Shown: positions 1-64,000 of the stretch, in pieces
How positions within the stretch are numbered: position 1 is the first letter of the stretch
How the letters are laid out: each line of letters opens with the position of its first letter
Source: Sphingobacteriaceae bacterium
Lineage (GTDB): Bacteria; Bacteroidota; Bacteroidia; B-17B0; Aurantibacillaceae
Length of the DNA: 64,000 nucleotides
Assembly: GCA_002319075.1 (NCBI GenBank)
Contig: NVQB01000001.1
Span: forward strand, 4,216,001 to 4,280,000
Direction of reading: 5' to 3'
The notes under the pieces: model-generated
Told to the model about the DNA's origin: nothing
Seen by the model: only the letters and a program-made list of their open reading frames with translations
Databases searched by the model: none
Made by a program: the position numbers and the translations under genes

Positions 1-192
1 AAGCGTTAATTGTCTTGTTTTCATATGCGTGTATTTAGTGTTAATTACAGGCCGCATGAAATAATCATGCATCTTTGGAGCTGGTATATCAGGTAGCCTG
101 TAGGTACTTATACCTTTAGAACGGAATTTTTCAAAAATCGTGCTGAGTTTTGAAAGAATTTGTTCGAATATACCTGGAGATTTGTTTAGCAT
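1..192 (-). CDS. Partial hypothetical protein (N-terminal 64 codons)
   Basis: An open frame begins with ATG at 190-192 on the minus strand and stays open to the window edge, so only the N-terminus is present. The peptide begins MLNKSPGIFEQILSKL and is basic, with a possible amphipathic helix at residues 5-25 and no signal peptide or membrane segment. I do not recognise a family. Bases 193-369, between this start and the next gene, hold nothing I can support. Confidence 0.35.
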   Translation of the reverse strand, partial: MLNKSPGIFEQILSKLSTIFEKFRSKGISTYRLPDIPAPKMHDYFMRPVINTKYTHMKTRQLTL

Positions 193-369
193 AACGGTTC
201 AAGTATATATACGAAGGCGGCACCCGGAACGTTGGGTACAAGTAAAGGTAATTTGATACAGCAGTCTAAAAGGTGCTTTTCGGTTATTGAATAGCAGTTT
301 TCAATGAGTGAATGAAATGCTCAATTGCCTGATTTTAGGGCAATTTTCCATAAAAAGCGTGTAAGAGGG

Positions 370-1533
370 TTATAAAGTAATGCCTAATTTTTTGGCAATT
401 GCCGGACTCAGCGCTTTTTTGTGAAGCATAATACTCGTTGTTTTATAAAGCACATAGCTTTCGCTGGCATAGAAATAACCATCGCATTGATTTGATTCTG
501 CGCCCCAGCTGTTCTTTACAATATAGTAAGGGGTAGTATTCTGATCTTTTACCAGGCCAACCACATGCATACCATGATCATCCTGCGTCTCGTAGTTATC
601 AAATGCTTTCTGGCGCAGCTCCTGGGTTATTTCCAGTTGTTTTACAGGTTTAAGAGACATGTTTTTTCTTTCCTCATCCGAGAGTTTTGCCCCGTAATTT
701 TCAGGAATAATTGCAAGTCCATCCGCACGCATAAACCCTTTCTCACTTACATCAGCGCCCCAGGCAAAAGTATAACCGGAGTTAATAGCAGTGGTCATAA
801 CTTCTTTAAATTCGTTTAATGGTAAGTTGTAAGTCTGTTGCCAATTCCAGTTGTCTGGAATCTCCAAAACAAAAGGTGTGTAGTAGGGATGATGCGAAAA
901 GGAAGTTAGAAAAATATAATCGTCAGGATTTAGTCCTGTTGCTTGCGCGTAACTTTTCGGAGTATAACTTTTTCCTTTGTAGTCAAATTTTTCGGGAATT
1001 TTTCCCAGATATTCGTCACACACTGCATTTACAGTGTTGTGTAAAAAGGTAAAATCAATTTTTTGCGTCTCGTCTAAAGACGTGGGTTGCAAGATGTTTT
1101 TCAGAGTTGTTTCTAACATCTTATGATTATGAGGCGCACTGAGATCTTTTTTACCTGTGTAAACTTCTTCTGGTACCATTCCGTAGTTTTTTAAAACGTT
1201 AATAGCATCTGGAAATCCGCCCCCCTCGCCGAAGTTCGTCCGTCCATGCATGCGGATGTAGTTATCTGCTTTTAGAGCGTACACTTTGTTTACCACAAAC
1301 ATTTCGCTCAGGTTAAAATCTTTCCCTTTTCCCATTCTTATCATTTCACTTTCAAAGAAGGAGAGTGATGAAAATGACCAACAGGTGCTGGTTTGGTTCT
1401 GATTTTGAACAGGGGTATTTTCAATGTCTTTCACCACTGTGAATTTATATTCGCTGTCTTTTTTATTTGTTCTCTCTTGAGCTGTAATGCCAAGACTTAA
1501 AAAGAACAATCCGATAATCAGTTTGTGTTGCAT
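370..1533 (-). CDS. C1-family cysteine peptidase, bleomycin hydrolase/aminopeptidase C type, secreted
   Basis: A 387-residue papain-superfamily peptidase. Residues 1-18 form a signal peptide ending ITAQ, so the product is exported. The catalytic machinery is intact: oxyanion Gln around 44-46 and Cys51 in QNQTSTCWSFS, His320 in DDHGMHVVG, and Asn341 in YYIVKNSWG. The conserved CWSFS and KNSWG blocks and the overall length match the C1B (bleomycin hydrolase/PepC) group rather than classical papain, and no propeptide is visible. It lies 5 bp downstream of a small membrane-protein gene on the same strand and may be co-transcribed with it. The substrate is unknown; peptide scavenging in the periplasm is the family-based guess. 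Confidence 0.85.
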   Translation of the reverse strand: MQHKLIIGLFFLSLGITAQERTNKKDSEYKFTVVKDIENTPVQNQNQTSTCWSFSSLSFFESEMIRMGKGKDFNLSEMFVVNKVYALKADNYIRMHGRTNFGEGGGFPDAINVLKNYGMVPEEVYTGKKDLSAPHNHKMLETTLKNILQPTSLDETQKIDFTFLHNTVNAVCDEYLGKIPEKFDYKGKSYTPKSYAQATGLNPDDYIFLTSFSHHPYYTPFVLEIPDNWNWQQTYNLPLNEFKEVMTTAINSGYTFAWGADVSEKGFMRADGLAIIPENYGAKLSDEERKNMSLKPVKQLEITQELRQKAFDNYETQDDHGMHVVGLVKDQNTTPYYIVKNSWGAESNQCDGYFYASESYVLYKTTSIMLHKKALSPAIAKKLGITL

Positions 1534-1538
1534 GATGT

Positions 1539-1916
1539 TTATTTAGCTGGAGTAGTTTTTATAATGTGAAGCAAATATCTTATTTCAAAAACGGTAAACA
1601 AAATATAATGCAGTATGAAATGGATTGAAAAAGTATAAAATCCCGGATTGTCAATCACAGAATAGGCCAGGATAAAAACCAATGCAAAAAGTAATTTCAC
1701 CACCACTGTACCCAATAAAAGTTCGGTAAAGCCTTCCTTACCTGCTTTATGGGAGTATAAAAAATTAAGAATGATGGAAAGTAGGGCGAAAAATGAAAGC
1801 CCCAGGTACCAGTTCTTCGAAACTAAAGAACTTAAACCATTTAAAGCAAGAGAAAGAAAGATGCAAAGGAGAGAGGTGTAGAGAACTGTAAGTAAATTTC
1901 GGAGCACTAACTTCAT
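1539..1916 (-). CDS. Small four-helix membrane protein, probable ATP-synthase-linked protein
   Basis: A 125-residue protein with four hydrophobic segments at about 7-31, 37-55, 67-86 and 94-118 and a basic C-terminus. It overlaps the AtpZ-like gene upstream by 4 bp (ATGA), so the two are translationally coupled. In Bacteroidota, small membrane proteins like this commonly follow AtpZ and precede atpB, and that position is the main basis for the call (family knowledge). Here the next gene is a peptidase instead of atpB. The sequence alone has no diagnostic motif. Confidence 0.6.
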   Translation of the reverse strand: MKLVLRNLLTVLYTSLLCIFLSLALNGLSSLVSKNWYLGLSFFALLSIILNFLYSHKAGKEGFTELLLGTVVVKLLFALVFILAYSVIDNPGFYTFSIHFILHYILFTVFEIRYLLHIIKTTPAK

Positions 1917-2128
1917 TCCTTTTTTGGATTTATAAAATCTTTCAAAACCAAATATAAGGCTGTTCCAATTCCTAACAAACTTAAAATGATAGTATAAACG
2001 GGTGTGGTAGTTTTGAAGTGCTCGTCGAGTTTGGCTCCTCCCCAGCAGCTCAACCCAATAATAACAGCCATTTGTATGGCTATATTACCGTATTTAAAAA
2101 AAGGATTAGGCTGTTTTTGCTGTGGCAT
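1913..2128 (-). CDS. AtpZ/AtpI-family F0F1 ATP synthase accessory protein
   Basis: A 71-residue protein with two transmembrane helices (about 15-32 and 43-61) joined by a short loop containing GGAKLDEHF, the layout of AtpZ-type accessory subunits that help assemble the F0 rotor or carry Mg/Ca. The start at 2128 lies 23 bp inside the end of the bactofilin gene, and the stop overlaps the following membrane-protein gene. It therefore sits in a tightly packed three-gene unit with bactofilin first. The ATP synthase structural genes are not in this window. Confidence 0.72.
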   Translation of the reverse strand: MPQQKQPNPFFKYGNIAIQMAVIIGLSCWGGAKLDEHFKTTTPVYTIILSLLGIGTALYLVLKDFINPKKE

Positions 2129-2519
2129 TCATTCTGTCTGAATTCTGAACCATGTTTTTTACTTTGGCGCCCATGTTACAGCTTCCGGTAAATAAGGCTC
2201 CCGGCTCAATCATTAATTTAGAAGTAACAATATCACCATTGATCTTTGCGGTTGCTTTTAAAGAAAGCGTTTCCGAAATATTCACAGTGCCTTTCACTTC
2301 ACCTTCTAATTCGGCATTTACGCTGGTAATATTACCTTCTACCATCCCGTTCGGACCAAGAACTAACTTTCCGGTTATCACAATGTTTCCGGTTAAAAGT
2401 CCATCAATACGAACGTCACCTGCAGATGTAATGTCACCTACGATTTTGGTTCCTTTTCCGATAATGTTTATTGATCCGACTTCTACTGTCTGATTTTTTG
2501 ATGATCCCATTCCCAACAT
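2106..2519 (-). CDS. Bactofilin
   Basis: A 137-residue polymer-forming cytoskeletal protein. Residues about 15-115 are a run of short beta-strand turns (GKGTKIVGDI, GDVRIDGLLTGNI, GPNGMVEGNI, INGDIVTSK) typical of the bactofilin right-handed beta-helix, with flexible, polar N- and C-terminal tails. Bactofilins form nucleotide-independent filaments near the membrane and affect cell shape. It is the first gene of the unit with AtpZ; a good -7 box lies about 35 bp upstream. A shadow frame on the other strand (2152-2493) is not a gene. Confidence 0.88.
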   Translation of the reverse strand: MLGMGSSKNQTVEVGSINIIGKGTKIVGDITSAGDVRIDGLLTGNIVITGKLVLGPNGMVEGNITSVNAELEGEVKGTVNISETLSLKATAKINGDIVTSKLMIEPGALFTGSCNMGAKVKNMVQNSDRMNATAKTA

Positions 2520-2553
2520 GATGTTTAATTTTTTGGTCAGTAATTAATAATTC

Positions 2554-2561
2554 CAAAAATA
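2554..2561 (-). promoter_or_regulatory. Bacteroidota -7 box upstream of bactofilin
   Basis: On the minus strand the sequence reads TATTTTTG, an exact match to TAnnTTTG, placed 35 bp before the bactofilin start. I see no convincing -33 TTG at the usual distance, so this is a partial promoter call. Confidence 0.45.
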
Positions 2562-2743
2562 GCAGAATCTTTTGTTTTTACGCTTGATTTAACGTTAAAA
2601 TTGGCATTTTTTCGACAAAACTGCTTAATTTGAGCATAAAGCCGGGCCCAGCGTTTTTGTGCCTGATCGCTAAACAAGCCAGCAGATCTAAGAAAATTCT
2701 CAAACCTGGAAACAACAGGAACTTATGGTATTCTGAGGGTTAC

Positions 2744-3481
2744 TTAATGGTTTACCTGGCAATTATCACAATATACTGTCATCCGTTTTCCTTTCCCGAT
2801 ATTTTCTTTAATCAAAGGAAGGTTGCACCGCGGACAAATTTTTTTCTCGTAAACATTAAAGTGCTTACTAAGCGTATTCTCTTTTTTCCATTTGTAAAAA
2901 TTCCAGGTGTAGGTTTCAGTTTTTTTAATGAGTTCTCGTAGTTTTTTAAGAGGAAGATCCTTCACCAAGGACCTTGGATGAATACGCGCTAAAAATAATG
3001 CCTCATTTTTAATAATATTTCCTACACCTGAAAAAATTTGTTGATCGAGTAGGGCGTCGCATACATTTAAGTCTTCAGATTTTGTAAGTTCTTTCAATTT
3101 TTTCTCTGCGCCTTTAGCGTCCCACTTATCAGACATGATATCTGCTTTCATATCATAAACATCTTCGGGAGAGCCTTCTACCAGGATCACATTGCAGGTA
3201 TAAAAATTTATTTCTCCTTTGATAAAACTCAACCGTAGGCGTGGCTTTGCGTCCCGACGTTCATTTATCCGATAAGAACCAAACATTAATAAGTGAATGC
3301 GGATGAAAAATCCTTTGAAACAAATTAAAGTATGTTTACCCCAGCTTTGTAGTGTTAAGATTTTTTTGCCCTTCATGCGCTCCAGGCCGACTCTAGCAGT
3401 GCCACTCGCTTCAATGACTTTTTTACCTTCAAAAGGTTTTAGTTTTTCTTTGAGAATGAGTATAGATGGACCTTCAGGCAT
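2744..3481 (-). CDS. Fpg/Nei-family DNA glycosylase (endonuclease VIII-like)
   Basis: A 245-residue base-excision repair glycosylase/AP lyase. It begins MPEGPS, giving the catalytic Pro2 and Glu3 after Met removal. The helix-two-turn-helix signature QIFSGVGNIIKNEALF lies at about 146-161. The C-terminus carries a zinc finger with paired CPRC and CDNC (about 216-241). Length and PEGP rather than PELP favour the Nei/endonuclease VIII side, which removes oxidised pyrimidines. It is monocistronic; the region upstream (3482-3677) is gene-free and leads into a tandem repeat. Confidence 0.88.
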   Translation of the reverse strand: MPEGPSILILKEKLKPFEGKKVIEASGTARVGLERMKGKKILTLQSWGKHTLICFKGFFIRIHLLMFGSYRINERRDAKPRLRLSFIKGEINFYTCNVILVEGSPEDVYDMKADIMSDKWDAKGAEKKLKELTKSEDLNVCDALLDQQIFSGVGNIIKNEALFLARIHPRSLVKDLPLKKLRELIKKTETYTWNFYKWKKENTLSKHFNVYEKKICPRCNLPLIKENIGKGKRMTVYCDNCQVNH

Positions 3482-3677
3482 GTGTGAGCTATGCGAAGGG
3501 TATGCCAGTTCTCGACTACCAACAAGCTGGCCCTAACCTCCACCGGATGGGAGCACTGCTTGCACTGACAAGCTACGTTCGCATTGACAAGACTATACTT
3601 GAAACAATATCGACTACCTGCTATCCAAAGTCGTAATCTCGAAAAGATGTTGGTGATGCTCGAGCTTACCTAAGGGA

Positions 3678-3831
3678 TGTTACTTCGAGCGTAGTCGGCT
3701 GTTACTTCGAGCGTAGTCGACTGTCACTTCGAGCGTAGTGGAATGTCACTTCGAGCGTAGTCGACTGTCACTTCGAGCGCAGTGGAAGGTCACTTCAAGC
3801 GTAGTCGACTGTCACTTCGAGCGTAGTCGAG
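3678..3831. repeat. Seven tandem 22-bp repeats (core CACTTCGAGCGTAGTCGA)
   Basis: The core CACTTCGAG (TACTTCGAG in the first two units) recurs at 3681, 3703, 3725, 3747, 3769, 3791 and 3813, a strict 22-bp period, with small variations (GTGGAA for GTCGAC, CAAGC for CGAGC). It occupies much of the gene-free stretch 3482-3811; the rest of that stretch (3482-3677) contains nothing I can support. The last unit supplies the final codons and stop of the DUF763 gene. From memory, related TTCGAGCG-AGTCGA repeats are dispersed in Bacteroidota genomes; I could not search for this. Confidence 0.85.
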
Positions 3832-5062
3832 AAGAGTCGAACAAATCCATCTGCACGCAGTCTTTAGGTGGTTTTGATTTTCCGAAGACGGTTCTGCCGC
3901 CGTATTTATAAGCATCTCTGCGCTCTTGTTCAATGACTTTATAAAAATTGGCATTGGGCATAAAGTTTTTTTCTATGGCCTGGGCAGCGAGAGTCAGATT
4001 TTTAATTGCTTCTTGTTTGTCTGTTGCTCCAATTTTTGCAGCTTCTACAGCGGTTCTTAAAATAGTAATGGTTTGATCGTATGTCTTTGTGGGAACGGGA
4101 AACGGATGTCCATCTTTTCCGCCGTGTGCAAAAGAAAATCTTGCGGGATCAGTAAATCGTGAAGGTGTGCCGTGAATAATTTCGCTCACCAGTGTTAAAG
4201 ACTGAATGGCCCTCGGACCAACCCCTTCGAGCAGTAACAAAGATTCAAAATCATCTACTTGTTTTTCATGCGCTAAAGCGAGAACAGACCCTAACCTTTT
4301 CAAGTCTACATTTTCTTCTCTGAGTTCATGGTGCCGAGGCATAACAATCCTGCGAATTTCTGGCATCATCATTTCTGGTGATTCTTTTACCATGGCGAGC
4401 AGACCGGCTTTGGTCTGGCCCGCGTTTTTATCCGTGAGATTCAAAATTTCGCCCTGGTTCAACCCATAAATAAAAGTATGGGGTTCTTCTACAAAAGAAT
4501 TAAACTCCGTTGAATGCCAGTGGTATCTGCGGGCCATGCCGCTGTTGTTGTTCATGCCTTGTTGAATAACAGCCCATTCTCCTTCTTTAGTCACTATAAA
4601 AGTATGCAGGTAAATCTGGAAGCCATCTTGTATTGCATTGTTATCAACCTTTGCAGTAAGGCGACTGTTTTTTACGAGCTCTGTTCCATTCAGCCCGGTT
4701 CTTTCGCTGAGCGCAATCAGTTCAGAAGGGGTTTGCCTGGAATATTTTCCTTTTCCTCCACAAATGTAAATACCAAGCTCATTGAATTTATAATTGAGCG
4801 CATGTTTCAAAGCGCCCATAACGGAGGTGGTTATGCCGGAAGAATGCCAGTCCATTCCCAGCACACAGCCCAGGGCTTGAAACCACAAGGGATCACTCAT
4901 ACGCGAAAGCACTTCCGATCTTCCGTATTGCTGAACAATAGATTCGATAATGGCCCCACCTAGTTTACTCATGCGTTCCGCGAGCCATAGAGGAACTTTT
5001 CCATGATGTAACGGAAGGTCAGCGTAACGTGTAGAATCGAAATGGAGCGTAGGCATAAACAA
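3812..5062 (-). CDS. DUF763-family protein
   Basis: A 416-residue protein. The N-terminus (ADLPLHHGKVPLWLAERM, then DPLWFQALGCVLGMDWHSSG at about 57-76) is the signature of DUF763, a family of unknown function. A helix-hairpin-helix-like segment, LLEGVGPRAIQSL, lies at about 278-290 and suggests DNA contact; the following FAHGGKDGHPFPV segment is also conserved in the family. No signal peptide is present, so it is cytoplasmic. The start could be Met1 or Met3. The last residues SSRLRSK and the stop codon are encoded by the last unit of the 22-bp tandem repeat, so the natural C-terminus seems to have been replaced or extended by the repeat. Confidence 0.82.
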   Translation of the reverse strand: MFMPTLHFDSTRYADLPLHHGKVPLWLAERMSKLGGAIIESIVQQYGRSEVLSRMSDPLWFQALGCVLGMDWHSSGITTSVMGALKHALNYKFNELGIYICGGKGKYSRQTPSELIALSERTGLNGTELVKNSRLTAKVDNNAIQDGFQIYLHTFIVTKEGEWAVIQQGMNNNSGMARRYHWHSTEFNSFVEEPHTFIYGLNQGEILNLTDKNAGQTKAGLLAMVKESPEMMMPEIRRIVMPRHHELREENVDLKRLGSVLALAHEKQVDDFESLLLLEGVGPRAIQSLTLVSEIIHGTPSRFTDPARFSFAHGGKDGHPFPVPTKTYDQTITILRTAVEAAKIGATDKQEAIKNLTLAAQAIEKNFMPNANFYKVIEQERRDAYKYGGRTVFGKSKPPKDCVQMDLFDSSRLRSK

Positions 5063-5133
5063 AGGTAAGTCTGCAAAAGACCTACCCTTGCTATGATCTG
5101 TAGTATTAAGGGGAATTAGATTGTCTAATGATC

Positions 5134-5892
5134 TTAACTTTTGCCTCCGAAATAGAAATTTATTCCAAGCGAAACATTCGAGAGTGAAAAATTAAGTCGT
5201 GAATTGAAACCTGAATATGTACTTGAGTTTGGATTATTTTGTCCGCCTTCATTTTTTGTATAGAAATAACCTACATTGCCGAAGAATGCTTCAGCAGCAA
5301 TTGTTTTTGTGAAAAAGTAAGTAAGGCCGGGTCTTATAACTACATTAAACGAAGAGATTTTTGGTCCTGGTAGCTCCGGATACTTCACTCCGTTAGTTTC
5401 ATTTGTGTTTTTGGACTTTCCGCTGCCGTAAGTTGCCGCTAATTCGCCAAAGACCGCAAAACGACTAGTACCGATCATTTTATAATATCTTGAAAATGCT
5501 CCTGCAGAAAATTCAAGAGTGCTGGATTTATTGCGTTCTGCATAATTATAACTTGGGACCGGAGAAACAACTTCCGTTTCACCCTCAAATTTCGATCCGT
5601 TTAAACCTCCCAGTAAGCCAATCATAAAACCATCGGCAACAAAATACCCGTAGCGGAGAGATACATTGTAACTGTTATTTTTAGAGGATTGCGTTCTTTG
5701 TGTTTGATTGCTTGTATCCTTATAAGAGCTGTTTGTGTTTTGCGTATTGAAGCTTCCACCGAGCATCATACGTCCTTTATTGATTTGTGCTGAGGCAACA
5801 GAACACAGTGTTATTGCCGTTAAACATAAAAAGAGTTTTTTACTCAATGTTTTGGCTCTTAGTTTAGAGCCTTCGTGAATCTTTGATTTCAT
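5134..5892 (-). CDS. Outer-membrane beta-barrel protein
   Basis: A 252-residue protein with an N-terminal signal peptide (hydrophobic core LFLCLTAITLCSVASAQ, cleavage about residue 36). The mature part is rich in alternating hydrophobic strands and aromatic girdle residues (NVSLRYGYFVADGF, SRYYKM, SLGINFYFGG) and ends in a hydrophobic strand (VSLGINFYFGGKS), as in small 8-stranded OmpW/porin-like barrels. No enzymatic motif is visible. It is monocistronic. The function is unknown beyond a probable outer-membrane location. Confidence 0.75.
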   Translation of the reverse strand: MKSKIHEGSKLRAKTLSKKLFLCLTAITLCSVASAQINKGRMMLGGSFNTQNTNSSYKDTSNQTQRTQSSKNNSYNVSLRYGYFVADGFMIGLLGGLNGSKFEGETEVVSPVPSYNYAERNKSSTLEFSAGAFSRYYKMIGTSRFAVFGELAATYGSGKSKNTNETNGVKYPELPGPKISSFNVVIRPGLTYFFTKTIAAEAFFGNVGYFYTKNEGGQNNPNSSTYSGFNSRLNFSLSNVSLGINFYFGGKS

Positions 5893-6033
5893 AGGGTTAA
5901 GCGTTAGTTTATTTACAAACGCAATGTCGCCCTAAATATTAGAAGGCTTGTTACCGCTTTACATATATTAACACCTAAATGCTTACAGATGGGTGTAAAA
6001 CGATACAGAGAAGCCTTAAAAATCGATTTTAAT

Positions 6034-6330
6034 CTACACTTTACCGATTAAAAATTTAGCGAGTGCTTTGTCCTTATGATGGTAACGAATGCTAAGAATG
6101 CAAAGAATACTATTTACGGTAAGGGAGAAACCGTTAGAGATAATAATGATCAGGTCGGTTTTATAAAAGCCATAGATCACCCAAAAAACAAGCCCTATAA
6201 ATAATGATCCCAGCATAAGTGGTGAGGTGCCGCCGCTTTTTTTTTCCTGAATGATTTTAATAAGTTGTGGCAACAGAGCAATTCCGGTAAATACACTGGC
6301 TAGAATACCGACTATTTGCGTAGCGTCCAT
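6034..6330 (-). CDS. SemiSWEET-type sugar transporter (PQ-loop)
   Basis: A 98-residue protein with three transmembrane helices (about 6-24, 40-57 and 62-84) and the PQ motif at Pro21-Gln22 in ALLPQLIKI, typical of bacterial SemiSWEETs that dimerise to pass small sugars. KKSGGTSPLMLG after helix 1 is also characteristic. Its ATG shares one base with the stop of the upstream cupin gene (TAATG), indicating translational coupling. Confidence 0.85.
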   Translation of the reverse strand: MDATQIVGILASVFTGIALLPQLIKIIQEKKSGGTSPLMLGSLFIGLVFWVIYGFYKTDLIIIISNGFSLTVNSILCILSIRYHHKDKALAKFLIGKV

Positions 6331-6854
6331 TACCTCCAGTATTTCTCAACGCCGCCCTTAAGTCCCAGTACGGGATCACGATCTGGTAATGCAAGTGTAA
6401 GCAGGTTGGTATCGGCTAATGGTCTTTCACCTTTTTTGCCGGTGCAAATATCATAAGTTGCGCCGTCGGCATAAGCTCCTACACAGGCTACAGCATTCTC
6501 GTCGCCAAGATTTTTATGGGCCACTCCGGCAGGTATAATAATCACATCGCCTTTTTCGAGCATCACTTTTAAGCCATTTTCTCCGCCTAACATAAGCTCT
6601 GTTTTTCCTTTATAAACACCAATTACTTCATGGGCATTGCTATGATAATGGTGATAGGTGAAGATGCCTGCTTTCCAGCTATTGGTCCAGTTATTTTTTT
6701 CAAAAAGATGCGTGATGTAAACTGCATCAAAAAATAGCGGAAAATCAAGAACATCTTTGTAAATCAAAACAGGTAAGTGACTGTTTGGAAAAATTCCATT
6801 GTCGTCGATTACATGTGAATATTCTACAAATAGTTTTTGAGCTGCTCTTTCCAT
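6330..6854 (-). CDS. YjlB-like cupin protein
   Basis: A 174-residue single-domain cupin. Motif 1 contains HYHSNAHEVIGVYKG (His69, His71, His75, Glu76) and motif 2 GDVIIIPAGVAHKN (His113), so a metal site of the cupin kind appears complete. The C-terminal PLADTNLLTLALPDRDPVLG matches the YjlB-like group, which has no established function. It has no signal peptide. It is coupled to the SemiSWEET gene, so a role in sugar or polyol metabolism is possible but unproven. Confidence 0.78.
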   Translation of the reverse strand: MERAAQKLFVEYSHVIDDNGIFPNSHLPVLIYKDVLDFPLFFDAVYITHLFEKNNWTNSWKAGIFTYHHYHSNAHEVIGVYKGKTELMLGGENGLKVMLEKGDVIIIPAGVAHKNLGDENAVACVGAYADGATYDICTGKKGERPLADTNLLTLALPDRDPVLGLKGGVEKYWR

Positions 6855-6865
6855 GAACCCTGATT

Positions 6866-7060
6866 TTATTTTTCCAGATGAATACTGTCCTTATCTATGT
6901 TTCCGGGATGCACTACCGTATCAACCCCTGTCTTAACCTGACTACCTGGAGTTTCCGGAGGCGTATTGGCGTGTCCTTGCTCCTGGTAACCACAGTTTGA
7001 AAGTCCTATCAATAGAGCCATCACAGCCGGTAAACCATAAGAATGAAGAAATCGTATCAT
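6866..7060 (-). CDS. Small hypothetical lipoprotein
   Basis: A 64-residue protein with a signal sequence ending in a lipobox-like LSNC (Cys23), followed by a polar, proline-rich 40-residue tail without any known domain. It lies 4 bp after the DUF4142 gene and 11 bp before the cupin gene on the same strand, so the four genes 7571-6034 may form one transcript. No function can be assigned. Confidence 0.55.
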   Translation of the reverse strand: MIRFLHSYGLPAVMALLIGLSNCGYQEQGHANTPPETPGSQVKTGVDTVVHPGNIDKDSIHLEK

Positions 7061-7064
7061 GTTG

Positions 7065-7571
7065 TTATTTTTTATTTTTTAATGCTTTACAAGTTTCTTT
7101 AGCCTTATCCCTGTTTTGTTCAAGAACAGGATAATAAGAGGCAGCCCATGATTTTATTTCCGCGTCTTTAGCTTTCTTAGATTTTTTCTTTACATAGCAG
7201 GCTCCCATTTTATGCGATTTAACGGCGCATTTGGTATACCATTTGTCAAAATCAGCTCCTTCTTTTTTGTTTAGTTTATCATAATAGTTTTGCTGTTTTT
7301 CGCTAATGGAAGAAGGCAACTGGATGTTTTTTTGAGAAGCCAATTGCTTTAATTCTCCTAAAGCCTTAGTATGTGAATTACTGAGGGTACTTGCCAGGGA
7401 TTTTACATCAGGCGAAGTTGATTTGCTTTGGGCAAGGTCTGCCAGTTTTATTTCTAATAAAGTGTGCTCGTACGAGTGAATTACAAAATTGCTGTCTTTT
7501 TTGCTGAGGTTTTTTTGACTGAATAAAATTCCCGAGCAGAGGCTAAGGAGAAGTAAAAAGGTCTTTTTCAT
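7065..7571 (-). CDS. DUF4142 family secreted protein
   Basis: A 168-residue protein with a signal peptide (KKTFLLLLSLCSGILFS). The mature part is a long-helix, ferritin-like fold candidate: FVIHSYEHTLLEIKLADLAQSKSTSPDVKSLA matches the start of DUF4142, where helices carry conserved H/E residues. The second half is unusually lysine-rich, with a Cys pair (KCAVKSHKMGAC), and ends CKALKNKK. Function is unknown; family members are periplasmic. Confidence 0.72.
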   Translation of the reverse strand: MKKTFLLLLSLCSGILFSQKNLSKKDSNFVIHSYEHTLLEIKLADLAQSKSTSPDVKSLASTLSNSHTKALGELKQLASQKNIQLPSSISEKQQNYYDKLNKKEGADFDKWYTKCAVKSHKMGACYVKKKSKKAKDAEIKSWAASYYPVLEQNRDKAKETCKALKNKK

Positions 7572-7732
7572 AAAGTTTTTTATTTTAAACTCAGTAAAAA
7601 GTATGCCAATACAACTTAAGCAAAAAGGGGTCTACAAAGCCTGAAAATGCTTACAGACGCTCTTTAACCGCAATTTTTTGAGAACTAAGGGGGAATTTTT
7701 TTCTACGTTATGAAAGCTCAGGAGAGGGAAAA

Positions 7733-10378
7733 TTAATTTTTGGAGTTAAGCTTGCGGTAATTTTCCTGGTAAAATAAGCGATAACCCTCAACATTTTTAC
7801 TTTTGTAAAAGAAGGGGAGATTGCCTGCAAGTATTGGAAAAACATCAATTTGGTCTTTTTTCACTGCGCCTTTAAACACTTCTGTATCCGCTACTAAATT
7901 ATCGTGGTAGGCAATGGCATCCTTAGCGTTTGCGAAGGTTTTTAAAACTATAAGTTGTTTGTTGGTTCCAAAAAGGTTAGACGTCATGTCGAAGCTTTTA
8001 TCACTGTAGTAGGTGGAGTTGAAGTTGCCTATGCGTGTTTTTAGAACGTCGGCAATTTTAGGGTCGTCGGGTGCAACAGCGATAATAAAATGCTGGGAGT
8101 CAAAATCCACGTTAAACGTATCTTTTTTAGAAACGCCTACTTCCTGGGTCTTAAACATATCAGGATTTTTTTGTTTTTTAATAGCTAAGAGAATGTCTTC
8201 TGAAAGTGGTGTAACTTCCGTTTTGGGATACTTTGCTACAAATAATTTTAAATTCATTTCAAGCGTATCAATTCCTTTAAGTTTACCCAGGCTCATGATG
8301 CGAATAAATTCGAACTGCGGTAAATATTGACTTTTTCCGAATTTACTGATTCCTTCTTTTGATTGTGTGTAAGATTCCTGGTAGTTACTTAATGTGTAGG
8401 TTGTGTAAACACCCGTGTAGAATTCTTCCACCTCACTTTTTTGTGCGTTTATTTCTGCAACACGTTCTGGATTTTTTATAATCGCGGCGAACTCACTGTC
8501 CGGAAATTCGGTCAATATTTTGTCTTTATAATAATCGGATTTAGGAATATTTTTGTCAGCAAGATAAGTTCTGTATAAAACATAATAGCTACGAAGTAAG
8601 TAGCTGTTATCAGGAAAACGTTTATTTAGTTCTTCAAGGGTGGCGATAGCTTTTTTCGAGTTATTTAAATCCTCTTTGTAAAGTGACCCCATCAGATAAT
8701 AGGACTTCACGATTCTACCATTACTTTTGCGAAACATGGTATCGTTAGTGAACAGGTTTTTCGCGTAAAATGCTCGTGTTTTTTGAGGAACTACTCCTGT
8801 ATCTCCCCCGGCTGTGGTTCGCGTTTCATCCTCTCTTGTTTCATCGAGGGTCATTGCTTTATTTGAGCGACGCCAGTTATCTTCTAATTTTCGCGATCCC
8901 CACTTTTTCTGAAAGTCTGCTACGCCAAAGGCCACTGTTGTGGGATTATAAAAGTAAAAAGTAGCGCCACTTCCTCCACCAAAGGCAGGTTCTGCCACCG
9001 AACTTCCGCCACCCAATGTATTTGTAGAGCCCGCTAAAAGAGCTGCTGCTTTTTCTTTAGCAATACGGTCTTGTTCTTTTGTGTAGTTTTCAATCAACTT
9101 ATCTATAAAAGCATCCTGTTGCTCTTTCGGTAGTTTAGAAATGCGCTGTATGCTGTCTTCACGCGAAATAGTTTTAATATATCCTACAAGTGTTTCAAGT
9201 GTTTTTTTACGAGCGAGAATTGAATTGTAATCAGGGTGATCTTTAGGAAGTGTTGTGATGGTGCTGTCGTAATAGGCTTCAGCAGGGGTGTAGTTGGTAA
9301 GATCAAAATTGATCTCGCCTAATTTTAAATAGGAGAGCGCTTTTTGATTGGGGTTGTTTGTGCTTTTCTGTACTGATTTTTTATAATAATATAAAGCCTG
9401 TTTAATATTTCTTTCTTTCTCTTCAATTTCTCCCAAGGTAAAATAGATCACATCATAATAATCGCTGTTTTTAAATTCACGCGTCATTTTAAGTAGATCT
9501 TTTTTTGTTTTCTCAGAATTATTTCTCTTAACATCCAGTAAACGCGCCATTTTGATCTTGCTATAAAAGATCATTTCATATTCTGGTTTTAGTTTTATTG
9601 TCTTTTTGTAATACTGGATCGCTCTTTTAGTATCTTTCATTTGTTCTGAAAGCTGGGCTATGATAAAAGAATAACGGGCACGGTCTTTTTTTGGAATTCC
9701 GTTTATAAAACTGGTATTGCGGGTGGCTTCCATTAGCTTGGCAACTGCCTCAGAATTCTGACCACGGCGCATGTAATAATCGGCCCAAACAACTGGAAGT
9801 TGATTTTTTATTTTTCTTTTTAATCCTTTTTCGTTTTTTAAGAGGCTGATAATGGGTTCAGAACTACTTACAGCGCCAATTTCATTGTTAGCCTTAATAA
9901 GCCAGAGCATTGCCAGGTATTTATCGTCAGACTTTGTATAGGTGCGCATCACATATTCAAAAGTTTCGATGGCACTAAAAAATTCGCGTTTGTAGAAATG
10001 CGAAATTCCAATATTGATCCAGTTGTTATCGATCCACTTGCCCGACGAAGGAATCTCATTTCCCTTCTTATCCTTAATGGCATGTTTCTGAATACTAAGA
10101 GATGATTTTTTTATAGCCTTATCAAATTCAGGAAAAGTCGACTTCGCTTTTTCCGGAGTTGGATAAACGAAAACAGGAAGAATTTTCTCGTAGTTTTCTT
10201 TGTTGCCTTTTTCGGTTTTATAAACGCCTTCATCTATACTTACCGTAGAATAATAAAGTCCGTTAAAACGCGCGGTTAAGTTATGGTATCCGCGATGCAC
10301 AACCGTGTTCTTTTTAGTAGTACAGGCGGCCAAAAGAGCAGTAAGGCCCAAAAAATATAAGAGTCGTTTAACTAGCAC
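7733..10378 (-). CDS. porW/sprE: Type IX secretion/gliding TPR lipoprotein, PorW/SprE-like
   Basis: An 881-residue lipoprotein: signal sequence with lipobox LAAC (Cys19), then GYHNLTARFNGLYYS at about 30-44, the recognisable start of SprE/PorW proteins. Many TPR-type helical repeats follow (about 110-400 and again 560-720), with an internal low-complexity linker near 445-470. PorW/SprE links the periplasmic type IX translocon parts to the trans-envelope complex and is needed for secretion and, in gliding species, motility. The gene stands alone, 52 bp downstream of the PfkB kinase gene. Confidence 0.85.
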   Translation of the reverse strand: MLVKRLLYFLGLTALLAACTTKKNTVVHRGYHNLTARFNGLYYSTVSIDEGVYKTEKGNKENYEKILPVFVYPTPEKAKSTFPEFDKAIKKSSLSIQKHAIKDKKGNEIPSSGKWIDNNWINIGISHFYKREFFSAIETFEYVMRTYTKSDDKYLAMLWLIKANNEIGAVSSSEPIISLLKNEKGLKRKIKNQLPVVWADYYMRRGQNSEAVAKLMEATRNTSFINGIPKKDRARYSFIIAQLSEQMKDTKRAIQYYKKTIKLKPEYEMIFYSKIKMARLLDVKRNNSEKTKKDLLKMTREFKNSDYYDVIYFTLGEIEEKERNIKQALYYYKKSVQKSTNNPNQKALSYLKLGEINFDLTNYTPAEAYYDSTITTLPKDHPDYNSILARKKTLETLVGYIKTISREDSIQRISKLPKEQQDAFIDKLIENYTKEQDRIAKEKAAALLAGSTNTLGGGSSVAEPAFGGGSGATFYFYNPTTVAFGVADFQKKWGSRKLEDNWRRSNKAMTLDETREDETRTTAGGDTGVVPQKTRAFYAKNLFTNDTMFRKSNGRIVKSYYLMGSLYKEDLNNSKKAIATLEELNKRFPDNSYLLRSYYVLYRTYLADKNIPKSDYYKDKILTEFPDSEFAAIIKNPERVAEINAQKSEVEEFYTGVYTTYTLSNYQESYTQSKEGISKFGKSQYLPQFEFIRIMSLGKLKGIDTLEMNLKLFVAKYPKTEVTPLSEDILLAIKKQKNPDMFKTQEVGVSKKDTFNVDFDSQHFIIAVAPDDPKIADVLKTRIGNFNSTYYSDKSFDMTSNLFGTNKQLIVLKTFANAKDAIAYHDNLVADTEVFKGAVKKDQIDVFPILAGNLPFFYKSKNVEGYRLFYQENYRKLNSKN

Positions 10379-10430
10379 GGTTTTTATTAACGTGAATATA
10401 CTAAAAATAGTGTGTGGAGCGTGCTAAAAA

Positions 10431-11354
10431 TCAATAAAGCGCAATGTCGAATTGAACAAGATCAACAAATTCCTGAACGCGTTCCTCAACATCTTCTTGC
10501 GAAAGACCTATCAAGCGTTCTGTTCCGAATTTTTCGACTGTAAAGCTGGCCATAGCACTTCCGAAAATGATCGCATTTTTCATATTTTCGAAGCTAATGT
10601 CTTTGGTCTTAGCAAGGTAGCCAATAAATCCACCTGCAAAACTGTCGCCGGCGCCCGTTGGATCATACACTTCTTCTAAAGGAAGGGCAGGGGCAAAGAA
10701 CACTTCATCCTGGTTAAATAATAAAGCACCATGCTCTCCTTTTTTAATTACCAGAGTTTTTGGACCCATTTTTAATATTTTTTGAGCTGCTTTTACAAGT
10801 GAGTATTCCCCTGAAAGCTGACGAGCTTCGGCATCGTTAATAGTAAGAACATCTATTACTGCAATCACTTTCATCAACTCTTCCATGGCGATATCCATCC
10901 AGAAGTTCATGGTATCCAATACGATAAGTTTCGGACGTTCTTTCATTTGGTTGATTACACTTAACTGTACAGCAGGTGCAAGATTACCAAGCATTAAAAA
11001 CTCAGCATTTTTGGCAGCTTCAGGCACCACGGGCTTAAAATCGGCAAGTACGTTTAATTCTGTTACTAAAGTATCGCGTGAGTTGAGGTCGTTATGGTAT
11101 TTTCCACTCCAGAAAAAAGATTTTTCTCCTTTTTTTACTTCAAGTCCATCCAGATTAACCCCTTCTTTTTTTAATGTTGATAAAAAAGATTCCGGAAAAT
11201 CATCACCGATAACTGAAACCAGGTGAATGTTTTTATTAAAGTATGACGCTGCTAAAGCGATGTAAGAGGCTGCTCCGCCTACAATTTTATCTGTTTTTCC
11301 GAATGGTGTTTCAATAGCATCAAAGGCTACGGTACCTACAACTAATAGACTCAT
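10431..11354 (-). CDS. PfkB-family carbohydrate/nucleoside kinase
   Basis: A 307-residue kinase of the ribokinase/PfkB superfamily. The N-terminal GGAASYIALAASYF is the substrate-side glycine motif. The C-terminal signature DPTGAGDSFAGGFIGYL (about 230-246) contains the GAGD anion hole and the catalytic Asp. TINDAEARQLSGE corresponds to the conserved N-x-x-E magnesium motif. There is no signal peptide. The exact substrate cannot be deduced. Confidence 0.85.
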   Translation of the reverse strand: MSLLVVGTVAFDAIETPFGKTDKIVGGAASYIALAASYFNKNIHLVSVIGDDFPESFLSTLKKEGVNLDGLEVKKGEKSFFWSGKYHNDLNSRDTLVTELNVLADFKPVVPEAAKNAEFLMLGNLAPAVQLSVINQMKERPKLIVLDTMNFWMDIAMEELMKVIAVIDVLTINDAEARQLSGEYSLVKAAQKILKMGPKTLVIKKGEHGALLFNQDEVFFAPALPLEEVYDPTGAGDSFAGGFIGYLAKTKDISFENMKNAIIFGSAMASFTVEKFGTERLIGLSQEDVEERVQEFVDLVQFDIALY

Positions 11355-11384
11355 TTATTTTTTTTTATTTTTTTTGTAAAGATA

Positions 11385-11415
11385 TTGTTTATTTCATAAA
11401 AGCTATGTAAATTTG
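11385..11415 (+). promoter_or_regulatory. Rightward Bacteroidota promoter before the tRNA locus
   Basis: TTG at 11385-11387 and TAAATTTG at 11408-11415, separated by 20 bp, match the Bacteroidota -33/-7 pattern closely. It points right, towards the tRNA-like remnant at 11479 and the intact tRNA-Asn. Confidence 0.5.
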
Positions 11416-11478
11416 CAACCCTAATCAGGGAAATTACTTTTGAAAAAAAGAAATTTTTAAGGTTAGTAACAGATAAAT

Positions 11479-11520
11479 TCCTTCTTAGCTCTCCCGATAG
11501 CTATCGGGAGGTTGGAGCAC
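11479..11520 (+). pseudogene. tRNA-Asn 5'-half remnant carrying a 20-bp palindrome
   Basis: The first 14 bases (TCCTTCTTAGCTCT) follow the intact tRNA-Asn for 13 positions, and GGTTGGAGCAC after the break matches its D-loop/D-stem. Between them sits the perfect palindrome CTCCCGATAGCTATCGGGAG (11491-11510). No anticodon or T arm follows. It looks like the 5' remnant of a second tRNA-Asn copy interrupted in its D arm. Confidence 0.55.
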
Positions 11521-11545
11521 AAAACGGGAATAGTTCTTTTTGAGA

Positions 11546-11578
11546 TTGTTAGTACAAAAAAATTACAAATTTAGTTTG
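11546..11578 (+). promoter_or_regulatory. Probable tRNA-Asn promoter
   Basis: TTG at 11546-11548 and TTAGTTTG at 11571-11578 (one mismatch to TAnnTTTG) are 22 bp apart. The predicted transcription start would be about 15 nt before the mature tRNA. ATTACAAA and TTTGTAAT form an inverted repeat around the -7 box. Confidence 0.45.
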
Positions 11579-11598
11579 TAATTATAACCAGAATATTT

Positions 11599-11672
11599 TC
11601 CTTCTTAGCTCAGCTGGTTAGAGCACATGACTGTTAATCATGGGGTCCCTGGTTCGAGCCCAGGAGAGGGAG
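11599..11672 (+). tRNA. tRNA-Asn (GTT)
   Basis: A complete cloverleaf: acceptor TCCTTCT pairs with AGAGGGA (one T-G wobble), D stem GCTC/GAGC, anticodon stem CATGA/TCATG with loop CTGTTAA (anticodon GTT), T arm CCTGG-TTCGAGC-CCAGG, discriminator G at 11672. CCA is not encoded. Its last 16 bases form most of the left attachment repeat of the genomic island, and the decayed serine recombinase frame on the opposite strand ends inside it. Confidence 0.95.
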
Positions 11673-11673
11673 C
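11657..11673. repeat. Left attachment repeat (attL)
   Basis: AGCCCAGGAGAGGGAGC, spanning the T-stem 3' strand, acceptor 3' strand and discriminator of tRNA-Asn plus one base. Identical to 53344-53360. Confidence 0.8.
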
Positions 11674-11682
11674 TTGAGTGGG

Positions 11683-11714
11683 ATGGAGACCAAAATAGGT
11701 CTCCATTTTTTTTT
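11683..11714 (+). terminator. Terminator supplied by the island behind tRNA-Asn
   Basis: ATGGAGACC, loop AAAATA, GGTCTCCAT, then a run of nine T. Perfect 9-bp stem. It replaces the native terminator displaced to 53364-53406. Confidence 0.8.
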
Positions 11715-11972
11715 GCACCTCGCCGGAGGCATTGATTTATTGGCTATCCGGAGCGCTGCTTTATTTATATATGTGGTTCGAGGTCGTTTATTTTCGAACC
11801 ATAATTTTTGAGGGAAAATCACACCAACTATTCTTCGTTTTGTATCAAGATTTCCTTGTTTGTATAGTTCATCTATTTGCAGCATTAGTTGCGTGGCAGA
11901 TTTTACTGGATCAGGCGCAAAAGTTGTGGGGAAGAAAAAATAATCTGAATTTTACGGGGACTAAAACTAACT

Positions 11973-12329
11973 ATGGACCCATCCTACAATGACTTTTTAA
12001 AAATAGTATTACCTGAGGGGATTTGCGATTATTTTGAACTCACAGGTTATAAAAAAGACTCAGAAAGCGAGCGCATTGATTTGTATTTACAAGAGATAAG
12101 CACTATTCCTGCTGAGTACGCGACTGTCCGATTAACTTCAAAAGGTTTTTTTGATCAGGTAACTATACAAGATTTTCCGATTCGGGGGCACAATGTTTTT
12201 CTGCATGTCAAGCGTCGTCGCTGGCTTAATGAGGAGACCGGAAGTGTAGTTTTTCGTAATTGGGATATCATTACAAAAGGGACGCGAATCACAAACGATT
12301 TTGCGGCTTTTTTAAAAGAAATTAGTTGA
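11973..12329 (+). CDS. ISAon1-family transposase, N-terminal region (ORF A)
   Basis: A 118-residue protein starting MDPSYNDFLKIVLPEG. The stretch VTIQDFPIRGHNVFLHVKRRRW at about 69-90 is the hallmark of the N-terminal region protein of ISAon1-type elements, probably the DNA-binding half. It ends ...AAFLKEIS with TGA at 12327, 14 bp into the overlap with the downstream frame. A T6A4 run at 12308-12317 just before the overlap is a plausible slippery site for joining the two frames. Confidence 0.85.
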   Translation: MDPSYNDFLKIVLPEGICDYFELTGYKKDSESERIDLYLQEISTIPAEYATVRLTSKGFFDQVTIQDFPIRGHNVFLHVKRRRWLNEETGSVVFRNWDIITKGTRITNDFAAFLKEIS

Positions 12330-13308
12330 TACGCATGCGCATAGCATTAAAACTATAGGCTCATTTTACGGCATTAATGGCAAAAAGCTTCAGCGTTACT
12401 ATCGTAAGAAATTAAGTGATTATAACGATTGGAAATACAAGAATAAAGCCGAACAAGGAATTATATTTCCTGAAAACATTGGTCCTTATTTATCCATTGA
12501 TGAGACCTGTTTATCACACTCAGAGCTTTACACAATCCTCTCCAACAAAGCGGCAAAAGGGAAGAAGGGTACCATAGTTGCGATTTTAAAGGGGACTCAC
12601 TCGGAGAGCATAATCTCATTGCTACAAAGTATCCCCTTACATCTTAGAAAGAGAGTTCGTGAAGTCACACTGGATCTTGCGGGTAGCATGGGGTTAATCG
12701 TAAAAAAATGTTTTCCTCATGCAAGTATGGTTATTGATCGCTTCCATGTTCAACAGTTAGCTACCGAAGCACTCCAGGAAATAAGAATAAGACATCGTTG
12801 GGAAGCTATAGAGGCTGAAAATAATGGCATTGACGAATCCCGGAAAAACAAAAGAGCTTATGTCCCTGAAATTTTAAGTAATGGTGAGACTCTCAAACAA
12901 CTACTCGCAAGAAGCCGCTATTTACTCTACAAAGCCGAACACAACTGGACTTTAGAACAATCCCAAAGAGCTAACATACTTTTTGATCGTTATCCTGATA
13001 TTAAAAAAGCGTATGGTCTGGCTCAAAAATTATCCTGGATCTACAGCAATACAAAAGAGAAAATATATGCGTTTACAAGATTAGCCAAATGGCATGAAGA
13101 GGTTGCCCAATCTGGGTTCAAGACCTTCAATACCCTATCCAGAACCATTGAAAACAATTACAAAAGAATACTAAACTACTTTAATAACAGAAGTACTAAT
13201 GCCTCAGCCGAATCATTTAATGCGAAAATCAAAGCTTTTAGAGCGCAATACCGAGGAGTTACAGATGTAAATTTCTTCCTATTTAGACTCTCTAAACTAT
13301 TTGCCTAA
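12316..13308 (+). CDS. ISAon1-family DDE transposase (ORF B, frame +1 to ORF A)
   Basis: The frame is open from 12316 to the stop at 13306-13308 and has no good ATG until 12619, well inside the catalytic domain, so it is probably made as a fusion with ORF A by frameshifting. Catalytic residues of the ISL3-like DDE fold can be placed: first Asp in LSIDETCLSH, second Asp in DLAGSM, with VIDRFHVQQLA just after it, and Glu in SAESFNAKIKAF near the end. The domain is full length and appears intact. Confidence 0.85.
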   Translation, partial: KKLVDTHAHSIKTIGSFYGINGKKLQRYYRKKLSDYNDWKYKNKAEQGIIFPENIGPYLSIDETCLSHSELYTILSNKAAKGKKGTIVAILKGTHSESIISLLQSIPLHLRKRVREVTLDLAGSMGLIVKKCFPHASMVIDRFHVQQLATEALQEIRIRHRWEAIEAENNGIDESRKNKRAYVPEILSNGETLKQLLARSRYLLYKAEHNWTLEQSQRANILFDRYPDIKKAYGLAQKLSWIYSNTKEKIYAFTRLAKWHEEVAQSGFKTFNTLSRTIENNYKRILNYFNNRSTNASAESFNAKIKAFRAQYRGVTDVNFFLFRLSKLFA

Positions 13309-13742
13309 ATTTTACTCCACAGATTTTGCGCCTGATCCATTTTACTTTATTCAAGATATCTTTTCCGGATGTGTCAAATTCTATTTGCTTTGAGTATAGT
13401 GCCGATATTCTCGCGCTGTAATCCTTTTTGAGAAGCATGTATGTTTCAAGAGGTATTGTTTTCAAAATATGATATCCCTCTTCGAGTTTTGTAACATTTG
13501 CACTCAGCTCTTCGAGTTTATTATCGATTGTTTCTTTTTCCCGTTTTTGACTCTTAGCAGTTTCGTTCATTCTGTCAGTGAATTTTGCGACAAACAAGTC
13601 TCCAACTTCCGGACTGATCCTTAACTCCTGTAAAACCGACTGGATTTCGTGATCCACCATACCAACACCGTATATATCCTGGCGGCACTTATAACACTCG
13701 TAATAAGAGTATTTACCTCCACTAGAGATTGGCTTGACACGA

Positions 13743-13913
13743 ATGCAGGTTCACCGGATAGAAGCCGGTTATAATATCACGCTTAAAACACTTCTGAAAT
13801 TATCACTCGCACTGGAAATTACACCCGAAACTCTTTTAAAAGTAAAAAAGAAATTTAAGAAGGAGGATTTGGAAAGGCTTATTAACCCGGGTAGACTTTC
13901 TAAAGGAAAGTAA
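13743..13913 (+). pseudogene. XRE-type HTH regulator, C-terminal fragment
   Basis: The peptide MQVHRIEAGYNITLKTLLKLSLALEITPETLLK is the second half of a Cro/C1-type helix-turn-helix; in-frame codons before the Met (LEIGLTR) continue the recognition helix back to about 13722, where the opposite-strand recombinase remnant begins. The first helices are missing. It ends in a lysine-rich tail. The abrupt meeting of two truncated genes marks a deletion junction. Confidence 0.55.
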
Positions 13914-14036
13914 ATTAAATTTCTGGGTCAGTTCCGATCGGCAATTTGATCTGAATTTATGACTTTTGATGATCGGGTATATTCACTTGAGTATTATAAT
14001 AATATCGAATGTTTATAAAAATCACAATTTTTGATA

Positions 14037-14068
14037 TACCTGAAATCTTATTCAACAGTACCGGAAAA
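14037..14068 (+). promoter_or_regulatory. Paired 22-bp regulatory site S1 (orphan)
   Basis: TACCTGAAAT at 14037 and TACCGGAAAA at 14059, 22 bp apart. It lies beyond the terminator of the giant-protein operon. In the orientation of the other sites it would drive leftward transcription, but the leftward region now contains only gene fragments. Confidence 0.6.
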
Positions 14069-14087
14069 CATCTAGTTCGAATTACTC

Positions 14088-14129
14088 CAAAAAAAATCTC
14101 CGGATATGGCTATGCAACATCCGGAGATT
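14088..14129 (-). terminator. Terminator of the giant-protein operon
   Basis: AATCTCCGGAT (14095-14105) and ATCCGGAGATT (14119-14129) form an 11-bp stem with a 13-nt loop; on the minus strand it is followed by a T tract. It sits 18 bp after the stop of the 598-residue gene. Confidence 0.85.
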
Positions 14130-14147
14130 CTAAATATTGTAGTATAT

Positions 14148-15944
14148 CTACTTCTGCATCAAATAATCAAATCTTAATTCGCTACTTGCTTCTCCTCTTC
14201 CATTCTGTTTTCTTCTACCCAGCCATAATGCAACCTGACCATGATGCCAGCGCGCACGTTGCCAGGTCATTGTTAATATTGCACCGGAACGCGGCACCTC
14301 TTCCTCCCAGATATAACTTCTCTGCCATGATGTATCTGTTGAGCCAGCCTTAAGTATCGTTGTCCGTGGTCTTACGCGACCACTCGGAGCATTATTTAGA
14401 ATTTGTCGCGCCATTGCTCCGCGTTGTAATTGAATATCCGGAACCCCAGTAGTTGACCCTCTGTTTACCGGTATAAACGGAATCCAGTTTTCAGGAACCC
14501 TTGTCATCAAATTATATTTTATTTCCGCAGTATTTGGATTACCAAATGTGGACGGAGTAGATCCAGCATTAGCTTCCAAGAATGCTGTCAATCGCTGAGC
14601 AGCTTCTTTACCAGGTTGTCCGCCTGAAACGCCATTAGGAATAATTGTTTCAATTCCCCAAACCATATTGGCCATCTCGTCGCGCATTAAATTCACGCTT
14701 TCCAATTCAGCACTCTCTTCCATATTTTGAACAACGGGTGGAATAAATAGTCTGGGATCAACAACATCAGAACCTTGAGTTTTGAGCGTGAACATGTTCC
14801 AGTCGTTATTACTGGCAGAGGTAATGTAAGTGACTTGTCCAAATACATCGGTCACAAGCACTTTACGAAGATTGCAAATTGACCCGGTAGGCACAGTATA
14901 AGGTAAAAGAGTCCAATCATTGCTGTATAAAGTTGCGAATTCACTAACTAAAAGTTGAGCAGTATCGGTAGTAGATGCACTCATATTTCCAATGTCAATA
15001 CGGCGATCTTCCATTTCCCAGAAGCGAGGGGCAGGCATACCTCCAAAACTTATTTTTGATGGAATTACAGTGAATGGCTGCTGTTCGATAAGCTCCCGCG
15101 CCGGATTATCGGATATCAATGAAGTAAACTGTGAATACTGGTCCTGGATATTGAAAGAGTACCAGTCCAAGTGGCCTTGATAATATTCTTCAGCACTAAG
15201 CACGCTATAAGCCGTGTCACTTTTGGGTGCAGAACATGTGAATTGGTATTCAAGATGATCATGAAGCCAGTAGTCTTCAGATGCTCCTGCTGGTTGAGAA
15301 TAAACACTATTATACCAAGCTAGAAATGCTAATCCAGTAGCATCTAGTTTTGAAGTCATCGAAGGGTTTGTTGGAGAAAAAGTAATAAGTGTTGATAGAG
15401 CAACTGCTGCTTTTAGCTGAGTTATGATTTTAAAACCATCTATAGCTCTTCCGTTACGAATTGCTAAGGTGGCTTGATGTAATTCTGGACTACTCAAGAA
15501 CTCTGGAGTCGTCGGCATTGGTGAACCAAATTTAAAAATAACTGTATTACGAACATTATCCAAAGCTGTATCAAGGGCTGGATCTGCTAAAGCATTTGGA
15601 GTTGTGCCCAAACTCTGTTGAAGCATTTTAATAAACTGTCTTCCTAATTCAATGCGGTGCAATAAATCAGGAACCACTGGTTCACGCTCTACAAGACATT
15701 CTAAAGGCACGTTAGTATCTATAGTCACATCTGCGCCTTGTTTTTTTGCTATACGATTTATGCGCGAAGTCTGCATATCAAGTCTGGCAAATGCTGCCGT
15801 GCCAGTATCTTCAGCATTAAATTCTCCAATTTGCCATTGGCGCGTTATCATCCACAGGGCGTCGCGTACTTCCGCGCGTAATGATCGCGCAAAACTGTTT
15901 GTTCTAGGGCGAGGCTCTAGTCTATTCCATGTTTGTACAGGCAT
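14148..15944 (-). CDS. Uncharacterised conserved protein, third gene of giant operon (598 aa)
   Basis: No signal peptide or membrane helix. The N-terminus has DALWMITRQWQIGEF at 28-42, followed by EDTG; a ready match, from memory, to unnamed proteins of several phyla with the signature LW-x-ARQWQ-x-GEF-x-GEDAG. The middle has a W/Y-rich segment (YYQGHLDWYSF). RFWEMEDRRIDIGN at about 305-318 and the C-terminal SYIWEEEVPRSG...TWQRARW block also look conserved. No catalytic motif is visible; a structural or binding role seems more likely than an enzyme (inference). It begins 20 bp after the 2145-residue gene, is the last gene of the operon, and is followed by a strong terminator. Confidence 0.75.
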   Translation of the reverse strand: MPVQTWNRLEPRPRTNSFARSLRAEVRDALWMITRQWQIGEFNAEDTGTAAFARLDMQTSRINRIAKKQGADVTIDTNVPLECLVEREPVVPDLLHRIELGRQFIKMLQQSLGTTPNALADPALDTALDNVRNTVIFKFGSPMPTTPEFLSSPELHQATLAIRNGRAIDGFKIITQLKAAVALSTLITFSPTNPSMTSKLDATGLAFLAWYNSVYSQPAGASEDYWLHDHLEYQFTCSAPKSDTAYSVLSAEEYYQGHLDWYSFNIQDQYSQFTSLISDNPARELIEQQPFTVIPSKISFGGMPAPRFWEMEDRRIDIGNMSASTTDTAQLLVSEFATLYSNDWTLLPYTVPTGSICNLRKVLVTDVFGQVTYITSASNNDWNMFTLKTQGSDVVDPRLFIPPVVQNMEESAELESVNLMRDEMANMVWGIETIIPNGVSGGQPGKEAAQRLTAFLEANAGSTPSTFGNPNTAEIKYNLMTRVPENWIPFIPVNRGSTTGVPDIQLQRGAMARQILNNAPSGRVRPRTTILKAGSTDTSWQRSYIWEEEVPRSGAILTMTWQRARWHHGQVALWLGRRKQNGRGEASSELRFDYLMQK

Positions 15945-15964
15945 ATCTTTTTATTTTAGTATTG

Positions 15965-18900
15965 TTATTGAGTTGAACCATTTCTATCAACAGGATAATC
16001 ATATCCTAGCGACGTATCAATGCCATTTTTGCCGAAGTCGAGTGAAGGCGATACATCAGAGCCACCACCACTTATTTGAGCCATGATAGCAGGCAGTACT
16101 TGGCTCAAAGGACTATCTTGAATCATGTCTGGCTCTACAGCACGAATTTGCGCCATTTGTATTGTTTCATTAAGCGTATCCATGAGATCATTCCAGGCCC
16201 AACTGCTTTTAATTTCAGGAGTAACGGCAAGAATAATACTTTGAGGTGCTTCAGAAGAGGGCTGATCATAATTAATCGCAATACCAGAGGTAACTTGATC
16301 AATAGGAATTTGTTCTGCCCACTCGTCAATCACCATCCCACAGGTTGGTATAGCTGAGGATGTTCCGTCAGATTCAATAATCATTGAAATAGCGTCGGGT
16401 GGAATTTCATAGCCAGTTGGTAATTTCATACCAATCCATCTGTCTGTTCCTGTGGTTGTATCTTTAACCGGAAATTGAAATACGTTCTGTTTTGTAAACG
16501 CAAAGGAGCTTGTAGATGCAGGACTATAACGCACACTTTCAGCAATAACCATTTGCTTATGATATTCACCCATGCGTGAGCGAACTCTCGCCACACCAGC
16601 CATCCATGCTTCAATAGGAAATGGACCCGCATCATCTAATAAGGTAGTATAATTTGAGGCAGCTTGAACTTCCGTTGCATTGTGCAATGTAAAAGTTGTA
16701 AATACTTTAAACGAACGCCCAAAAATAAGTTTTGCAATTTCTGCCAATTCGGTAACACAAACTTTATGTTTTGCAGCTGTGTTAGCTTGCCCCACCAAAA
16801 TAGTTACAGCTGACAATCTGGTATCGGCCTCATCATATCGTTTTTTTAAGTCTTTGTATGCGGTGTCAGCTTGTTCTACTAATCTATCTCTTGTCTCCAC
16901 AGTCGTCGACGAAAATGCTTCCGGATATGCTGTGGTAACTCCAAATTCTGAAGCCGTAACTAAAACTGTACGTAAATTATTTAGTTTAGTCGCGCCGCCC
17001 GCAGGAATTGCTGGTGCATAGACCATTGCGGCCACAAGGTCGCGTTTTGTTGTAGGGGTAGTAGTTGGTTGTCCACTAACGTAGACTGCCTCAAGATCAC
17101 CAATCAAGCCACTCATAGTAACCTTTGCAGTTGTAATCCGGTTTTTCAATGCTACGCTGTCTAGCGCTCCTGCTGGCGACGCCATGGCGCTGAGAACAGA
17201 TGGAAGTAAAAAATCATCAGGACTTAGTTGCCGCCCATTTCCTATAATTCTGCTAAGGCTCTTAAGCATAGGCGTTAACTGGAAAATACTGCATTGATCA
17301 GCCGTAAATCCGGTCTCGTCCATGAAAAAAATCTTTACTTCTACATCGTCAGTCAACGTATTTGCAGATCGAACGTAAGCTTTAATTCTGCGCGAAAGTT
17401 CGCTGGAGTCAGCTGATTGATTCTCTCCCGACGATTCAAAAATGTAAAGTAAATCTATTGGTTGCAAATTAAGATTTGCAACAGTTAGATTAAACATAGT
17501 TGCATTTGTTCCGTGCTTGTAATTAATGCGAATGTTCGCAGGCGTTGGGAGTTGAGATGCTAACCAGATATTTAAAGCAGGTTCGGCAGTCGCACGTGTA
17601 CTGCTTGCAGTCCAATTAGTATTGGCAATAGCTGGTGTAAACTGCACTGCACAGCGATGAGTAAACGTATCTGCCTGACGAGGAGTTTTTATTATTTCTG
17701 GTTCGGGTATATTCTTGGCATATCCAAGCGCTTGTAGCACACTACCTGCCCGTTCATGATTACCTTTAGTAATTTGAAATATGGCCTCTGATAATAACAA
17801 ATCTCCAATTGCATCTAGATCGTCTTTTATCTTTACAATCTCTTTTACAATATTTGCTCCATCAGTGGTGTAGGCACTTGTAGTGGTATTGTAAATTAAG
17901 GCGGGGTTGGATAAACCACTATACCAAAATGGCGTGGTAGTTCTAGCATAGTATTCAAGTAATTTTAAGCCATCAACGACATTTCTACTTTGTCCATCTT
18001 TATTCTGCCCCACGGGAGTTTGTGTAAGAGTTCCTGCAACGAGTGAGTAAAGACTTCGAAGATCTTCGATATAGCCGTCCAATGACGTGACGGAAGATTG
18101 CCTCTCATGCAAACCTCTTTCAAATCGATAACCTAACAATGCGGCAAGGTTCTGACCGTTACGAATACCATCAATGTAAAACATGGCTGTGCGCACACGA
18201 TCTGAAGAAAGGGTAACTGCCATAGTTTTTGCATTCGTCACTGTGCTGTTGTGAGCTGCATATCCTGCCCGCATTACAGCTGCTGCCACCGCATGGTTTA
18301 AAGATGGAGCGAGAATAAATCCTTTATTGTCTGTGTTATATTGCTGTCCAGAAACGATTTTTCCACTATCTGGATCTTCTATCAAAAGTGTATTAGGATC
18401 ATCGCCGAGGTAGACAAATGAAGCTGGTTGTGTTCCTGTCGCCTGCGCTGTAACATAAGCCCCTCCAGAATTAACTGGGTAACCATTTATTTCGGTTAGG
18501 TCAAGAATCTTACGCTGACCTTTTTTTGCGACTGCACCGGTCCAGGAATCTGCTGCACTAATATTTACAACGTGAACTCCCTTAAAAGAACCTGGTTTTG
18601 GCCTTTCTAAAATTCCATAGGCTCCGAGATAAATTCCATTTGGTGTTGCTGTCCTTTGTTCCTGAAGACGTTTGTTTACCAAACCATTAAACCACGAATC
18701 TAATCTGTAAGCACAAGTATCCAGGCTTTCAGCGAAAATACGTTCAAGGCGGGCCGTTGGTAAATTTTTTAGTTTAATGAGGGCGTTATTAGTATCCCGT
18801 AAATCGGTATAACATGGGTTTGTTGAATTTATCTGCGACCTAATATAGTCGCCTACTGATACATCACGAGAAATGGTGTCGTATTTTGCGCTAACATAAG

Positions 18901-21900
18901 CCCACTGATTTTCATTAACCGTGTACTCACTAAGTCGCTGATCGTATCTGCTGGTTGTGGAACTTGCAACCGAACTGGCTGATTGATCACGAAGGTAAAT
19001 TTCGTATTCGGCCTCGTTCAATCCCGATTGCTGATAGTGCGTATTAGTTGTGAGATTACGCATGGTATCCTCTATCACCAATTCATTTTCAAACTGCACT
19101 TCCGATCTTACAAAGCCAAGTAGCATGTCTTTTTGTTCAGCTGTAGCATTTGATGGTCCATTCTCAGCAGTCATCTTAGCGGCTTCATGGTTATGCCAGG
19201 CATCCTGGGTTATTGTCCCAGTCGTGGTCAAAAGGCAATGCGCTGTTTTAAGATACTCAAGCAACCATGCGTGTCTCAGTAATAAATATAACAAAGCTCT
19301 TGGAGCTTTAAAATCAGACGGTACTGGATTTTGAACGTTTGTGAAGTTTTCGCTCCGTATATTACCGATTGGACTACCTACTAACCATTCAATGTAGTTA
19401 GACGTGCTATTAGTCAGCTTTTCTAATTCCCTTATTTCTGACAAAGGCAGCGTATCTATCACTGGCCCGTTTAGTAACCATTGTGATCTTGCAAAACCCA
19501 TAGTGAAAATACGGGGGATGTTAAAGTAAGAAAAGCTCTGTAGAGAAGCACTCTTATATAAAGCATCAAGTTGAAGAGATGCATTTACGTCAGATAAGGG
19601 ACTTAATGGTTGAGTTATACCTGCAGCGGTCATAAATTTGGTCATGTTCGATGACAAAACCGCTCCAATACTTGTGCGTTGGTGAAATTGTAAGGAGCTT
19701 GGATGAAGCCCTAAAATATTAATTAGTAAATCACCGGGGTTGGCAGATCCTTGTTGTATGTGTTTAACCTTAACAAAAAAATTTGCTATCCAATACTTAC
19801 GAAGTCTTTCCAAGATGCCTTTATGCAATTTGGCTTCGTAAATTGTTTTATCGCTGTACTTCCATTTAGAATAAACAGTAGATGTCAAAATACCATAAGG
19901 TTGATTTCGAACTCTGAACGCTGGAATAAGTCCTCTTCCTAAAACATAGTTGGTAAAAAAACTCCGCGTGTCATCAATATGGCTTTGAACTATAGATGGT
20001 GTTAGCATATTTTTTGCGTAATATCCCATTGTTGCCGGCCACAATGCACGATTCATAGCCATTCCTTCTTCAACATCTTTCGTTTTGCTGTTACGTATAT
20101 GTTGAAAAACAGACGTATTTACACCGAGCGCTTCTGCAATTCTTTGACCATCGGCTTTATCATAATGTGTGCTTGTCGTAGTAAATTGATTTGCGCCTAA
20201 TTCTATCTCAAAACTTTCCTCATATCCTGGTTCTAAACTAGCAAACCCAGATTTGCTTTCTTCTGTATTATTAGTAGGCGTACCCTGCGGCACCAGCGCT
20301 AAGCCGGCAGAGTAGTGATGATTGTCTAGAAGTGTTTCAAGTTCCTGTTTAGATGCCGTTGCATTTAAATCTAACTTCGTACCAAGTACTAATAAACGGT
20401 CGAAACCATCATTTTTTTCATTATTTTGAAGTGTAATACGGATTCCCATCCCGATTTTTTCAGCTTCTTCAAAATCAGTAAGCCAACGTAGATCCGCGGG
20501 CATATTAATCTCGCTGCCATTTTGATCAAGATAATTCGTGTACGGATCCATCGGATCAAACCCCACTGGCAATGGCGAAGGAACTGGCTGACCTACCACC
20601 TCTCGGTAAGTGTTATTGCTGTATACACGAACTACAAATCGCTCAGGCATAACCCGAGTTTCCGGCTTTTGTGACCACGACGCTGTTTGCAAAGCTATAG
20701 TTGGAAGCGTGGGAAAAGGATTTAATATCGTTAATGACGGGTCGGTTAAACTTGGATCATCCGCAGGCTTGCCTGTTGTGCCTGGATTAGTCTGTGAAAC
20801 GATCCACGCTGCTCGCTTCGATCCGTAAGAACTGCACAAAACCCTCCACGCACCTAGTTCAAATTTTTTAACGCCGCAAGCTTTCCATACTTCGTTCCAA
20901 TAAATTTGCGCGTCATCTTTTTCAGTCTGCGTGAGTTTACTTTCGTGTGTATGTATAGAAATTGCATCAGGATAGATCCTTACCCAAAGCTCATGTAAGT
21001 CTGCAATGGCCTCTGAAACAGTTGCAGTGGGTACTGTGCTGCCTGTCACCGGTGGAGAGCTGTAAGTTACCGTCCTGCTATCTGTCACAGTCTTTATCGC
21101 TTGTACATCCGCATCAGTTCTTATAACGCTTGTGTAAGAGGAATAAGATATATTGTCGCGAACATGTTTAATGGTCATAAAACGCGTCTCCAAACGCACT
21201 GGTAAAAGGGCGAAAGGTATATTGTCGTTTAACAACTGCACTTTTAATCTTGGATCAGCACTATAAAAATCGAAGAGATTCCAGAATACACTTGTAGCAC
21301 TGGCTAACTTGCTTCCTGTAGACTCAGCGTAAATCGCCATTATATGAAACTTATCTACCGTTACTCGGAAATCTTTGTAATAAGCTATTTCGGCTGCTGT
21401 GCCAGTTCTAAATTCGAGTTGCTTACTATAAGCTTCGAGCTCGTTGTAAGCAATTGTTAGTAGACGGGCATTTTCATTTATAATCTTCGCTTCAGCTCTT
21501 CTTTCCGTTGCTGTTGCTTTTGCAGTGGGAAGGTCTGGATTACTTGCTTCACTTGTAAAACCTACTGCCGCTGATTTTAACTGTCTAAGCAGAGCATCTT
21601 GTGAGGTACTTTTAGATGGAGCAGCGGCTATTAAATTATTAATTGACGTTTTAACTGTGTTTAATAAAGTGTCAGTGGTAACATTTATTATGCCTTTCAC
21701 CAAGCCATCTCCAAGGGTTTTCAGATTCGTTCTGGCGGTCTGCATTGCGCTGATAACTGGCGTCATGTCATCTGAGATAGTTTTTGCCTGAACTAACAAA
21801 GTATTAACTTGTGCTGCAGTTTTAGGAGCGATAGAAGCTATGAGTTCCTGTAATTTAGTCTTCACGGCGAGTAGACGCGCTGTATAGGTGCTGGCATTAC

Positions 21901-22402
21901 TTTCCGAAAAGTTTACCACAGTGAAATCACGCTCTAATTGAGCATCAAATTGTGTTACAAAATTTCGCCTCTGTGAACCAGGTGTGCCAATATTAAAATG
22001 TTGACGAATCTCTGTAATTTCATTATAGATTTGATGGGTTTCTGCGGCATCATTATACAGATTTACAGCATCATTATAGAGAGTGTTTACAGTATTTAAT
22101 GCACTATTCATGCTAGCAGACGTGTCCACAACCAAAGTATTAGCGGCGTCAGCTAGACTTGAAAGTATACTTGTAATAGGTTCCGAGTCATCATTCATCT
22201 GTTCGTCAGATGTAGATAACATATTGGTTATCTGATTAAGTGTTGGATTATTAGTATAGGGAATACTGTTATTTTGAAATCCATTAGCTAATTGAATAAA
22301 CTGGGGGTGCACTTCGTTTTGAAGACGATCTTTGTGAGCCGCAAGTCTGTTTACAAGATCAGGGGCATTCCCTAAGAGTGTGTTTAAAGTTGTAATAGTC
22401 AT
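15965..22402 (-). CDS. Giant uncharacterised conserved protein, second gene of operon (2145 aa)
   Basis: No signal peptide or transmembrane segment. Residues 1-340 are alanine/threonine-rich and helical, probably coiled coil. The conserved core starts near 397 with FALLPVRLETRF, then ELWVRIYPDAISIHTHE (about 465-482, with a following SKLT-x-x-E), MPERFVVRVYSN, and a block RGLIPAFRVRNQPYGIL near 822-838. I recall these phrases from very large unnamed proteins in other bacteria, always without known function. The remaining C-terminal 1300 residues alternate helical and beta-rich parts and contain no recognised enzyme motif. It lies 39 bp after the 992-residue gene and 20 bp before the 598-residue gene, so the three products are made together and may form one complex. 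Confidence 0.78.
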   Translation of the reverse strand: MTITTLNTLLGNAPDLVNRLAAHKDRLQNEVHPQFIQLANGFQNNSIPYTNNPTLNQITNMLSTSDEQMNDDSEPITSILSSLADAANTLVVDTSASMNSALNTVNTLYNDAVNLYNDAAETHQIYNEITEIRQHFNIGTPGSQRRNFVTQFDAQLERDFTVVNFSESNASTYTARLLAVKTKLQELIASIAPKTAAQVNTLLVQAKTISDDMTPVISAMQTARTNLKTLGDGLVKGIINVTTDTLLNTVKTSINNLIAAAPSKSTSQDALLRQLKSAAVGFTSEASNPDLPTAKATATERRAEAKIINENARLLTIAYNELEAYSKQLEFRTGTAAEIAYYKDFRVTVDKFHIMAIYAESTGSKLASATSVFWNLFDFYSADPRLKVQLLNDNIPFALLPVRLETRFMTIKHVRDNISYSSYTSVIRTDADVQAIKTVTDSRTVTYSSPPVTGSTVPTATVSEAIADLHELWVRIYPDAISIHTHESKLTQTEKDDAQIYWNEVWKACGVKKFELGAWRVLCSSYGSKRAAWIVSQTNPGTTGKPADDPSLTDPSLTILNPFPTLPTIALQTASWSQKPETRVMPERFVVRVYSNNTYREVVGQPVPSPLPVGFDPMDPYTNYLDQNGSEINMPADLRWLTDFEEAEKIGMGIRITLQNNEKNDGFDRLLVLGTKLDLNATASKQELETLLDNHHYSAGLALVPQGTPTNNTEESKSGFASLEPGYEESFEIELGANQFTTTSTHYDKADGQRIAEALGVNTSVFQHIRNSKTKDVEEGMAMNRALWPATMGYYAKNMLTPSIVQSHIDDTRSFFTNYVLGRGLIPAFRVRNQPYGILTSTVYSKWKYSDKTIYEAKLHKGILERLRKYWIANFFVKVKHIQQGSANPGDLLINILGLHPSSLQFHQRTSIGAVLSSNMTKFMTAAGITQPLSPLSDVNASLQLDALYKSASLQSFSYFNIPRIFTMGFARSQWLLNGPVIDTLPLSEIRELEKLTNSTSNYIEWLVGSPIGNIRSENFTNVQNPVPSDFKAPRALLYLLLRHAWLLEYLKTAHCLLTTTGTITQDAWHNHEAAKMTAENGPSNATAEQKDMLLGFVRSEVQFENELVIEDTMRNLTTNTHYQQSGLNEAEYEIYLRDQSASSVASSTTSRYDQRLSEYTVNENQWAYVSAKYDTISRDVSVGDYIRSQINSTNPCYTDLRDTNNALIKLKNLPTARLERIFAESLDTCAYRLDSWFNGLVNKRLQEQRTATPNGIYLGAYGILERPKPGSFKGVHVVNISAADSWTGAVAKKGQRKILDLTEINGYPVNSGGAYVTAQATGTQPASFVYLGDDPNTLLIEDPDSGKIVSGQQYNTDNKGFILAPSLNHAVAAAVMRAGYAAHNSTVTNAKTMAVTLSSDRVRTAMFYIDGIRNGQNLAALLGYRFERGLHERQSSVTSLDGYIEDLRSLYSLVAGTLTQTPVGQNKDGQSRNVVDGLKLLEYYARTTTPFWYSGLSNPALIYNTTTSAYTTDGANIVKEIVKIKDDLDAIGDLLLSEAIFQITKGNHERAGSVLQALGYAKNIPEPEIIKTPRQADTFTHRCAVQFTPAIANTNWTASSTRATAEPALNIWLASQLPTPANIRINYKHGTNATMFNLTVANLNLQPIDLLYIFESSGENQSADSSELSRRIKAYVRSANTLTDDVEVKIFFMDETGFTADQCSIFQLTPMLKSLSRIIGNGRQLSPDDFLLPSVLSAMASPAGALDSVALKNRITTAKVTMSGLIGDLEAVYVSGQPTTTPTTKRDLVAAMVYAPAIPAGGATKLNNLRTVLVTASEFGVTTAYPEAFSSTTVETRDRLVEQADTAYKDLKKRYDEADTRLSAVTILVGQANTAAKHKVCVTELAEIAKLIFGRSFKVFTTFTLHNATEVQAASNYTTLLDDAGPFPIEAWMAGVARVRSRMGEYHKQMVIAESVRYSPASTSSFAFTKQNVFQFPVKDTTTGTDRWIGMKLPTGYEIPPDAISMIIESDGTSSAIPTCGMVIDEWAEQIPIDQVTSGIAINYDQPSSEAPQSIILAVTPEIKSSWAWNDLMDTLNETIQMAQIRAVEPDMIQDSPLSQVLPAIMAQISGGGSDVSPSLDFGKNGIDTSLGYDYPVDRNGSTQ

Positions 22403-22441
22403 AAGTAAAGCTTATAAATTCAAAATTATTTGGGTTATTTT

Positions 22442-25420
22442 CTAAGGTATCATTTCGTTAGCGTGAATAAATACCTGTACAGGCTGCTGGTAAAGTATTT
22501 GTGCCATAGCGGCTGAGTCTTCCGCCCAAAGAGTGTCGGTTGATTCTGGCTTAAATACTTTTGCATCAGATGGCGCTGAACTGGAGAATCCGGGTGACTG
22601 GTTTAATAACAAGTATTTGCAATAGTTTTTAGCAACATGATCCCAAGTAAGTTCCGCCCAGTTGTTTAAAGGAAGGGTCGGTGGAGGCAATGGCTCATCT
22701 AGACCAAAGCGCAGCTCTCCGGTTCGTTCCATTAAAACAAAGAACCATCCTGGAATCGGTGGATTCAAAGTTTTATCCCCCTTCGCAGCAGTATCAGTCA
22801 GATCGAATCCCAAGAATGTAATTTCCGGATCAATATCTGCCCTAAAAATTGGCATCTTAACAGCGGCTGTTTCATCAGGAATGCGCTTTTTACTATAATC
22901 TAAACCTGGGCCGCTTTGATTTGGCGGATATGTTGCTGGCACTGCGTAAATAATAATGTTTGGAAACTTTTTTAACAGATCGCCTCGTATCGCTAATACA
23001 AGGGTGTTGCCTACCGTAACGGGTCTGGTAGAATGACTCCCAAGAGCAGTGTTCCCCCAGCTGTACATATCTGTTATATCTGTTGTAGGTGTTGTGGCAT
23101 CTACACTACTCCAAAAATGTTTAAAATAGGTGCCCCGCTGATCGGTTGGATACTCACGCCATAACAATTCTCGTCCCATCTCATAATTAGCCCCGGCAAG
23201 AAAAGCTTCTATAAATTTCTGATTAGATTTTAAAAGTGTTATTGAATTTTGTGGGATCAGATTTAAATTCGGAACAAGGTAGTCGACTCCCAGTTCGAGA
23301 AGCGACTTGTACATAGGAAGCTTAAAAGATGGAGCTGCCATTGCAGGTAATATTACTACTGGAGTTGTGGTTTGGTTAGGATTATTTACGCTACCATAAA
23401 AACTGTTGGTGTGTGTTACGGAAGGATTAATACCATCGGCCACAGTTGCAGAACTTGTGGTTAAATTAGGTGCGTTTGCAGGAGTGGCCCAATTCGCAGC
23501 AGCATATACTCCGCTATAGGCCGAGAAACTACCCTTAAAGTTATTGGCTACTGTATAACTTGCGCTCGGCATCGTGCCCTGTGGCAAACTAATATTAAAT
23601 TGAATAGAAGGTTGAATTGCAGCATTCTTAATTGCTGTAACTGAATAGTCGAGACTACTAATATCAAAGGTCGCGTACTGTAGTGGTAAGGCGGGTTTGG
23701 GAGCCACAGGCGCCGCATTTCCTTGTATCATCCTTGCCACTGGATTGTTAGTTTGGCCAACCGTAAAGCTAACCCTTCTCATAATAGCTCCATTAGGGCT
23801 ACTTAGCCTGCGAAAAGTTGATGATGTTGCACCAACCGCCATGCTACTACTTACGGCAGCCTGTTTCACAGTCGTTGTCCCACTTCTAATTCTTCCCAGC
23901 ACATTAGTAGTCATCGGTAAAATTTGTTCGATGGGTTGTGAGGCAATGTGTTTTGCATGCATTGCTGCTGAGGTATTCGCGGTAAGTTGTGCAATGTTCG
24001 CTTTTCTATTTGTGTCCAAAACTTTGCCTACCTGGCTCCAGGCCTCTTTCATTAATAAATCCTGATTTTTACGTACATAGTCTCCACCAAGGGAAGCTGC
24101 AACTCTGTAACGAGGATCAAGATTTAATTCATTTAACCAGGGAATTCCTGTACTCGTATTTAATTTATTTTGCAACGCGTGCCAACGTCCATACATCGGT
24201 GGCGTAACAATCGGATCGTCTCCGAGGGAATTGCTGCTATTCCCGGGATCAAGAGTAGTGTAAATAGTATTAGTAATAGTTGCACTCTGAATGTCTTGTC
24301 CTAGATTTATAAAGTCACGTAAATAATTACGATAATTGGTTTCATTTGTTCCTGTTGGGAAAAGCGGTGCATTATAGCCTGCGATTCCCAATGCCCCTTC
24401 GAGCATTTCGGTGCCTGCTGTCGGCCCTGCTGTACTGGCGAGTTGCAGACCATAACCAGGATCCTGAATATCCATAAGTCTTTTACCCACACGTTGGTCC
24501 AGCAATCTCGGTTTTACTTGTCGTACCAAATATTCAAAATCTCCCGTCGCTCCTGTTCTAAAGTACCATTCATGATAAATTGGAAATGTTCCAAGCTGTT
24601 CGTCAGGAGTGCCCGGCCAAGGTGTTGCATGATTCCAGGCAGGAGCTTGAGCCATGATACCTGATGTGGATAATCCTAATCCGGCTCTCCGACCAGTTTC
24701 ATAGGTCGGAATAAGAAAGGCGTAGTAGGATGTATTTTCTTCTAGTTTTCTTGGGCAAAGCAATCTGGAGATTCCTATGTAGGGCTTGTCTTTTATTTTC
24801 TGATCAAGCGCTGCAAGGTCAGCGTCCAGATTCGTAGGCGTTACCTCATCATCAACGCTAACATGTGCCCATGCCCAAACTTCCTCGTTAAAAGGTAGTG
24901 GCCTATTTAATGGAGTTGTGAGGGGATCTAATACAACTGCATTTAATGGTGCATCTTTTAACGTTGCACGGGTAAATTCATCTTCCTTCAATACGATAAG
25001 AGTTAACCAAGGTCTTAATTTACCTCCTTCAGTTGCGTTAGGTACTGAGGGAAACTTTGCTACTGCTGGACTATAACGCCAAGGAAAATCCTCTTCATAA
25101 AAGTCAATGAAAGGAAAACTGTGGGGCTCAAAATTGGTGATCCAGTCGCGAGGTTCTGTTTTTACAATCGCGTCTGGATGAATCCCTATAACATCACCTG
25201 GTCCTATGATCTGGAAATCCATATCCAATGGACTAGCAGAAGCTGGAACAACCGCATTGCTTGAATTTTTTACATTTACGTGAACATATGCTTTTATGGT
25301 AGGGCGTTCGGTAACATTTGATGTTCCTTGCGTGGTACCATCAAAAATTTCAGTTTGTGAAATTTGGGAAGCCAGTCCTCGTCTGGCCCACGGAAGAAAG
25401 GTGTGATTTGCGTCGCTCAT
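22442..25420 (-). CDS. Uncharacterised conserved protein, first gene of giant operon (992 aa)
   Basis: No signal peptide. It starts with HTFLPWARRGLASQIS (6-21); further conserved-looking blocks are GPGDVIGI at 73-80, FPFIDFYEEDFPWRYSPA at 102-119, KLRPWLTLIVLKEDEF near 134-149, ELLWREYPTDQRGTYFKHFW near 752-771 and, near the C-terminus, PGWFFVLMERTGELRFGLDEP. From memory these mark a family of unnamed proteins that accompanies the other two giant proteins elsewhere. A serine/threonine/proline-rich, low-complexity region lies in the middle (about 480-680). It is the first gene of the operon; the paired regulatory site S2 lies 123 bp upstream. Confidence 0.77.
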   Translation of the reverse strand: MSDANHTFLPWARRGLASQISQTEIFDGTTQGTSNVTERPTIKAYVHVNVKNSSNAVVPASASPLDMDFQIIGPGDVIGIHPDAIVKTEPRDWITNFEPHSFPFIDFYEEDFPWRYSPAVAKFPSVPNATEGGKLRPWLTLIVLKEDEFTRATLKDAPLNAVVLDPLTTPLNRPLPFNEEVWAWAHVSVDDEVTPTNLDADLAALDQKIKDKPYIGISRLLCPRKLEENTSYYAFLIPTYETGRRAGLGLSTSGIMAQAPAWNHATPWPGTPDEQLGTFPIYHEWYFRTGATGDFEYLVRQVKPRLLDQRVGKRLMDIQDPGYGLQLASTAGPTAGTEMLEGALGIAGYNAPLFPTGTNETNYRNYLRDFINLGQDIQSATITNTIYTTLDPGNSSNSLGDDPIVTPPMYGRWHALQNKLNTSTGIPWLNELNLDPRYRVAASLGGDYVRKNQDLLMKEAWSQVGKVLDTNRKANIAQLTANTSAAMHAKHIASQPIEQILPMTTNVLGRIRSGTTTVKQAAVSSSMAVGATSSTFRRLSSPNGAIMRRVSFTVGQTNNPVARMIQGNAAPVAPKPALPLQYATFDISSLDYSVTAIKNAAIQPSIQFNISLPQGTMPSASYTVANNFKGSFSAYSGVYAAANWATPANAPNLTTSSATVADGINPSVTHTNSFYGSVNNPNQTTTPVVILPAMAAPSFKLPMYKSLLELGVDYLVPNLNLIPQNSITLLKSNQKFIEAFLAGANYEMGRELLWREYPTDQRGTYFKHFWSSVDATTPTTDITDMYSWGNTALGSHSTRPVTVGNTLVLAIRGDLLKKFPNIIIYAVPATYPPNQSGPGLDYSKKRIPDETAAVKMPIFRADIDPEITFLGFDLTDTAAKGDKTLNPPIPGWFFVLMERTGELRFGLDEPLPPPTLPLNNWAELTWDHVAKNYCKYLLLNQSPGFSSSAPSDAKVFKPESTDTLWAEDSAAMAQILYQQPVQVFIHANEMIP

Positions 25421-25542
25421 AATTTACTAAGTCGAATTTGTTTATATATACTGCTCTGCTAATTGTAAGGCATACTTCAATCATACACCTTGTATAATTT
25501 TATAAGTTTAACTCCTGCACAATGAATGTGCAAGAACAGGTG

Positions 25543-25574
25543 TACCTGATTTTTGTTGCTCAGGTACTGGAAAT
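25543..25574 (+). promoter_or_regulatory. Paired 22-bp regulatory site S2
   Basis: TACCTGATTT at 25543 and TACTGGAAAT at 25565, spaced 22 bp, in the 178-bp gap between the 992-aa gene start and the end of the upstream DUF6603-like gene. Confidence 0.65.
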
Positions 25575-25590
25575 GGATTGTCTTACTCGC

Positions 25591-27552
25591 CGTTTTCATT
25601 ACACTGCCACTTCAAATTGGTTAACTATTTGTAATTGTCCTTCAAGTGCTGGGTTTAATAGCAGTTGCTGTTCAAGAATTTTTTGTGCTTCAATTCTTGA
25701 ACCGGCTATTAAGCTGTTGTAACTTGTAAGATCCGATGTTTTTGCAATTGCAAAGCTTGCTGCTGTTTCCGTAATGGGTAGTGGTGCATCAGAGGCGCGC
25801 AAGCGATCTGTTGAAGCTGACCCTAAGTTAGAGTTGGCCGCAGTTGTTCCCATCGTACTATTAGCTCTAAATGCTACAGCAATTGTAGATGGACTTGTCA
25901 TACGTACTGGGGTTCGGCGTGAATCCATAATTATTTGTTCATACTCATAACGTCTTCTGCGGGGCTTGCCTCCTTTTAAGGCGGTGCTTGTACTTTTTAC
26001 CTCTAGGCCTGATGTCAGCTCTTGAAAGGATGCACTATTGAGTCGGTCAGTTTCTGACAGGTTAAAGAATTCGTTAGGTGCAAAATATTCTTTCAGAGGG
26101 TCTTTTTGTAAAATATTTGTAGTGGAAGCATCGTAAGAAATATTTAAACTAAAATAAGAATAACCAAGTGGATCAGGACGACAATTACCAAAGCGTGTAA
26201 TGTCAATATCCAGTGGCACTATCTTCTGACTCACTGCCAGCTTGCCTTGTGGGTGAACTACCACTTCTGGTCCAGATGTATTAAATTCACGTATTGTTAC
26301 AAGCAAAGGCACATCATCCGATACCGTGGCCTGCCAGTTCTTTTTATCTTCAAGAGCTACGATGAGCTTATCTAATACTTTAACATCCAGTAAGGTTGTA
26401 GTGTCGTGATCTCCAAAGGTTTTATCAAAATCTTTGTCAAACTCAACGCCAAGTACTTTAAACGATACATTGCCTTGTACATGCCAAGGTGTTGGTCCTT
26501 CAAGCAAGCCTGCAAAAGATATGCTTAATATAGCTTTGTCTTTTCTGCGAACTTCTAAACTTCCATCAATGGATGCTTCAAAACGAAATGGTGAAAAGTA
26601 AAACAGTGCATCAAATCCTAAATGTCCACGCAGATCAATGTTGTCGTTTATTGCCCATAGAAAATCTATGGCTGCTCCAAACTGTGCTGTGTTAGAGGTG
26701 ATGGCAAAATAAGTACTGAGCGTTAAGCGTGGTTTTTCACCATCAATTAAATTGATGGTAAGTCTACGCATGTTTGGAATGTTGAGTGGTGGGATAGGGA
26801 ATTTCGGATGAAAACCTCCAACACTTAATACAAAGGTTGGCTTATCGCCCCACACAAGTCTGAATACCATATCCCCAGACAATCCCATGCCGGCTACTGA
26901 AGAATCAAATAAGGTAGCATCAAAAGTGATTGTCTTTTTCTCAAAGTTGATAATCCCTGCAAAAGCAATTTGCAGTTTTAAAACAGGTTTATCTTTATTT
27001 GGAAGAAGTGCGCGTATAACGCCAATCAACGCAAATTCATTAGCACCGGGTAGTTCAAAAAATAATCCCAGTTCTGCTGTAATTAAAGTCGGTGTTCCCC
27101 AACCAATAATAGCCATCGGTCCAAAAGAATATCTTCCTTCCTGTATTGGAAACACAGTTTCCAAAGAAGAAATTATACTATCGATATTCTCTACCGGATT
27201 GGTTGGAAATAAAATATTATCAATACTTCCATTACGAACACCATCGCGCAAACCATCGGTATTCATCCTGCGATGCAAGGCAATTATTCCTCCAACGCCG
27301 TTCAACGTAAATCCAAAGCCTAACTGAATCGGTTGAAACTCCGCTGTAATCAAAAGCAACAAAGAATAGCCTGGCTGTCCACTTGGTAGCTTCGTAGTTA
27401 AAATACCAATCGCCTTTATAGCAATCTTATCCTTAATACTTAATTCTAATGCCCCTACATATCTGCCTTCGTCTTTATTGAATGATAAAAAGCCGCCGCC
27501 AGAAATGGTTTTTGATTCCATCTTTAAACCTAAACCTGTTGGGGGTTTGAAG
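25591..27552. repeat. Gene-conversion repeat, copy A
   Basis: Matches 36731-38692 without any gap (constant offset of 11140 bp) at high identity by eye. It covers the last 651 codons of DUF6603-like copy A and about 8 bp past the stop. Identity falls off sharply at both ends. Confidence 0.9.
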
Positions 27553-29120
27553 CCTAGATCAAGTTCAATGTTACCTAAAATACCTTGGTTTTCGGTAGAC
27601 AACTTTTTGCTAGCTATCAACTCTACACCTATTCCTTTTACTGTGGCGCTGAAAGGTCCTAGTTTTAAACCAGCATTTAAAGAAAAAGCGAGCCCTGCAC
27701 CAGTAGATTTTTTAACCAAACGAACTAATAACTCATCAACGGATAACGGGCCAATAGTTTTATGAATAGGTAAACTATATTCAAAACCTAAATGCCCTTG
27801 TATCCCAAATCCTGATTTGGATGACCACTGCAAAGATCCATCCCAGGCAATATCCAAAGAATTAGTAAAGATTTTACTTATAAATCCATCCCCACTTCCA
27901 GGTTCTAAGATAAATCTAACTTCTCCACCTTCTGCTGTACCTAATGCTACAACTACTTCAATATCGGCCAAACTCCCTAGGATCTCCAAACTAGCCTCAA
28001 ATCCATCCAATTCAAGGCGGCTTTCACCTTTTGCTCCCAATAATATCCAAGGTCCATTGGATTCTTCAGGCACACCTGTGAGTTTGATATTTCCTTCAAT
28101 AAGTCCTGAACTTAAATTGGTATCTAACTCTGTTCCGTCTGGAAAAATTTTAAGTCCGAACACCCCAGTGCCCTCAAATTCTGCATTAAGGGCTAAGGTT
28201 AGCTCTGGTGTTAGAGGAACGCTCGATCCTAATTGCCCACGGACTAGAGGCGTCAAATACAGGCCATCTGGCACAGCATTAGTACCTGGAACTTTTGTTA
28301 TGGGCATAATTAATGCGCCTGCTTCAACGTAGTCGGTTTCATCAATCGTATGACCAGAAATTATCGGAACAGTAAGAGCTTCTATTCTTTGATCGTCAAT
28401 TTGCTGGGTCGTGAAAAAAGAATTGTATAATGCTTTAATCGGTGTATCCCGCGAAACAAGAATCTTCATTCCAAGCGCGAATTGTTCTAGATTATATAGA
28501 AGTTTAGCATGATTGAAATTATTATTGGGATCATTCCAAGAGTAAAGATTTCTAAGAGTTCTAGGAGCGTCAGTTACAAAATCTCCTAGCTGGGTAATAT
28601 CTATAGTGAACTTTTTATAGTTCATTTGATACGATAAAAGGTTTCCACTTGGAGTTTCATCTTCAATTTCAATTACACCTATTGAAAGAAAAATTCCATA
28701 TATAAGCGGTTGATTTAGCCTTAAATAGTTACAAATTAAATAAGATGGTAGACGTTCACTAATTGTCTGCCAAAAGAACGAATCATTCATTGGTCCAGGA
28801 ATACCTAATACACTACTCTGATCGTAATTTTTAATCGTGTTAAAAAAATCTTTGATTTTTTGAGCAAGATCAATAGTATTTTGAAGTTCATTTCCGCTTT
28901 GTTTCTGAATGTCTTCAACAAGAACTAATGCGTCATCAACGAGGTTAATAATAGACTGTAAAGAGGTTGCAATAGTCACAATTGAACTATTATCAATCTC
29001 TACGTTCCAGCCCAATTCTCCTAACAATACTTCCATTTCTGATGGATCTGACACTGCCGATTTAAGAGGATTGAGAGCTTCAGTCAGCGCGGTGCCGATG
29101 GGTTTTAAAAATAAACTCAT
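25599..29120 (-). CDS. DUF6603-like giant beta-rich protein, copy A (1173 aa)
   Basis: No signal peptide and no clear membrane helix. Residues 1-130 are helical; 130-520 are specific to this copy and diverge from copy B. From about 523 the sequence is the recognisable DUF6603 core: GFTLNGVGGIIALHRR, FGPMAIIGWGTPTLITAELG, LVWGDKPTFVLSVGGFHPKF, GHLGFDALFYFSPF and LLEGPTPWHVQG. The core is a long series of amphipathic beta strands, suggesting an elongated beta structure. The ATG overlaps the stop of the M64-like gene by ATGA. I count 20 amino-acid differences from copy B over the shared 651 residues. The function of the family is unknown. Confidence 0.8.
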   Translation of the reverse strand: MSLFLKPIGTALTEALNPLKSAVSDPSEMEVLLGELGWNVEIDNSSIVTIATSLQSIINLVDDALVLVEDIQKQSGNELQNTIDLAQKIKDFFNTIKNYDQSSVLGIPGPMNDSFFWQTISERLPSYLICNYLRLNQPLIYGIFLSIGVIEIEDETPSGNLLSYQMNYKKFTIDITQLGDFVTDAPRTLRNLYSWNDPNNNFNHAKLLYNLEQFALGMKILVSRDTPIKALYNSFFTTQQIDDQRIEALTVPIISGHTIDETDYVEAGALIMPITKVPGTNAVPDGLYLTPLVRGQLGSSVPLTPELTLALNAEFEGTGVFGLKIFPDGTELDTNLSSGLIEGNIKLTGVPEESNGPWILLGAKGESRLELDGFEASLEILGSLADIEVVVALGTAEGGEVRFILEPGSGDGFISKIFTNSLDIAWDGSLQWSSKSGFGIQGHLGFEYSLPIHKTIGPLSVDELLVRLVKKSTGAGLAFSLNAGLKLGPFSATVKGIGVELIASKKLSTENQGILGNIELDLGFKPPTGLGLKMESKTISGGGFLSFNKDEGRYVGALELSIKDKIAIKAIGILTTKLPSGQPGYSLLLLITAEFQPIQLGFGFTLNGVGGIIALHRRMNTDGLRDGVRNGSIDNILFPTNPVENIDSIISSLETVFPIQEGRYSFGPMAIIGWGTPTLITAELGLFFELPGANEFALIGVIRALLPNKDKPVLKLQIAFAGIINFEKKTITFDATLFDSSVAGMGLSGDMVFRLVWGDKPTFVLSVGGFHPKFPIPPLNIPNMRRLTINLIDGEKPRLTLSTYFAITSNTAQFGAAIDFLWAINDNIDLRGHLGFDALFYFSPFRFEASIDGSLEVRRKDKAILSISFAGLLEGPTPWHVQGNVSFKVLGVEFDKDFDKTFGDHDTTTLLDVKVLDKLIVALEDKKNWQATVSDDVPLLVTIREFNTSGPEVVVHPQGKLAVSQKIVPLDIDITRFGNCRPDPLGYSYFSLNISYDASTTNILQKDPLKEYFAPNEFFNLSETDRLNSASFQELTSGLEVKSTSTALKGGKPRRRRYEYEQIIMDSRRTPVRMTSPSTIAVAFRANSTMGTTAANSNLGSASTDRLRASDAPLPITETAASFAIAKTSDLTSYNSLIAGSRIEAQKILEQQLLLNPALEGQLQIVNQFEVAV

Positions 29121-31741
29121 AGATTTTCAAGTGTTACTGTTGTGCTCGTAGGAGCAATAGGTTGACTATGAAGGTCCATTAAATAACCAGTTGACCAACC
29201 TTCTGGAATTTGAACCTCATAATTATTTCCTTGTGGGGAAAAGAATCGAATTTTATCATAAACTCGATGAATGCTATGGCAATTATTATCATCCAATGCA
29301 ACTCCATACATAAGTTGGACTGCACCGTGATTATTAAATGGAGTGCCTGAAGCAAATGAGCAACCATGCTCCATTATTACTTGTTTCTCACCAGGATTTG
29401 GGTTAAAGATTGACACGTTGTAATGAACACGTTTTATGTTATCTGCAATATGTCTAACCTCCACTTCTAGCTCTTGATTTGGTGGAACCATCGGCGCTCC
29501 CCTCTCTGAATTTGATCTGGACTGCAAACCTTTACTAGACCATCCTCTAAATTTGTAACCTGGCGGTACTTTAATATATAAATCTCCCGCAGGAAAAATC
29601 TTTTTCATTGTATCAAGATCTGCTAAAATGGCCGCCCATCTCCAGTGAAGATGAAAACAGTTATGGGGACAAAAAGGTGCTTCGACAGAATTATTTGTAT
29701 ATTGTGAGTACGGAATTCCGTCCACAGTCACATTATTTGGAACGTTTCCACCAGAATAAAGTGTTTCAAGAATCTTTCCAGAATTACCATGAATGTGGAT
29801 GCTATCATAATCGCCTTGTCTAGGAAATTTTAGAGAATAATAATTTTGCAGGGAATGACTAAATTTTCCCATTCTATACGTGCTGAACTTTGTGTTTTGT
29901 GGGCCATAAACTCCAGTTATTTGCTTTGATATGTTAGAACTTGAAACTGCATTGGGATAATATCCATCGAATACGAAAGCCCAATCAAAAGGTTTAGGTA
30001 TCAGAGTATTATATTTTCGAGTCTTGAGATACTGATTACTATCTATATAAAAACCTGCGAAATTTTGCGGGTTGCTAGTTAGTTCATCATCATAATCCAG
30101 AACATTAACATCCATTCGAATTGTCCCAAGGCAAGTTTTCACTTTTCTAGTACCCCCTGTCTGCCATTCGAAACTTATTTGAGGAAAAGCTTTCATTCCA
30201 CCCGAAACTCCACCAGGGTCGAAATCATTTACTTTACCGCGAAATACAACAGATAATGTCACTTTAACGTTACAAACTCCACCCACATTGTATCCCAGAA
30301 CCAATTTATACCCCCGCTGATACATTGAGTCTACCGAGTTCAGGCGCGTCCCCTCTCCAACAAAGAGCTGAGCAGTTCCTGTATGAAATGCGCTATTAAT
30401 GCTGAAGGTTGCAGAGGAATTATCATCAAAAACCACTGATAAATTATTAAAAGTGATTTGATCAAATGCTTTTCTAACTTGAAAATTACCCGGAGTTTGA
30501 TACACAGCATTACGTGCATCAATAATTCTTAGTCCAACTATATCATTTACCTCATATTTAAACTGCCAATACTCTGGAGGATTATCAATTGGAGCATTTG
30601 TAATAGTAGTTTGCGCTACCGTTGGGTCACCGGTAGATTTAGTTAAGCTCATCCAATTAACTTCATCAAAAACAAGCCTTTGCTTTGATAGTGACTTCTC
30701 GACCGCTAATTCTGCTGTTGATCGTCCTGTTAGAAGTCTTCTTAGAACTTCGTTACATATGGGACAAAATGAATGCATTGGAGTTTTCAGGTGTCGGGTA
30801 AAATCACCAAAATTTCTCTTCATTATACAATCATATGAACTTCTATAAACTTGGGTTTGAAAACCACCGCCTCCAATATGGAGTGCCAGTTTTTGAGGAT
30901 TAGATGCCGGAGGATTGTTGTCTATATCATACACATTCAACCCATTTAAACGCTGATTATAATCCATAAAGTTTTTCCACTTAAAGCTTAGGATGGGAAT
31001 GTAAACCGAGTTTGCTTGAGGAGGAAAAACAGAAATAACAACTAGATTAGGATATTTTGACAAAGTCTCTCTTTGACTTGCATTAGGTGCTAAGTAACTC
31101 GCATTTGGCAGTACAAATTCATCTCCTAGCCCAACCGATCTCGCAATTCCTCTAGCTAAAGTTAATTCAAAATGCTCGTTTGCAGACGATGCAACAAAAT
31201 AATACAAGTTATTATTCCGATCTTCTAATTCAACTAAACTATTATCAGCGGCCCCAAGAGTTGTTTGTTCAGGTAATAAAACAAAAACAACTCCCATTCC
31301 AACGAAATCAGGATCAGCGCTTGGATTTAACGTTGATGAAAGTGCCACAGCTTGATCTGAGTGCTTTATCGACAATGATCCTACAAGACTATTTAGCGAT
31401 GTAACATTCAACCATAATTTTTTGTTGGCCGTATTATAAACTGAATCTAAAGGCGTTTTTCCTGCAGTGTAGCTGAAATCATTCAGTGTAGTCTTAATTT
31501 GAGGGCCTGTAACATTCGCTGAACTCGCAATAAAATGACTATGTATAGCAAGCGAGCCTGTATATAGTTTTACTACATTAAAAGGTGAAAGTTTGAAGAG
31601 TTTATCACGAAGCTTAGCGCAATCATTAAGAAAGGTTTGTTGACTGGTATAGCCTTCGGATATTATATGAATATTAAAGGCTGAATCAGGCCGCACATTA
31701 GTGTCGAACGGAAATATTTTTTTTGAGATAGCTGTTGGCAT
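29117..31741 (-). CDS. M64-like peptidase homologue without catalytic residues (874 aa)
   Basis: The N-terminus follows the M64 (IgA peptidase) pattern: FNIHIISEGYTSQQTF at 22-37 corresponds to the family's start. The metal site is lost: where copy B reads HELAHTFWLGDEY, this protein has RGIARSVGLGDEF (197-209), so both His ligands and the Glu are gone while GDE remains. HSFCPICNEVLRRLL (about 336) keeps the CxxC that also ends copy B. Beyond it lies an extra 520-residue beta-rich domain ending with Cys/His clusters, FCPHNCFHLHWRW and, later, EHGCSF and NCHSIH. No signal peptide. It heads the module and is followed in ATGA overlap by DUF6603-like copy A; site S3 lies upstream. It is likely a binding or scaffold protein rather than a protease (inference). 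Confidence 0.75.
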   Translation of the reverse strand: MPTAISKKIFPFDTNVRPDSAFNIHIISEGYTSQQTFLNDCAKLRDKLFKLSPFNVVKLYTGSLAIHSHFIASSANVTGPQIKTTLNDFSYTAGKTPLDSVYNTANKKLWLNVTSLNSLVGSLSIKHSDQAVALSSTLNPSADPDFVGMGVVFVLLPEQTTLGAADNSLVELEDRNNNLYYFVASSANEHFELTLARGIARSVGLGDEFVLPNASYLAPNASQRETLSKYPNLVVISVFPPQANSVYIPILSFKWKNFMDYNQRLNGLNVYDIDNNPPASNPQKLALHIGGGGFQTQVYRSSYDCIMKRNFGDFTRHLKTPMHSFCPICNEVLRRLLTGRSTAELAVEKSLSKQRLVFDEVNWMSLTKSTGDPTVAQTTITNAPIDNPPEYWQFKYEVNDIVGLRIIDARNAVYQTPGNFQVRKAFDQITFNNLSVVFDDNSSATFSINSAFHTGTAQLFVGEGTRLNSVDSMYQRGYKLVLGYNVGGVCNVKVTLSVVFRGKVNDFDPGGVSGGMKAFPQISFEWQTGGTRKVKTCLGTIRMDVNVLDYDDELTSNPQNFAGFYIDSNQYLKTRKYNTLIPKPFDWAFVFDGYYPNAVSSSNISKQITGVYGPQNTKFSTYRMGKFSHSLQNYYSLKFPRQGDYDSIHIHGNSGKILETLYSGGNVPNNVTVDGIPYSQYTNNSVEAPFCPHNCFHLHWRWAAILADLDTMKKIFPAGDLYIKVPPGYKFRGWSSKGLQSRSNSERGAPMVPPNQELEVEVRHIADNIKRVHYNVSIFNPNPGEKQVIMEHGCSFASGTPFNNHGAVQLMYGVALDDNNCHSIHRVYDKIRFFSPQGNNYEVQIPEGWSTGYLMDLHSQPIAPTSTTVTLENL

Positions 31742-31885
31742 AATGTAGCTTTTTTTAGTTAACCTGTTTACAGTAATCGTAGTTCAAAGTCTATTAGCGC
31801 ATCAACTTAAATCTATTTTTTTTGAATAGAGCCAAACGCTTTTAGCTAAATTATGAAATCCTTATTCGCATAAGAAAAAGTCAGA

Positions 31886-31917
31886 TACCGGAAATTCAAT
31901 TGTTAGGTACGGGAAAT
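31886..31917 (+). promoter_or_regulatory. Paired 22-bp regulatory site S3
   Basis: TACCGGAAAT at 31886 and TACGGGAAAT at 31908, 22 bp apart, upstream of the pseudo-M64/DUF6603 module. On the minus strand TAATTTAG, a -7-like box, begins 33 nt past the proximal half-site. Confidence 0.7.
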
Positions 31918-32014
31918 TGAGTATATAAATTGCTATTTCAACAAAGGTTGAGATATTAAAAAGAATTCTCTTGCAAAGTCTGAATTTATAAAAGGCTTCT
32001 TTTGATTTTTTGTT

Positions 32015-32767
32015 CTACTTTTTCAGCCCATTTTTAAAACGACCACTGTAAATATCGATATACCCGAATTTATCTCTTCCTACGCGATAAGTTAAATTTT
32101 GGAAGGTTGGCGCGTCAATTGTATCTATAATTTTCTCACCCTTTACATTATAGTTGAGCTTCCGATTTTCGTAATACACCCATTGTTTGTCTTTAGAAAA
32201 CTCACCTTCACCCGCTAAAATCACGAAACTTTCCCAGTCGGCTCCATGCATTTTTTTACTACCAAAATAATAAGACTTTCCGTCTGTTCCCCAATTGAAA
32301 ATTCCTACGCCTTTTACAATTTTGAATTTCCTTGCCTCCACCTGTAAGTTTTTTCCATCATAAAAAACAGCTTTCCCATCAGTCTTAAAACGCGGATTTT
32401 TTAGGATGCCAGACGGTTCGTAAGATTTTAAAAACGTCTGATCTTGCCGATATTCAAAGTATTTATCTTCAGCGTAATCAGAATCTACCACTTTAAATGT
32501 TAATGGGTCTGCAGTAGAAATATGTCTTCCTCGATAGAAAACTTTGTGGTTATCTTTTGCATAACGAGTGTCACTAAAAATGATAAATTTTTCAGGATTA
32601 ACTTTAACAACTTCACTACCCTCAAGCATTATCTCACCTTTTTCCCACCCTTGATAGTAATTGTAATTTTTAACTTCATTATGACGTGCACAATGTGTAA
32701 AAGTAAACAGACTAACTATAAGCAAGTTTTTTAAAAAAAAAGAAAAAGAATTTACATTTTTTCTCAT
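32015..32767 (-). CDS. DKNYV-repeat lipoprotein
   Basis: A 250-residue lipoprotein with signal sequence and lipobox FTHC (Cys26). The mature part repeats the pattern of DKNYV-family proteins, short units of the type YAKDNHKVFYRGRHISTADPLTF, FKTDGKAVFYDGKNL, and FSKDKQWVYYENRKL, which are thought to form beta structures on the cell surface. It overlaps the upstream membrane-protein gene by ATGA. No catalytic motif. It may be co-transcribed with the SBBP gene. Confidence 0.68.
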   Translation of the reverse strand: MRKNVNSFSFFLKNLLIVSLFTFTHCARHNEVKNYNYYQGWEKGEIMLEGSEVVKVNPEKFIIFSDTRYAKDNHKVFYRGRHISTADPLTFKVVDSDYAEDKYFEYRQDQTFLKSYEPSGILKNPRFKTDGKAVFYDGKNLQVEARKFKIVKGVGIFNWGTDGKSYYFGSKKMHGADWESFVILAGEGEFSKDKQWVYYENRKLNYNVKGEKIIDTIDAPTFQNLTYRVGRDKFGYIDIYSGRFKNGLKK

Positions 32768-33591
32768 CGTTTATATAATACCAAACCGTTGATAGAAAAT
32801 TTGTCAAAGGCGACATATATCCCATAATGGCGATCACCATTATTAACTAAAAAAGAATTAAAATAATTGACTCTAGTAAGTTCTATGTAATTTGAGCCGA
32901 GTTCTTGACAGCGCTCAAAGATCAATGGAATAACCCAATGACGATCGAAATATTTCTCCAATTTCCAGGTTCCCGATGCATGTATAATTTTATATGTGCT
33001 TTTTAATTCGGTATCGAAATCGAATGGAAAATACTCTAATTCAAAAGTGCTATCGGCATTGAACCGGGCAATCGTCTTTCCTGCTACTTTGTCTTCAATA
33101 TTAAACTGCCACTTACTAACAATATCAATTGTATACTCTCCGACGATATCTTCGCGGTGCACCTCTTTCATAACATATTCTGGAGATCTGGATGCAATTT
33201 CGCTCCCAACAATTGATGTATACGATAGAGCTGCAAAAAGAGGGATTAACATTATAAAAAAGAGTAAACCTAAAACTAAGGTGAATGAATATAGTCTAAG
33301 TTTCTTTACAATCTTGTTATGTTTATCATGCGTTAAATAAATTACTACGTAAAACAGAAAATAGAATATGTTTACTGCTATCAAAAAAACAAAGTAATAT
33401 CCAAAGAAAGAAATAGGAGGATTAAATAACTGTGTTGGTTCGTGGACAAAAATCGATAGAAGATTGAAAGCGAAAAAACTAAATAGTATAACAATGAAAT
33501 TAAAAATTAGCCTTCGGGATTCCCACCAGCGGTAGAATCCTTTAAACGATAGATTGCCGTCATCTAATATTAACTTTTTCAGCAAAGGCAA
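32764..33591 (-). CDS. Three-helix membrane protein with soluble C-terminal domain
   Basis: A 275-residue protein with three transmembrane helices (about 29-50, 62-86 and 101-129), then a 145-residue domain containing DSTFELEYFPFDF and GTWKLEKYFDRHW, a lipocalin-like pattern that may bind a small molecule or lipid (weak inference). The last codons overlap the DKNYV lipoprotein start. I do not recognise a family. No regulatory site pair occurs in the 85-bp gap upstream, so expression from the SBBP promoter is likely. Confidence 0.6.
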   Translation of the reverse strand: MPLLKKLILDDGNLSFKGFYRWWESRRLIFNFIVILFSFFAFNLLSIFVHEPTQLFNPPISFFGYYFVFLIAVNIFYFLFYVVIYLTHDKHNKIVKKLRLYSFTLVLGLLFFIMLIPLFAALSYTSIVGSEIASRSPEYVMKEVHREDIVGEYTIDIVSKWQFNIEDKVAGKTIARFNADSTFELEYFPFDFDTELKSTYKIIHASGTWKLEKYFDRHWVIPLIFERCQELGSNYIELTRVNYFNSFLVNNGDRHYGIYVAFDKFSINGLVLYKR

Positions 33592-33676
33592 AATTAATAG
33601 ATTTTGTTTTACTTTAAATGGATATGTAGTTTAGTCTTTGCCAAGGTCTACCCAAAAATATTCAATTAAAATTACA

Positions 33677-36577
33677 TCAATAGATTACAAATTTGCACGA
33701 AGTAATGCCTTTAGAATCCCTCAAAAAATAAATTCCTTTAGTTAGAGAGCTAAGATCGAGTTGATGAATGCCAACACCAAATTCAGCAGTATGTATTACT
33801 TGTCCTAAATTATTACAGATTATTAATTTAGCGTAAAAATCTAAGTTTATATTAATTGTCCCGGATGTTGGATTAGGATATAGTCTTATACTGCTATTAC
33901 TTAGATTCTCTATATTTTTCATTCCCGCACACTCACTAACGCTCTGCGTAATAACCGCGGTATTCTTACAACCGTTAGCATCTATCCCACTTAAAGAATA
34001 AGTGGTATTAACCACTGGGCTTACTGTTATAATTCCGGCAGAGCCGCCAGGGTTAAAAGTATAATTAACGGCACCGTTGGCGCTGAGCGTTGCACTTTCA
34101 CCCACACATAACAAATTACTAGTACTTGAAATGCTTAAAGTAGGTAAAGCATTCACTGTCACATTAAGTGTCCTTTGTGGCGATACTCCACAAGCATTGC
34201 CGGATGTTAAAGTAAAAACCCCCGAAGAGCCAGGCGTTGCCGAAATGCTTGTACTGCTGCTTGAACCAGACCAACCGGAAGGTAGTGACCATGTATAGGA
34301 AGCTGCACCGAATGTTTGAATTGTATTGTATGTTGTTGTGATTCCTGCGCAGATTGATGTGCTTCCTGTTATTGCGCTGGGTGCACTCGGAGCTATTTCG
34401 CAGCCATCAAACTTTACTAGGAATCCATCAGTGAATGCGCCAAGCGTGCTTTGGTGACTGCCTATAGTTGCGATACTTAACCCTGTAGTAGATTGAGTTA
34501 TCCCTGCTATATATACATTCCCGGAAACGTCTACTGCACACCCTCTAGCATCGTCACTTGCAGTTCCGCCATAATATGTGGCGCTCTGCCTAATGCCATT
34601 TGTATTAAATTTTACAAGGAAGCCATCCATAGATCCGCCTCCATAGACGAATTGATGCCCATTGCTAGTTGCAATAGTTGACCCACTATTAGAACCAGTT
34701 GTACCTGCAAAATATACGTTACCTAAAGCATCGGTTGCTGATGAATAAATCTGTTCAAGCCCCGCACCGCCATAGTATGTTCCCCATTGTCTCACGCCAT
34801 TAGAGTTAAATTTAGCTATCATCCCATCCAAATTTCCTCCAGGTGCGGTTTGATGCGCCCCTAACGTATATAATGCTAAGCTTGCCACGGTTTGTGAAGT
34901 TGGTCCAGCTAAAAATACGTTACCTAAATTATCTGTAGCACAAGTCCTGGCTCCCTCGTCACTGTTATCTCCATAATATGTTCCCCATTGCCTTACACCA
35001 CTTCCATTAAACTTCACAAGAAACGCATCACCACCACCACCAGCATGGGAAGTTTGATAGCTTCCCGATGTGCTGACAACATTCGCAGCGGCAGTACCAG
35101 TAACCGTACCGGCCATAAAAATATTGTCGTTCAGATCAACCGCGCAGGATTGAGCAAAATCATTGCCTAATGAGCCACCATAATAGGTACCCCATTGCCT
35201 TATTCCACTTGAATTGAATTTTGCAAGAAAGGCGTCTGAACTCCCACCCCCATATGTAGATTGATGACTACCAAATGTCGCTATTGTAGTATTTGTGCTT
35301 GTTGTAGTTCGTCCAGCGATATAAATGTCATTAGTACTATTTGTACTGCACGAGTAGACGTAATCGTCACCAGCGCCACCATAATAAGTGGCCCACTGAC
35401 GAACTCCGCTCGAATTAAATTTAACTAAGAACCCTTCCCAATTTGAGCTATAGTTAGGTTGATGACCATTAGCTGTAGAAATTCCACTACTAGAGCTTGT
35501 AATACCGGAAGCATAGATATTACCTATTAAGTCTGTTGCGCTTGAATATGCAATTTCGCCTTGAGAACCTCCATAATATGTTGCCCATTGTCTCACGCCA
35601 TTTGCATTAAATTTCACGAGAAATCCGTCACCGCTGCCATCCGCTGTTGATTGATGACTTCCGGAGGTTGCAATTATTGTTCCTGTTGATGATAATGTTG
35701 AACCCGCTTCGTAAACATTTCCGACAGCATCGACGCTACAAGAATAAGCTTCATCAGTTGATGCTCCGCCATAGTATGTTCCCCAAATTCTTGTAATTGG
35801 ATCGATAATTAATTCATAGTTTGAATTATAATTTTCTATCTCAAAACTGAGAACGTTGTTTGTTACTATCCATTTAGCTTTTAAACGTTTTCCATTTTGA
35901 AATACTAATGGAGCTCCTTCCTGAACTTTTCCTAAAGGCGTGCTTAGAAGTAGTGATCCATCTTCATTAACACTTATTTCCGCACCTTCAACTTTTACTT
36001 GTATCTGTTTATAGTCTGCATGTGCAGCTACACTATAATCGTGTTTTAATTCATTGTTCTTTTCGTAGTAATGTAAATTAATACCCTCGTATAAATTGTG
36101 TAAGGTAACTCCTTTGTAACTTTTCACATTCAATGCTCCATCAGGGCAGCTTTCCAGATAATAATTATTATATCCATTAAGCACTTGGTCTTCAGTCTTT
36201 GTAAAATTCTTGTTACAATTCAACCAATTTAAATCGATGCGATAAATGCTAAGTCCTGAGCTTGTCGAAGGGGTTGGTTGATCTATTTCTTTTCTTTTTT
36301 GTTTGGTTCTTTCATCCGTCACTTGCTTATAACTATCTATTCTGTACAATTGATAACTCACACCTGTTTTCTTGATATGCACGGCCATGTTGCCAGTCAT
36401 CGTGCCATACAAAACATCGGGGCGAGCCTTATAATTTTGGTCATATACCTGGCCTTTATTTTCAGTAAAACTGATAGTTTGTTGTTTTTTGTTAACCGGA
36501 TTTTCAGGAGTTGTTTTTGAAAAACCAAAAGCAATAACAGATAGGATTAGTGTCAGGGTAAAAATGATTTTTTTCAT
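33677..36577 (-). CDS. Secreted SBBP-repeat protein with type IX sorting domain
   Basis: Read from the ATG at 36577 (966 residues); a GTG four codons earlier is also possible, but the ATG directly precedes the signal peptide KKIIFTLTLILSVIAFGFS. Residues 30-260 are the N-terminal domain usual in front of SBBP repeats (FTENKGQVYDQNY...). Seven to eight SBBP repeats follow, each with WGTYYGG and, after about 20 residues, D-x-x-GNVY (265-725). A PKD-like domain (about 735-815) and a second Ig-like stretch precede a type IX C-terminal sorting domain (IRLYPNPTSGTINI...KGIYFLR). The product is therefore exported by the host T9SS to the cell surface. Site S4 lies 59 bp upstream. Confidence 0.85.
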   Translation of the reverse strand: MKKIIFTLTLILSVIAFGFSKTTPENPVNKKQQTISFTENKGQVYDQNYKARPDVLYGTMTGNMAVHIKKTGVSYQLYRIDSYKQVTDERTKQKRKEIDQPTPSTSSGLSIYRIDLNWLNCNKNFTKTEDQVLNGYNNYYLESCPDGALNVKSYKGVTLHNLYEGINLHYYEKNNELKHDYSVAAHADYKQIQVKVEGAEISVNEDGSLLLSTPLGKVQEGAPLVFQNGKRLKAKWIVTNNVLSFEIENYNSNYELIIDPITRIWGTYYGGASTDEAYSCSVDAVGNVYEAGSTLSSTGTIIATSGSHQSTADGSGDGFLVKFNANGVRQWATYYGGSQGEIAYSSATDLIGNIYASGITSSSSGISTANGHQPNYSSNWEGFLVKFNSSGVRQWATYYGGAGDDYVYSCSTNSTNDIYIAGRTTTSTNTTIATFGSHQSTYGGGSSDAFLAKFNSSGIRQWGTYYGGSLGNDFAQSCAVDLNDNIFMAGTVTGTAAANVVSTSGSYQTSHAGGGGDAFLVKFNGSGVRQWGTYYGDNSDEGARTCATDNLGNVFLAGPTSQTVASLALYTLGAHQTAPGGNLDGMIAKFNSNGVRQWGTYYGGAGLEQIYSSATDALGNVYFAGTTGSNSGSTIATSNGHQFVYGGGSMDGFLVKFNTNGIRQSATYYGGTASDDARGCAVDVSGNVYIAGITQSTTGLSIATIGSHQSTLGAFTDGFLVKFDGCEIAPSAPSAITGSTSICAGITTTYNTIQTFGAASYTWSLPSGWSGSSSSTSISATPGSSGVFTLTSGNACGVSPQRTLNVTVNALPTLSISSTSNLLCVGESATLSANGAVNYTFNPGGSAGIITVSPVVNTTYSLSGIDANGCKNTAVITQSVSECAGMKNIENLSNSSIRLYPNPTSGTININLDFYAKLIICNNLGQVIHTAEFGVGIHQLDLSSLTKGIYFLRDSKGITSCKFVIY

Positions 36578-36635
36578 GAGAGTGCACACATTAATTAATA
36601 TGATATTAAGGTAAGAAAATAATCCCTAAAGCCAC

Positions 36636-36667
36636 TACCGGATTTTTAGACACTTACTACCGGAAAT
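36636..36667 (+). promoter_or_regulatory. Paired 22-bp regulatory site S4
   Basis: TACCGGATTT at 36636 and TACCGGAAAT at 36658, 22 bp apart, 59 bp upstream of the SBBP gene start. Confidence 0.72.
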
Positions 36668-36730
36668 GTCTCCAACGCATAGCAATTCTAGTCATCACAA
36701 AGTTATTTGCTAATTAACTTATGTGTTAAT

Positions 36731-38692
36731 CGTTTTCATTACACCGCCACTTCAAACTGGTTAACTATTTGTAATTGTCCTTCAAGTGCCGGGTTTAATA
36801 GCAGTTGCTGTTCAAGAATTTTTTGTGCTTCAATTCTTGAACCGGCTATTAAGCTGTTGTAACTTGTAAGATCCGATGTTTTTGCAATTGCAAAGCTTGC
36901 TGCTGTTTCCGTAATGGGTAGTGGTGCATCAGAGGCGCGCAAGCGATCTGTTGAAGCTGACCCTAAGTTAGAGTTGGCAGCAGTTGTTCCCGTCGTACTA
37001 GTAGCTCTAAATGCTACAGCAATTGTAGATGGACTTGTCATACGCACTGGGGTTCGGCGTGAATCCATAATTATTTGTTCATAATTATATTTTCGTCTGC
37101 GTGGCTTGCCTCCTTTTAATGCGGTGCTTGTGCTTTTTACCTCTAGTCCAGAGGTCAGTTTCTGAAAGGAAGCGCTATTGAGTCGGTCAGTTTCTGACAG
37201 GTTAAAGAATTCGTTAGGTGCAAAATATTCTTTCAGAGGGTCTTTTTGTAAAATGTTTGCAGTGGAAGCATCATAAGAAATATTTAAACTAAAATAAGAA
37301 TACCCTGTAGGATCAGGACGACAATTACCAAAGCGTGTAATGTCAATATCCAGTGGTACTATCTTCTGACTCACTGCCAGCTTGCCTTGTGGGTGAACTA
37401 CCACTTCTGGTCCAGATGTATTAAATTCACGTATTGTTACAAGCAAAGGCACATCATCTGATACCGTGGCCTGCCAGTTCTTTTTATCTTCAAGAGCTAC
37501 GATGAGTTTGTCTAATACTTTAACATCTGGTAAGGTTGTTGTGTCGTGATCTCCAAAGGTTTTATCAAAATCTTTGTCAAACTCAACTCCAAGTACTTTA
37601 AACGATACATTTCCTTGTACATGCCAAGGCGTTGGTCCTTCAAGCAAGCCTGCAAAAGATATGCTCATTATGGCCTTATTTCTTCTGCGAACTTCTAAAC
37701 TTCCATCTATAGATGCTTCAAAACGAAACGGTGAAAAATAAAATAAGGCGTCAAATCCTAAATGTCCGCGTAGGTCAATGTTATCATTTATTGCCCATAG
37801 AAAATCTATAGCTGCACCAAACTGTGCTGTGTTAGATGTAATGGCAAAATATGTACTGAGCGTTAAGCGTGGTTTTTCTCCATCAATTAAATTGATGGTG
37901 AGTCTACGCATGTTTGGAATGTTGAGTGGTGGGATAGGGAACTTCGGATGAAATCCTCCAACACTTAATACAAAGGTTGGCTTATCGCCCCACACAAGTC
38001 TGAATACCATATCCCCAGACAATCCCATGCCGGCTACTGAAGAATCAAATAAGGTAGCATCAAAGATGATTGTCTTTTTCTCAAAGTTGATAATCCCTGC
38101 AAAGGCAATTTGTAGTTTTAAGATAGGCTTATCTTTGTTTGGAAGAAGGGCGCGTATAACTCCAATTAAGGCAAATTCATTAGCACCTGGTAGTTCAAAA
38201 AATAATCCCAGTTCTGCTGTTATTAAAGTAGGTGTTCCCCAACCAATAATTGCCATTGGTCCAAAGGAATATCTTCCTTCCTGTATTGGAAACACTGTTT
38301 CTAAAGAAGAGATTATATTATCTATATTTTCTACCGGATTGGTTGGAAATAAAATATTATCAATAGTTCCATTACGTACACCATCGCGCAAGCCTTCGGT
38401 GTTCATCCTGCGATGCAATGCAATTATTCCTCCAACACCATTTAAAGTAAATCCAAATCCTAATTGTATCGGCTGAAACTCCGCTGTGATCAATAGCAAC
38501 AAAGAATATCCTGGCTGCCCACTCGGCAACTTCGTAGTTAAAATACCGATAGCCTTTATAGCAATCTTATCCTTTACACTCAATTCTAAAGCACCTACAT
38601 ACCTTCCCTCATCCTTATTAAATGATAAAAATCCGCCGCCGGTAACTGTGCCACTTTCCATCTTTAAGCCCAATCCTGTTGGGGGCTTGAAA
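36731..38692. repeat. Gene-conversion repeat, copy B
   Basis: Ungapped partner of 25591-27552. It covers the 3' 651 codons of DUF6603-like copy B and ends abruptly at about 38692, upstream of which the two genes are clearly diverged. Confidence 0.9.
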
Positions 38693-40191
38693 CCAGCTTT
38701 TATGTCAAACGGACCTGCATTTCCTTCGGCAAAAGTTAGGGCGAGTTCAACTCCTATTTCTTGAACAATTGCTGTAAATGGACCAAGTTCTAGTTTCACT
38801 CCTGCTGCTGCAATTACCTTCACCTTTGCCGGAGTCGTAGGTGGTGCTTGTACGGCTAAGCGAAGATTATCAATAGTAATAGGTCCTAGCTGAATGTGCG
38901 GATTTAATTGAAGCTCAAATCCTCCTGCTCCCCGAAATCTTAATCCACCGGTGTTCGACCAGTTTACGCCTAATTCTACTTCAATGCGTTTTTCAACGTT
39001 ACCTAATATCTTACTTATAAATCCATCTCCATCACCGCCTTTCAAAACAATGGCAAAGCCTTTTAAAGCTGCGTCGAGTTCTATCTCAAATGAATCCTCT
39101 AGGTAATCTACATTGAAACTCAAATCTGCGCCTCGCATCTCTAATCTAGAACCAAGCGGATTGCCTAAAAGAGTAAGAACTTCGTCTGGTGTATACGACA
39201 ATGTCGCTCCAAAGCCAGCCTCCGGCAGCGTTGTATTAGGTTGTCCAGGAAAACGAATGTCGATGTTGTCTGCGGCAATAACAATCGCGAACAATTCGAA
39301 TAAATTAGTTGCCGAGCGGAGATTTATTTCAAAATTTTCACCTAAGTCAATTGTGGTTCCGAAACTGTTTGGTAAGTAGGGTTGAATAATTATGCCAGTA
39401 TCAGGGGTTCTCTCATCGCCATAGAAACCGGTTATTTCAACTCCGATTTTCTGAGATCCGCCTGCTATAAAATTCAGCAATGGAACACAAAGCACTTGTT
39501 GCTTAGACCTCTCATATGTTTGTGTAATACCGTAGTTCAATAAATATCGGTAAGGTAAGTCTCTCATATTAGGACTAAAACCAATGCTAGTAAAAAGTTC
39601 AAATAAATTAGCAAGTACTTTATCGGCCCGGAAACTCGAGGTTCCCCAACCATAAACAATTGCAGGAATAGTACTCGGTTGAGAGATCAGGTCAACTAGT
39701 TTATCTGGATCGAACTTTACCTCGTTAAAAAAAGGTCGTGTTCCGCTTGCCGCATTATACTGAATTGTTATAGCGTTACTAGAAGTCAACACATTATAGA
39801 TAAGGGGAAACTCCGTATTAATATATCTAAGTAATAGATATTCAAATATACGTTGTGATGCATCCAGATAAAAAGAAGAACTCACACTAGATGGTAGTGA
39901 AGTGTTTGGGATGTTTTTTATACTTGTGTATAACATCTTTGCCTTAGAAATCAGGTCTTGTATATCCGGCAGGGTAGGAGAAGAACCTATCGCCTGCAGT
40001 TTAATAATCAGCTGGTTAATGTCATTCGCTAAATTGGCGAAATCTGAAGGTACTGATGTTACCGCTGCATTCCAGCCCAGTTCGCGAAGAAAGGAATTAA
40101 AGTTAGCCGGACTTGCAATAGCATCTTTAAGTGGCCGAAGAGCTTGCGCTAATTCACTTGCGATAATATGTAATGTGTTTTTTGTACTCAT
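36739..40191 (-). CDS. DUF6603-like giant beta-rich protein, copy B (1150 aa)
   Basis: Same architecture as copy A: helical N-terminus (1-130), a copy-specific middle (130-500), then the DUF6603 core from about 500 to the end. The N-terminal 60 residues are recognisably homologous to copy A (SELAQALRPLKDAI, FLRELGWNAAV versus GTALTEALNPLKSAV, LLGELGWNVEI) but far less similar than the C-terminal 651 residues, which differ at only 20 positions. No signal peptide. Its ATG overlaps the stop of the active-site-containing M64 gene by ATGA. Confidence 0.8.
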   Translation of the reverse strand: MSTKNTLHIIASELAQALRPLKDAIASPANFNSFLRELGWNAAVTSVPSDFANLANDINQLIIKLQAIGSSPTLPDIQDLISKAKMLYTSIKNIPNTSLPSSVSSSFYLDASQRIFEYLLLRYINTEFPLIYNVLTSSNAITIQYNAASGTRPFFNEVKFDPDKLVDLISQPSTIPAIVYGWGTSSFRADKVLANLFELFTSIGFSPNMRDLPYRYLLNYGITQTYERSKQQVLCVPLLNFIAGGSQKIGVEITGFYGDERTPDTGIIIQPYLPNSFGTTIDLGENFEINLRSATNLFELFAIVIAADNIDIRFPGQPNTTLPEAGFGATLSYTPDEVLTLLGNPLGSRLEMRGADLSFNVDYLEDSFEIELDAALKGFAIVLKGGDGDGFISKILGNVEKRIEVELGVNWSNTGGLRFRGAGGFELQLNPHIQLGPITIDNLRLAVQAPPTTPAKVKVIAAAGVKLELGPFTAIVQEIGVELALTFAEGNAGPFDIKAGFKPPTGLGLKMESGTVTGGGFLSFNKDEGRYVGALELSVKDKIAIKAIGILTTKLPSGQPGYSLLLLITAEFQPIQLGFGFTLNGVGGIIALHRRMNTEGLRDGVRNGTIDNILFPTNPVENIDNIISSLETVFPIQEGRYSFGPMAIIGWGTPTLITAELGLFFELPGANEFALIGVIRALLPNKDKPILKLQIAFAGIINFEKKTIIFDATLFDSSVAGMGLSGDMVFRLVWGDKPTFVLSVGGFHPKFPIPPLNIPNMRRLTINLIDGEKPRLTLSTYFAITSNTAQFGAAIDFLWAINDNIDLRGHLGFDALFYFSPFRFEASIDGSLEVRRRNKAIMSISFAGLLEGPTPWHVQGNVSFKVLGVEFDKDFDKTFGDHDTTTLPDVKVLDKLIVALEDKKNWQATVSDDVPLLVTIREFNTSGPEVVVHPQGKLAVSQKIVPLDIDITRFGNCRPDPTGYSYFSLNISYDASTANILQKDPLKEYFAPNEFFNLSETDRLNSASFQKLTSGLEVKSTSTALKGGKPRRRKYNYEQIIMDSRRTPVRMTSPSTIAVAFRATSTTGTTAANSNLGSASTDRLRASDAPLPITETAASFAIAKTSDLTSYNSLIAGSRIEAQKILEQQLLLNPALEGQLQIVNQFEVAV

Positions 40192-43100
40192 ATTTTTGGG
40201 TTGAAGTGTCGATTATATTCTTCATTAAGGATTCTATGTTTGGATGGATCTATCCGATTTACCATTATGTACCTGCAAATCGGGCAAAAAGGCATATCTC
40301 CCTTTGAATCACTACCACGCATTGCACAGTAACCTGTTGGATGATAAACATCTTTCGAAGCTTCACCGCCACCCCCGAACAACCCAACAACGTTTTCGTG
40401 TAATATCAAAACATCAAATTTCTTGTAGATGCTTTTTTCCTCGTCATTATGGGAACGATCAAAAGTTAGTTGTGTCAGAACTGGGTATTGTATGTCGTCA
40501 TCTGATCCTGGATAAGGTTCAGCGGTCATTGGTCTATTATTATTTGTAATCGCTAACCTTACGCTGTTATTAATCATTTCAGCATATTTTTCTTTTGGTA
40601 TAATAGAATATTGCTTATCAACAGTGATACTGGGAACCGCGTTAGGTTGTACCGTTTTTAATGTAATGTTGGTATCATCGTCGACATAATCAACAACGTA
40701 ATTATTGCCATCGGCTATTAATACGGCACCACCTCCAAATCCCAACTCAGCTACCTGCGTCAAAAACCAAGTATCTGTGCCTTGCACTTTTTTAGTAGTC
40801 ATGTCAATCTTAATTGTACCGAATCCTCGGACCTCAGAGGAAACAAGTTTTACCAACAAACTGCCAACTGGCAGGGCTCCTGGATTATTGTCTACAACAA
40901 TGATATTTTGATCAGGCTTAATATTAACAATAGTGACTTCTGGACCATAATATTCGGGTCCTTGTTCTGGTTGTGGTAGTGCCCCCGGCGGTGGAGGTAC
41001 CTGATCGTTTTCAACAACATCACCAATATCCCGTCTCCTTAATCTAACCTTATCAGTGATTTTAAATCCCGTTAAATGGCTTGCCGCGGCCAATGTTATA
41101 TCCGTGTTAGGAGCGTTGGCTTGAATAGCGGCAACTACTCCAGATGCTGCAAAACGCAACCAGCGCCAAGGGATATTATCTCCGACAAAAAGCACAGGCT
41201 TTACCACTGATTTTGGAACGAGATTATATAGTTCTTCATCATTATACTTTAAATTTTTGTCGTCACCTTCATACTCGTCGCCTAACCAAAATGTATGTGC
41301 TAATTCATGAGTAACAGTTCCGAACACGTGATCAGGTATCTCAGACGGAATTGCTATAGGTGTAAGATCAAGTTGCCTTCCAGCCCCTGCTGTTGCACCC
41401 TTGAAGTATGTATCAGGATTTAGGGAAATGCACAAGGTATCTGTTCTTCTTTTATTGTTGGTATTATCGCGTTGCGTTCCTCCATCACATGGCCCATGCA
41501 TTAGAAACGCTACAAAATCAAAGTCTTTATTGAATCCGGCGCCATTTTTTGCCCAAACTCCACCTACCACTGGAGCCGCTGCGCTTGCTGAACGTATATT
41601 TTTTAGCAGATTGTCAAAATTGTTGCGGTTCATTCTTTGATAACCTGGCCCAACTGATACAGAACTTGACGGTAGCATACCATCTCGTCGCGGGGCGGAA
41701 GAAAATTCGAGTTTTAATGCAGTATTTCTGTGATTAATCAGCCTTCGCTCGCCGGTACATAACCAACATTTATAAACATCGTCATAAACGTGTGGATCAG
41801 GTGACGCCCCCCCTGTCACTCCCTCAAGGGTTATCGTTGGGTGATATAATGTCTGCCATTTAGCTAATACCTCCGCTTTTGACGCAAGGGTATCTGATGG
41901 GGTGGCCAGTCCTACCTTTGCAACCAATTCACTCAGGCGTTGCTCATAGTCAAGAGATATTTTACTTGCTCTTTGTTTCAAATAACGAGCTGCAGTCCCA
42001 ATGTCTTCATTAGTATCCTTGAGATAGATTGCTTTTATTATAATTGCACCGTCTTTTTCTTCGCTTTGTGATAAAAAACTATCAACGCCATTAATAAAAG
42101 TATCTACATCTGCTAATTTATCATAAGTGGTTTCTGTTGGCGGAAGGCCTTTGGGGTACTCGTCAACTAATACCTGAAACGGGATTTGCTCGCTTCGCAC
42201 CGTGCATTCTGACTGTTGCGAAGGAAGAAACAAAGACCAAAAGTTCATATTCGGTGAAATTAAATCCCAGGGTCTTTTAGTCACCCTGTTTATCATTTTA
42301 CATCGTAAATCAGAAACCATCCTTTCAAAGTCAGCTTCTTCACTACTAGCAAACCCTTCACTAATAAAAAGTATATTCGGGAAGTCATTAATTCGTTCTT
42401 CCGCGGGACCGCCAGCAAATTGGACCTTGGGCTGACTGGCTTGCGATAAAGTGGGGTTTTGCCAGGAATCCAGTATAGTTAAGGTACCTGGCGTTATCGT
42501 CAGGTTATTGTTAGCGTTGTTGATCGGCGAACCAATCGCTATCACAGCATTTATTTCAATCGAGGGTACACCAATACTTGCTGCAAGTGGAGTAAATTTT
42601 CCCGTGTTCGCTACGGAAATTAGAGCGCTATTCGAACCCCAAGTAATGTCTGGATGAAAGGTGATGTCTCCGACTGTTCCCTCTGAAAATTCAGCGTAGA
42701 TTGAAAACATATTATTATCTTCCTCGGCAATAACATCCATGGCAGAAGGGGTCATCCAAGCACTCACAATTGCATCATGTACATGCACCCGATAACTCGT
42801 TTCAGTTAGGTGGTCGGATGTTTCCATTGTTACTTTAACATCAAAATTGAAATTTCTATTGCAATCGGGGTCTCCGGGCGCCAGGGCACTGGCATAAACT
42901 TCTCCTGTATTGGTGTCAAAAGCGATTCCATATGTGGAAATTTGAAATGGCTGGGGATATGTACCGGGCTGATTGATATGGTTAGTATGAAAAGTTTCTG
43001 CACCCAATAGATTAGGAATAAACATCACACTACTGTAATCATTCGCGTTCGGAAATGGTGGATAGGGTGAAGGAGGTGCAGTATTATTTATAACGTCCAT

Positions 43101-43268
43101 TAATCGGTAGTATGTATCATCACCTTCAAAGTTAACCCCTAAATGGTTACGCATATCATGTGTTGGGATACCGTTTCGTAATACATGCACATCAAATCCG
43201 AGATAATGTATACGCGTGCCTGCATATTCCAATTGTTTGGGATCCCAGATAATATAATCTATTGGCAT
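40188..43268 (-). CDS. M64-family (IgA peptidase-like) metallopeptidase (1026 aa)
   Basis: The zinc motif HELAH (His654, Glu655, His658) followed by GDEY (663-666) is intact, and NILFISEGFASSEEADFERMV (about 299-319) is the typical start of the M64 domain. The C-terminus has the CxxC block MPFCPICRYIMVNRI, preceded by a CAMRGS segment, as in M64 enzymes. Residues 1-290 are beta-rich, with Ig-like features. Between HExxH and the C-terminus is an insert of about 250 residues (proline-rich PPPPGALPQPEQ). There is no signal peptide, unusual for a family known from secreted enzymes. It lies 3 bp after the YD-repeat-like gene and overlaps DUF6603-like copy B by ATGA; likely one transcript from site S5. 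Confidence 0.8.
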   Translation of the reverse strand: MPIDYIIWDPKQLEYAGTRIHYLGFDVHVLRNGIPTHDMRNHLGVNFEGDDTYYRLMDVINNTAPPSPYPPFPNANDYSSVMFIPNLLGAETFHTNHINQPGTYPQPFQISTYGIAFDTNTGEVYASALAPGDPDCNRNFNFDVKVTMETSDHLTETSYRVHVHDAIVSAWMTPSAMDVIAEEDNNMFSIYAEFSEGTVGDITFHPDITWGSNSALISVANTGKFTPLAASIGVPSIEINAVIAIGSPINNANNNLTITPGTLTILDSWQNPTLSQASQPKVQFAGGPAEERINDFPNILFISEGFASSEEADFERMVSDLRCKMINRVTKRPWDLISPNMNFWSLFLPSQQSECTVRSEQIPFQVLVDEYPKGLPPTETTYDKLADVDTFINGVDSFLSQSEEKDGAIIIKAIYLKDTNEDIGTAARYLKQRASKISLDYEQRLSELVAKVGLATPSDTLASKAEVLAKWQTLYHPTITLEGVTGGASPDPHVYDDVYKCWLCTGERRLINHRNTALKLEFSSAPRRDGMLPSSSVSVGPGYQRMNRNNFDNLLKNIRSASAAAPVVGGVWAKNGAGFNKDFDFVAFLMHGPCDGGTQRDNTNNKRRTDTLCISLNPDTYFKGATAGAGRQLDLTPIAIPSEIPDHVFGTVTHELAHTFWLGDEYEGDDKNLKYNDEELYNLVPKSVVKPVLFVGDNIPWRWLRFAASGVVAAIQANAPNTDITLAAASHLTGFKITDKVRLRRRDIGDVVENDQVPPPPGALPQPEQGPEYYGPEVTIVNIKPDQNIIVVDNNPGALPVGSLLVKLVSSEVRGFGTIKIDMTTKKVQGTDTWFLTQVAELGFGGGAVLIADGNNYVVDYVDDDTNITLKTVQPNAVPSITVDKQYSIIPKEKYAEMINNSVRLAITNNNRPMTAEPYPGSDDDIQYPVLTQLTFDRSHNDEEKSIYKKFDVLILHENVVGLFGGGGEASKDVYHPTGYCAMRGSDSKGDMPFCPICRYIMVNRIDPSKHRILNEEYNRHFNPKI

Positions 43269-43271
43269 AAT

Positions 43272-44294
43272 TTAATTTTTTAAGTAAATATATCTGTAAC
43301 AGCCTCCTGGATTGCAACGTGAAGCAATTAATTTGTTAGGCAAATACGTCAGTGTTTCAACTTGCTCCCTCATCAATGATCTATTAGAGCAATTAGTTTC
43401 CTGGTATTTTATCCGGCTTAAACGCCCATGGTCGTAAACGTAAGTGTATACCTCTTCAGTAGCCGCTGGCCATTCCTCTGTAGGTCTATTTGATGAACTT
43501 GATGGGCAACTGTTCTCGTAACGGATTATTTTTCCAGACCGGTTATACTGATATTTTTCCACGCCCCTATACCTTTCCTTAGACTCGATTGGTTGGCCTG
43601 CTGAATTATATTTGTAGGTAATGTAATAATCTTTCTTTGTAAAGGAATTGTTATATCTTGATTCCTCTTTGAGTATTTTATAAGTATTATCATATTCGTA
43701 TATGTAGGAATACTTGAAACTTTTATCTCTGTTAATACATAGGCCAATCTTTTCAATGCAATTTCCAGCAGTATCATATGTATATGTATAAACCGTTGTG
43801 TCGGCATTTACAATATAAGTTTCCGTAGTCAATACCTTCGACTCATCAAAGATCTGTATTTTCAATACACGAAAAGGATTAACCTCCTGCTTTACTATTT
43901 CTTCAATACGAACAATACTGAGCCTTCCATCAGTTGAATAATTAATTCTTCGCGATAAAAAAACACGAGATAAAGTATCCTTCTTTAAAGGAAAGGAGTC
44001 CAAAGCAGTCAAAAACCCGTTGAAATCATACTGCCTTATGCTAAGCGTGTCGTTTCTTTTCGAATTAGATTTATTACTCTCAAATTTGTAAATTACTTCT
44101 ACTACACCGGCTTTTGCCAAATCCTTGCGTTGATAATCGGAAAACTGTGGTGGGTTAAATGCGAATATCACATTACATACAGCAAGTAAAATACACAAAA
44201 AAACACTCCTTATTAACTTATTAGTAGACTTTACTCCTAGACAAACTTGTGGTAAATATTCCAATCCGTGGCTATTTATAGTTCGAAACAACAT
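43272..44294 (-). CDS. Exported YD-repeat-like protein
   Basis: A 340-residue protein. A hydrophobic stretch at 28-46 (SVFLCILLAVCNVIFA) looks like a signal peptide with a long N-region; a start inside the first 25 codons is possible. The mature part has spaced tyrosine-rich units (TYTYDTAGNCIEKIG, ITYKYNSAGQPIESKERY, YQYNRSGKIIRYEN, YTYVYDHGRLSRIKY) similar to RHS/YD repeats, in a short series of about five. No toxin domain follows. First gene of the unit that continues with M64 and DUF6603 copy B; S5 is 67 bp upstream. Confidence 0.6.
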   Translation of the reverse strand: MLFRTINSHGLEYLPQVCLGVKSTNKLIRSVFLCILLAVCNVIFAFNPPQFSDYQRKDLAKAGVVEVIYKFESNKSNSKRNDTLSIRQYDFNGFLTALDSFPLKKDTLSRVFLSRRINYSTDGRLSIVRIEEIVKQEVNPFRVLKIQIFDESKVLTTETYIVNADTTVYTYTYDTAGNCIEKIGLCINRDKSFKYSYIYEYDNTYKILKEESRYNNSFTKKDYYITYKYNSAGQPIESKERYRGVEKYQYNRSGKIIRYENSCPSSSSNRPTEEWPAATEEVYTYVYDHGRLSRIKYQETNCSNRSLMREQVETLTYLPNKLIASRCNPGGCYRYIYLKN

Positions 44295-44360
44295 TCAGTA
44301 AGAGATTAATTGCTAGCTAATAAATATAATGGAATAAACCCAACGATTCAAGAAGACGGT

Positions 44361-44392
44361 TACCGGAAATTCGCCCCTCAACTACCGGAAAT
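44361..44392 (+). promoter_or_regulatory. Paired 22-bp regulatory site S5 (perfect)
   Basis: Two identical half-sites TACCGGAAAT at 44361 and 44383, 22 bp apart. On the minus strand TATATTTA, a -7-like box, begins 33 nt beyond the proximal half-site, and the start codon is 67 bp away. Confidence 0.8.
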
Positions 44393-44504
44393 GTGTGAAC
44401 GTATAATTTATAACTGCCAGTATACTCTGGATTATTTACTAATAAAGTAAATTTGGCGAAGGAATCTAATAAGTAACTTTTATTTTATTGATCGCTAAAA
44501 CAAT

Positions 44505-44972
44505 TTAAGCCGCATCATCTTTTTTTAGAATTCCCCGTACAGCTTTTGCCCTAACTGAGTCGAGATTTGATTTACGCTCTATTCGTTTGCTTATTCTTTT
44601 ACAAAAACCATCAAACTCTTCGCTACCACTTTCTTCAGATCTCAATAATTCCGATAAAGCTAGCCAGGCCTCGGCTTTTTCCTCAGGATTTAAATTGTCA
44701 AGGTATCCGATAATCGATAAATAAATATTGTCGGCAAGCCTATCAGAATAATTTTCGTCCCAAGATTTAGATCCTTTTAATACTTCAGGACGCCACATAG
44801 CTAAGGCTGCTAGAATAGGCTTCTTAAATTTGTGACGATAGATAACGTCAACACCGAAAATATCCCTATCTGATTTTTGATAGGGGATTCTCGATATTGT
44901 ACCCCAACCATATATCCCTCTAATCGATAGATCAACTGCCATCCAGAAATAGACTACATCACCAATTTTCAT
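44505..44972 (-). CDS. Hypothetical protein with PUA/EVE-like N-terminus
   Basis: A 155-residue cytoplasmic protein. The N-terminus MKIGDVVYFWMAVDLSIRGIYGWGTIS resembles EVE/PUA-like modules (GD-x-V-x-FW then GIYGWG), which bind modified bases or RNA; the rest is helical and charged, with an acidic ESGSEEFD stretch. Identification is by motif memory only. No 22-bp site pair occurs in the 166 bp upstream. Confidence 0.5.
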   Translation of the reverse strand: MKIGDVVYFWMAVDLSIRGIYGWGTISRIPYQKSDRDIFGVDVIYRHKFKKPILAALAMWRPEVLKGSKSWDENYSDRLADNIYLSIIGYLDNLNPEEKAEAWLALSELLRSEESGSEEFDGFCKRISKRIERKSNLDSVRAKAVRGILKKDDAA

Positions 44973-45138
44973 TTCATTACGATATCGGGTTGCATATCAG
45001 GTATCTTTATCACCTACTCTTAATTTTTTTCATAAATCAAAATTGCCCGGTGCCGCTTGAAAAATAAATGTGTTCATCTTGTAAAATAGCTTTAATTTGT
45101 CTTTTCTAAAAAATAATAGTACAGTAATTGATTTGTCC

Positions 45139-45465
45139 TTAGATAGGCAGGACAACTTTTAACGCAGTAAAAATAGCTTTCGATACAATTCCCAAAACCG
45201 CATTCACCACATCCTGCGCAGTAACCAAAGCAATACCTTGTATTGCAATAAGTACGTTTGAAAGACTAGTTCTCTGAATTATTATCCTTTGCTTAAGCTC
45301 TTCCTCCGAAATTTCACCCAACAGCTTCAGTTTAGCAAGATCCTCAGCATTTTCAGCGAATTTTTTAAACTCAGTTTCCGCATAAGGCTTTACTTTCTTC
45401 CACGATTTTCCAACAATGATTTTTGTTACCTCAAAGGAGTCTTTTAAAATCTGCTCGTAATCCAT
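45139..45465 (-). CDS. Small helical protein with hydrophobic C-terminus
   Basis: A 108-residue protein: a charged helical N-terminal 65 residues (KVKPYAETEFKKFAENAEDLAKLKLL) followed by a hydrophobic 40-residue C-terminus (LIAIQGIALVTAQDVVNAVLGIVSKAIFTALKVVLPI) that could be one or two membrane helices. Last gene of a unit running from 49381. No family recognised. Confidence 0.55.
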   Translation of the reverse strand: MDYEQILKDSFEVTKIIVGKSWKKVKPYAETEFKKFAENAEDLAKLKLLGEISEEELKQRIIIQRTSLSNVLIAIQGIALVTAQDVVNAVLGIVSKAIFTALKVVLPI

Positions 45466-45470
45466 CTTAT

Positions 45471-45968
45471 TTATTTTTTAGGTTTAACTGCTTCCTGAAG
45501 CCTGATAATAGATTCAAAAGAGGCGTTTACCGCATCCCTTATATCGTGTCTGTCATCAACATAACTATCTTTAAAACCAGGCGATTTATGCAGACTCTCA
45601 AAGGCATGCAAGGTACTGTCAAGATTCGTAATTTGCTTCTTTACCAATGCTCCTTTTTTGTCTAAGTACTTTGTTCTGCTTTTCAAAACAAATAAGCTTG
45701 CGTTCATATTGTCATAGTAATCTTGAAAGTTTTTAACTTTTTGATTCGTACTATCATTATCCTGAAAAGTCCTCGCGAGTTTAATAAAATGTAAATTAAA
45801 ATTCTTTTGCAGCTCGCTAACCGTCGATTCTATAATTGGATCATAACCCGAAATAAAAGTAACTTTACAACAAGCTAATAGAATAGCAAGTAGCAGAGCT
45901 GTACTTAATATTCGTTTTGAACCGGCTCTTTTCTTGAAATCAAAAGTCTCTAAATGTGTATTTTTCAT
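45471..45968 (-). CDS. Hypothetical lipoprotein
   Basis: A 165-residue protein with a signal sequence preceded by an unusually long charged N-region (residues 1-20) and a lipobox-like LLACC (Cys33/34). The mature part is helical, with repeated Asn/Asp/Lys-rich segments, probably a coiled coil anchored in a membrane. It starts one base before the next gene's stop region and is 5 bp from the 108-residue gene. No family recognised. Confidence 0.55.
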   Translation of the reverse strand: MKNTHLETFDFKKRAGSKRILSTALLLAILLACCKVTFISGYDPIIESTVSELQKNFNLHFIKLARTFQDNDSTNQKVKNFQDYYDNMNASLFVLKSRTKYLDKKGALVKKQITNLDSTLHAFESLHKSPGFKDSYVDDRHDIRDAVNASFESIIRLQEAVKPKK

Positions 45969-46235
45969 TTAATTTGGTTTTAATCCCAGACGCATCAAAA
46001 CAGCTTGCAGAAATTCAATACGCGGCTGTTGCCCTTTATAGAGCGAACAGCAAATCTGTATGGCTTTGTTAATAGTGGCATCTGAAAATTCAGTATGATA
46101 TTTTTTAATTTTATTACGTAGATATTCTACCTCCCATTGTTCAGTGCATGAAAAGAATCTTCCATCTCTACCGTCTGTGATTTTGAGATTGTCATAGTCT
46201 GACCAATCGTCTTCAATTATGCTTTTGGCAGACAT
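45969..46235 (-). CDS. Small hypothetical cytoplasmic protein
   Basis: An 88-residue protein beginning MSAKSIIEDDWSDYDN, with no signal or membrane segment. The segment FFSCTEQWEVEYLRNKIKKYHTEFSDATINKAIQICC suggests a small helical fold with three cysteines. It sits 7 bp after the amidohydrolase gene and abuts the lipoprotein gene, so it is part of the operon. No function can be given. Confidence 0.55.
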   Translation of the reverse strand: MSAKSIIEDDWSDYDNLKITDGRDGRFFSCTEQWEVEYLRNKIKKYHTEFSDATINKAIQICCSLYKGQQPRIEFLQAVLMRLGLKPN

Positions 46236-46242
46236 GCTTTAT

Positions 46243-47532
46243 CTATAAATAATACTTACTATTAAGATACTTCTCTACGTTCGCACTGGCCATGATATCC
46301 CAGGCATTGCTAGCCACACCCTGTTTTGAAACCAAAGAATATTCTAAAGCCTTCCTTCTGAATATTGCAAACGTATCTTTCTCTTTTGCCACACGCTCTG
46401 TCATAAAAAAATCTGTTCCAAAAAGTATGCGGTCTCCATAAGGTTTTTTCAATTCACTAAAGATAAAGTCGTGAGTCTTATGGTCAGTAAGAGAGTAGGA
46501 TACATCTGTATAAACAGAATCGAAGTCAAGCATCAGTTGTTGAATTTGGGCGGTCCAGTTTACTGTATTATTTACTCCATAATAATCATCTGCAGCATTT
46601 TTACCTCCATTATTAATTGTGTTTTGTAGCATCATATGCTCCGAACCTCCAAAATGAGCAAAGCACAATTTTAGAGGGGTGCCTTGATCTTTAAAATATT
46701 GTAGCATAGCTCTATAACTTTCGGGCTCAAGAAAATAACTGCAATAATTTTGATTGTTACCTAATTTCTGAGTGTTTATTAATCGTCTGAAAAATTTACT
46801 TTCAAGTTTGTGACCTGGTTTAGGTGCAGCGTGGTAACTTTGTAAATAGGGATTCCAGGCTCTCAAACTTGCATTTAAATAGTCTCTGTTGTTATTGAAT
46901 ATTCCGCCGAGGTAACTGCAGTGCGTTAGAATTGGAACGTTATTCTGAGCAGCCCATTCAAACGTGGGCTTAAGCTTTTCATCAAAAGCATAAAATCCTG
47001 TACTGGGATATAATTTTAAGCCTGTAAAAGCATTTATTGCTGGTTGTGACTCCGCCACTTTTATTTGGGTGTCAAAATACGTTTTTACCGTAGTCAACAA
47101 TTCCTGGCCACTTGTCTTCCAGCGCGGATCAACACTTAGAAATATCAATAGTCGTTCAGGATAACGCCTTTTTACATTTATGATTTCTTCTAATTGCCCT
47201 TCATATCCTGATACAGATCTTTCAACACCTAACTCTTCCATAAAGAGGGTAAGCGCTGTAATTTTCATAGAGGCATCTGGATACTGCTGTAGTAGATCTC
47301 GAAAAACATCCATTTGTCCCGCTCTCTTTCCTACGTGCAGAAAACATGCATATCTTTTGCCGCTATCTCCTCCCAAAACATTTAAAAGTTTTTCCATCGC
47401 CTTAGCACCGCCGTCAGTGCTTGTCAAAGAATCTATAGCATTGGCAGCAACTGCCGGCATATACAAACTAAGAAATTTCTCGGGTGCATTGTTCATCGTA
47501 AAGATGTGCGAATGCATATTGTGATAAATCAT
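46243..47532 (-). CDS. Amidohydrolase-family (TIM-barrel) metal-dependent hydrolase
   Basis: A 429-residue cytoplasmic enzyme of the amidohydrolase_2 group. Metal ligands can be placed: HSH at 7-9 (NMHSHIF), Lys in GLKLYPSTGF near 172, His in PILTHCSYLGG, His in KLCFAHFGGSEH, and Asp in ILFGTDFF. Enzymes of this kind act on diverse C-O, C-N or C-C bonds; the substrate cannot be deduced. Its start overlaps the end of the membrane-protein gene upstream (ATGA). Confidence 0.8.
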   Translation of the reverse strand: MIYHNMHSHIFTMNNAPEKFLSLYMPAVAANAIDSLTSTDGGAKAMEKLLNVLGGDSGKRYACFLHVGKRAGQMDVFRDLLQQYPDASMKITALTLFMEELGVERSVSGYEGQLEEIINVKRRYPERLLIFLSVDPRWKTSGQELLTTVKTYFDTQIKVAESQPAINAFTGLKLYPSTGFYAFDEKLKPTFEWAAQNNVPILTHCSYLGGIFNNNRDYLNASLRAWNPYLQSYHAAPKPGHKLESKFFRRLINTQKLGNNQNYCSYFLEPESYRAMLQYFKDQGTPLKLCFAHFGGSEHMMLQNTINNGGKNAADDYYGVNNTVNWTAQIQQLMLDFDSVYTDVSYSLTDHKTHDFIFSELKKPYGDRILFGTDFFMTERVAKEKDTFAIFRRKALEYSLVSKQGVASNAWDIMASANVEKYLNSKYYL

Positions 47533-48581
47533 GCTTTATTAGTTTTACGTGAATATATTTTTTTCAGTAAGTCAAACCAGAACGGCGCTCCAAAACTGGC
47601 GGCTAAACCTGATAAAGCAAAACCCAAGAGTTTAGGAAACAGAATAGCAAAAAGAAATACTGATAGCTTATCAATCCAGGAGCTGGATTTCACAGACTGA
47701 AGCTGTGCTTGATTTGCGCTATTTTTATCCTGGCGTTTATGTTTGTTGAGAATGCTATGACTCCATCCTACGGGAAGGTTTGCTTCAAGAGCTAAGCTAT
47801 CCATGAGATTGCCATAGCTAACTATCTTATCTTTCAGCGAATCTTTATCAAGCGTGTTATTTGCACGTGCTAAAGTATTAAGACGATCCGTATTAGATTC
47901 GTAAAAATTCATTAGCGCCGCCTGAGAAGACTTATTAGTCTGCAGATGATTAAATAATTGCACACTGTCTATATTGAAAAGTATAGCTAATAGAATGCCC
48001 AACCAGAAAAGTCGTACACGTGCTCTCTTACGATACCAGTAGGTTAATCGTTCACCCATTTCATTGTACCAACTTTCAATCTGGTTAACAAGACAATTAT
48101 AGATAGCTGTTTCATCCGCATTACCACTTGCGTTTTTACACATCTCTGCCGAATGCATTGCCTTCTGAAAAAAACTTACTACATCGCTTGGTTTCAAAGT
48201 GAGTGTAGCGGCTTTAAAATTGTTTAGGAGTCTGGAACTAAAAGGTAGCTCCGAAGGTTTATTCATCTGAACAATCTGAGAATTTCCTACAACTTCAATG
48301 AGTGTCTCAGCAAAGAGTCGTGACTCAATATTATTAGTTGGTGTAGAGGTTGCACGATTAAGCAAGTCTATAGACCCATGCATATATAAAAGAGATCCCC
48401 AATTCACACCATTTGGATGATCAAACAATTGTTTAAGCAGCCATTTTTTCATGAACCGTCCGCGTTCTGCTTTCATAAGGGAAACAGCTTCGTTAATAGT
48501 ACTGCAAAATATTGCAAACAAAGCCCAACAGATAACCAGACTTATAGTTACTGTTACTATCGGCATTGAAAATACATCCAT
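47529..48581 (-). CDS. Conserved multi-helix membrane protein
   Basis: A 350-residue protein with an N-terminal helix (about 7-27), a soluble region, a helix near 189-206, and a C-terminal hydrophobic pair (about 305-328) leading into GAPFWFDLLKKIYSRK. WYNEMGERLTYWYRKR before the middle helix and the terminal APFWFDLL are signatures I recall from unnamed membrane proteins across bacteria (family knowledge unverified). The arrangement suggests a membrane anchor for the operon's soluble products. It follows the lysozyme-like gene by 20 bp and overlaps the amidohydrolase gene by ATGA. Confidence 0.65.
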   Translation of the reverse strand: MDVFSMPIVTVTISLVICWALFAIFCSTINEAVSLMKAERGRFMKKWLLKQLFDHPNGVNWGSLLYMHGSIDLLNRATSTPTNNIESRLFAETLIEVVGNSQIVQMNKPSELPFSSRLLNNFKAATLTLKPSDVVSFFQKAMHSAEMCKNASGNADETAIYNCLVNQIESWYNEMGERLTYWYRKRARVRLFWLGILLAILFNIDSVQLFNHLQTNKSSQAALMNFYESNTDRLNTLARANNTLDKDSLKDKIVSYGNLMDSLALEANLPVGWSHSILNKHKRQDKNSANQAQLQSVKSSSWIDKLSVFLFAILFPKLLGFALSGLAASFGAPFWFDLLKKIYSRKTNKA

Positions 48582-48601
48582 GTCTATTTATTTTAAATTA
48601 T

Positions 48602-49381
48602 TTATGGTCTTTTATCACCCTTTAAATAAGATCCGGTAACTCTGAAAAATGCGTCTGAAGTATTTGTACCGGCAAAGCCATCAGCTTTCAAAGGCTGTCC
48701 AACGTTGCTTAGTAATTGTTGTAGCTCTTTAGCTTTCTCATCATACTTTTTTGGATTGTAAACAACATTGGATCCTAAAGATTTAATCCGTGAAATGGGA
48801 TCTACATCTCCGGTCACAACTATTTGCTTTTCCGCCATTCTTCGAAGAAAAGCTGCAGTGCCTATTTGTTTTGATACGGCATTCGGATCATAAATTCCAT
48901 CAGCCGTGTATTTGCCCTTTGTATACTGATTTGTAAAGCTCCACAAGTAGGGTGAGTTGATCCCCTTAACGCGATAACCAAAACCATTATATCCTTCAAA
49001 TTGATATAGTAGTTCTGGCACCGTCCAATTACTAATCTTATCTAGTTTTCTAAGTATCAATGCGTCAAAGGCACTATCTTCCCAGGTAAAGGGTGGGCTT
49101 CCAGTGGCTGGTCTGTTTTTTGGAACTTGAACGGTTTTAGCAGTCAACGGGTCTCCGTTATGAAGGTGAGTATTAAATTTTCCGCCACCTTCCATAGTAT
49201 GAACTATAGCGATAAAGTACCATGGCACCCCTGTGCGTTTTGAGACGGCTTCATATTTGGCGCGATTTGCAACTATCTTATCGATCGCTGCATCAACCAA
49301 CGGATACTTGTCGACTTTAATTTTACAAGTATCGAACAGTCGTTGATACTCTTGTTGCATTTCAACTGAATTAGTAGGCAT
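48602..49381 (-). CDS. Lysozyme-like peptidoglycan hydrolase with peptidoglycan-binding domain
   Basis: A 259-residue protein without a signal peptide. VPWYFIAIVHTMEGGGKFNT at 52-71 contains the candidate catalytic Glu64; it is followed by HLHNGDPLTAKTVQVP and PPFTWEDSAFDAL, which match the 'lysozyme family' of COG5526. Residues about 205-258 (ELQQLLSNVGQPLKADGFAG) resemble a C-terminal PG_binding_1 module. The lack of a signal peptide means it would need lysis, a holin or another route to reach the wall. First gene of the unit that begins at site S6. Confidence 0.78.
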   Translation of the reverse strand: MPTNSVEMQQEYQRLFDTCKIKVDKYPLVDAAIDKIVANRAKYEAVSKRTGVPWYFIAIVHTMEGGGKFNTHLHNGDPLTAKTVQVPKNRPATGSPPFTWEDSAFDALILRKLDKISNWTVPELLYQFEGYNGFGYRVKGINSPYLWSFTNQYTKGKYTADGIYDPNAVSKQIGTAAFLRRMAEKQIVVTGDVDPISRIKSLGSNVVYNPKKYDEKAKELQQLLSNVGQPLKADGFAGTNTSDAFFRVTGSYLKGDKRP

Positions 49382-49441
49382 ATATTTATGGGAGTTTGAA
49401 ACAAATTAAATACTTCATTACTTCCATTACAATTAAATTGG

Positions 49442-49473
49442 TACGGGAAAATTTGCGTCTTACTACTGGAACT
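49442..49473 (+). promoter_or_regulatory. Paired 22-bp regulatory site S6
   Basis: TACGGGAAAA at 49442 and TACTGGAACT at 49464, 22 bp apart, 61 bp before the lysozyme-like gene. On the minus strand TTAATTTG begins 33 nt beyond the proximal half-site. Confidence 0.65.
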
Positions 49474-49484
49474 GAAATAATCTA

Positions 49485-50336
49485 TTACGCATTAGAATCT
49501 TTTTGTCCAGACTCGGCGTTGCTGTCTGTACCCGAAATAATTGATTCGCTCTTATGTGCAAGGTTGGGTACAAGATTTTGACTGAAGCCTCCAATAACCG
49601 CTAGTGCATAGATGAAAAAATTGTTTGATGAATTACTAATAGCATAAAGCAAACCAGCTCTATAGATAATATAGATAATGAGCCCACTGAGCATCGAAAT
49701 AAGGATTCGAAAAAGACCTGCATAGGTTCGTATCACGGTAAATCTGCTAAATTTCTGATCGTGCTTATCTATGTAAATCGCTATAGACAACAATCCTCCT
49801 ATTGATCCAAAAACCATCATGTTTATTAAATCGATCACATGATTTTTTATAGGGTGATAGCTGTTAGGTAATAAGTCATTATAGATTTTAAGTGAAAGAC
49901 TAAACAAACAAAGAAGTATAACAGCAGCAAGACATGGTAACAAGTAATATACCTTATTGTATTTATTATACTGAATCTCTCTGGTTACTTCTTCTAAAAG
50001 TTTTTTAGCAGCTTTCTTTCTTTCAGGTTTGTTGGAAAGATACAGCGTGTAAACATCCGCCATAGTGTTTTTATACTGCCCCCACAAAGTGGGATCTTCA
50101 CCCAAAAAAGCTTCAACCTTATCAAGCTGGATAGCTATCTCAAAAGTATTATCTTCAAAATCTGAAGAAGTTTTGTATGAGATCTGCCCAGTCTCTTTAA
50201 CTTCATAGATTACAAAGTTTGAATGACGGTGTATAACAAACAGCACTGATTTTTTCGGCTGATCGTTTAATTCATAGCCCTTTGCAATAAGCATAAGGTC
50301 TTCGTGTAAATCTTTCATAAATAGTGTGACAAACAA
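49485..50336 (-). CDS. Hypothetical membrane protein
   Basis: A 283-residue protein; the ATG at 50318 (Met7, MKDLHEDLM) is an alternative start. Residues 1-125 are soluble and charged. Four hydrophobic segments follow (about 129-149, 165-188, 206-226 and 236-255), including GSIGGLLSIAIYI and GGFSQNLVPNLA. The tail is polar. I do not recognise a family, though a similar cytoplasmic-domain-plus-helices plan occurs in membrane sensors. It is monocistronic, with site S7 49 bp upstream. Confidence 0.6.
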   Translation of the reverse strand: MFVTLFMKDLHEDLMLIAKGYELNDQPKKSVLFVIHRHSNFVIYEVKETGQISYKTSSDFEDNTFEIAIQLDKVEAFLGEDPTLWGQYKNTMADVYTLYLSNKPERKKAAKKLLEEVTREIQYNKYNKVYYLLPCLAAVILLCLFSLSLKIYNDLLPNSYHPIKNHVIDLINMMVFGSIGGLLSIAIYIDKHDQKFSRFTVIRTYAGLFRILISMLSGLIIYIIYRAGLLYAISNSSNNFFIYALAVIGGFSQNLVPNLAHKSESIISGTDSNAESGQKDSNA

Positions 50337-50384
50337 TTATGGATAAATGTACCATACACTAATACTGCTGGAAAAATTTTTCAC

Positions 50385-50416
50385 TACCGGATTTTCACTC
50401 TTCAGGTACCAGAAGA
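50385..50416 (+). promoter_or_regulatory. Paired 22-bp regulatory site S7
   Basis: TACCGGATTT at 50385 and TACCAGAAGA at 50407, 22 bp apart. On the minus strand TACATTTA begins 34 nt beyond the proximal half-site, ahead of the gene starting at 50336. Confidence 0.6.
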
Positions 50417-50514
50417 GGAGCAATATTTTGTTGAAGACTATAAACCAATAACATGTTCGTTAGATCATTGCTTGTATTCTTTTCTAACCTTACATATACC
50501 CAAAATCCCGAAGA

Positions 50515-50709
50515 ATGCGCAAATCCAAAGAATCAAAATATAAAGTTGTCTGCGAAGTAATAAACCGAACGACCAACAAAACGCATTTCGAAAATCAAAT
50601 CATAACTTTGGAGAATCGAAAAAGAGTATTTTCTGATCGGGAAATTCTTTCGAAAATCATTTACACTAACGTTATTGCCATCAACAGTGTTGATCTAGTG
50701 GTAGATTAA
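50515..50709 (+). CDS. Small hypothetical protein
   Basis: A 64-residue basic protein (MRKSKESKYKVVCEVINRTTNK) without signal or membrane segment, one of few plus-strand frames in the cargo. It lies in the gap between the response regulator (convergent) and the membrane-protein gene (divergent). Codon pattern looks plausible but there is no recognised family; it could be spurious. Confidence 0.4.
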   Translation: MRKSKESKYKVVCEVINRTTNKTHFENQIITLENRKRVFSDREILSKIIYTNVIAINSVDLVVD

Positions 50710-50770
50710 TGCAACGTTTACGTTTTTATTTCGGTCACTTGTATGAAATGAGGTTCAAAAACCAGGTAAT

Positions 50771-51439
50771 TTACATGATTGTAAGTATCCGGTGTTTCAA
50801 AGCGTATAAGATTAATTCCGAAATCGATTTACTTTCTATATTGGTCTTATGCCAAATACAGTTTCTGTTATAATCAATAGTTCGCTCTGATCTGTGTAAT
50901 TTGTCGGCAATTTTTTTTGTCGCCAAACCAAGGCACATGAGTTTTAAAACCTGGATCTCCTGAAAGTTCAGGTTAACTTCGTTTTTGGTTTTAGAATTAA
51001 GATCGTTTGCCGAATCTGCAATTGCCTTGGCCATAATTTCAGAAACTGTTTCGTCAAAGTAATGTCCTGTTGTATAGACTGTGCGAATGGCTTCAACAAT
51101 TTTTTTCGTAAGCATGGTTTTACTTAGAATAGCAGGTACTTGCTTCTTGATAAAATTAACTACGAATGATTCGTTGAAATGTCCAGTGAGTATGATTACC
51201 TTTATTTCTGGGTATTTTTGTTTTATCAGTTCTAGAGTTTCTTCTCCATTCATACCATTCATATCCAAATCCATCAACACAATATCAGGTGAATGAGTCT
51301 TAAGTTTTTCCATCACTTCACCGCCATCATTGGCGTCAAATACAACTCTCAAGTCGCTATATTTTTCAAACAGCGACATAAGACCTTCTCTGAAAGGCGT
51401 GTGATCATCGGCTATAGCCAAAGAAATTTTATTAGGCAT
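50771..51439 (-). CDS. NarL/FixJ-type response regulator
   Basis: A 222-residue regulator. The receiver domain (1-120) has the acidic pocket Asp11-Asp12, phosphoacceptor Asp57 in IVLMDLDMNG, Thr in IILTGH, and Lys in AILSKTM. The C-terminal LuxR-type helix-turn-helix (about 158-215) contains EIQVLKLMCLGLATKKIADKL and SERTIDYNRNCIW. It is preceded by the kinase gene with 24 bp between them. It is the only sequence-specific regulator encoded intact in the island and so the first candidate for binding the repeated TACCGGAAAT pairs, although the geometry of those sites is not typical of NarL proteins. Confidence 0.85.
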   Translation of the reverse strand: MPNKISLAIADDHTPFREGLMSLFEKYSDLRVVFDANDGGEVMEKLKTHSPDIVLMDLDMNGMNGEETLELIKQKYPEIKVIILTGHFNESFVVNFIKKQVPAILSKTMLTKKIVEAIRTVYTTGHYFDETVSEIMAKAIADSANDLNSKTKNEVNLNFQEIQVLKLMCLGLATKKIADKLHRSERTIDYNRNCIWHKTNIESKSISELILYALKHRILTIM

Positions 51440-51463
51440 ATAAAATTTTTACAAAAATGATTA

Positions 51464-52324
51464 CTAATTATACGAGAGTTCACTTGATGGTATTACGCAG
51501 CTTATCGCAGGCCCATTCTTATCATCGGAATAAGTAACCTTAGCCTTTTGTATGAGCATTCGACTCTTAATAGATTTCAACCCAAGACCTTGATTGGAAT
51601 GAATAATTCTTTCGATTTTTTCAGTAGTCGTTTTTTGTCCATCATGATCAATCTGGATTAAAAGACTTTTCTTTTGCATAGAAATAGTTATTGTTAATGA
51701 GTTAGGACGCGCATGTTTCATAACATTATTCAATAGTTCAAGGCAAATGCGATAGATGTTGAGTTCATCCTGCTTATTAAAATATTTCGAAATTTTCTCA
51801 TTCACAAAAACATTACACTTAGCCTTTAATTTCCCGCCTTGGTTAATATGTCTCACATGATCTTGCAAAGTTGCGAAAAGCCCATTCTTTAGTAAAAATG
51901 CAGGCACTAAATTATTCGCACATGCCGTTACAGCCTCACGTATCATTTCAATGTTACCAATCTCCTCATAATACTCATCAAGAACAAATTTTCCATTCTC
52001 GATATTAAAAGCGTGCTTTTCAAGCACCTGTTTATGAACCGCAAGCATAAGATTTATTTCGTCATGTAAATTTCTTGCTATTCGCTCTCGCTCTTCCTCT
52101 TCTGCTTGGGAAGCAGACTTAAAAATAGACAACTTCTTTTCAAGTTCTCGATCATGGTACTCTTTTTCTTTTGCCCGCCTCGTCTGCTTTCTAACATTTA
52201 AAATATAAATGTTGACGCAAACGATTGCCGCCAAGCATACCACGAAAAAAGAAGCTCCGTAAAAAACACTTTGATGTTCCACAATTAAATTATTTATAAA
52301 GTTTTGGCATTTGATCAAATGCAT
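51464..52324 (-). CDS. Histidine kinase (HisKA_3 type), NarX/LytS-like
   Basis: A 286-residue kinase. One transmembrane helix at about 20-42, then a coiled coil, and the HisKA_3 dimerisation/phosphorylation segment EEEERERIARNLHDEINLM with His87. The ATP-binding domain follows: N-box LELLNNVMKHARPN (about 190-204), IQIDHDGQ as a modified D-box (usual DNG replaced by DHDG) and GLGLKSIKSR. There is no sensory domain outside the membrane, so the signal is probably membrane-derived or comes from a partner. Upstream is a paired site (S8) in reverse orientation. Confidence 0.85.
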   Translation of the reverse strand: MHLIKCQNFINNLIVEHQSVFYGASFFVVCLAAIVCVNIYILNVRKQTRRAKEKEYHDRELEKKLSIFKSASQAEEEERERIARNLHDEINLMLAVHKQVLEKHAFNIENGKFVLDEYYEEIGNIEMIREAVTACANNLVPAFLLKNGLFATLQDHVRHINQGGKLKAKCNVFVNEKISKYFNKQDELNIYRICLELLNNVMKHARPNSLTITISMQKKSLLIQIDHDGQKTTTEKIERIIHSNQGLGLKSIKSRMLIQKAKVTYSDDKNGPAISCVIPSSELSYN

Positions 52325-52529
52325 AAATTTGTAAGTCCAATTACAGAAAACGAAACAAATATGTAAAAGATACGATGCGGTTGGGTAAAATATATTGTTC
52401 CAAAGTAGTTAAAATAACTTTCGAAATTTAGTCATATCGGGCATCTCACGTTAAATTATTGTAACGTACATTTTCTTACATGTTCAGATTCAAGCACATC
52501 ACCGAAAAATATTGAGAATGACAGGCGGA

Positions 52530-52561
52530 AAATCCGGTAGTTGATTCAAGTATTTCCGGTA
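52530..52561 (-). promoter_or_regulatory. Paired 22-bp regulatory site S8 (reverse orientation)
   Basis: On the minus strand TACCGGAAAT starts at 52561 and TACCGGATTT at 52539, 22 bp apart. It is the only copy inverted relative to the others. It lies 215 bp upstream of the kinase gene, and in the usual orientation it would drive rightward transcription into a gene-poor region. Confidence 0.72.
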
Positions 52562-53343
52562 CCTAATATTCATTTTTCCAGTAGTTTAAAACTACACTTT
52601 TATAGTTTTTATTCCACAGTTTTAACATTTTACCGCACTACACTTTTGGATTTGCTGAGAAAACTTCCAATTGACACCTAAAATTAATTTATATGAGTTA
52701 CGTCATGGTGACTGGTTATTTCCGTCCGCAAAGGTAGAACAGAGAAAAAAAATATACATAGCTGATAGAAAACAGGGAGAAAGTTAAAAAATATCGGGAA
52801 AATAGCACTGATAATTGAGAAGCATAATTTTTTAGAAATGCGTATATAAAGAGCTTTAATAATTGGTAAAAAAGTGTGATTTAGCAGATAATAAAAGTCT
52901 TATCGTGAGAAGAGTTTGCATATTATTATAATTGCACATTATCGATTAAAAAATAGTAAAGAACACAGGAAGTTACCAGATAAATATCGCAGTGCTTATG
53001 TATGGAAAAGAATCTAGCCACACCAGCAAAAAGCCAATCCAACGCTTGCAAGCAACCACACTATTGCATTTTTGCTGCAGCCGGAAACTTGCAAATTTCA
53101 AACAAATCTCTTTTTTTAAACAGGAATTAACTCGCTATTTTTTACTTCTTTGTAGAATTTTCTTAAGGCTGTCAGATCCTTCAAGGGATAATTAATTCCA
53201 AGATTAGAATAGTAATATTGACCAACTTTGAGCACGATGTCATAATTATCTTTGCTCACTATTAACTTTAAGATAATGAACTAGTTAATGCTAAATAAAT
53301 TTCTTGGAGCTTATTCAGGTCGATCATAAATTGGTGTGTGTTT
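52562..53343. other. Gene-poor AT-rich right end of the island
   Basis: About 780 bp without a convincing gene between S8 and attR. AT-rich, with scattered short inverted repeats (for example AGTAGTTT/AAACTACA near 52581). A plus-strand frame at 52992-53195 has no protein-like pattern and I reject it. A short minus-strand frame at 53116-53259 is listed separately. Confidence 0.55.
53116..53259 (-). CDS. Possible short protein or gene remnant
   Basis: A 47-codon frame beginning at a GTG (53257-53259). The translation (VSKDNYDIVLKVGQYYYSNL, then LKDLTALRKFYKEVKNSELIPV) looks more protein-like than its surroundings, but there is no ATG and no known motif. It could be the remnant of a larger gene at the island's right edge. 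Confidence 0.22.
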   Translation of the reverse strand: MSKDNYDIVLKVGQYYYSNLGINYPLKDLTALRKFYKEVKNSELIPV

Positions 53344-53360
53344 AGCCCAGGAGAGGGAGC
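53344..53360. repeat. Right attachment repeat (attR)
   Basis: AGCCCAGGAGAGGGAGC, identical to the tRNA-Asn 3' end at 11657-11673. It is not preceded by a tRNA body, and is followed directly by a terminator, as expected for the severed 3' end of the target tRNA. Confidence 0.8.
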
Positions 53361-53363
53361 AAC

Positions 53364-53406
53364 AAAAGCCACACTAATCCCGATAGCTATCGGGAGTGGC
53401 TTTTTT
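53364..53406 (+). terminator. Original tRNA-Asn terminator, with palindrome in its loop
   Basis: AAAAGCCAC (53364-53372) pairs with GTGGCTTTT (53396-53404), followed by T-rich DNA. The loop holds the 18-bp perfect palindrome TCCCGATAGCTATCGGGA (53378-53395), also seen at 11492-11509. Confidence 0.75.
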
Positions 53407-53418
53407 GTTTTATAGATA

Positions 53419-53724
53419 ATGCATTTCGTTTACGTTATATTCAGTCAAAACACTAATAAGTTTTACATTGGAGAAACACCCGACGTATTGACGCGGTTAG
53501 CGTTTCATAATGATATCGGGAAAAATACCAACTCAACAAAATCCGGGATACCCTGGGAGATTTTTTGGTTTTTAGAGGTAGGTGACAGATCGCTAGCCAG
53601 GCGCATAGAAACTCATCTAAAAAAGATGAAGAGTAAAAAGTATCTGGAAGATTTAAAAAAACACCCTTCGATTTCTGAAAATCTTGTTGAGAAATATAAA
53701 GGGGTCCCTGGTTCGCCCCGATAG
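53419..53724 (+). CDS. GIY-YIG nuclease superfamily protein, single domain
   Basis: A 101-residue protein. VYVIFSQNTNKFYIGET carries the GIY-YIG-type motif (here VYVI and FYIG), with Arg26 and a following ARRIETHLKKMKS helix with Glu63, so the small endonuclease fold looks complete. Small proteins of this type are common in Bacteroidota. The 3' end of the gene (KGVPGSPR and stop) is made of a tRNA-Asn T-arm fragment (53701-53715) and a degenerate copy of the palindrome. It lies just outside the island's right end. Confidence 0.82.
   Translation: MHFVYVIFSQNTNKFYIGETPDVLTRLAFHNDIGKNTNSTKSGIPWEIFWFLEVGDRSLARRIETHLKKMKSKKYLEDLKKHPSISENLVEKYKGVPGSPR
53701..53715 (+). pseudogene. tRNA-Asn T-arm fragment inside the GIY-YIG gene end
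   Basis: GGGGTCCCTGGTTCG is identical to 11642-11656 of tRNA-Asn. It is followed by CCCCGATAG...CTATC, a degenerate version of the palindrome found at 11491-11510 and 53378-53395. Confidence 0.6.
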
Positions 53725-53728
53725 ATTT

Positions 53729-54242
53729 CTATCCTGGTTCTTTGATAATTTCGAATACCTGATTTTTTTTTGTCTTCTTTATCTTCTTAGGCTTTCCTCC
53801 TTTTTCTCTGCCTGCCAAATCGTAGTATTTTTTTAGTTTATCATTTTTGGTGAGTTTAATTGTGCCGTCCAAATCCCATTCCTGTGTGGTAAAATCGATT
53901 AAGACGGTTTGATTTTTTTCGTCAGTAGCTGACGCTTCAACTAACAGGAAGCGTACTTCAGTATCTGTAGAATCGGTAAAAATGGAGTCTTTGTTGATGC
54001 GGTATCTTATCCACTTATACCCAAACTTTTTGTAAAGAAAGTCACTGAACAATTTTCCATTCTTAAAATATAATTTATCTGCAATGACTTTTTTTGCGAC
54101 AACGCCATTTTTTCGTTTCGGACAAACTAGTATTAAAAGTCCTTCTGTGCAATGAATCGTTCTCATCTTTAAAGCTAAAAAAGATAAGAGTGAATGCTGA
54201 AAACACGAAGGCCCACATTGCCCATAATAGAAGATTTATTTT
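53729..54242 (-). pseudogene. Exported hypothetical protein, apparently frameshifted
   Basis: Two adjacent frames make one plausible protein. From 54242 (MKINLLLWAMWAFVFSAFTLIFF) a signal-like sequence leads to RRTFNTSLSETK; the continuation NGVVAKKVIADKLYFKNGKLFSDFLYKKFG is in the other frame, open from about 54166 to 53729. The switch lies at a run of six A (minus strand) near 54109-54114; one base more or less there would join them. A lysine-rich C-terminus ends at KEPG. Either a real frameshift or a homopolymer sequencing error. Confidence 0.5.
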
Positions 54243-54262
54243 CATCTGTACTGTTTTTATAA

Positions 54263-55696
54263 TTATTGCCAACCACCGCCAAGCGCTTTATACATATCTA
54301 TGACAGCGTGGTACTGTAATTTCTTTGTTGTAACAAGATCCAATTGAGATTTAAGAGAATTGCGTTGTGCCATAAGCACTTCCATATAGTTAGCTCTACC
54401 TGTTTTAAACAGCACAGAGGATGTTTCAATCGCATTAGTAAGAACCTTTGCCTCCTGAGATTTAAATGCCAGCATTTTACCCAGCCTTTCAATTTTTGAC
54501 ATTTGATTATAGACCTCGGTATAGCCTGTAAGAATAGACTTCTGATAATTATAGAGTGCTTCGAGTTGCACAGCATTCGCGGTTCTGAATGCTCTCTTAA
54601 GAGCTGTACGGTTGATGAGTGGTGCGGTTAAGCCACCCAAAATTGTGTAAGCGATCGACTGAGGTGAATAAAAAAGAAATGCTGTTTTGAAGGCCTGGTA
54701 GCCAAGAGACCCAGTGATGGTTAGAGCTGGATAAAAAGCTGCTCTTGCGCTTTTTACATCTGCTTTTGCTGCGGCGAGTTCAAATTCTGACCTTCTAATA
54801 TCCGGTCGATTTCTTAAGAGATCTGAAGGGATACCTGCTTTTACGGAAGGAGGCAGCTGATCTGCAAAGTTTGTGGTATCCCGTTTAATTGCCTGGGGAT
54901 ACCTTCCCAAAAGAAAATTAATCTTCGTTTCGATTTCCGTAATACTTTGCCGAACTTCCAGCTCAAGACTCTTCGAATTTAATAATTGGGCTTCAAATTG
55001 ATTTACCGCTAATTCATTGGCACTCGCAGCCTCTTTCTGTATTTCTACTATCTGCAATGCTTCATCCTGTATTTTTATGGTTTCCTTTACAATGGCTAAT
55101 TGATTATCTAATGATCGCAGCTCATAGTAATTTGCAGCAATCTGTGCGATGAGGTTAGTTGTAACCAGGTTTCGACCTTCAATGCTGCTGAAATATTTAG
55201 CTACCGCCTTTTTCTTTTTATTACGTAATCTGCCCCAAATGTCGATTTCCCATGATGCAAGAAGCCCCGCATAATAATCAGGGAGGTGAACTGGAACAAT
55301 TTTTCCTGGGGTAATTTCGGTAGAACTATTCCCGGCACCATCCATTGTGTACAGGCCATACTTTCGTTGAGCTGCTGAAATATTGAGAGCTACGGCAGGC
55401 AAAAGAGCTCCTTTTGCCGAAGTGATCCGTTGTTTAGCGACTTCTATTCTTTGCAAAGCAATTAGCTGATCGAGGTTCGCACTCAAACCTTCGTTAATTA
55501 ATGCAACAAGATTGGAGTCTTTGAAAAAAGATTCCCATTTAATGACCGTTGAAATACTGCTGTCCTTATTTTCGTGGTAGGAAACGGGCAAACTCTTAAG
55601 AATTTTATTTTCTGTTTTGGGAAGGGTTTTGCACTGACTCAAGCATACAATGAGACATGTGAGAAAACTCCAACGTATTTTTAGTCCTACTTTCAT
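54263..55696 (-). CDS. TolC/NodT-family outer-membrane efflux lipoprotein
   Basis: A 477-residue outer-membrane channel of an RND pump. Signal sequence with lipobox LSQC (Cys22). Two long helical repeats flank the strand regions: one around residues 70-270 (ASWEIDIWGRLRNKKK, a typical NodT motif, at about 145-160) and the other around 290-470 (RNRPDIRRSEFELAAAKADVKSARAAFYPALTI). It begins 9 bp after the RND pump gene. It is the last gene of the efflux operon. Confidence 0.9.
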   Translation of the reverse strand: MKVGLKIRWSFLTCLIVCLSQCKTLPKTENKILKSLPVSYHENKDSSISTVIKWESFFKDSNLVALINEGLSANLDQLIALQRIEVAKQRITSAKGALLPAVALNISAAQRKYGLYTMDGAGNSSTEITPGKIVPVHLPDYYAGLLASWEIDIWGRLRNKKKKAVAKYFSSIEGRNLVTTNLIAQIAANYYELRSLDNQLAIVKETIKIQDEALQIVEIQKEAASANELAVNQFEAQLLNSKSLELEVRQSITEIETKINFLLGRYPQAIKRDTTNFADQLPPSVKAGIPSDLLRNRPDIRRSEFELAAAKADVKSARAAFYPALTITGSLGYQAFKTAFLFYSPQSIAYTILGGLTAPLINRTALKRAFRTANAVQLEALYNYQKSILTGYTEVYNQMSKIERLGKMLAFKSQEAKVLTNAIETSSVLFKTGRANYMEVLMAQRNSLKSQLDLVTTKKLQYHAVIDMYKALGGGWQ

Positions 55697-55705
55697 TTTA
55701 TTAAA

Positions 55706-58700
55706 CTATTCCGTTAAAGGATTATTTACGACAGGTTGTTTTTTATTTTCTTTTTTTATTTTCAGAGCCAGCTCAGCAAAAATCACGTAGAGACCTGGTA
55801 TAATAACCAGGCCAAAGATTGTTCCGAACAGCATTCCACCAATAGCCGCTGCGCCAATTGTTCTATTTCCTATAGCGCCCGCACCGGTGGCTAACACCAG
55901 TGGAATTAGCCCGAAAATAAAAGCGAAAGAAGTCATTAAAATAGGCCGTAAACGTGTGGTTGCCCCTTCAATAGCGGCTTTCAGAGGGGATAAGCCTTCC
56001 TTCTGTTTTAAAATCGCAAATTCTACGATAAGGATCGCATTCTTTCCTAAGAGCCCTATTAGCATGATCAGCGCTACTTGTGCATAAATATTATTTTGCA
56101 ATCCAAGTAAAAGCAATAAAAAAAAGGCTCCGAAAATTCCCGTGGGAAGGGATAAAATTACTGGCAAAGGCAATAAAAAACTTTCATACTGAGCAGCTAA
56201 GAGCAAGTACACAAATAAGAAGCAGATAAGAAAAATATAGATGCCCTGGCTACCCGAAGAAATTTCATCGCGTGTCATACCTGACCAATCGAAAGAGTAT
56301 CCTTTGGGTAATTTATTTTTCGCCAGCTTCTCGATTGTTTTTATAGCATCGCCGGTGCTGTGGCCTTCAGAAGGTTCTCCATTGATCATGGCGGAGTTAT
56401 ACATGTTGTAGCGTGTAAGTTGTTCGGGGCCATAAACACGCTCAATATCTGTAAAGGCAGAATAAGAGACCATCTCTCCACTGTTGCTTTTAATATAAAG
56501 TTTAAGGATATCTTCCGGTTGCGCCCTATACTTTGGTAATGCCTGGATCATCACTTTATACATTTGCCCGAACCGTATAAAATTGGTGGCATAATAGCTT
56601 CCAATCAGTGCTTGCAAATTGTTCATTGCGATATCTATTGAAACTCCTTTTTGTGCAGCCTTATCATTGTCTATTTTTAATAGATATTGGGGAAAGCTGG
56701 CGTCGTAACTCGTAAATACATTTTGCACCTCGGGTTGTTGGTTTAATTCAACAATAAAATCTTTTGTCACTTTTTCCAGTTTATGAAGATCTCCACTTCC
56801 TGTTTTATCTTGTATCCTAAATTCAAAGCCACTTGAATTTCCATAGCCAGGAACGGCTGGTGGCGGAAAAAATTGAATACTAGCGCCCTTAATGTTTATG
56901 GTTTTCTGCTTTAACTCAGAAATAATGTCTTCCACAGACTCGGTTCTACTATGCCAGGGTTTTAAAGTAATCATAGCCATTCCAAAAGAAGCGCCAGCGC
57001 CATCAGTAAACATGCTATATCCCGCCAGAGTTGAAACGCCTTCGATGGAAGATATACTCTCACTTGCTTTTTGGATCCTATTGGTAACCTCGTCGGTTCG
57101 CTCCAATGTTGAACCCGAAGGAGTGGTAATATTGGCGTAGATTGTGCCCTGATCTTCGGTTGGAATAAACCCGGAAGGAACAATTGCCAGGGTTCCCCAA
57201 CTGGCCGCCACAAAAACAAAAAGTACTACAATGGTAACTAGTCTTCTGTCAATAATAAGTTCTATCAGCCGTTTATATTTGTCGGCAATGTTATCGTACA
57301 TGTTATTAAAGAATTTGAAAAACCTCTGTATTAGGCCTTTCGGAGCAGTACTGCCGTGAGTATTTTTAAGTAGCATGGCGCATAGGGCAGGTGTTAAGGT
57401 AAGAGCGTTTATACCTGAGATAATAATTGCGATGGCCATGGTGATAGAAAACTGCCGGTAAAAAACTCCAACAGGGCCTGACATAAATGCCACAGGAATA
57501 AACACGGCAGACATAACTAAGGTAATAGCGATGATCGCGCCGCTTATTTCCTGCATTGCTTGCACCGTTGCCGTTCTTGCGTCTAAATTCAAAGTCTGCA
57601 TTTTAGCATGCACGGCCTCAACAACCACAATGGCATTATCTACCACTATTCCAATGGAGAGCACCAATGCGAAGAGTGTAAGCAGGTTTATTGAGAACCC
57701 AAATAGTTGCATGAAAAGAAAAGTGCCTATAAGCGAAACTGGCACCGCCAGGGCGGGAATTAATGTAGATCTGAAATCCTGAAGAAAAATAAATACCACT
57801 AGAGCAACAAGCAGGAAAGCTTCCAGAAGAGTACGCAGTACTTCATCAATGGATGCATCCAAAAATCTGGAAACATCGTAACTTAAAGTGTAATCCATGC
57901 CTGGTGGAAAAGAGCTCTCTTTTAGTTCGGCCATTCTTTTCTTTACATTTGCTATAACTTCACTAGCGTTTGACCCTGGCCGCTGTTTGAGCATTATGGC
58001 AGCTGATGGCCGCCCGTTCTCTTTCGATAACACATCGTAATCAAGTGAGCCGAATTCAATGTCTGCAATGTCTTTAAGACGCAGGAGCTTACCCTCTACA
58101 TCCGCTTTAACAACGATGTTCTCATATTGTTTTTCACTGGTAAACTTACCCGTGTAGCGTAAAACGTATTGTAGTGACTGTGATTTTTTTCCCGAGCTTT
58201 CTCCTACTTTGCCAGGGGCGGCCTCTACATTTTGTCCCCTCAGCGCGCCTATCACATCATCCGTAGATATATTGTAAGTGGTCATCCTATCCGGCTTCAG
58301 CCAAATTCGCATGGCATACTCCCTTGAGCCCATAATGTCTGCAAAACCTACCCCGTCAATTCTTTTAAGTTCAGCCAGTACGTTTATGTCAGCAAAATTG
58401 TAAATAAACTTTTCTCCGACGGTTGAATCTGTGCTGATAAGGTTTAAATAGAGGAGCATGCTATTTACTTCTTTTTCTGTGATAACACCCGCCTGAATAA
58501 CTTCTTCGGGCAGTTCATCCAAAACGGTTGTTACTCTGTTTTGAACATTCACAGCGGCTAAATCTGGATCTGTGCCAGATTCAAAATACACCTGAATAAT
58601 ACTTGTTCCATCGTTTCCCGAAACAGAGGTCATGTAATTCATTCCCGGAACGCCATTAATAGAACGTTCGAGCGGTGTAACTACTGCCTTTGCACAAACC

Positions 58701-58864
58701 TCAGCATTAGCCCCGGTGTACTTGGTTGTTACTGTTACAGACGGGGGCTCTATCTCCGGAAACTGGGTAACCGGCAGTTGTGTCATAGAGAGTGCCCCTA
58801 AGAGTGTTAATATCAAAGATATAACGATAGATAAAACGGGTCTGTTTATAAATGTGGTAAACAT
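55706..58864 (-). CDS. RND efflux transporter, HAE1/AcrB type
   Basis: A 1052-residue inner-membrane pump with the standard 12-helix plan: helix 1 SIVISLILTLLGALSM, then FPEIEPPSVTVTTKYTGANAE, the two large periplasmic loops, and proton-relay residues in GIVVDNAIVVVEAVH and the equivalent Lys in GLLGKNAILIVEFA. The second Asp of the usual DD pair is Asn. It exports hydrophobic drugs or similar compounds. It lies between the adaptor gene (17 bp upstream) and the outer-membrane channel. Confidence 0.93.
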   Translation of the reverse strand: MFTTFINRPVLSIVISLILTLLGALSMTQLPVTQFPEIEPPSVTVTTKYTGANAEVCAKAVVTPLERSINGVPGMNYMTSVSGNDGTSIIQVYFESGTDPDLAAVNVQNRVTTVLDELPEEVIQAGVITEKEVNSMLLYLNLISTDSTVGEKFIYNFADINVLAELKRIDGVGFADIMGSREYAMRIWLKPDRMTTYNISTDDVIGALRGQNVEAAPGKVGESSGKKSQSLQYVLRYTGKFTSEKQYENIVVKADVEGKLLRLKDIADIEFGSLDYDVLSKENGRPSAAIMLKQRPGSNASEVIANVKKRMAELKESSFPPGMDYTLSYDVSRFLDASIDEVLRTLLEAFLLVALVVFIFLQDFRSTLIPALAVPVSLIGTFLFMQLFGFSINLLTLFALVLSIGIVVDNAIVVVEAVHAKMQTLNLDARTATVQAMQEISGAIIAITLVMSAVFIPVAFMSGPVGVFYRQFSITMAIAIIISGINALTLTPALCAMLLKNTHGSTAPKGLIQRFFKFFNNMYDNIADKYKRLIELIIDRRLVTIVVLFVFVAASWGTLAIVPSGFIPTEDQGTIYANITTPSGSTLERTDEVTNRIQKASESISSIEGVSTLAGYSMFTDGAGASFGMAMITLKPWHSRTESVEDIISELKQKTINIKGASIQFFPPPAVPGYGNSSGFEFRIQDKTGSGDLHKLEKVTKDFIVELNQQPEVQNVFTSYDASFPQYLLKIDNDKAAQKGVSIDIAMNNLQALIGSYYATNFIRFGQMYKVMIQALPKYRAQPEDILKLYIKSNSGEMVSYSAFTDIERVYGPEQLTRYNMYNSAMINGEPSEGHSTGDAIKTIEKLAKNKLPKGYSFDWSGMTRDEISSGSQGIYIFLICFLFVYLLLAAQYESFLLPLPVILSLPTGIFGAFFLLLLLGLQNNIYAQVALIMLIGLLGKNAILIVEFAILKQKEGLSPLKAAIEGATTRLRPILMTSFAFIFGLIPLVLATGAGAIGNRTIGAAAIGGMLFGTIFGLVIIPGLYVIFAELALKIKKENKKQPVVNNPLTE

Positions 58865-58881
58865 AAATACTAAGTGGTTTT

Positions 58882-59997
58882 TTAATTTTTTTCTAGTTCT
58901 GCGATGATCTCCCGCATAGTAATTATCTTCGAATTTATTTTAGCGCCATCCTTTACCTCTTGTATTCCCTCATATATTATTTTGTCGGAGGGTGTGAGGC
59001 CTGACTGAACAACATACAAATGTGGTAGTCGAAGTCCTGCCGTTATGCTTTTCATGCTTACTTTATTATTTGAGTCAACAACAAAAACATAAATCCGGTC
59101 CTGGATTTCAAATGTTGATTTTTGAGGAACTACAAGGGCTTTTCTAAGCGAACGTTTTATAAGGATTTTTCCGCTGGAGCCATGTTTCAAGATCCGTTCT
59201 TTATTTGGAAATCGCGCCCTGATAGCAATACTTCCTGTATTGTTGTCAAATTCGCCCTCAATAGTTTCGATCGTGCCCACATAGGGATGTACGCTGTTAT
59301 TTGCTAGTATTAAAGTAACGTCGTTTTTCTTGGTAGAGTCTTTCAGATTTGCCGCAAAATCAAGATATTCTTTTTCCGAAACGTGAAAATAGGCGAATAC
59401 CTCCCTGTTGTCTGAGAGAGTCGTTAACAACGTTCCTTCATCAATTAAGCTTCCTATCTTATATGGAATCCTGTTTATTATTCCGTTAAATGGTGCTTTG
59501 ATCTCGGTGAATTGCAAACGTAATTTTGCGCTGGCTTCGTACGATTGCACCTCCTCAATTTTGGCATTCAGGGCATCGAGTTTTGATTTAGCCATTTCCA
59601 ATTCTGTTTTTGACACAATGTTTTTTTCAACCAGTGTTTTTACGTTTTGCAGATCCAGTTCAGCTGACTTTGCTTCGGCTATTGCACTCTTTACCATGGC
59701 CTTTGCTTTTAAAAGTTCCTCTTTATAAAGCTGACTGCTTATTCTGAAAAGTACCTCTCCCTCTTTCACGGTTTGCCCTTCATCTACATAAATACCTTCG
59801 ATGTAGCCTTTTATTCTTGCCCTGAGTTCAATGTTTTGAACCGCATGAATGTCTGAAACATATTCATTTGTATATAGTGTGTCTATAAAGACTGGACTGG
59901 TTACAGGAAATGTTTCCAGGGATTTGGTTTTTAAACTGATGTGCCCGCAGGATGCAATAAATAGGGATAGTCCTGCCAGGAAAAAAAATACTTTCAT
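58882..59997 (-). CDS. RND efflux periplasmic adaptor lipoprotein
   Basis: A 371-residue membrane-fusion protein. Lipobox IASC (Cys17). Lipoyl-like half-domains are seen at 50-85 (RARIKGYIEGIYVDEGQTVKEGEVLF) and 160-190 (FTEIKAPFNGIINRIPYKIG) with a coiled-coil hairpin between; the beta-barrel part contains VFAYFHVSEKEYLDF. First gene of the adaptor-pump-channel operon. Confidence 0.92.
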   Translation of the reverse strand: MKVFFFLAGLSLFIASCGHISLKTKSLETFPVTSPVFIDTLYTNEYVSDIHAVQNIELRARIKGYIEGIYVDEGQTVKEGEVLFRISSQLYKEELLKAKAMVKSAIAEAKSAELDLQNVKTLVEKNIVSKTELEMAKSKLDALNAKIEEVQSYEASAKLRLQFTEIKAPFNGIINRIPYKIGSLIDEGTLLTTLSDNREVFAYFHVSEKEYLDFAANLKDSTKKNDVTLILANNSVHPYVGTIETIEGEFDNNTGSIAIRARFPNKERILKHGSSGKILIKRSLRKALVVPQKSTFEIQDRIYVFVVDSNNKVSMKSITAGLRLPHLYVVQSGLTPSDKIIYEGIQEVKDGAKINSKIITMREIIAELEKN

Positions 59998-60176
59998 AAG
60001 TTTACGGATTCGTGGTGTGTTTATTAGTTATGCGTTTAATGTTAGTTACTCTGACGATTAATTACTTCCGCTTCTGCATGCACTTTTTACGAAACAAGCG
60101 AAGCAATTTCAGTCGTCCACAAGTGGTTTTCAAATTACAGTGAGCTTTATAATTTATAAATGCCTCGCGGTATAAA

Positions 60177-61142
60177 TTATCTGTTGTACTCATTATTAAA
60201 TTTCAGGTAAGTGCTGGTGATAACAGCTTTTTTATTTTGCCGGACTTTCAGTATAAAAAGAAGCATGCAAATGCCCACTGTTAGAAATGACAAAGCTATT
60301 GCCTCTGCTTGCTTAAACCGGATGCCAAACCAGGTGAATTCTACTTCTATTCTTATTTGCTCTACAAGAAAACGTTCTATTCCATTTAAAATCAGATAGC
60401 ATCCCAACATAACACCAGGTACTATTATTCTTTTTCGAAGAAACCATAATACAAGAAATAATAAAGAACAAACGATGCTTTCATGTAATGCGGTTGGAAA
60501 TACCGGTTTGCTCAGTTGCATGCAATAGTCATCAAAACAATTTGCTATTGGCACACCTGCTCCGATAACATTATGAGGGTAGTTGCACGCCCAGAATGAA
60601 TCTGGCAAAAAACCAAAAATTGCGGGACTGGCACCCAGGTTGTCAATTCCCCAGTCTCCATCTCCGGATAAATGACATCCAAGTCGTCCAATAGCATAAG
60701 CTATCATTAAAGCTGGTGCGGCAGCATCTGCTAAATGAACAAACTTTAAATTTACTGTTCTCGCATAAAATGCAACTGCAATTGCGCCAATAATAAGTCC
60801 GCCATAGTAGGTAAAATCCGAGGGGGACAATAAAGTGTAAAGAGGAGCTTCAAGAAATGCATTTGGATATTCCAGAATTGAAAAAAGTCTGGCACCAATA
60901 ATTCCTGAAACTAGTGCAATCAATACACTTGTGTTTATTTGTTCATGAGGTCTTACAACCCGGCCTTTTTTAGTCACAAAGCTTTGAATCAAATGTGTTT
61001 TTCCCTTTCTTTTTACCTCGCTGTTCAAAAAATAATAACCCGTGAGAATGCTTAATGCCATAAAAAATCCGAATGTTTGAACAGGTAAGGAAATCCATAT
61101 ACCTGTAACATCTTTTATCAAGTGAGAAATTGTGGGATACAT
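60177..61142 (-). CDS. lgt: Prolipoprotein diacylglyceryl transferase-like protein
   Basis: A 321-residue, seven-helix membrane protein. YYGGLIIG, IGRLGCHLSGDGDWG (about 145-159, with the essential Arg) and ERFLVEQIR correspond to the conserved Lgt blocks; HPSQLYE is replaced by FPTALHE and the usual His in the first block by Tyr, so this may be a paralogue rather than the housekeeping enzyme. Lgt transfers diacylglycerol to the lipobox Cys. Monocistronic. Confidence 0.8.
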   Translation of the reverse strand: MYPTISHLIKDVTGIWISLPVQTFGFFMALSILTGYYFLNSEVKRKGKTHLIQSFVTKKGRVVRPHEQINTSVLIALVSGIIGARLFSILEYPNAFLEAPLYTLLSPSDFTYYGGLIIGAIAVAFYARTVNLKFVHLADAAAPALMIAYAIGRLGCHLSGDGDWGIDNLGASPAIFGFLPDSFWACNYPHNVIGAGVPIANCFDDYCMQLSKPVFPTALHESIVCSLLFLVLWFLRKRIIVPGVMLGCYLILNGIERFLVEQIRIEVEFTWFGIRFKQAEAIALSFLTVGICMLLFILKVRQNKKAVITSTYLKFNNEYNR

Positions 61143-61238
61143 GTTTTTAAATTAAAGTGAAACTACTTAGAGTCTTTCGCAGAAACGATCGACCAGCAAG
61201 AGCACAGGTGCTAATGCCATTTAAAAAGAAACTTGAGT

Positions 61239-61592
61239 TTAAACTTTTGGGGGACCTCTTTTTGGACAGTAGAAAGAGTCGTTGAGAACGCTTGATTTTA
61301 GTTCAACAAGAGATGGATATCCGGTAAATCTAAAATACTGATCCACTTTTACTTTTGTGATCTGTAAGATTGCAATCTGGGTGCCTTTAGCCTTATATTT
61401 TCTTTTAAAATTAGGATTTTCATCCGGAGTGTTATTTACCTGGTTTTTTTTGTCATCTGAAATATTACTTTTCGCACTAAGAATTACGCATGCAGAATCA
61501 CGCTTTGTGATAAGCCCAGTAGTTATACTCTTTCCTGCGAGCGAAAGAATCGCCAATACTATAACAGCTATGTATTTAAAGTGCTTCGACAA
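61239..61592 (-). CDS. Hypothetical exported protein
   Basis: A 117-residue protein with an N-terminal hydrophobic segment (YIAVIVLAILSLAGKSITTG) that may be a signal peptide or anchor. The mature part is polar and lysine-rich, has two cysteines (residues about 35 and 111) and ends in YCPKRGPPKV. No family recognised. Confidence 0.5.
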   Translation of the reverse strand: MSKHFKYIAVIVLAILSLAGKSITTGLITKRDSACVILSAKSNISDDKKNQVNNTPDENPNFKRKYKAKGTQIAILQITKVKVDQYFRFTGYPSLVELKSSVLNDSFYCPKRGPPKV

Positions 61593-61919
61593 AAAATCAA
61601 ATTAAAAAAATCAAACAATGACCTGAAAAACTTCATGCTTACAAAAGGTCAAATGAGCATTTGTTGCAAAAGCTTTAAAATTTGAAAGCTCTAACTTATT
61701 TGTTTTTTTTTTCGCAAAGGTTGACAATTATCAATACGAAGGTGCTCTCAGAAAATAAAATCCCAATAAATCAAAAAAAGCAACGGTCGGATAGTTTAAG
61801 AGAAGGTTTTGTTTCCCACCAGTAAAGCCTTTTTAGCTGAATCAGATATTTAATAAAGTAAAATTTCAGAGAGCATTAACAGGTGATTTTAAATTGCGAA
61901 ACACTTTTTCTTTAAATAA
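61593..61919. other. Intergenic region, nothing recognised
   Basis: 327 bp between the end of the stress-protein gene and the start of the hypothetical protein. It is AT-rich with T and A runs. I see no gene, hairpin with T tract, or convincing promoter. Confidence 0.5.
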
Positions 61920-62371
61920 TTATTTTTTTTCATTTAATGAAACTCTGGCGATAGTAACCGGCTTGGGTGAATCGCTTAAAACAGTCGTCGCGTAACTTCC
62001 AAATAAAGTGTTTTTTAACCGCGTTCTACCATGTGATCCTACAATGAGTAAATCGTAATCAGATTTTTTTAAAAGTTCGGTTATTTTTTCGTTGGGCAAG
62101 CCATATTCTTCGAGGTAGGTAATTGTTTTTAGAAATGTATTTTCCGCCATTCTTTCTATTTCCCGGCTTCGCGCTCTTAAGGCCGATTTTAATTCAATGT
62201 CGGCCTCATCAATGCTATTTGCAAGTGTTTCACCAATCATATGCAATACATAAATGTCTGCGTTATTAGAAGTTTTTGAAATCAGGTCGCGGGCAGCGTT
62301 TAATACAACATGAGTGGAAGGCGATTTATCGAGGCAAATAAGAATTTCATTTTTATAATTTGGACACTCAT
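61920..62371 (-). pseudogene. Universal stress protein (UspA family), probable one-base frameshift
   Basis: The C-terminal part is clear: DLLIVGSHGRTRLKNTLFGS is the ATP-binding motif and the fold end of a single-domain Usp. The N-terminus NEILICLDKSPSTHVVLNAA lies in the same frame, but no start codon precedes it before a stop. An ATG at 62369-62371, 2 bp after the cytochrome stop, begins MSVQIIK in the neighbouring frame; one additional A in the A5 run at 62350-62354 would join the two as MSVQIIKNEILICLDKS. Either a mutation or a homopolymer error. Confidence 0.7.
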
Positions 62372-62373
62372 TT

Positions 62374-63381
62374 TTATTTGTGAATCCTGAGTCCTTTGCT
62401 TAAGTAATATTCTTCTATTTGATCCCACGGACCAAAAGTATGCTGTTCTTCTGAAAACGGGTCGGTGTAAGGTCCTTGAAAAAAGTCAATGGGTTTTGTT
62501 TCCGTGTTCTGATAAGAACTGTAGGGTGTTTTTGGTCTTTTATGAATTCTTCCGTCATTTATAAATGCCGCTACATCCAGAGCTTCCTGATCGCTTAGCG
62601 TGGGATTATCATGACTGGTTGTAAGATTTGGCATATTGTATTTAATAAAGCTTGCTGCTTTAATAACGCGGTGCATGCTTGAGGTTTCCTGATAACTGTG
62701 TTCTCCCCACAAGGGAGGATAAATGTAGGTGGTGTTTTCAAGGTTCATTTTCCCTTCTCCGTTTTTTTGATGACAACTTTCGCAATGTGTGCTATAGACA
62801 GCCGCTCCGCGTAACGGGTCGGCAGTTAAACCCTTATAGTCTATAGTTTTTAATCCATAGCCGACATGCCTTTGGGGATGGTACGATTCTCCAATCCATT
62901 TGATGTACGACACTATAGCTACCATTTCCTTCGAATTTAAAGGCAAAGGTTTTCCACTATGAGGGCGTTCGATACAGTTATTAACGCGTTGTTCCATTGT
63001 CAAAATCTTATCTTCTCTTGCTCTGTATTGTGGATAGGTTCGGTGTGAGTCGAAAAAATTAAGGCCAAATGGCCTTGTTCCGTTTTCTAAATGGCAATTG
63101 GTACAATTCATCTTGTTCTTCAGATTTTTGCTTACAGTACCTTCGGGGCCGATATAGTGTGCTGTATTTTTTACAAGCAATAGTCCATACTTAACCGCCC
63201 TGGCCCAATCATCATTTGCTAAGCTTGCTGTATCTGGCACAGCATATTGTTCTGCGGAAACAGCAGGTGCACGTTTTTCGACAGAAGACAACCGGGATGA
63301 TCTATTTGAATTTTTTTGACTGCAGCCGAAAAAAATAAATACGGGTATGTAGATTAAAAGTTTGCGCATAGTTAGTTCCAT
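62374..63381 (-). CDS. Di-haem c-type cytochrome, TsdA-like
   Basis: A 335-residue lipoprotein; Met5 at 63369 (MRKLLIYIPVFIFFGC, lipobox FFGC) is a plausible alternative start. Two haem-binding motifs are present, CTNCH (about 90) and CESCH (about 198), followed by NGTRPFG and KNGEG. Met-containing segments YNMPNLT could supply the sixth ligand. YPQYRAREDKILTMEQRVNNC resembles the central part of thiosulfate dehydrogenase TsdA. Electron transfer at the cell envelope; the actual donor is unknown. It is followed in close coupling by the stress-protein gene. Confidence 0.75.
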   Translation of the reverse strand: MELTMRKLLIYIPVFIFFGCSQKNSNRSSRLSSVEKRAPAVSAEQYAVPDTASLANDDWARAVKYGLLLVKNTAHYIGPEGTVSKNLKNKMNCTNCHLENGTRPFGLNFFDSHRTYPQYRAREDKILTMEQRVNNCIERPHSGKPLPLNSKEMVAIVSYIKWIGESYHPQRHVGYGLKTIDYKGLTADPLRGAAVYSTHCESCHQKNGEGKMNLENTTYIYPPLWGEHSYQETSSMHRVIKAASFIKYNMPNLTTSHDNPTLSDQEALDVAAFINDGRIHKRPKTPYSSYQNTETKPIDFFQGPYTDPFSEEQHTFGPWDQIEEYYLSKGLRIHK

Positions 63382-63401
63382 AAAATTTTAAAATACCTTA
63401 T

Positions 63402-63818
63402 TTAAAAAGACTGCTCTGTAATCGCATCTGTTTTGAGGTTTAGCCCCCAGCCAGAATCTGCTACTAACTTCATGAGATTTTTAAGGCCTGGTGGAATCAG
63501 GTTTAATTCTTCCTGAGTGAATGTATGTTTGTAGCAAATCCATCTGTTACCATAGAAAATCATTTTTACCTTATACCTGGAACCTATCTGAATGAGTTCG
63601 CAACGTGTTATAGCATCAGGAAATTGCGAAGTGATCATTGAACCATTTCTAAAGTACTTACGAATATTTTCAATTCTAAATTCATTAGAATTTCTTATTG
63701 ATTTTAGAATTAGAGACAGTATTTCACCTGGAATCTTCTTTGAATCCTTAATAAGTTCTCCTCTGCTAAGGCGTTCAATATTTTTACAAACGTCCTTCAG
63801 ATCTCTGAAGCTGATCAT
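63402..63818 (-). CDS. Hypothetical protein
   Basis: A 138-residue cytoplasmic protein without signal or membrane segments. Possible helical N-terminus (FRDLKDVCKNIERL) and a beta-rich middle (YKVKMIFYGNRWICYKHTFTQEEL). It lies 20 bp upstream of the cytochrome gene on the same strand and may be co-transcribed. No family recognised; the last 180 bases of the window contain nothing I can support. Confidence 0.5.
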   Translation of the reverse strand: MISFRDLKDVCKNIERLSRGELIKDSKKIPGEILSLILKSIRNSNEFRIENIRKYFRNGSMITSQFPDAITRCELIQIGSRYKVKMIFYGNRWICYKHTFTQEELNLIPPGLKNLMKLVADSGWGLNLKTDAITEQSF

Positions 63819-64000
63819 ACAACTTAAATTAGATTAATTGCGTACTTGCTTTAAACTCATTTATAAGTCAAGAACTATTAGACCCTGCAGACTTGCAGGT
63901 TCACTGGTATTTAGAAGATAAAAAGCGGGGGCCCTCTTCTGTAGAGACTGGTTTTTAATGAAACGAAAGAGTAGGAGGGGAATTCATTGAAACTGCTTCT

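What the first reader, a model, noticed from the sequence alone, without database searches (positions are those of the whole stretch)
14037..52561. Eight paired direct-repeat sites, TACCGGAAAT-N12-TACCGGAAAT, forming a putative island regulon
Seen directly: half-site pairs at 14037/14059, 25543/25565, 31886/31908, 36636/36658, 44361/44383, 49442/49464, 50385/50407 and, inverted, 52561/52539. Every pair is separated by exactly 22 bp and lies outside coding sequence. Six sit before the successive transcription units starting at 25420, 31741, 36577, 44294, 49381 and 50336. In four cases a -7-like box (TAATTTAG, TATATTTA, TTAATTTG, TACATTTA) begins 33-34 nt beyond the proximal half-site, where an activator just upstream of the -33 element would bind. 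This ties the whole cargo into one regulatory system. I did not see paired copies in the flanking chromosome.
Basis: partly seen in the sequence, partly recalled or inferred. Interest (0 to 1): 0.92.

Follow-up and report, generated by a model that had tools for sequence, protein, structure and literature searches.

The report
Island-wide paired operator regulon
A 42-kb block of acquired DNA in a Bacteroidota chromosome carries the same two-copy DNA tag, always 22 bases apart, at a fixed distance in front of nearly every promoter of the block and nowhere else in the genome, so a single switch, probably the two-component system encoded on the block, most likely turns the whole block on together.

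Summary
Eight intergenic places carry TACCGGAAAT-N12-TACCGGAAAT; the one at 52530-52583 is a triple. Dinucleotide shuffles give none. A strict form of the pair matches 7 times in the 5.65-Mb genome, all inside the island. No other genome of about 470 Bacteroidota searched has more than 3. The six weak matches outside the island lie inside long open frames.

The island (11657-53360) is bounded by a 17-bp repeat of the tRNA-Asn 3' end and is absent at that tRNA in the nearest relative. Six pairs head six same-strand units that together hold every cargo gene.

This fixed register is reached by 0 of 2,000 shuffles.

Best explanation: operators of one island-dedicated activator, most likely the island's NarL-type response regulator (50771-51439) with its kinase. 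Geometry resembles the plantaricin (LytTR) and BvgA (NarL-family) promoters. Regulator identity is inferred. No other island shares the motif, so conservation could not be tested. Function of the cargo is unknown.

The parts
11657..11673 (+). attL-like 17-bp repeat AGCCCAGGAGAGGGAGC, the 3' end of tRNA-Asn (11599-11673)
53344..53360 (+). attR-like copy of the 17-bp repeat; right end of the island
   Evidence: two relatives have tRNA-Asn followed directly by a GIY-YIG gene or gene fragment
14037..14068 (-). operator pair facing the decayed left end; TTG at 14025-14027, -7-like TATTATTA at 13997-14004
25543..25574 (-). operator pair before unit 22442-25420 / 15965-22402 / 14148-15944; TTG 25531-25533, -7-like TAAACTTA 25503-25510
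31886..31917 (-). operator pair before unit 29117-31741 / 25599-29120; -7-like TAATTTAG 31846-31853
36636..36667 (-). operator pair before unit 33677-36589 / 32764-33591 / 32015-32767; no good -7 box at +42 (weak TATCATAT at +40)
44361..44392 (-). perfect operator pair before unit 43272-44294 / 40188-43268 / 36739-40191; TTG 44349-44351, -7-like TATATTTA 44321-44328
49442..49473 (-). operator pair before unit 48602-49381 to 44505-44972 (seven ORFs); TTG 49430-49432, -7-like box at 49402-49409
50385..50416 (-). operator pair before 49485-50336; -7-like TACATTTA 50344-50351
52530..52583 (+). triple operator (three boxes, 22-bp period) in the intergenic region upstream of the kinase-regulator operon; boxes face right, away from the kinase gene
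50771..51439 (-). NarL/FixJ-type response regulator (receiver + LuxR/GerE HTH), proposed binder
   Evidence: Pfam Response_reg 4.8e-23 and GerE 2e-08; best solved relative NarL
51464..52324 (-). HisKA_3-type histidine kinase with a short N-terminal membrane segment, proposed partner
   Evidence: Pfam HATPase_c 1.7e-07, HisKA_3 0.003
25599..29120 (-). cargo: DUF6603 protein, first copy
   Evidence: E 5e-132
36739..40191 (-). cargo: DUF6603 protein, second copy
   Evidence: E 1e-131
40188..43268 (-). cargo: M64-like peptidase
   Evidence: E 2.5e-06
14148..25420 (-). cargo: three large proteins (992, 2145 and 598 aa) without Pfam family, conserved as a cassette with DUF6603 in other Bacteroidota

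Best explanation
The paired boxes are operators of a single transcriptional activator dedicated to this 41.7-kb tRNA-Asn genomic island. Each pair puts two binding units on the same face of the helix, two turns apart, directly upstream of a housekeeping-type Bacteroidota promoter. Read in the gene direction the promoter is ATTTCCGGTA-N12-ATTTCCGGTA-N9-TTG-N20-TAnnTTTA. Bound activator would contact RNA polymerase at the -33 element and switch on all six cargo units together. The most likely activator is the island's own NarL-type response regulator, phosphorylated by the adjacent HisKA_3 kinase. It would bind as one dimer per box, with only one half of each dimer site well conserved. The triple box upstream of the kinase-regulator operon would give feedback control. 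Shown here: the sites, their confinement to the island, their fixed register to -33/-7 sequences, and complete coverage of the cargo units. Inferred: that they are bound, by which protein, that the effect is activation, and the signal.
For: Pairs exceed chance. Strict pairs: 7 of 7 in the genome lie in the island, against at most 3 in any of about 470 other genomes. TTG at +19 in 4 of 7 pairs and a TAnnTTTA-like box at +42/43 in 6 of 7; 0 of 2,000 shuffled and 0 of 2,000 rolled controls reach the observed -7 register score. Six pairs head six same-strand units that hold every cargo gene from 50336 down to 14148. Of the island proteins scanned, the response regulator is the only intact one with a recognised DNA-binding domain, and a triple box lies upstream of its operon. 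The absence of strict pairs elsewhere argues against a chromosomal regulator with older targets. BvgA, of the same regulator family, binds as dimers spaced 22 bp with the proximal one abutting -35 (PMC7250471).
Against: No binding or expression data. No relative of the island with the motif was found in 85,000 genomes (exact pattern only) or in IMG/VR, so phylogenetic footprinting is impossible. Single-protomer direct repeats 12 bp apart are typical of LytTR regulators, and the genome has 29 LytTR domains, though none in the island. The triple site faces away from the kinase gene, and no convincing promoter in its register was found towards the kinase. A dyad partner for each box is only weakly visible. 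One of seven pairs lacks a good -7 box.
Confidence: 0.68

Rival explanations
1. The boxes are operators, but of a LytTR-type (or AraC-type) regulator encoded elsewhere in the chromosome, one protomer per box, as in the plantaricin regulon.
For: Two 9-10-bp direct repeats with a 12-bp spacer directly upstream of the core promoter is the PlnC/PlnD geometry, consensus TACGTTAAT (PMC2714321). The genome has 29 LytTR domains. The boxes are asymmetric with a weak dyad.
Against: None of the 29 LytTR genes lies in the island and no strict pair exists elsewhere in the genome, so such a regulator would have no other target with this site and no site of its own. An acquired island normally brings its dedicated regulator.
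Confidence: 0.2
2. The pairs are repressor operators (or silencing sites) that keep the island off until a signal arrives.
For: A tandem site close to -33 can hinder polymerase, and PlnD represses from the same kind of repeats (PMC2714321 abstract).
Against: The boxes sit upstream of -33 in a fixed register and do not overlap the -33/-7 core, which is the usual activator position.
Confidence: 0.15
3. The pairs are module boundaries or recombination sites by which cargo units were assembled, not regulatory sites.
For: They lie between units, and the island has duplicated modules (two DUF6603 genes) and decayed transposase and other remnant genes.
Against: The register to -33/-7 sequences is fixed. 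The sequence conserved between units is limited to the boxes and the promoter, with no inverted repeat or shared recombination core. Sites also lie near the island ends, where there is no module junction.
Confidence: 0.05
4. Chance or compositional artefact.
For: AT-rich genome; six weaker matches elsewhere.
Against: 0 of 100 shuffles; the outside matches all have 3 mismatches and lie inside long open frames; strict matches are island-only.
Confidence: 0.01

Closest known systems
Plantaricin (pln) regulon of Lactobacillus plantarum, PlnC/PlnD (LytTR) tandem repeats
   Same: Two conserved ~9-bp direct repeats with a 12-bp spacer directly upstream of the core promoter of several operons of one locus, under locus-encoded response regulators (PMC2714321)
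   Different: Regulator is LytTR-type; here the island regulator is NarL-type. Box consensus TACGTTAAT versus TACCGGAAAT; Gram-positive host; known bacteriocin cargo
BvgA-activated promoters of Bordetella (NarL-family response regulator)
   Same: Regulator family; binding units repeated every 22 bp on one helix face; proximal unit abuts the -35 region (PMC7250471)
   Different: BvgA sites are inverted heptads and often degenerate; here a single strong 10-bp box recurs in direct orientation and the partner half-site is weak or absent
Sigma-ABfr promoters of Bacteroidota (TTTG at -33, TAnnTTTG at -7)
   Same: -33 and -7 like sequences at the expected spacing beside the pairs (PMC7366714)
   Different: Core elements are imperfect (mostly TAnnTTTA, TTG in 4 of 7), as expected for activator-dependent promoters

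Membership tests
PlnC/PlnD-type (LytTR) tandem-repeat regulon | Two ~9-bp direct repeats, 12-bp spacer | tested here: met
PlnC/PlnD-type (LytTR) tandem-repeat regulon | Repeats directly upstream of the -35/-33 element | tested here: met
PlnC/PlnD-type (LytTR) tandem-repeat regulon | LytTR-type regulator encoded in the same locus | tested here: not met
   29 LytTR domains in the genome, none in the island; island regulator is GerE/LuxR-type
BvgA-like NarL-family activation | NarL-family response regulator with partner kinase | tested here: met
BvgA-like NarL-family activation | Binding units spaced 22 bp, proximal one next to the core promoter | tested here: met
   precedent
BvgA-like NarL-family activation | Inverted half-sites within each dimer site | tested here: inconclusive
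   best inverted partner at offset +8, 38% matches against a 26% average over offsets
BvgA-like NarL-family activation | Phosphorylation-dependent DNA binding by this regulator | not testable with these tools
   needs purified protein
tRNA-associated genomic island | Direct repeats at both ends, one in the 3' end of a tRNA gene | tested here: met
   17 bp, 11657 and 53344
tRNA-associated genomic island | Absent at the same tRNA in relatives | tested here: met
   992-aa cargo protein absent in the 86 other family genomes; relatives show other sequence or the GIY-YIG gene after tRNA-Asn
tRNA-associated genomic island | Intact integrase | tested here: not met
   only an ISL3 transposase in two pieces and short fragments at the left end

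The most novel reading that the evidence does not exclude
A self-contained two-component switch of a Bacteroidota island in which a NarL-type regulator uses direct-repeat operators two helical turns apart (a LytTR-like layout) to turn on all six cargo units as one programme, including an uncharacterised DUF6603 cassette found in other Bacteroidota and with relatives on Streptomyces and haloarchaeal plasmids.
Probability: 0.4. Interest if true: 0.6.

Novelty: new member of a known kind. Interest (0 to 1): 0.45.

Why it matters
It gives a precise, testable operator code for an island whose cargo has no known function. Finding the signal that activates the kinase would show when this widely distributed DUF6603 cassette is used. 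It also offers a case for seeing how a NarL-type regulator works with direct-repeat sites at Bacteroidota promoters.

Tried and rejected
Exact pair pattern over 85,000 GTDB genomes and IMG/VR: 36 stretches, all chance matches or simple repeats, none beside a homologue of any island gene. Orthologues of the regulator: none above about 41% identity in the family, none at E 1e-50 in the phylum sample, and no shared motif at the loci looked at. Related DUF6603 cassettes in eight Bacteroidota: gene order kept, no box pairs and no convincing repeated 19-24-bp motif of their own before several units (the one cluster, in G441, is a local repeat array). Viral contigs for the regulator and the 992-aa protein: nothing. 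Solved-structure search for two cargo proteins: nothing for DUF6603; for the 992-aa protein only weak matches to designed armadillo repeats over about 110 residues, which I do not trust. PADLOC: no defence families among six cargo proteins. Rfam on 50300-53500: nothing. Paper searches for DUF6603 and for the box sequence gave nothing relevant. The p350 homologue in another genome (G331) has the amidohydrolase beside it but no box pairs and no homologue of the regulator.

Full report
CHECK OF THE OBSERVATION. The pattern TACCGGAAAT-N12-TACCGGAAAT with up to three mismatches occurs six times in the window, against none in 100 dinucleotide shuffles. Aligned in the direction of the genes (ATTTCCGGTA), all 17 boxes keep TC..GTA. 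The distal boxes carry some further conservation on their promoter side. All places are intergenic.

CONFINEMENT TO THE ISLAND. In the whole 5.65-Mb genome the loose pattern finds island pairs and six others, each with three mismatches; these six all lie inside long open frames. A stricter pattern taken from the boxes (WWTCMNGTA twice, 22-bp period, no mismatch) finds seven matches, all in the island and none elsewhere. The other genomes of the family and of a 382-genome phylum sample have 0 to 3 each, close to the level of the reversed-pattern control.

THE ISLAND. A 17-bp repeat of the 3' end of tRNA-Asn occurs at 11657 and 53344. In relatives the same tRNA is followed by unrelated DNA; in two of them it is followed at once by a homologue, or a fragment of one, of the GIY-YIG gene that lies just outside the right repeat in the window. 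The 992-aa cargo protein is absent from the 86 other genomes of the family searched. The left end holds an ISL3 transposase in two pieces and short remnants; no intact integrase is present. Cargo genes between 14148 and 52324 are all on the minus strand. The gaps between them divide them into the regulator operon and six units, and each of the six units starts with one pair.

REGISTER WITH THE PROMOTER. Counting from the first base of the proximal box, TTG stands at +19 in four of seven pairs (TTC and TTT in two others), and a TAnnTTTA-like box at +42 or +43 in six of seven. The mean -7 score at that offset is 4.79, against 3.68 and 3.63 for shuffled and rolled controls (best offset of each); 0 of 2,000 of either reach it. 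These resemble the -33 and -7 elements described for Bacteroidota (PMC7366714). The pairs thus sit directly upstream of a core promoter at a fixed distance, which is the position of an activator.

WHICH REGULATOR. The island encodes a NarL-type response regulator and a HisKA_3 kinase. No other intact island protein that was scanned has a recognised DNA-binding domain. The triple box lies upstream of their operon, though it faces the other way and no convincing promoter in its register was found towards the kinase. Two known layouts resemble the pairs: the plantaricin regulon, with 9-bp direct repeats, a 12-bp spacer and LytTR regulators (PMC2714321), and BvgA, a NarL-family regulator whose dimers are spaced 22 bp with the proximal one against the -35 region (PMC7250471). 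The first matches the box geometry but not the regulator; the second matches the regulator and the spacing, but the inverted half-sites it requires are only weakly visible here. The genome has 29 LytTR domains, none in the island. Since no strict pair exists outside the island, a dedicated island regulator is the simpler reading. This step is inference.

RELATED SEQUENCES. DUF6603 occurs in 17 of 392 Bacteroidota genomes searched, the window's own included. In eight of them it is followed by relatives of the 992-, 2145- and 598-aa proteins in the same order at about 25-40% identity, without the box pairs and without a recognisable relative of the two-component system. The gene before DUF6603 varies: subtilase in two, a PhoD-like protein in one, M64-like here. 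Relatives of the 992-aa protein lie on plasmids of Streptomyces, haloarchaea and others, mostly 'hypothetical' or unannotated. No second island with the motif was found, so conservation of the operators could not be tested.

VERDICT. A real, statistically strong, island-confined operator set with a fixed promoter register. It is best explained as one activator regulon, probably of the island's own two-component system. The kind is known; this motif, regulon and island were not found described. Regulator identity, sign of regulation, signal and cargo function remain to be shown.

Noticed in passing
window 14148-31741 and 36739-43268; L030-L045: A cassette of DUF6603 plus three very large proteins (992, 2145, 598 aa) is kept in order in eight other Bacteroidota, preceded by a variable enzyme (subtilase, PhoD-like, here M64-like). 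Plasmids of Streptomyces and haloarchaea hold relatives of the 992-aa protein. Function unknown.
   Followed up: partly
window 25599-29120 and 36739-40191: Two DUF6603 proteins in the island are nearly identical over their C-terminal halves but differ in their N-terminal parts (by eye).
   Followed up: no
window 52584-53343: About 760 bp without a convincing gene lie between the triple box and the right repeat, on the side the triple box faces; perhaps a lost gene or an RNA.
   Followed up: partly
window 53701-53715: A second fragment of tRNA-Asn (GGGGTCCCTGGTTCG) follows the GIY-YIG gene, which is thus flanked by two tRNA fragments; some relatives show similar fragments, suggesting a hotspot for repeated insertion.
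   Followed up: partly
window 13292-13913: Short ORF and a partial Cro/C1-type HTH at the left end look like remnants; the 122-aa ORF may be the end of a serine recombinase (reading by eye, no family match).
   Followed up: no
L162/L163 (G331:C31:47000-86999), joined coordinates 19473-22114: Homologues of the 350-aa membrane protein and the amidohydrolase are also neighbours in another Bacteroidota genome, with a different 21-bp-period repeat about 300 bp upstream.
   Followed up: partly

What the first reader, a model, noticed from the sequence alone, without database searches (positions are those of the whole stretch)
14148..25420. Operon of three giant signal-less proteins of unknown function
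992, 2145 and 598 residues in one operon with gaps of 39 and 20 bp, a paired site in front and a strong terminator behind. Each carries sharply conserved-looking blocks (LPWARRGLAS, LPVRLETRF, ALWMITRQWQIGEF, LLWREYPTDQRGT) that I recall from unnamed proteins in distant bacteria, which suggests a mobile, conserved machine. No enzyme, phage-tail, secretion or toxin motif is visible and none has a signal peptide. A stoichiometric assembly is a reasonable hypothesis.
Basis: partly seen in the sequence, partly recalled or inferred. Interest (0 to 1): 0.87.

Follow-up and report, generated by a model that had tools for sequence, protein, structure and literature searches.

The report
Modular enzyme-carrier operon with swappable cargo
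The three unknown proteins belong to a four-gene set (D-A-B-C) that occurs in the same order in at least a dozen bacterial phyla and in salt-loving archaea, next to an exchangeable enzyme gene, and hybrid copies of gene D show that the enzyme and its matching adaptor are swapped in nature as one cassette, which suggests a previously undescribed machine that carries or delivers enzymes.

Summary
The ORFs, gaps and terminator are as described, and the quoted motifs are conserved. The module is larger than reported. A, B and C are the last three genes of a fixed block D-A-B-C; D (25599-29120) carries the DUF6603 domain. At least 285 species-genome stretches encode B. In the 80 loci kept, D-A-B-C is intact in 56; nearly all others are cut by contig ends or split. 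B and C occur in exactly the same 8 of 395 phylum genomes, always with DUF6603. Directly before D lies a variable, signal-less enzyme: subtilase, trypsin-like, PhoD phosphatase, M64 peptidase, tyrosinase, phospholipase D, M14 or Het-C. D's N-terminal half matches this cargo: nearest neighbour by N-half shares the cargo in 41/41 loci, by C-half in 25/41. Three pairs of D copies, one in this window (D1/D2), switch from dissimilar to highly similar at residue ~480-520. DUF6603 is predicted as a long amphipathic beta-sheet resembling outer-membrane barrels; A carries a transmembrane hairpin in about half of homologues. A, B and C match no known family, phage protein or solved structure. Best reading: a modular carrier that loads, and probably delivers, exchangeable enzymes through D. 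Cargo matching is well supported; delivery is inferred.

The parts
14148..15944 (-). C, 598 aa; most conserved chassis protein
   Evidence: ORF; homologues 33-42% identical in 55 loci; AlphaFold2 pLDDT 80.8, pTM 0.78; no significant PDB or viral fold match
15965..22402 (-). B, 2145 aa; largest chassis protein, with an N-terminal extension of about 380 aa not shared with most homologues
   Evidence: ORF; 285 related stretches in species genomes; alignments A3 and A7
22442..25420 (-). A, 992 aa; chassis protein; about half of homologues carry a transmembrane hairpin in the middle, this one does not
   Evidence: ORF; alignments; hydrophobicity scan 33/66
25599..29120 (-). D1, 1173 aa: N-terminal part (residues 1 to about 520) and DUF6603 part (about 523 to the end)
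   Evidence: PF20248 E=5e-132; member of the D-A-B-C block; model
25599..27554 (-). Part of D1 that is 92.6% identical at DNA level to D2 (DUF6603 core)
   Evidence: blastn and sliding identity
29117..31741 (-). E1, 874 aa, cargo-position gene overlapping D1 by 4 nt; only a marginal M64 match, no HExxH motif
36739..40191 (-). D2, second DUF6603 protein, 1150 aa; N-part resembles the D proteins of M64 loci
40188..43268 (-). E2, 1026 aa, M64 peptidase cargo with HELAHTFWLGDEY; overlaps D2 by 4 nt
   Evidence: PF09471 E=2.5e-6; 990 bits to a profile of M64 cargos that included E2 itself, and zinc motif
14085..14145 (-). Intrinsic-terminator-like hairpin after C
25513..25567 (-). Two short inverted repeats between D1 and A; possible regulatory site
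11599..11673 (+). tRNA-Asn; synteny with a complete same-genus genome breaks at its 3' end
12619..13308 (+). ISL3-type transposase fragment between the tRNA and the operon
   Evidence: PF01610 E=2.7e-48

Best explanation
A modular enzyme carrier. A, B, C and the DUF6603 half of D form a conserved chassis. The first gene of each unit encodes an exchangeable, signal-less enzyme (cargo). The N-terminal half of D is the adaptor that holds that cargo, so cargo and adaptor move as a cassette (shown: co-variation and natural swaps; inferred: direct binding). The DUF6603 half of D is a long amphipathic beta-sheet that would insert into or line a membrane or lipid surface, and A adds a membrane anchor in about half of the systems (predicted). 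The likely outcome is that the assembled complex leaves the producer, for example by lysis or a partner system, and delivers hydrolases to other cells, in competition or predation (inferred, least certain). This window has one chassis and two cargo-adaptor pairs: E1-D1 and the M64 peptidase E2-D2.
For: Fixed order D-A-B-C in 56 of 80 loci; nearly all the rest are cut by contig ends or have split ORFs. The same order occurs in Gemmatirosa, Streptomyces, Rhizobium and haloarchaea. B and C are in the same 8 of 395 genomes, all with DUF6603; one B-C fusion. The gene directly before D, same strand and often overlapping, is a subtilase, trypsin-like, PhoD, M64, tyrosinase, PLD, M14 or Het-C protein. 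Cargos lack clear signal peptides. Subtilase and trypsin-like cargos share an unnamed C-terminal domain of about 110-130 aa. D N-half identity is 27.8% with shared cargo against 18.0% otherwise; +9.2 points after controlling for D C-half and B identity; 0 of 500 label permutations. Nearest neighbour by N-half shares cargo in 41/41, by C-half in 25/41. Held-out check: the five D N-halves nearest to D2 all come from M64 loci. Swaps: D1/D2 about 28% then 97% identical from residue 523; L103/L153 86% DNA identity for 13 kb starting inside D (codon about 487), upstream an unrelated trypsin-like against tyrosinase cargo; L168/L169 the same, trypsin-like against subtilase. D beta-strands are strongly two-faced (3.16 against 1.27 in permutations) and resemble porins (Z about 14, rmsd about 10 A).
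Against: No physical interaction, particle or export was tested. The module has no ATPase, secretion or immunity gene, so how it would act on other cells is open. The D model has low global confidence (pTM 0.44) and the barrel resemblance has a large rmsd, so it may reflect only a common meander arrangement. E1 has no recognised active site. Loci are not phylogenetically independent, so permutation counts overstate certainty. Cargo families of the 41 loci were assigned by clustering with Pfam-scanned representatives.
Confidence: 0.6

Rival explanations
1. Intracellular compartment or scaffold: A-B-C-D build a cytoplasmic enclosure or membrane-bound scaffold that sequesters a dangerous enzyme and releases it inside the same cell on a signal, such as phage attack or stress (suicide or defence).
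For: Cargos are signal-less; TM hairpin in half of A homologues; cargo classes such as trypsin-like, subtilase and Het-C are also used by suicide systems (general knowledge); one subtilase cargo matches a PADLOC subtilase model.
Against: No sensor, NTPase or nucleic-acid-binding component was recognised; A, B, C and D match no PADLOC model; tyrosinase and M14 cargos are unusual for suicide.
Confidence: 0.25
2. Accessory payload of extracellular contractile injection systems (eCIS): D-A-B-C loads or packs cargo into an eCIS.
For: In five Chitinophaga-group loci the operon is followed on the same strand by Pvc16, sheath and tube genes.
Against: No other locus examined has these genes nearby; Pvc16_N is in 76 of 395 genomes but in only 2 of 8 with the module, on other contigs, and is absent from this genome.
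Confidence: 0.07
3. Lipid- or surface-related enzymatic complex, for example an ApoB-like lipid-carrying assembly with tethered enzymes and no offensive role.
For: D's amphipathic sheet also hits ApoB (Foldseek E about 3e-3); face alternation.
Against: Cargo variety (proteases, phosphatase, tyrosinase, PLD) fits no single lipid pathway; no lipid metabolism genes recur nearby.
Confidence: 0.08

Closest known systems
DUF6603 (Pfam PF20248)
   Same: D1 and D2 contain the whole domain far above cut-off
   Different: The Pfam entry gives no function; its fixed partners A, B, C and cargo are not described in any paper found
Extracellular contractile injection systems (PVC, Afp)
   Same: Multi-gene set with variable toxin-like cargo, spread over many phyla and archaea; adjacent in Chitinophaga
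   Different: No sheath, tube, baseplate or ATPase in the module; most loci of the module have none nearby
Toxin complexes (Tc/ABC toxins)
   Same: Few very large proteins plus a variable enzyme component (general knowledge)
   Different: No sequence match of A, B or C profiles to any solved structure; cargo is a separate gene and the matching half sits in D
Adaptor-dependent effector loading in type VI secretion (general knowledge)
   Same: Cargo-specific adaptor encoded beside the effector
   Different: Here the adaptor is the N-half of a chassis protein; no T6SS genes recognised in the module
Type II DUF6603 operons found here (cargo-D'-A'-B')
   Same: D' aligns with D (hhalign 99.7%, E 2e-25) and A' with the N-part of A (96%, E 4.5e-9); metallo-beta-lactamase-like or DUF4135 genes before D' in some
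   Different: B' (about 1240 aa) shows no similarity to B or C

Membership tests
DUF6603 (PF20248) | Domain score above curated cut-off | tested here: met
   D1 441 bits against cut-off 27; both genomic copies over 440 bits
eCIS | Sheath, tube and Pvc16/DUF4255 genes in the locus | tested here: not met
   No phmmer match among window ORFs; no PF14065 in the genome
Phage tail or baseplate | Match of A, B or C to a phage protein family | tested here: not met
   No PHROG above chance for P0001-P0003 or 56 C homologues
Phage tail or baseplate | Shared fold | tested here: inconclusive
   C model: no Foldseek match below 1e-3 in PDB or viral library; A and B were not folded
Tc toxin | Sequence homology to TcA or TcB-TcC chains | tested here: not met
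   Profiles of A, B and C find no significant PDB chain
Tc toxin | Shared fold or cocoon architecture | not tested
Outer-membrane beta-barrel | Transmembrane barrel | tested here: inconclusive
   Amphipathic strands and porin-like Z about 14 at rmsd about 10 A; D pTM 0.44
Outer-membrane beta-barrel | Signal peptide | tested here: not met
   1 of 58 D proteins passes the heuristic; also occurs in Actinomycetota and haloarchaea
Known anti-phage defence systems | PADLOC model match of chassis proteins | tested here: not met
   None for A, B, C, D1, E1, E2
Peptidase M64 | HExxH zinc site in E2 | tested here: met
   HELAHTFWLGDEY at residue about 654
Peptidase M64 | HExxH zinc site in E1 | tested here: not met
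   No HExxH in E1

The most novel reading that the evidence does not exclude
A previously undescribed, cross-phylum protein delivery machine, unrelated to phage tails or Tc toxins, in which a DUF6603 beta-sheet protein is both cargo adaptor and membrane-crossing element, and cargo-adaptor cassettes are exchanged by recombination at a fixed point.
Probability: 0.35. Interest if true: 0.95.

Novelty: categorically new. Interest (0 to 1): 0.86.

Why it matters
If it holds, a large, widespread class of 'hypothetical proteins' in bacteria and archaea becomes one system with a testable rule: the N-half of D predicts the cargo. It would give DUF6603 a role, explain why these peptidases and phosphatases lack export signals, and might offer a naturally modular enzyme carrier.

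Tried and rejected
Literature: no paper in the library holds DUF6603, and further term searches gave nothing relevant to the module. Viral-contig scans with B and C gave no relatives; one 'Bacteriophage sp.' record (MT835531) has B, but it is an unverified faecal contig. Profile searches of PDB with A, B and C: nothing beyond chance; D hits are helical bundles or coiled coils over the N-terminal part only. Structure search for C: weak, partial matches only. General eCIS link rejected. Island size could not be measured: the gene that follows tRNA-Asn in the relative lies elsewhere in this genome.

Full report
OBSERVATION. The three ORFs are exact: A 22442-25420 (992 aa), B 15965-22402 (2145 aa), C 14148-15944 (598 aa), minus strand, gaps 39 and 20 bp. 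None matches Pfam, NCBIfam or PHROGs above chance. A hairpin with a U run follows C (MFE -23, z -5.8). Short inverted repeats precede A, but they lie between A and the next gene of the same conserved block.

THE UNIT IS LARGER. The upstream neighbour D1 (25599-29120) carries DUF6603 (PF20248, E 5e-132). tblastn with B found plasmid-borne relatives in Gemmatirosa, Streptomyces, Rhizobium and haloarchaea, and the loci inspected show D-A-B-C in this order on one strand, allowing for split ORFs and contig ends. Of the 80 loci kept, 56 are D-A-B-C; nearly all others are cut by contig ends or have split or fused ORFs. One (L110) has no C within reach, and one (L146) has D after C. They span Bacteroidota, Balneolota, Ignavibacteriota, Acidobacteriota, Aminicenantes, Nitrospirota, Chloroflexota, Pseudomonadota, Actinomycetota, Cyanobacteriota, Planctomycetota, Kapaibacteria and WPS-2.

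CO-OCCURRENCE. In 395 genomes of the phylum, B is in 8, C in the same 8, and DUF6603 in these 8 plus 9 others. In L144 B and C are one ORF. The tree of C mixes phyla (Bacteroidota at least 6 changes, Pseudomonadota at least 5, counting well-supported branches), which fits horizontal spread but is not proof. In this genome's genus, the 36 other genomes searched lack the module. Synteny with a complete same-genus genome ends exactly at the 3' end of tRNA-Asn, and an ISL3 transposase fragment lies between.

VARIABLE CARGO. Directly before D, same strand and often overlapping, lies a gene of changing type. Pfam on representatives: subtilase S8, trypsin-like/NAL1, PhoD, M64, tyrosinase, phospholipase D, M14, Het-C. 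They lack clear signal peptides; the few that pass a simple hydrophobicity test are PhoD-type proteins whose hydrophobic start is part of a conserved LAGPIxRR segment. Subtilase and trypsin-like cargos share a C-terminal domain of about 110-130 aa without Pfam match.

CARGO MATCHING BY D. Across 41 loci in five cargo classes, N-halves of D (columns up to residue 400 of D1) are 27.8% identical when cargo is shared and 18.0% when not. The effect is +9.2 points after controlling for identity of the D C-half and of B, and 0 of 500 label permutations reach it. The nearest neighbour by N-half shares the cargo class in 41 of 41, by C-half in 25 of 41; pairs of subtilase and trypsin-like loci, which share the C-terminal domain, are also closer than expected (16 of 1000 permutations). 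As a held-out check, D2 of this window, whose cargo is an M64 peptidase, has five M64 loci as its five nearest N-halves.

NATURAL SWAPS. D1 and D2 are about 28% identical up to residue about 520 and 97% after it (DNA 92.6% over 1956 bp). L103 (Methylococcales, trypsin-like) and L153 (Nitrosomonas ureae, tyrosinase) are 86% identical in DNA for 13 kb from about codon 487 of D to the end of C, and not alignable as DNA before that point, with unrelated cargo proteins. L168 and L169 do the same with trypsin-like and subtilase cargos, starting at about codon 477. Three separate junctions at nearly one place in D mark a cassette boundary.

STRUCTURE. D is predicted with a helical N-terminal region (1-240) and a run of about 30 or more beta-strands (248-902; pLDDT about 90 in 520-900, overall pTM 0.44). 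Strands alternate hydrophobic and polar residues far beyond permutation. Structure matches are outer-membrane barrels (Z about 14, rmsd about 10 A), so I read this as an amphipathic sheet that may form a barrel or lipid-facing surface; a closed barrel is not shown. A has a two-helix transmembrane hairpin in about half of homologues, not in this A. C folds with fair confidence (pLDDT 80.8) and has no convincing counterpart.

SECOND TYPE. DUF6603 genomes without B carry D'-A'-B' operons, often with an enzyme-like gene before D', where D' and the N-part of A' are related to D and A, and B' is not related to B or C. This points to D plus the N-part of A as the ancestral core.

MECHANISM. Shown: fixed four-gene block, variable enzyme, cargo-matched D N-half, cassette swaps. 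Predicted: membrane-active or lipid-facing D, membrane anchor in some A. Inferred: physical complex, loading of cargo through D, and delivery to other cells. The eCIS link is restricted to the Chitinophaga group. No member of a known machine was recognised, hence the novelty call, with the caution that A and B were not folded.

Noticed in passing
window 36739-43268: Second cargo-adaptor pair (M64 peptidase E2 plus D2) without its own A-B-C; D2's C-terminal 650 residues are near-identical to D1.
   Followed up: yes
window 29117-31741: E1 sits in the cargo position but lacks the M64 zinc motif and matches no other cargo; it may be a dead or new enzyme.
   Followed up: partly
L116, L118, L119, L120, L149 (about 17000-24700): Chitinophaga-group loci have eCIS genes (Pvc16, sheath, tube) directly downstream of C.
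   Followed up: yes
L079, L082-L089: A second operon type, D'-A'-B' with DUF6603 and an A-like N-terminal domain but unrelated B'.
   Followed up: partly
L098:1274-1690, L123:1521-1907: Stand-alone copies of the C-terminal domain shared by subtilase and trypsin-like cargos, encoded next to the cargo gene.
   Followed up: partly
L144:4656-11162: B and C fused in one reading frame.
   Followed up: partly
L005, L008: In Rhizobium A and B, and in Halobellus D and B, are split into separate ORFs; could be real splits or decay.
   Followed up: no
L007 (MT835531.1): An unverified 'Bacteriophage sp.' faecal contig carries A-B-C; probably bacterial DNA.
   Followed up: no
window 33677-36589: Secreted SBBP/PKD protein with a type IX sorting domain between the two cargo-D units.
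   Followed up: no
window 11673: Synteny with a complete same-genus genome stops at the end of tRNA-Asn; the expected next genes lie elsewhere in this genome.
   Followed up: partly
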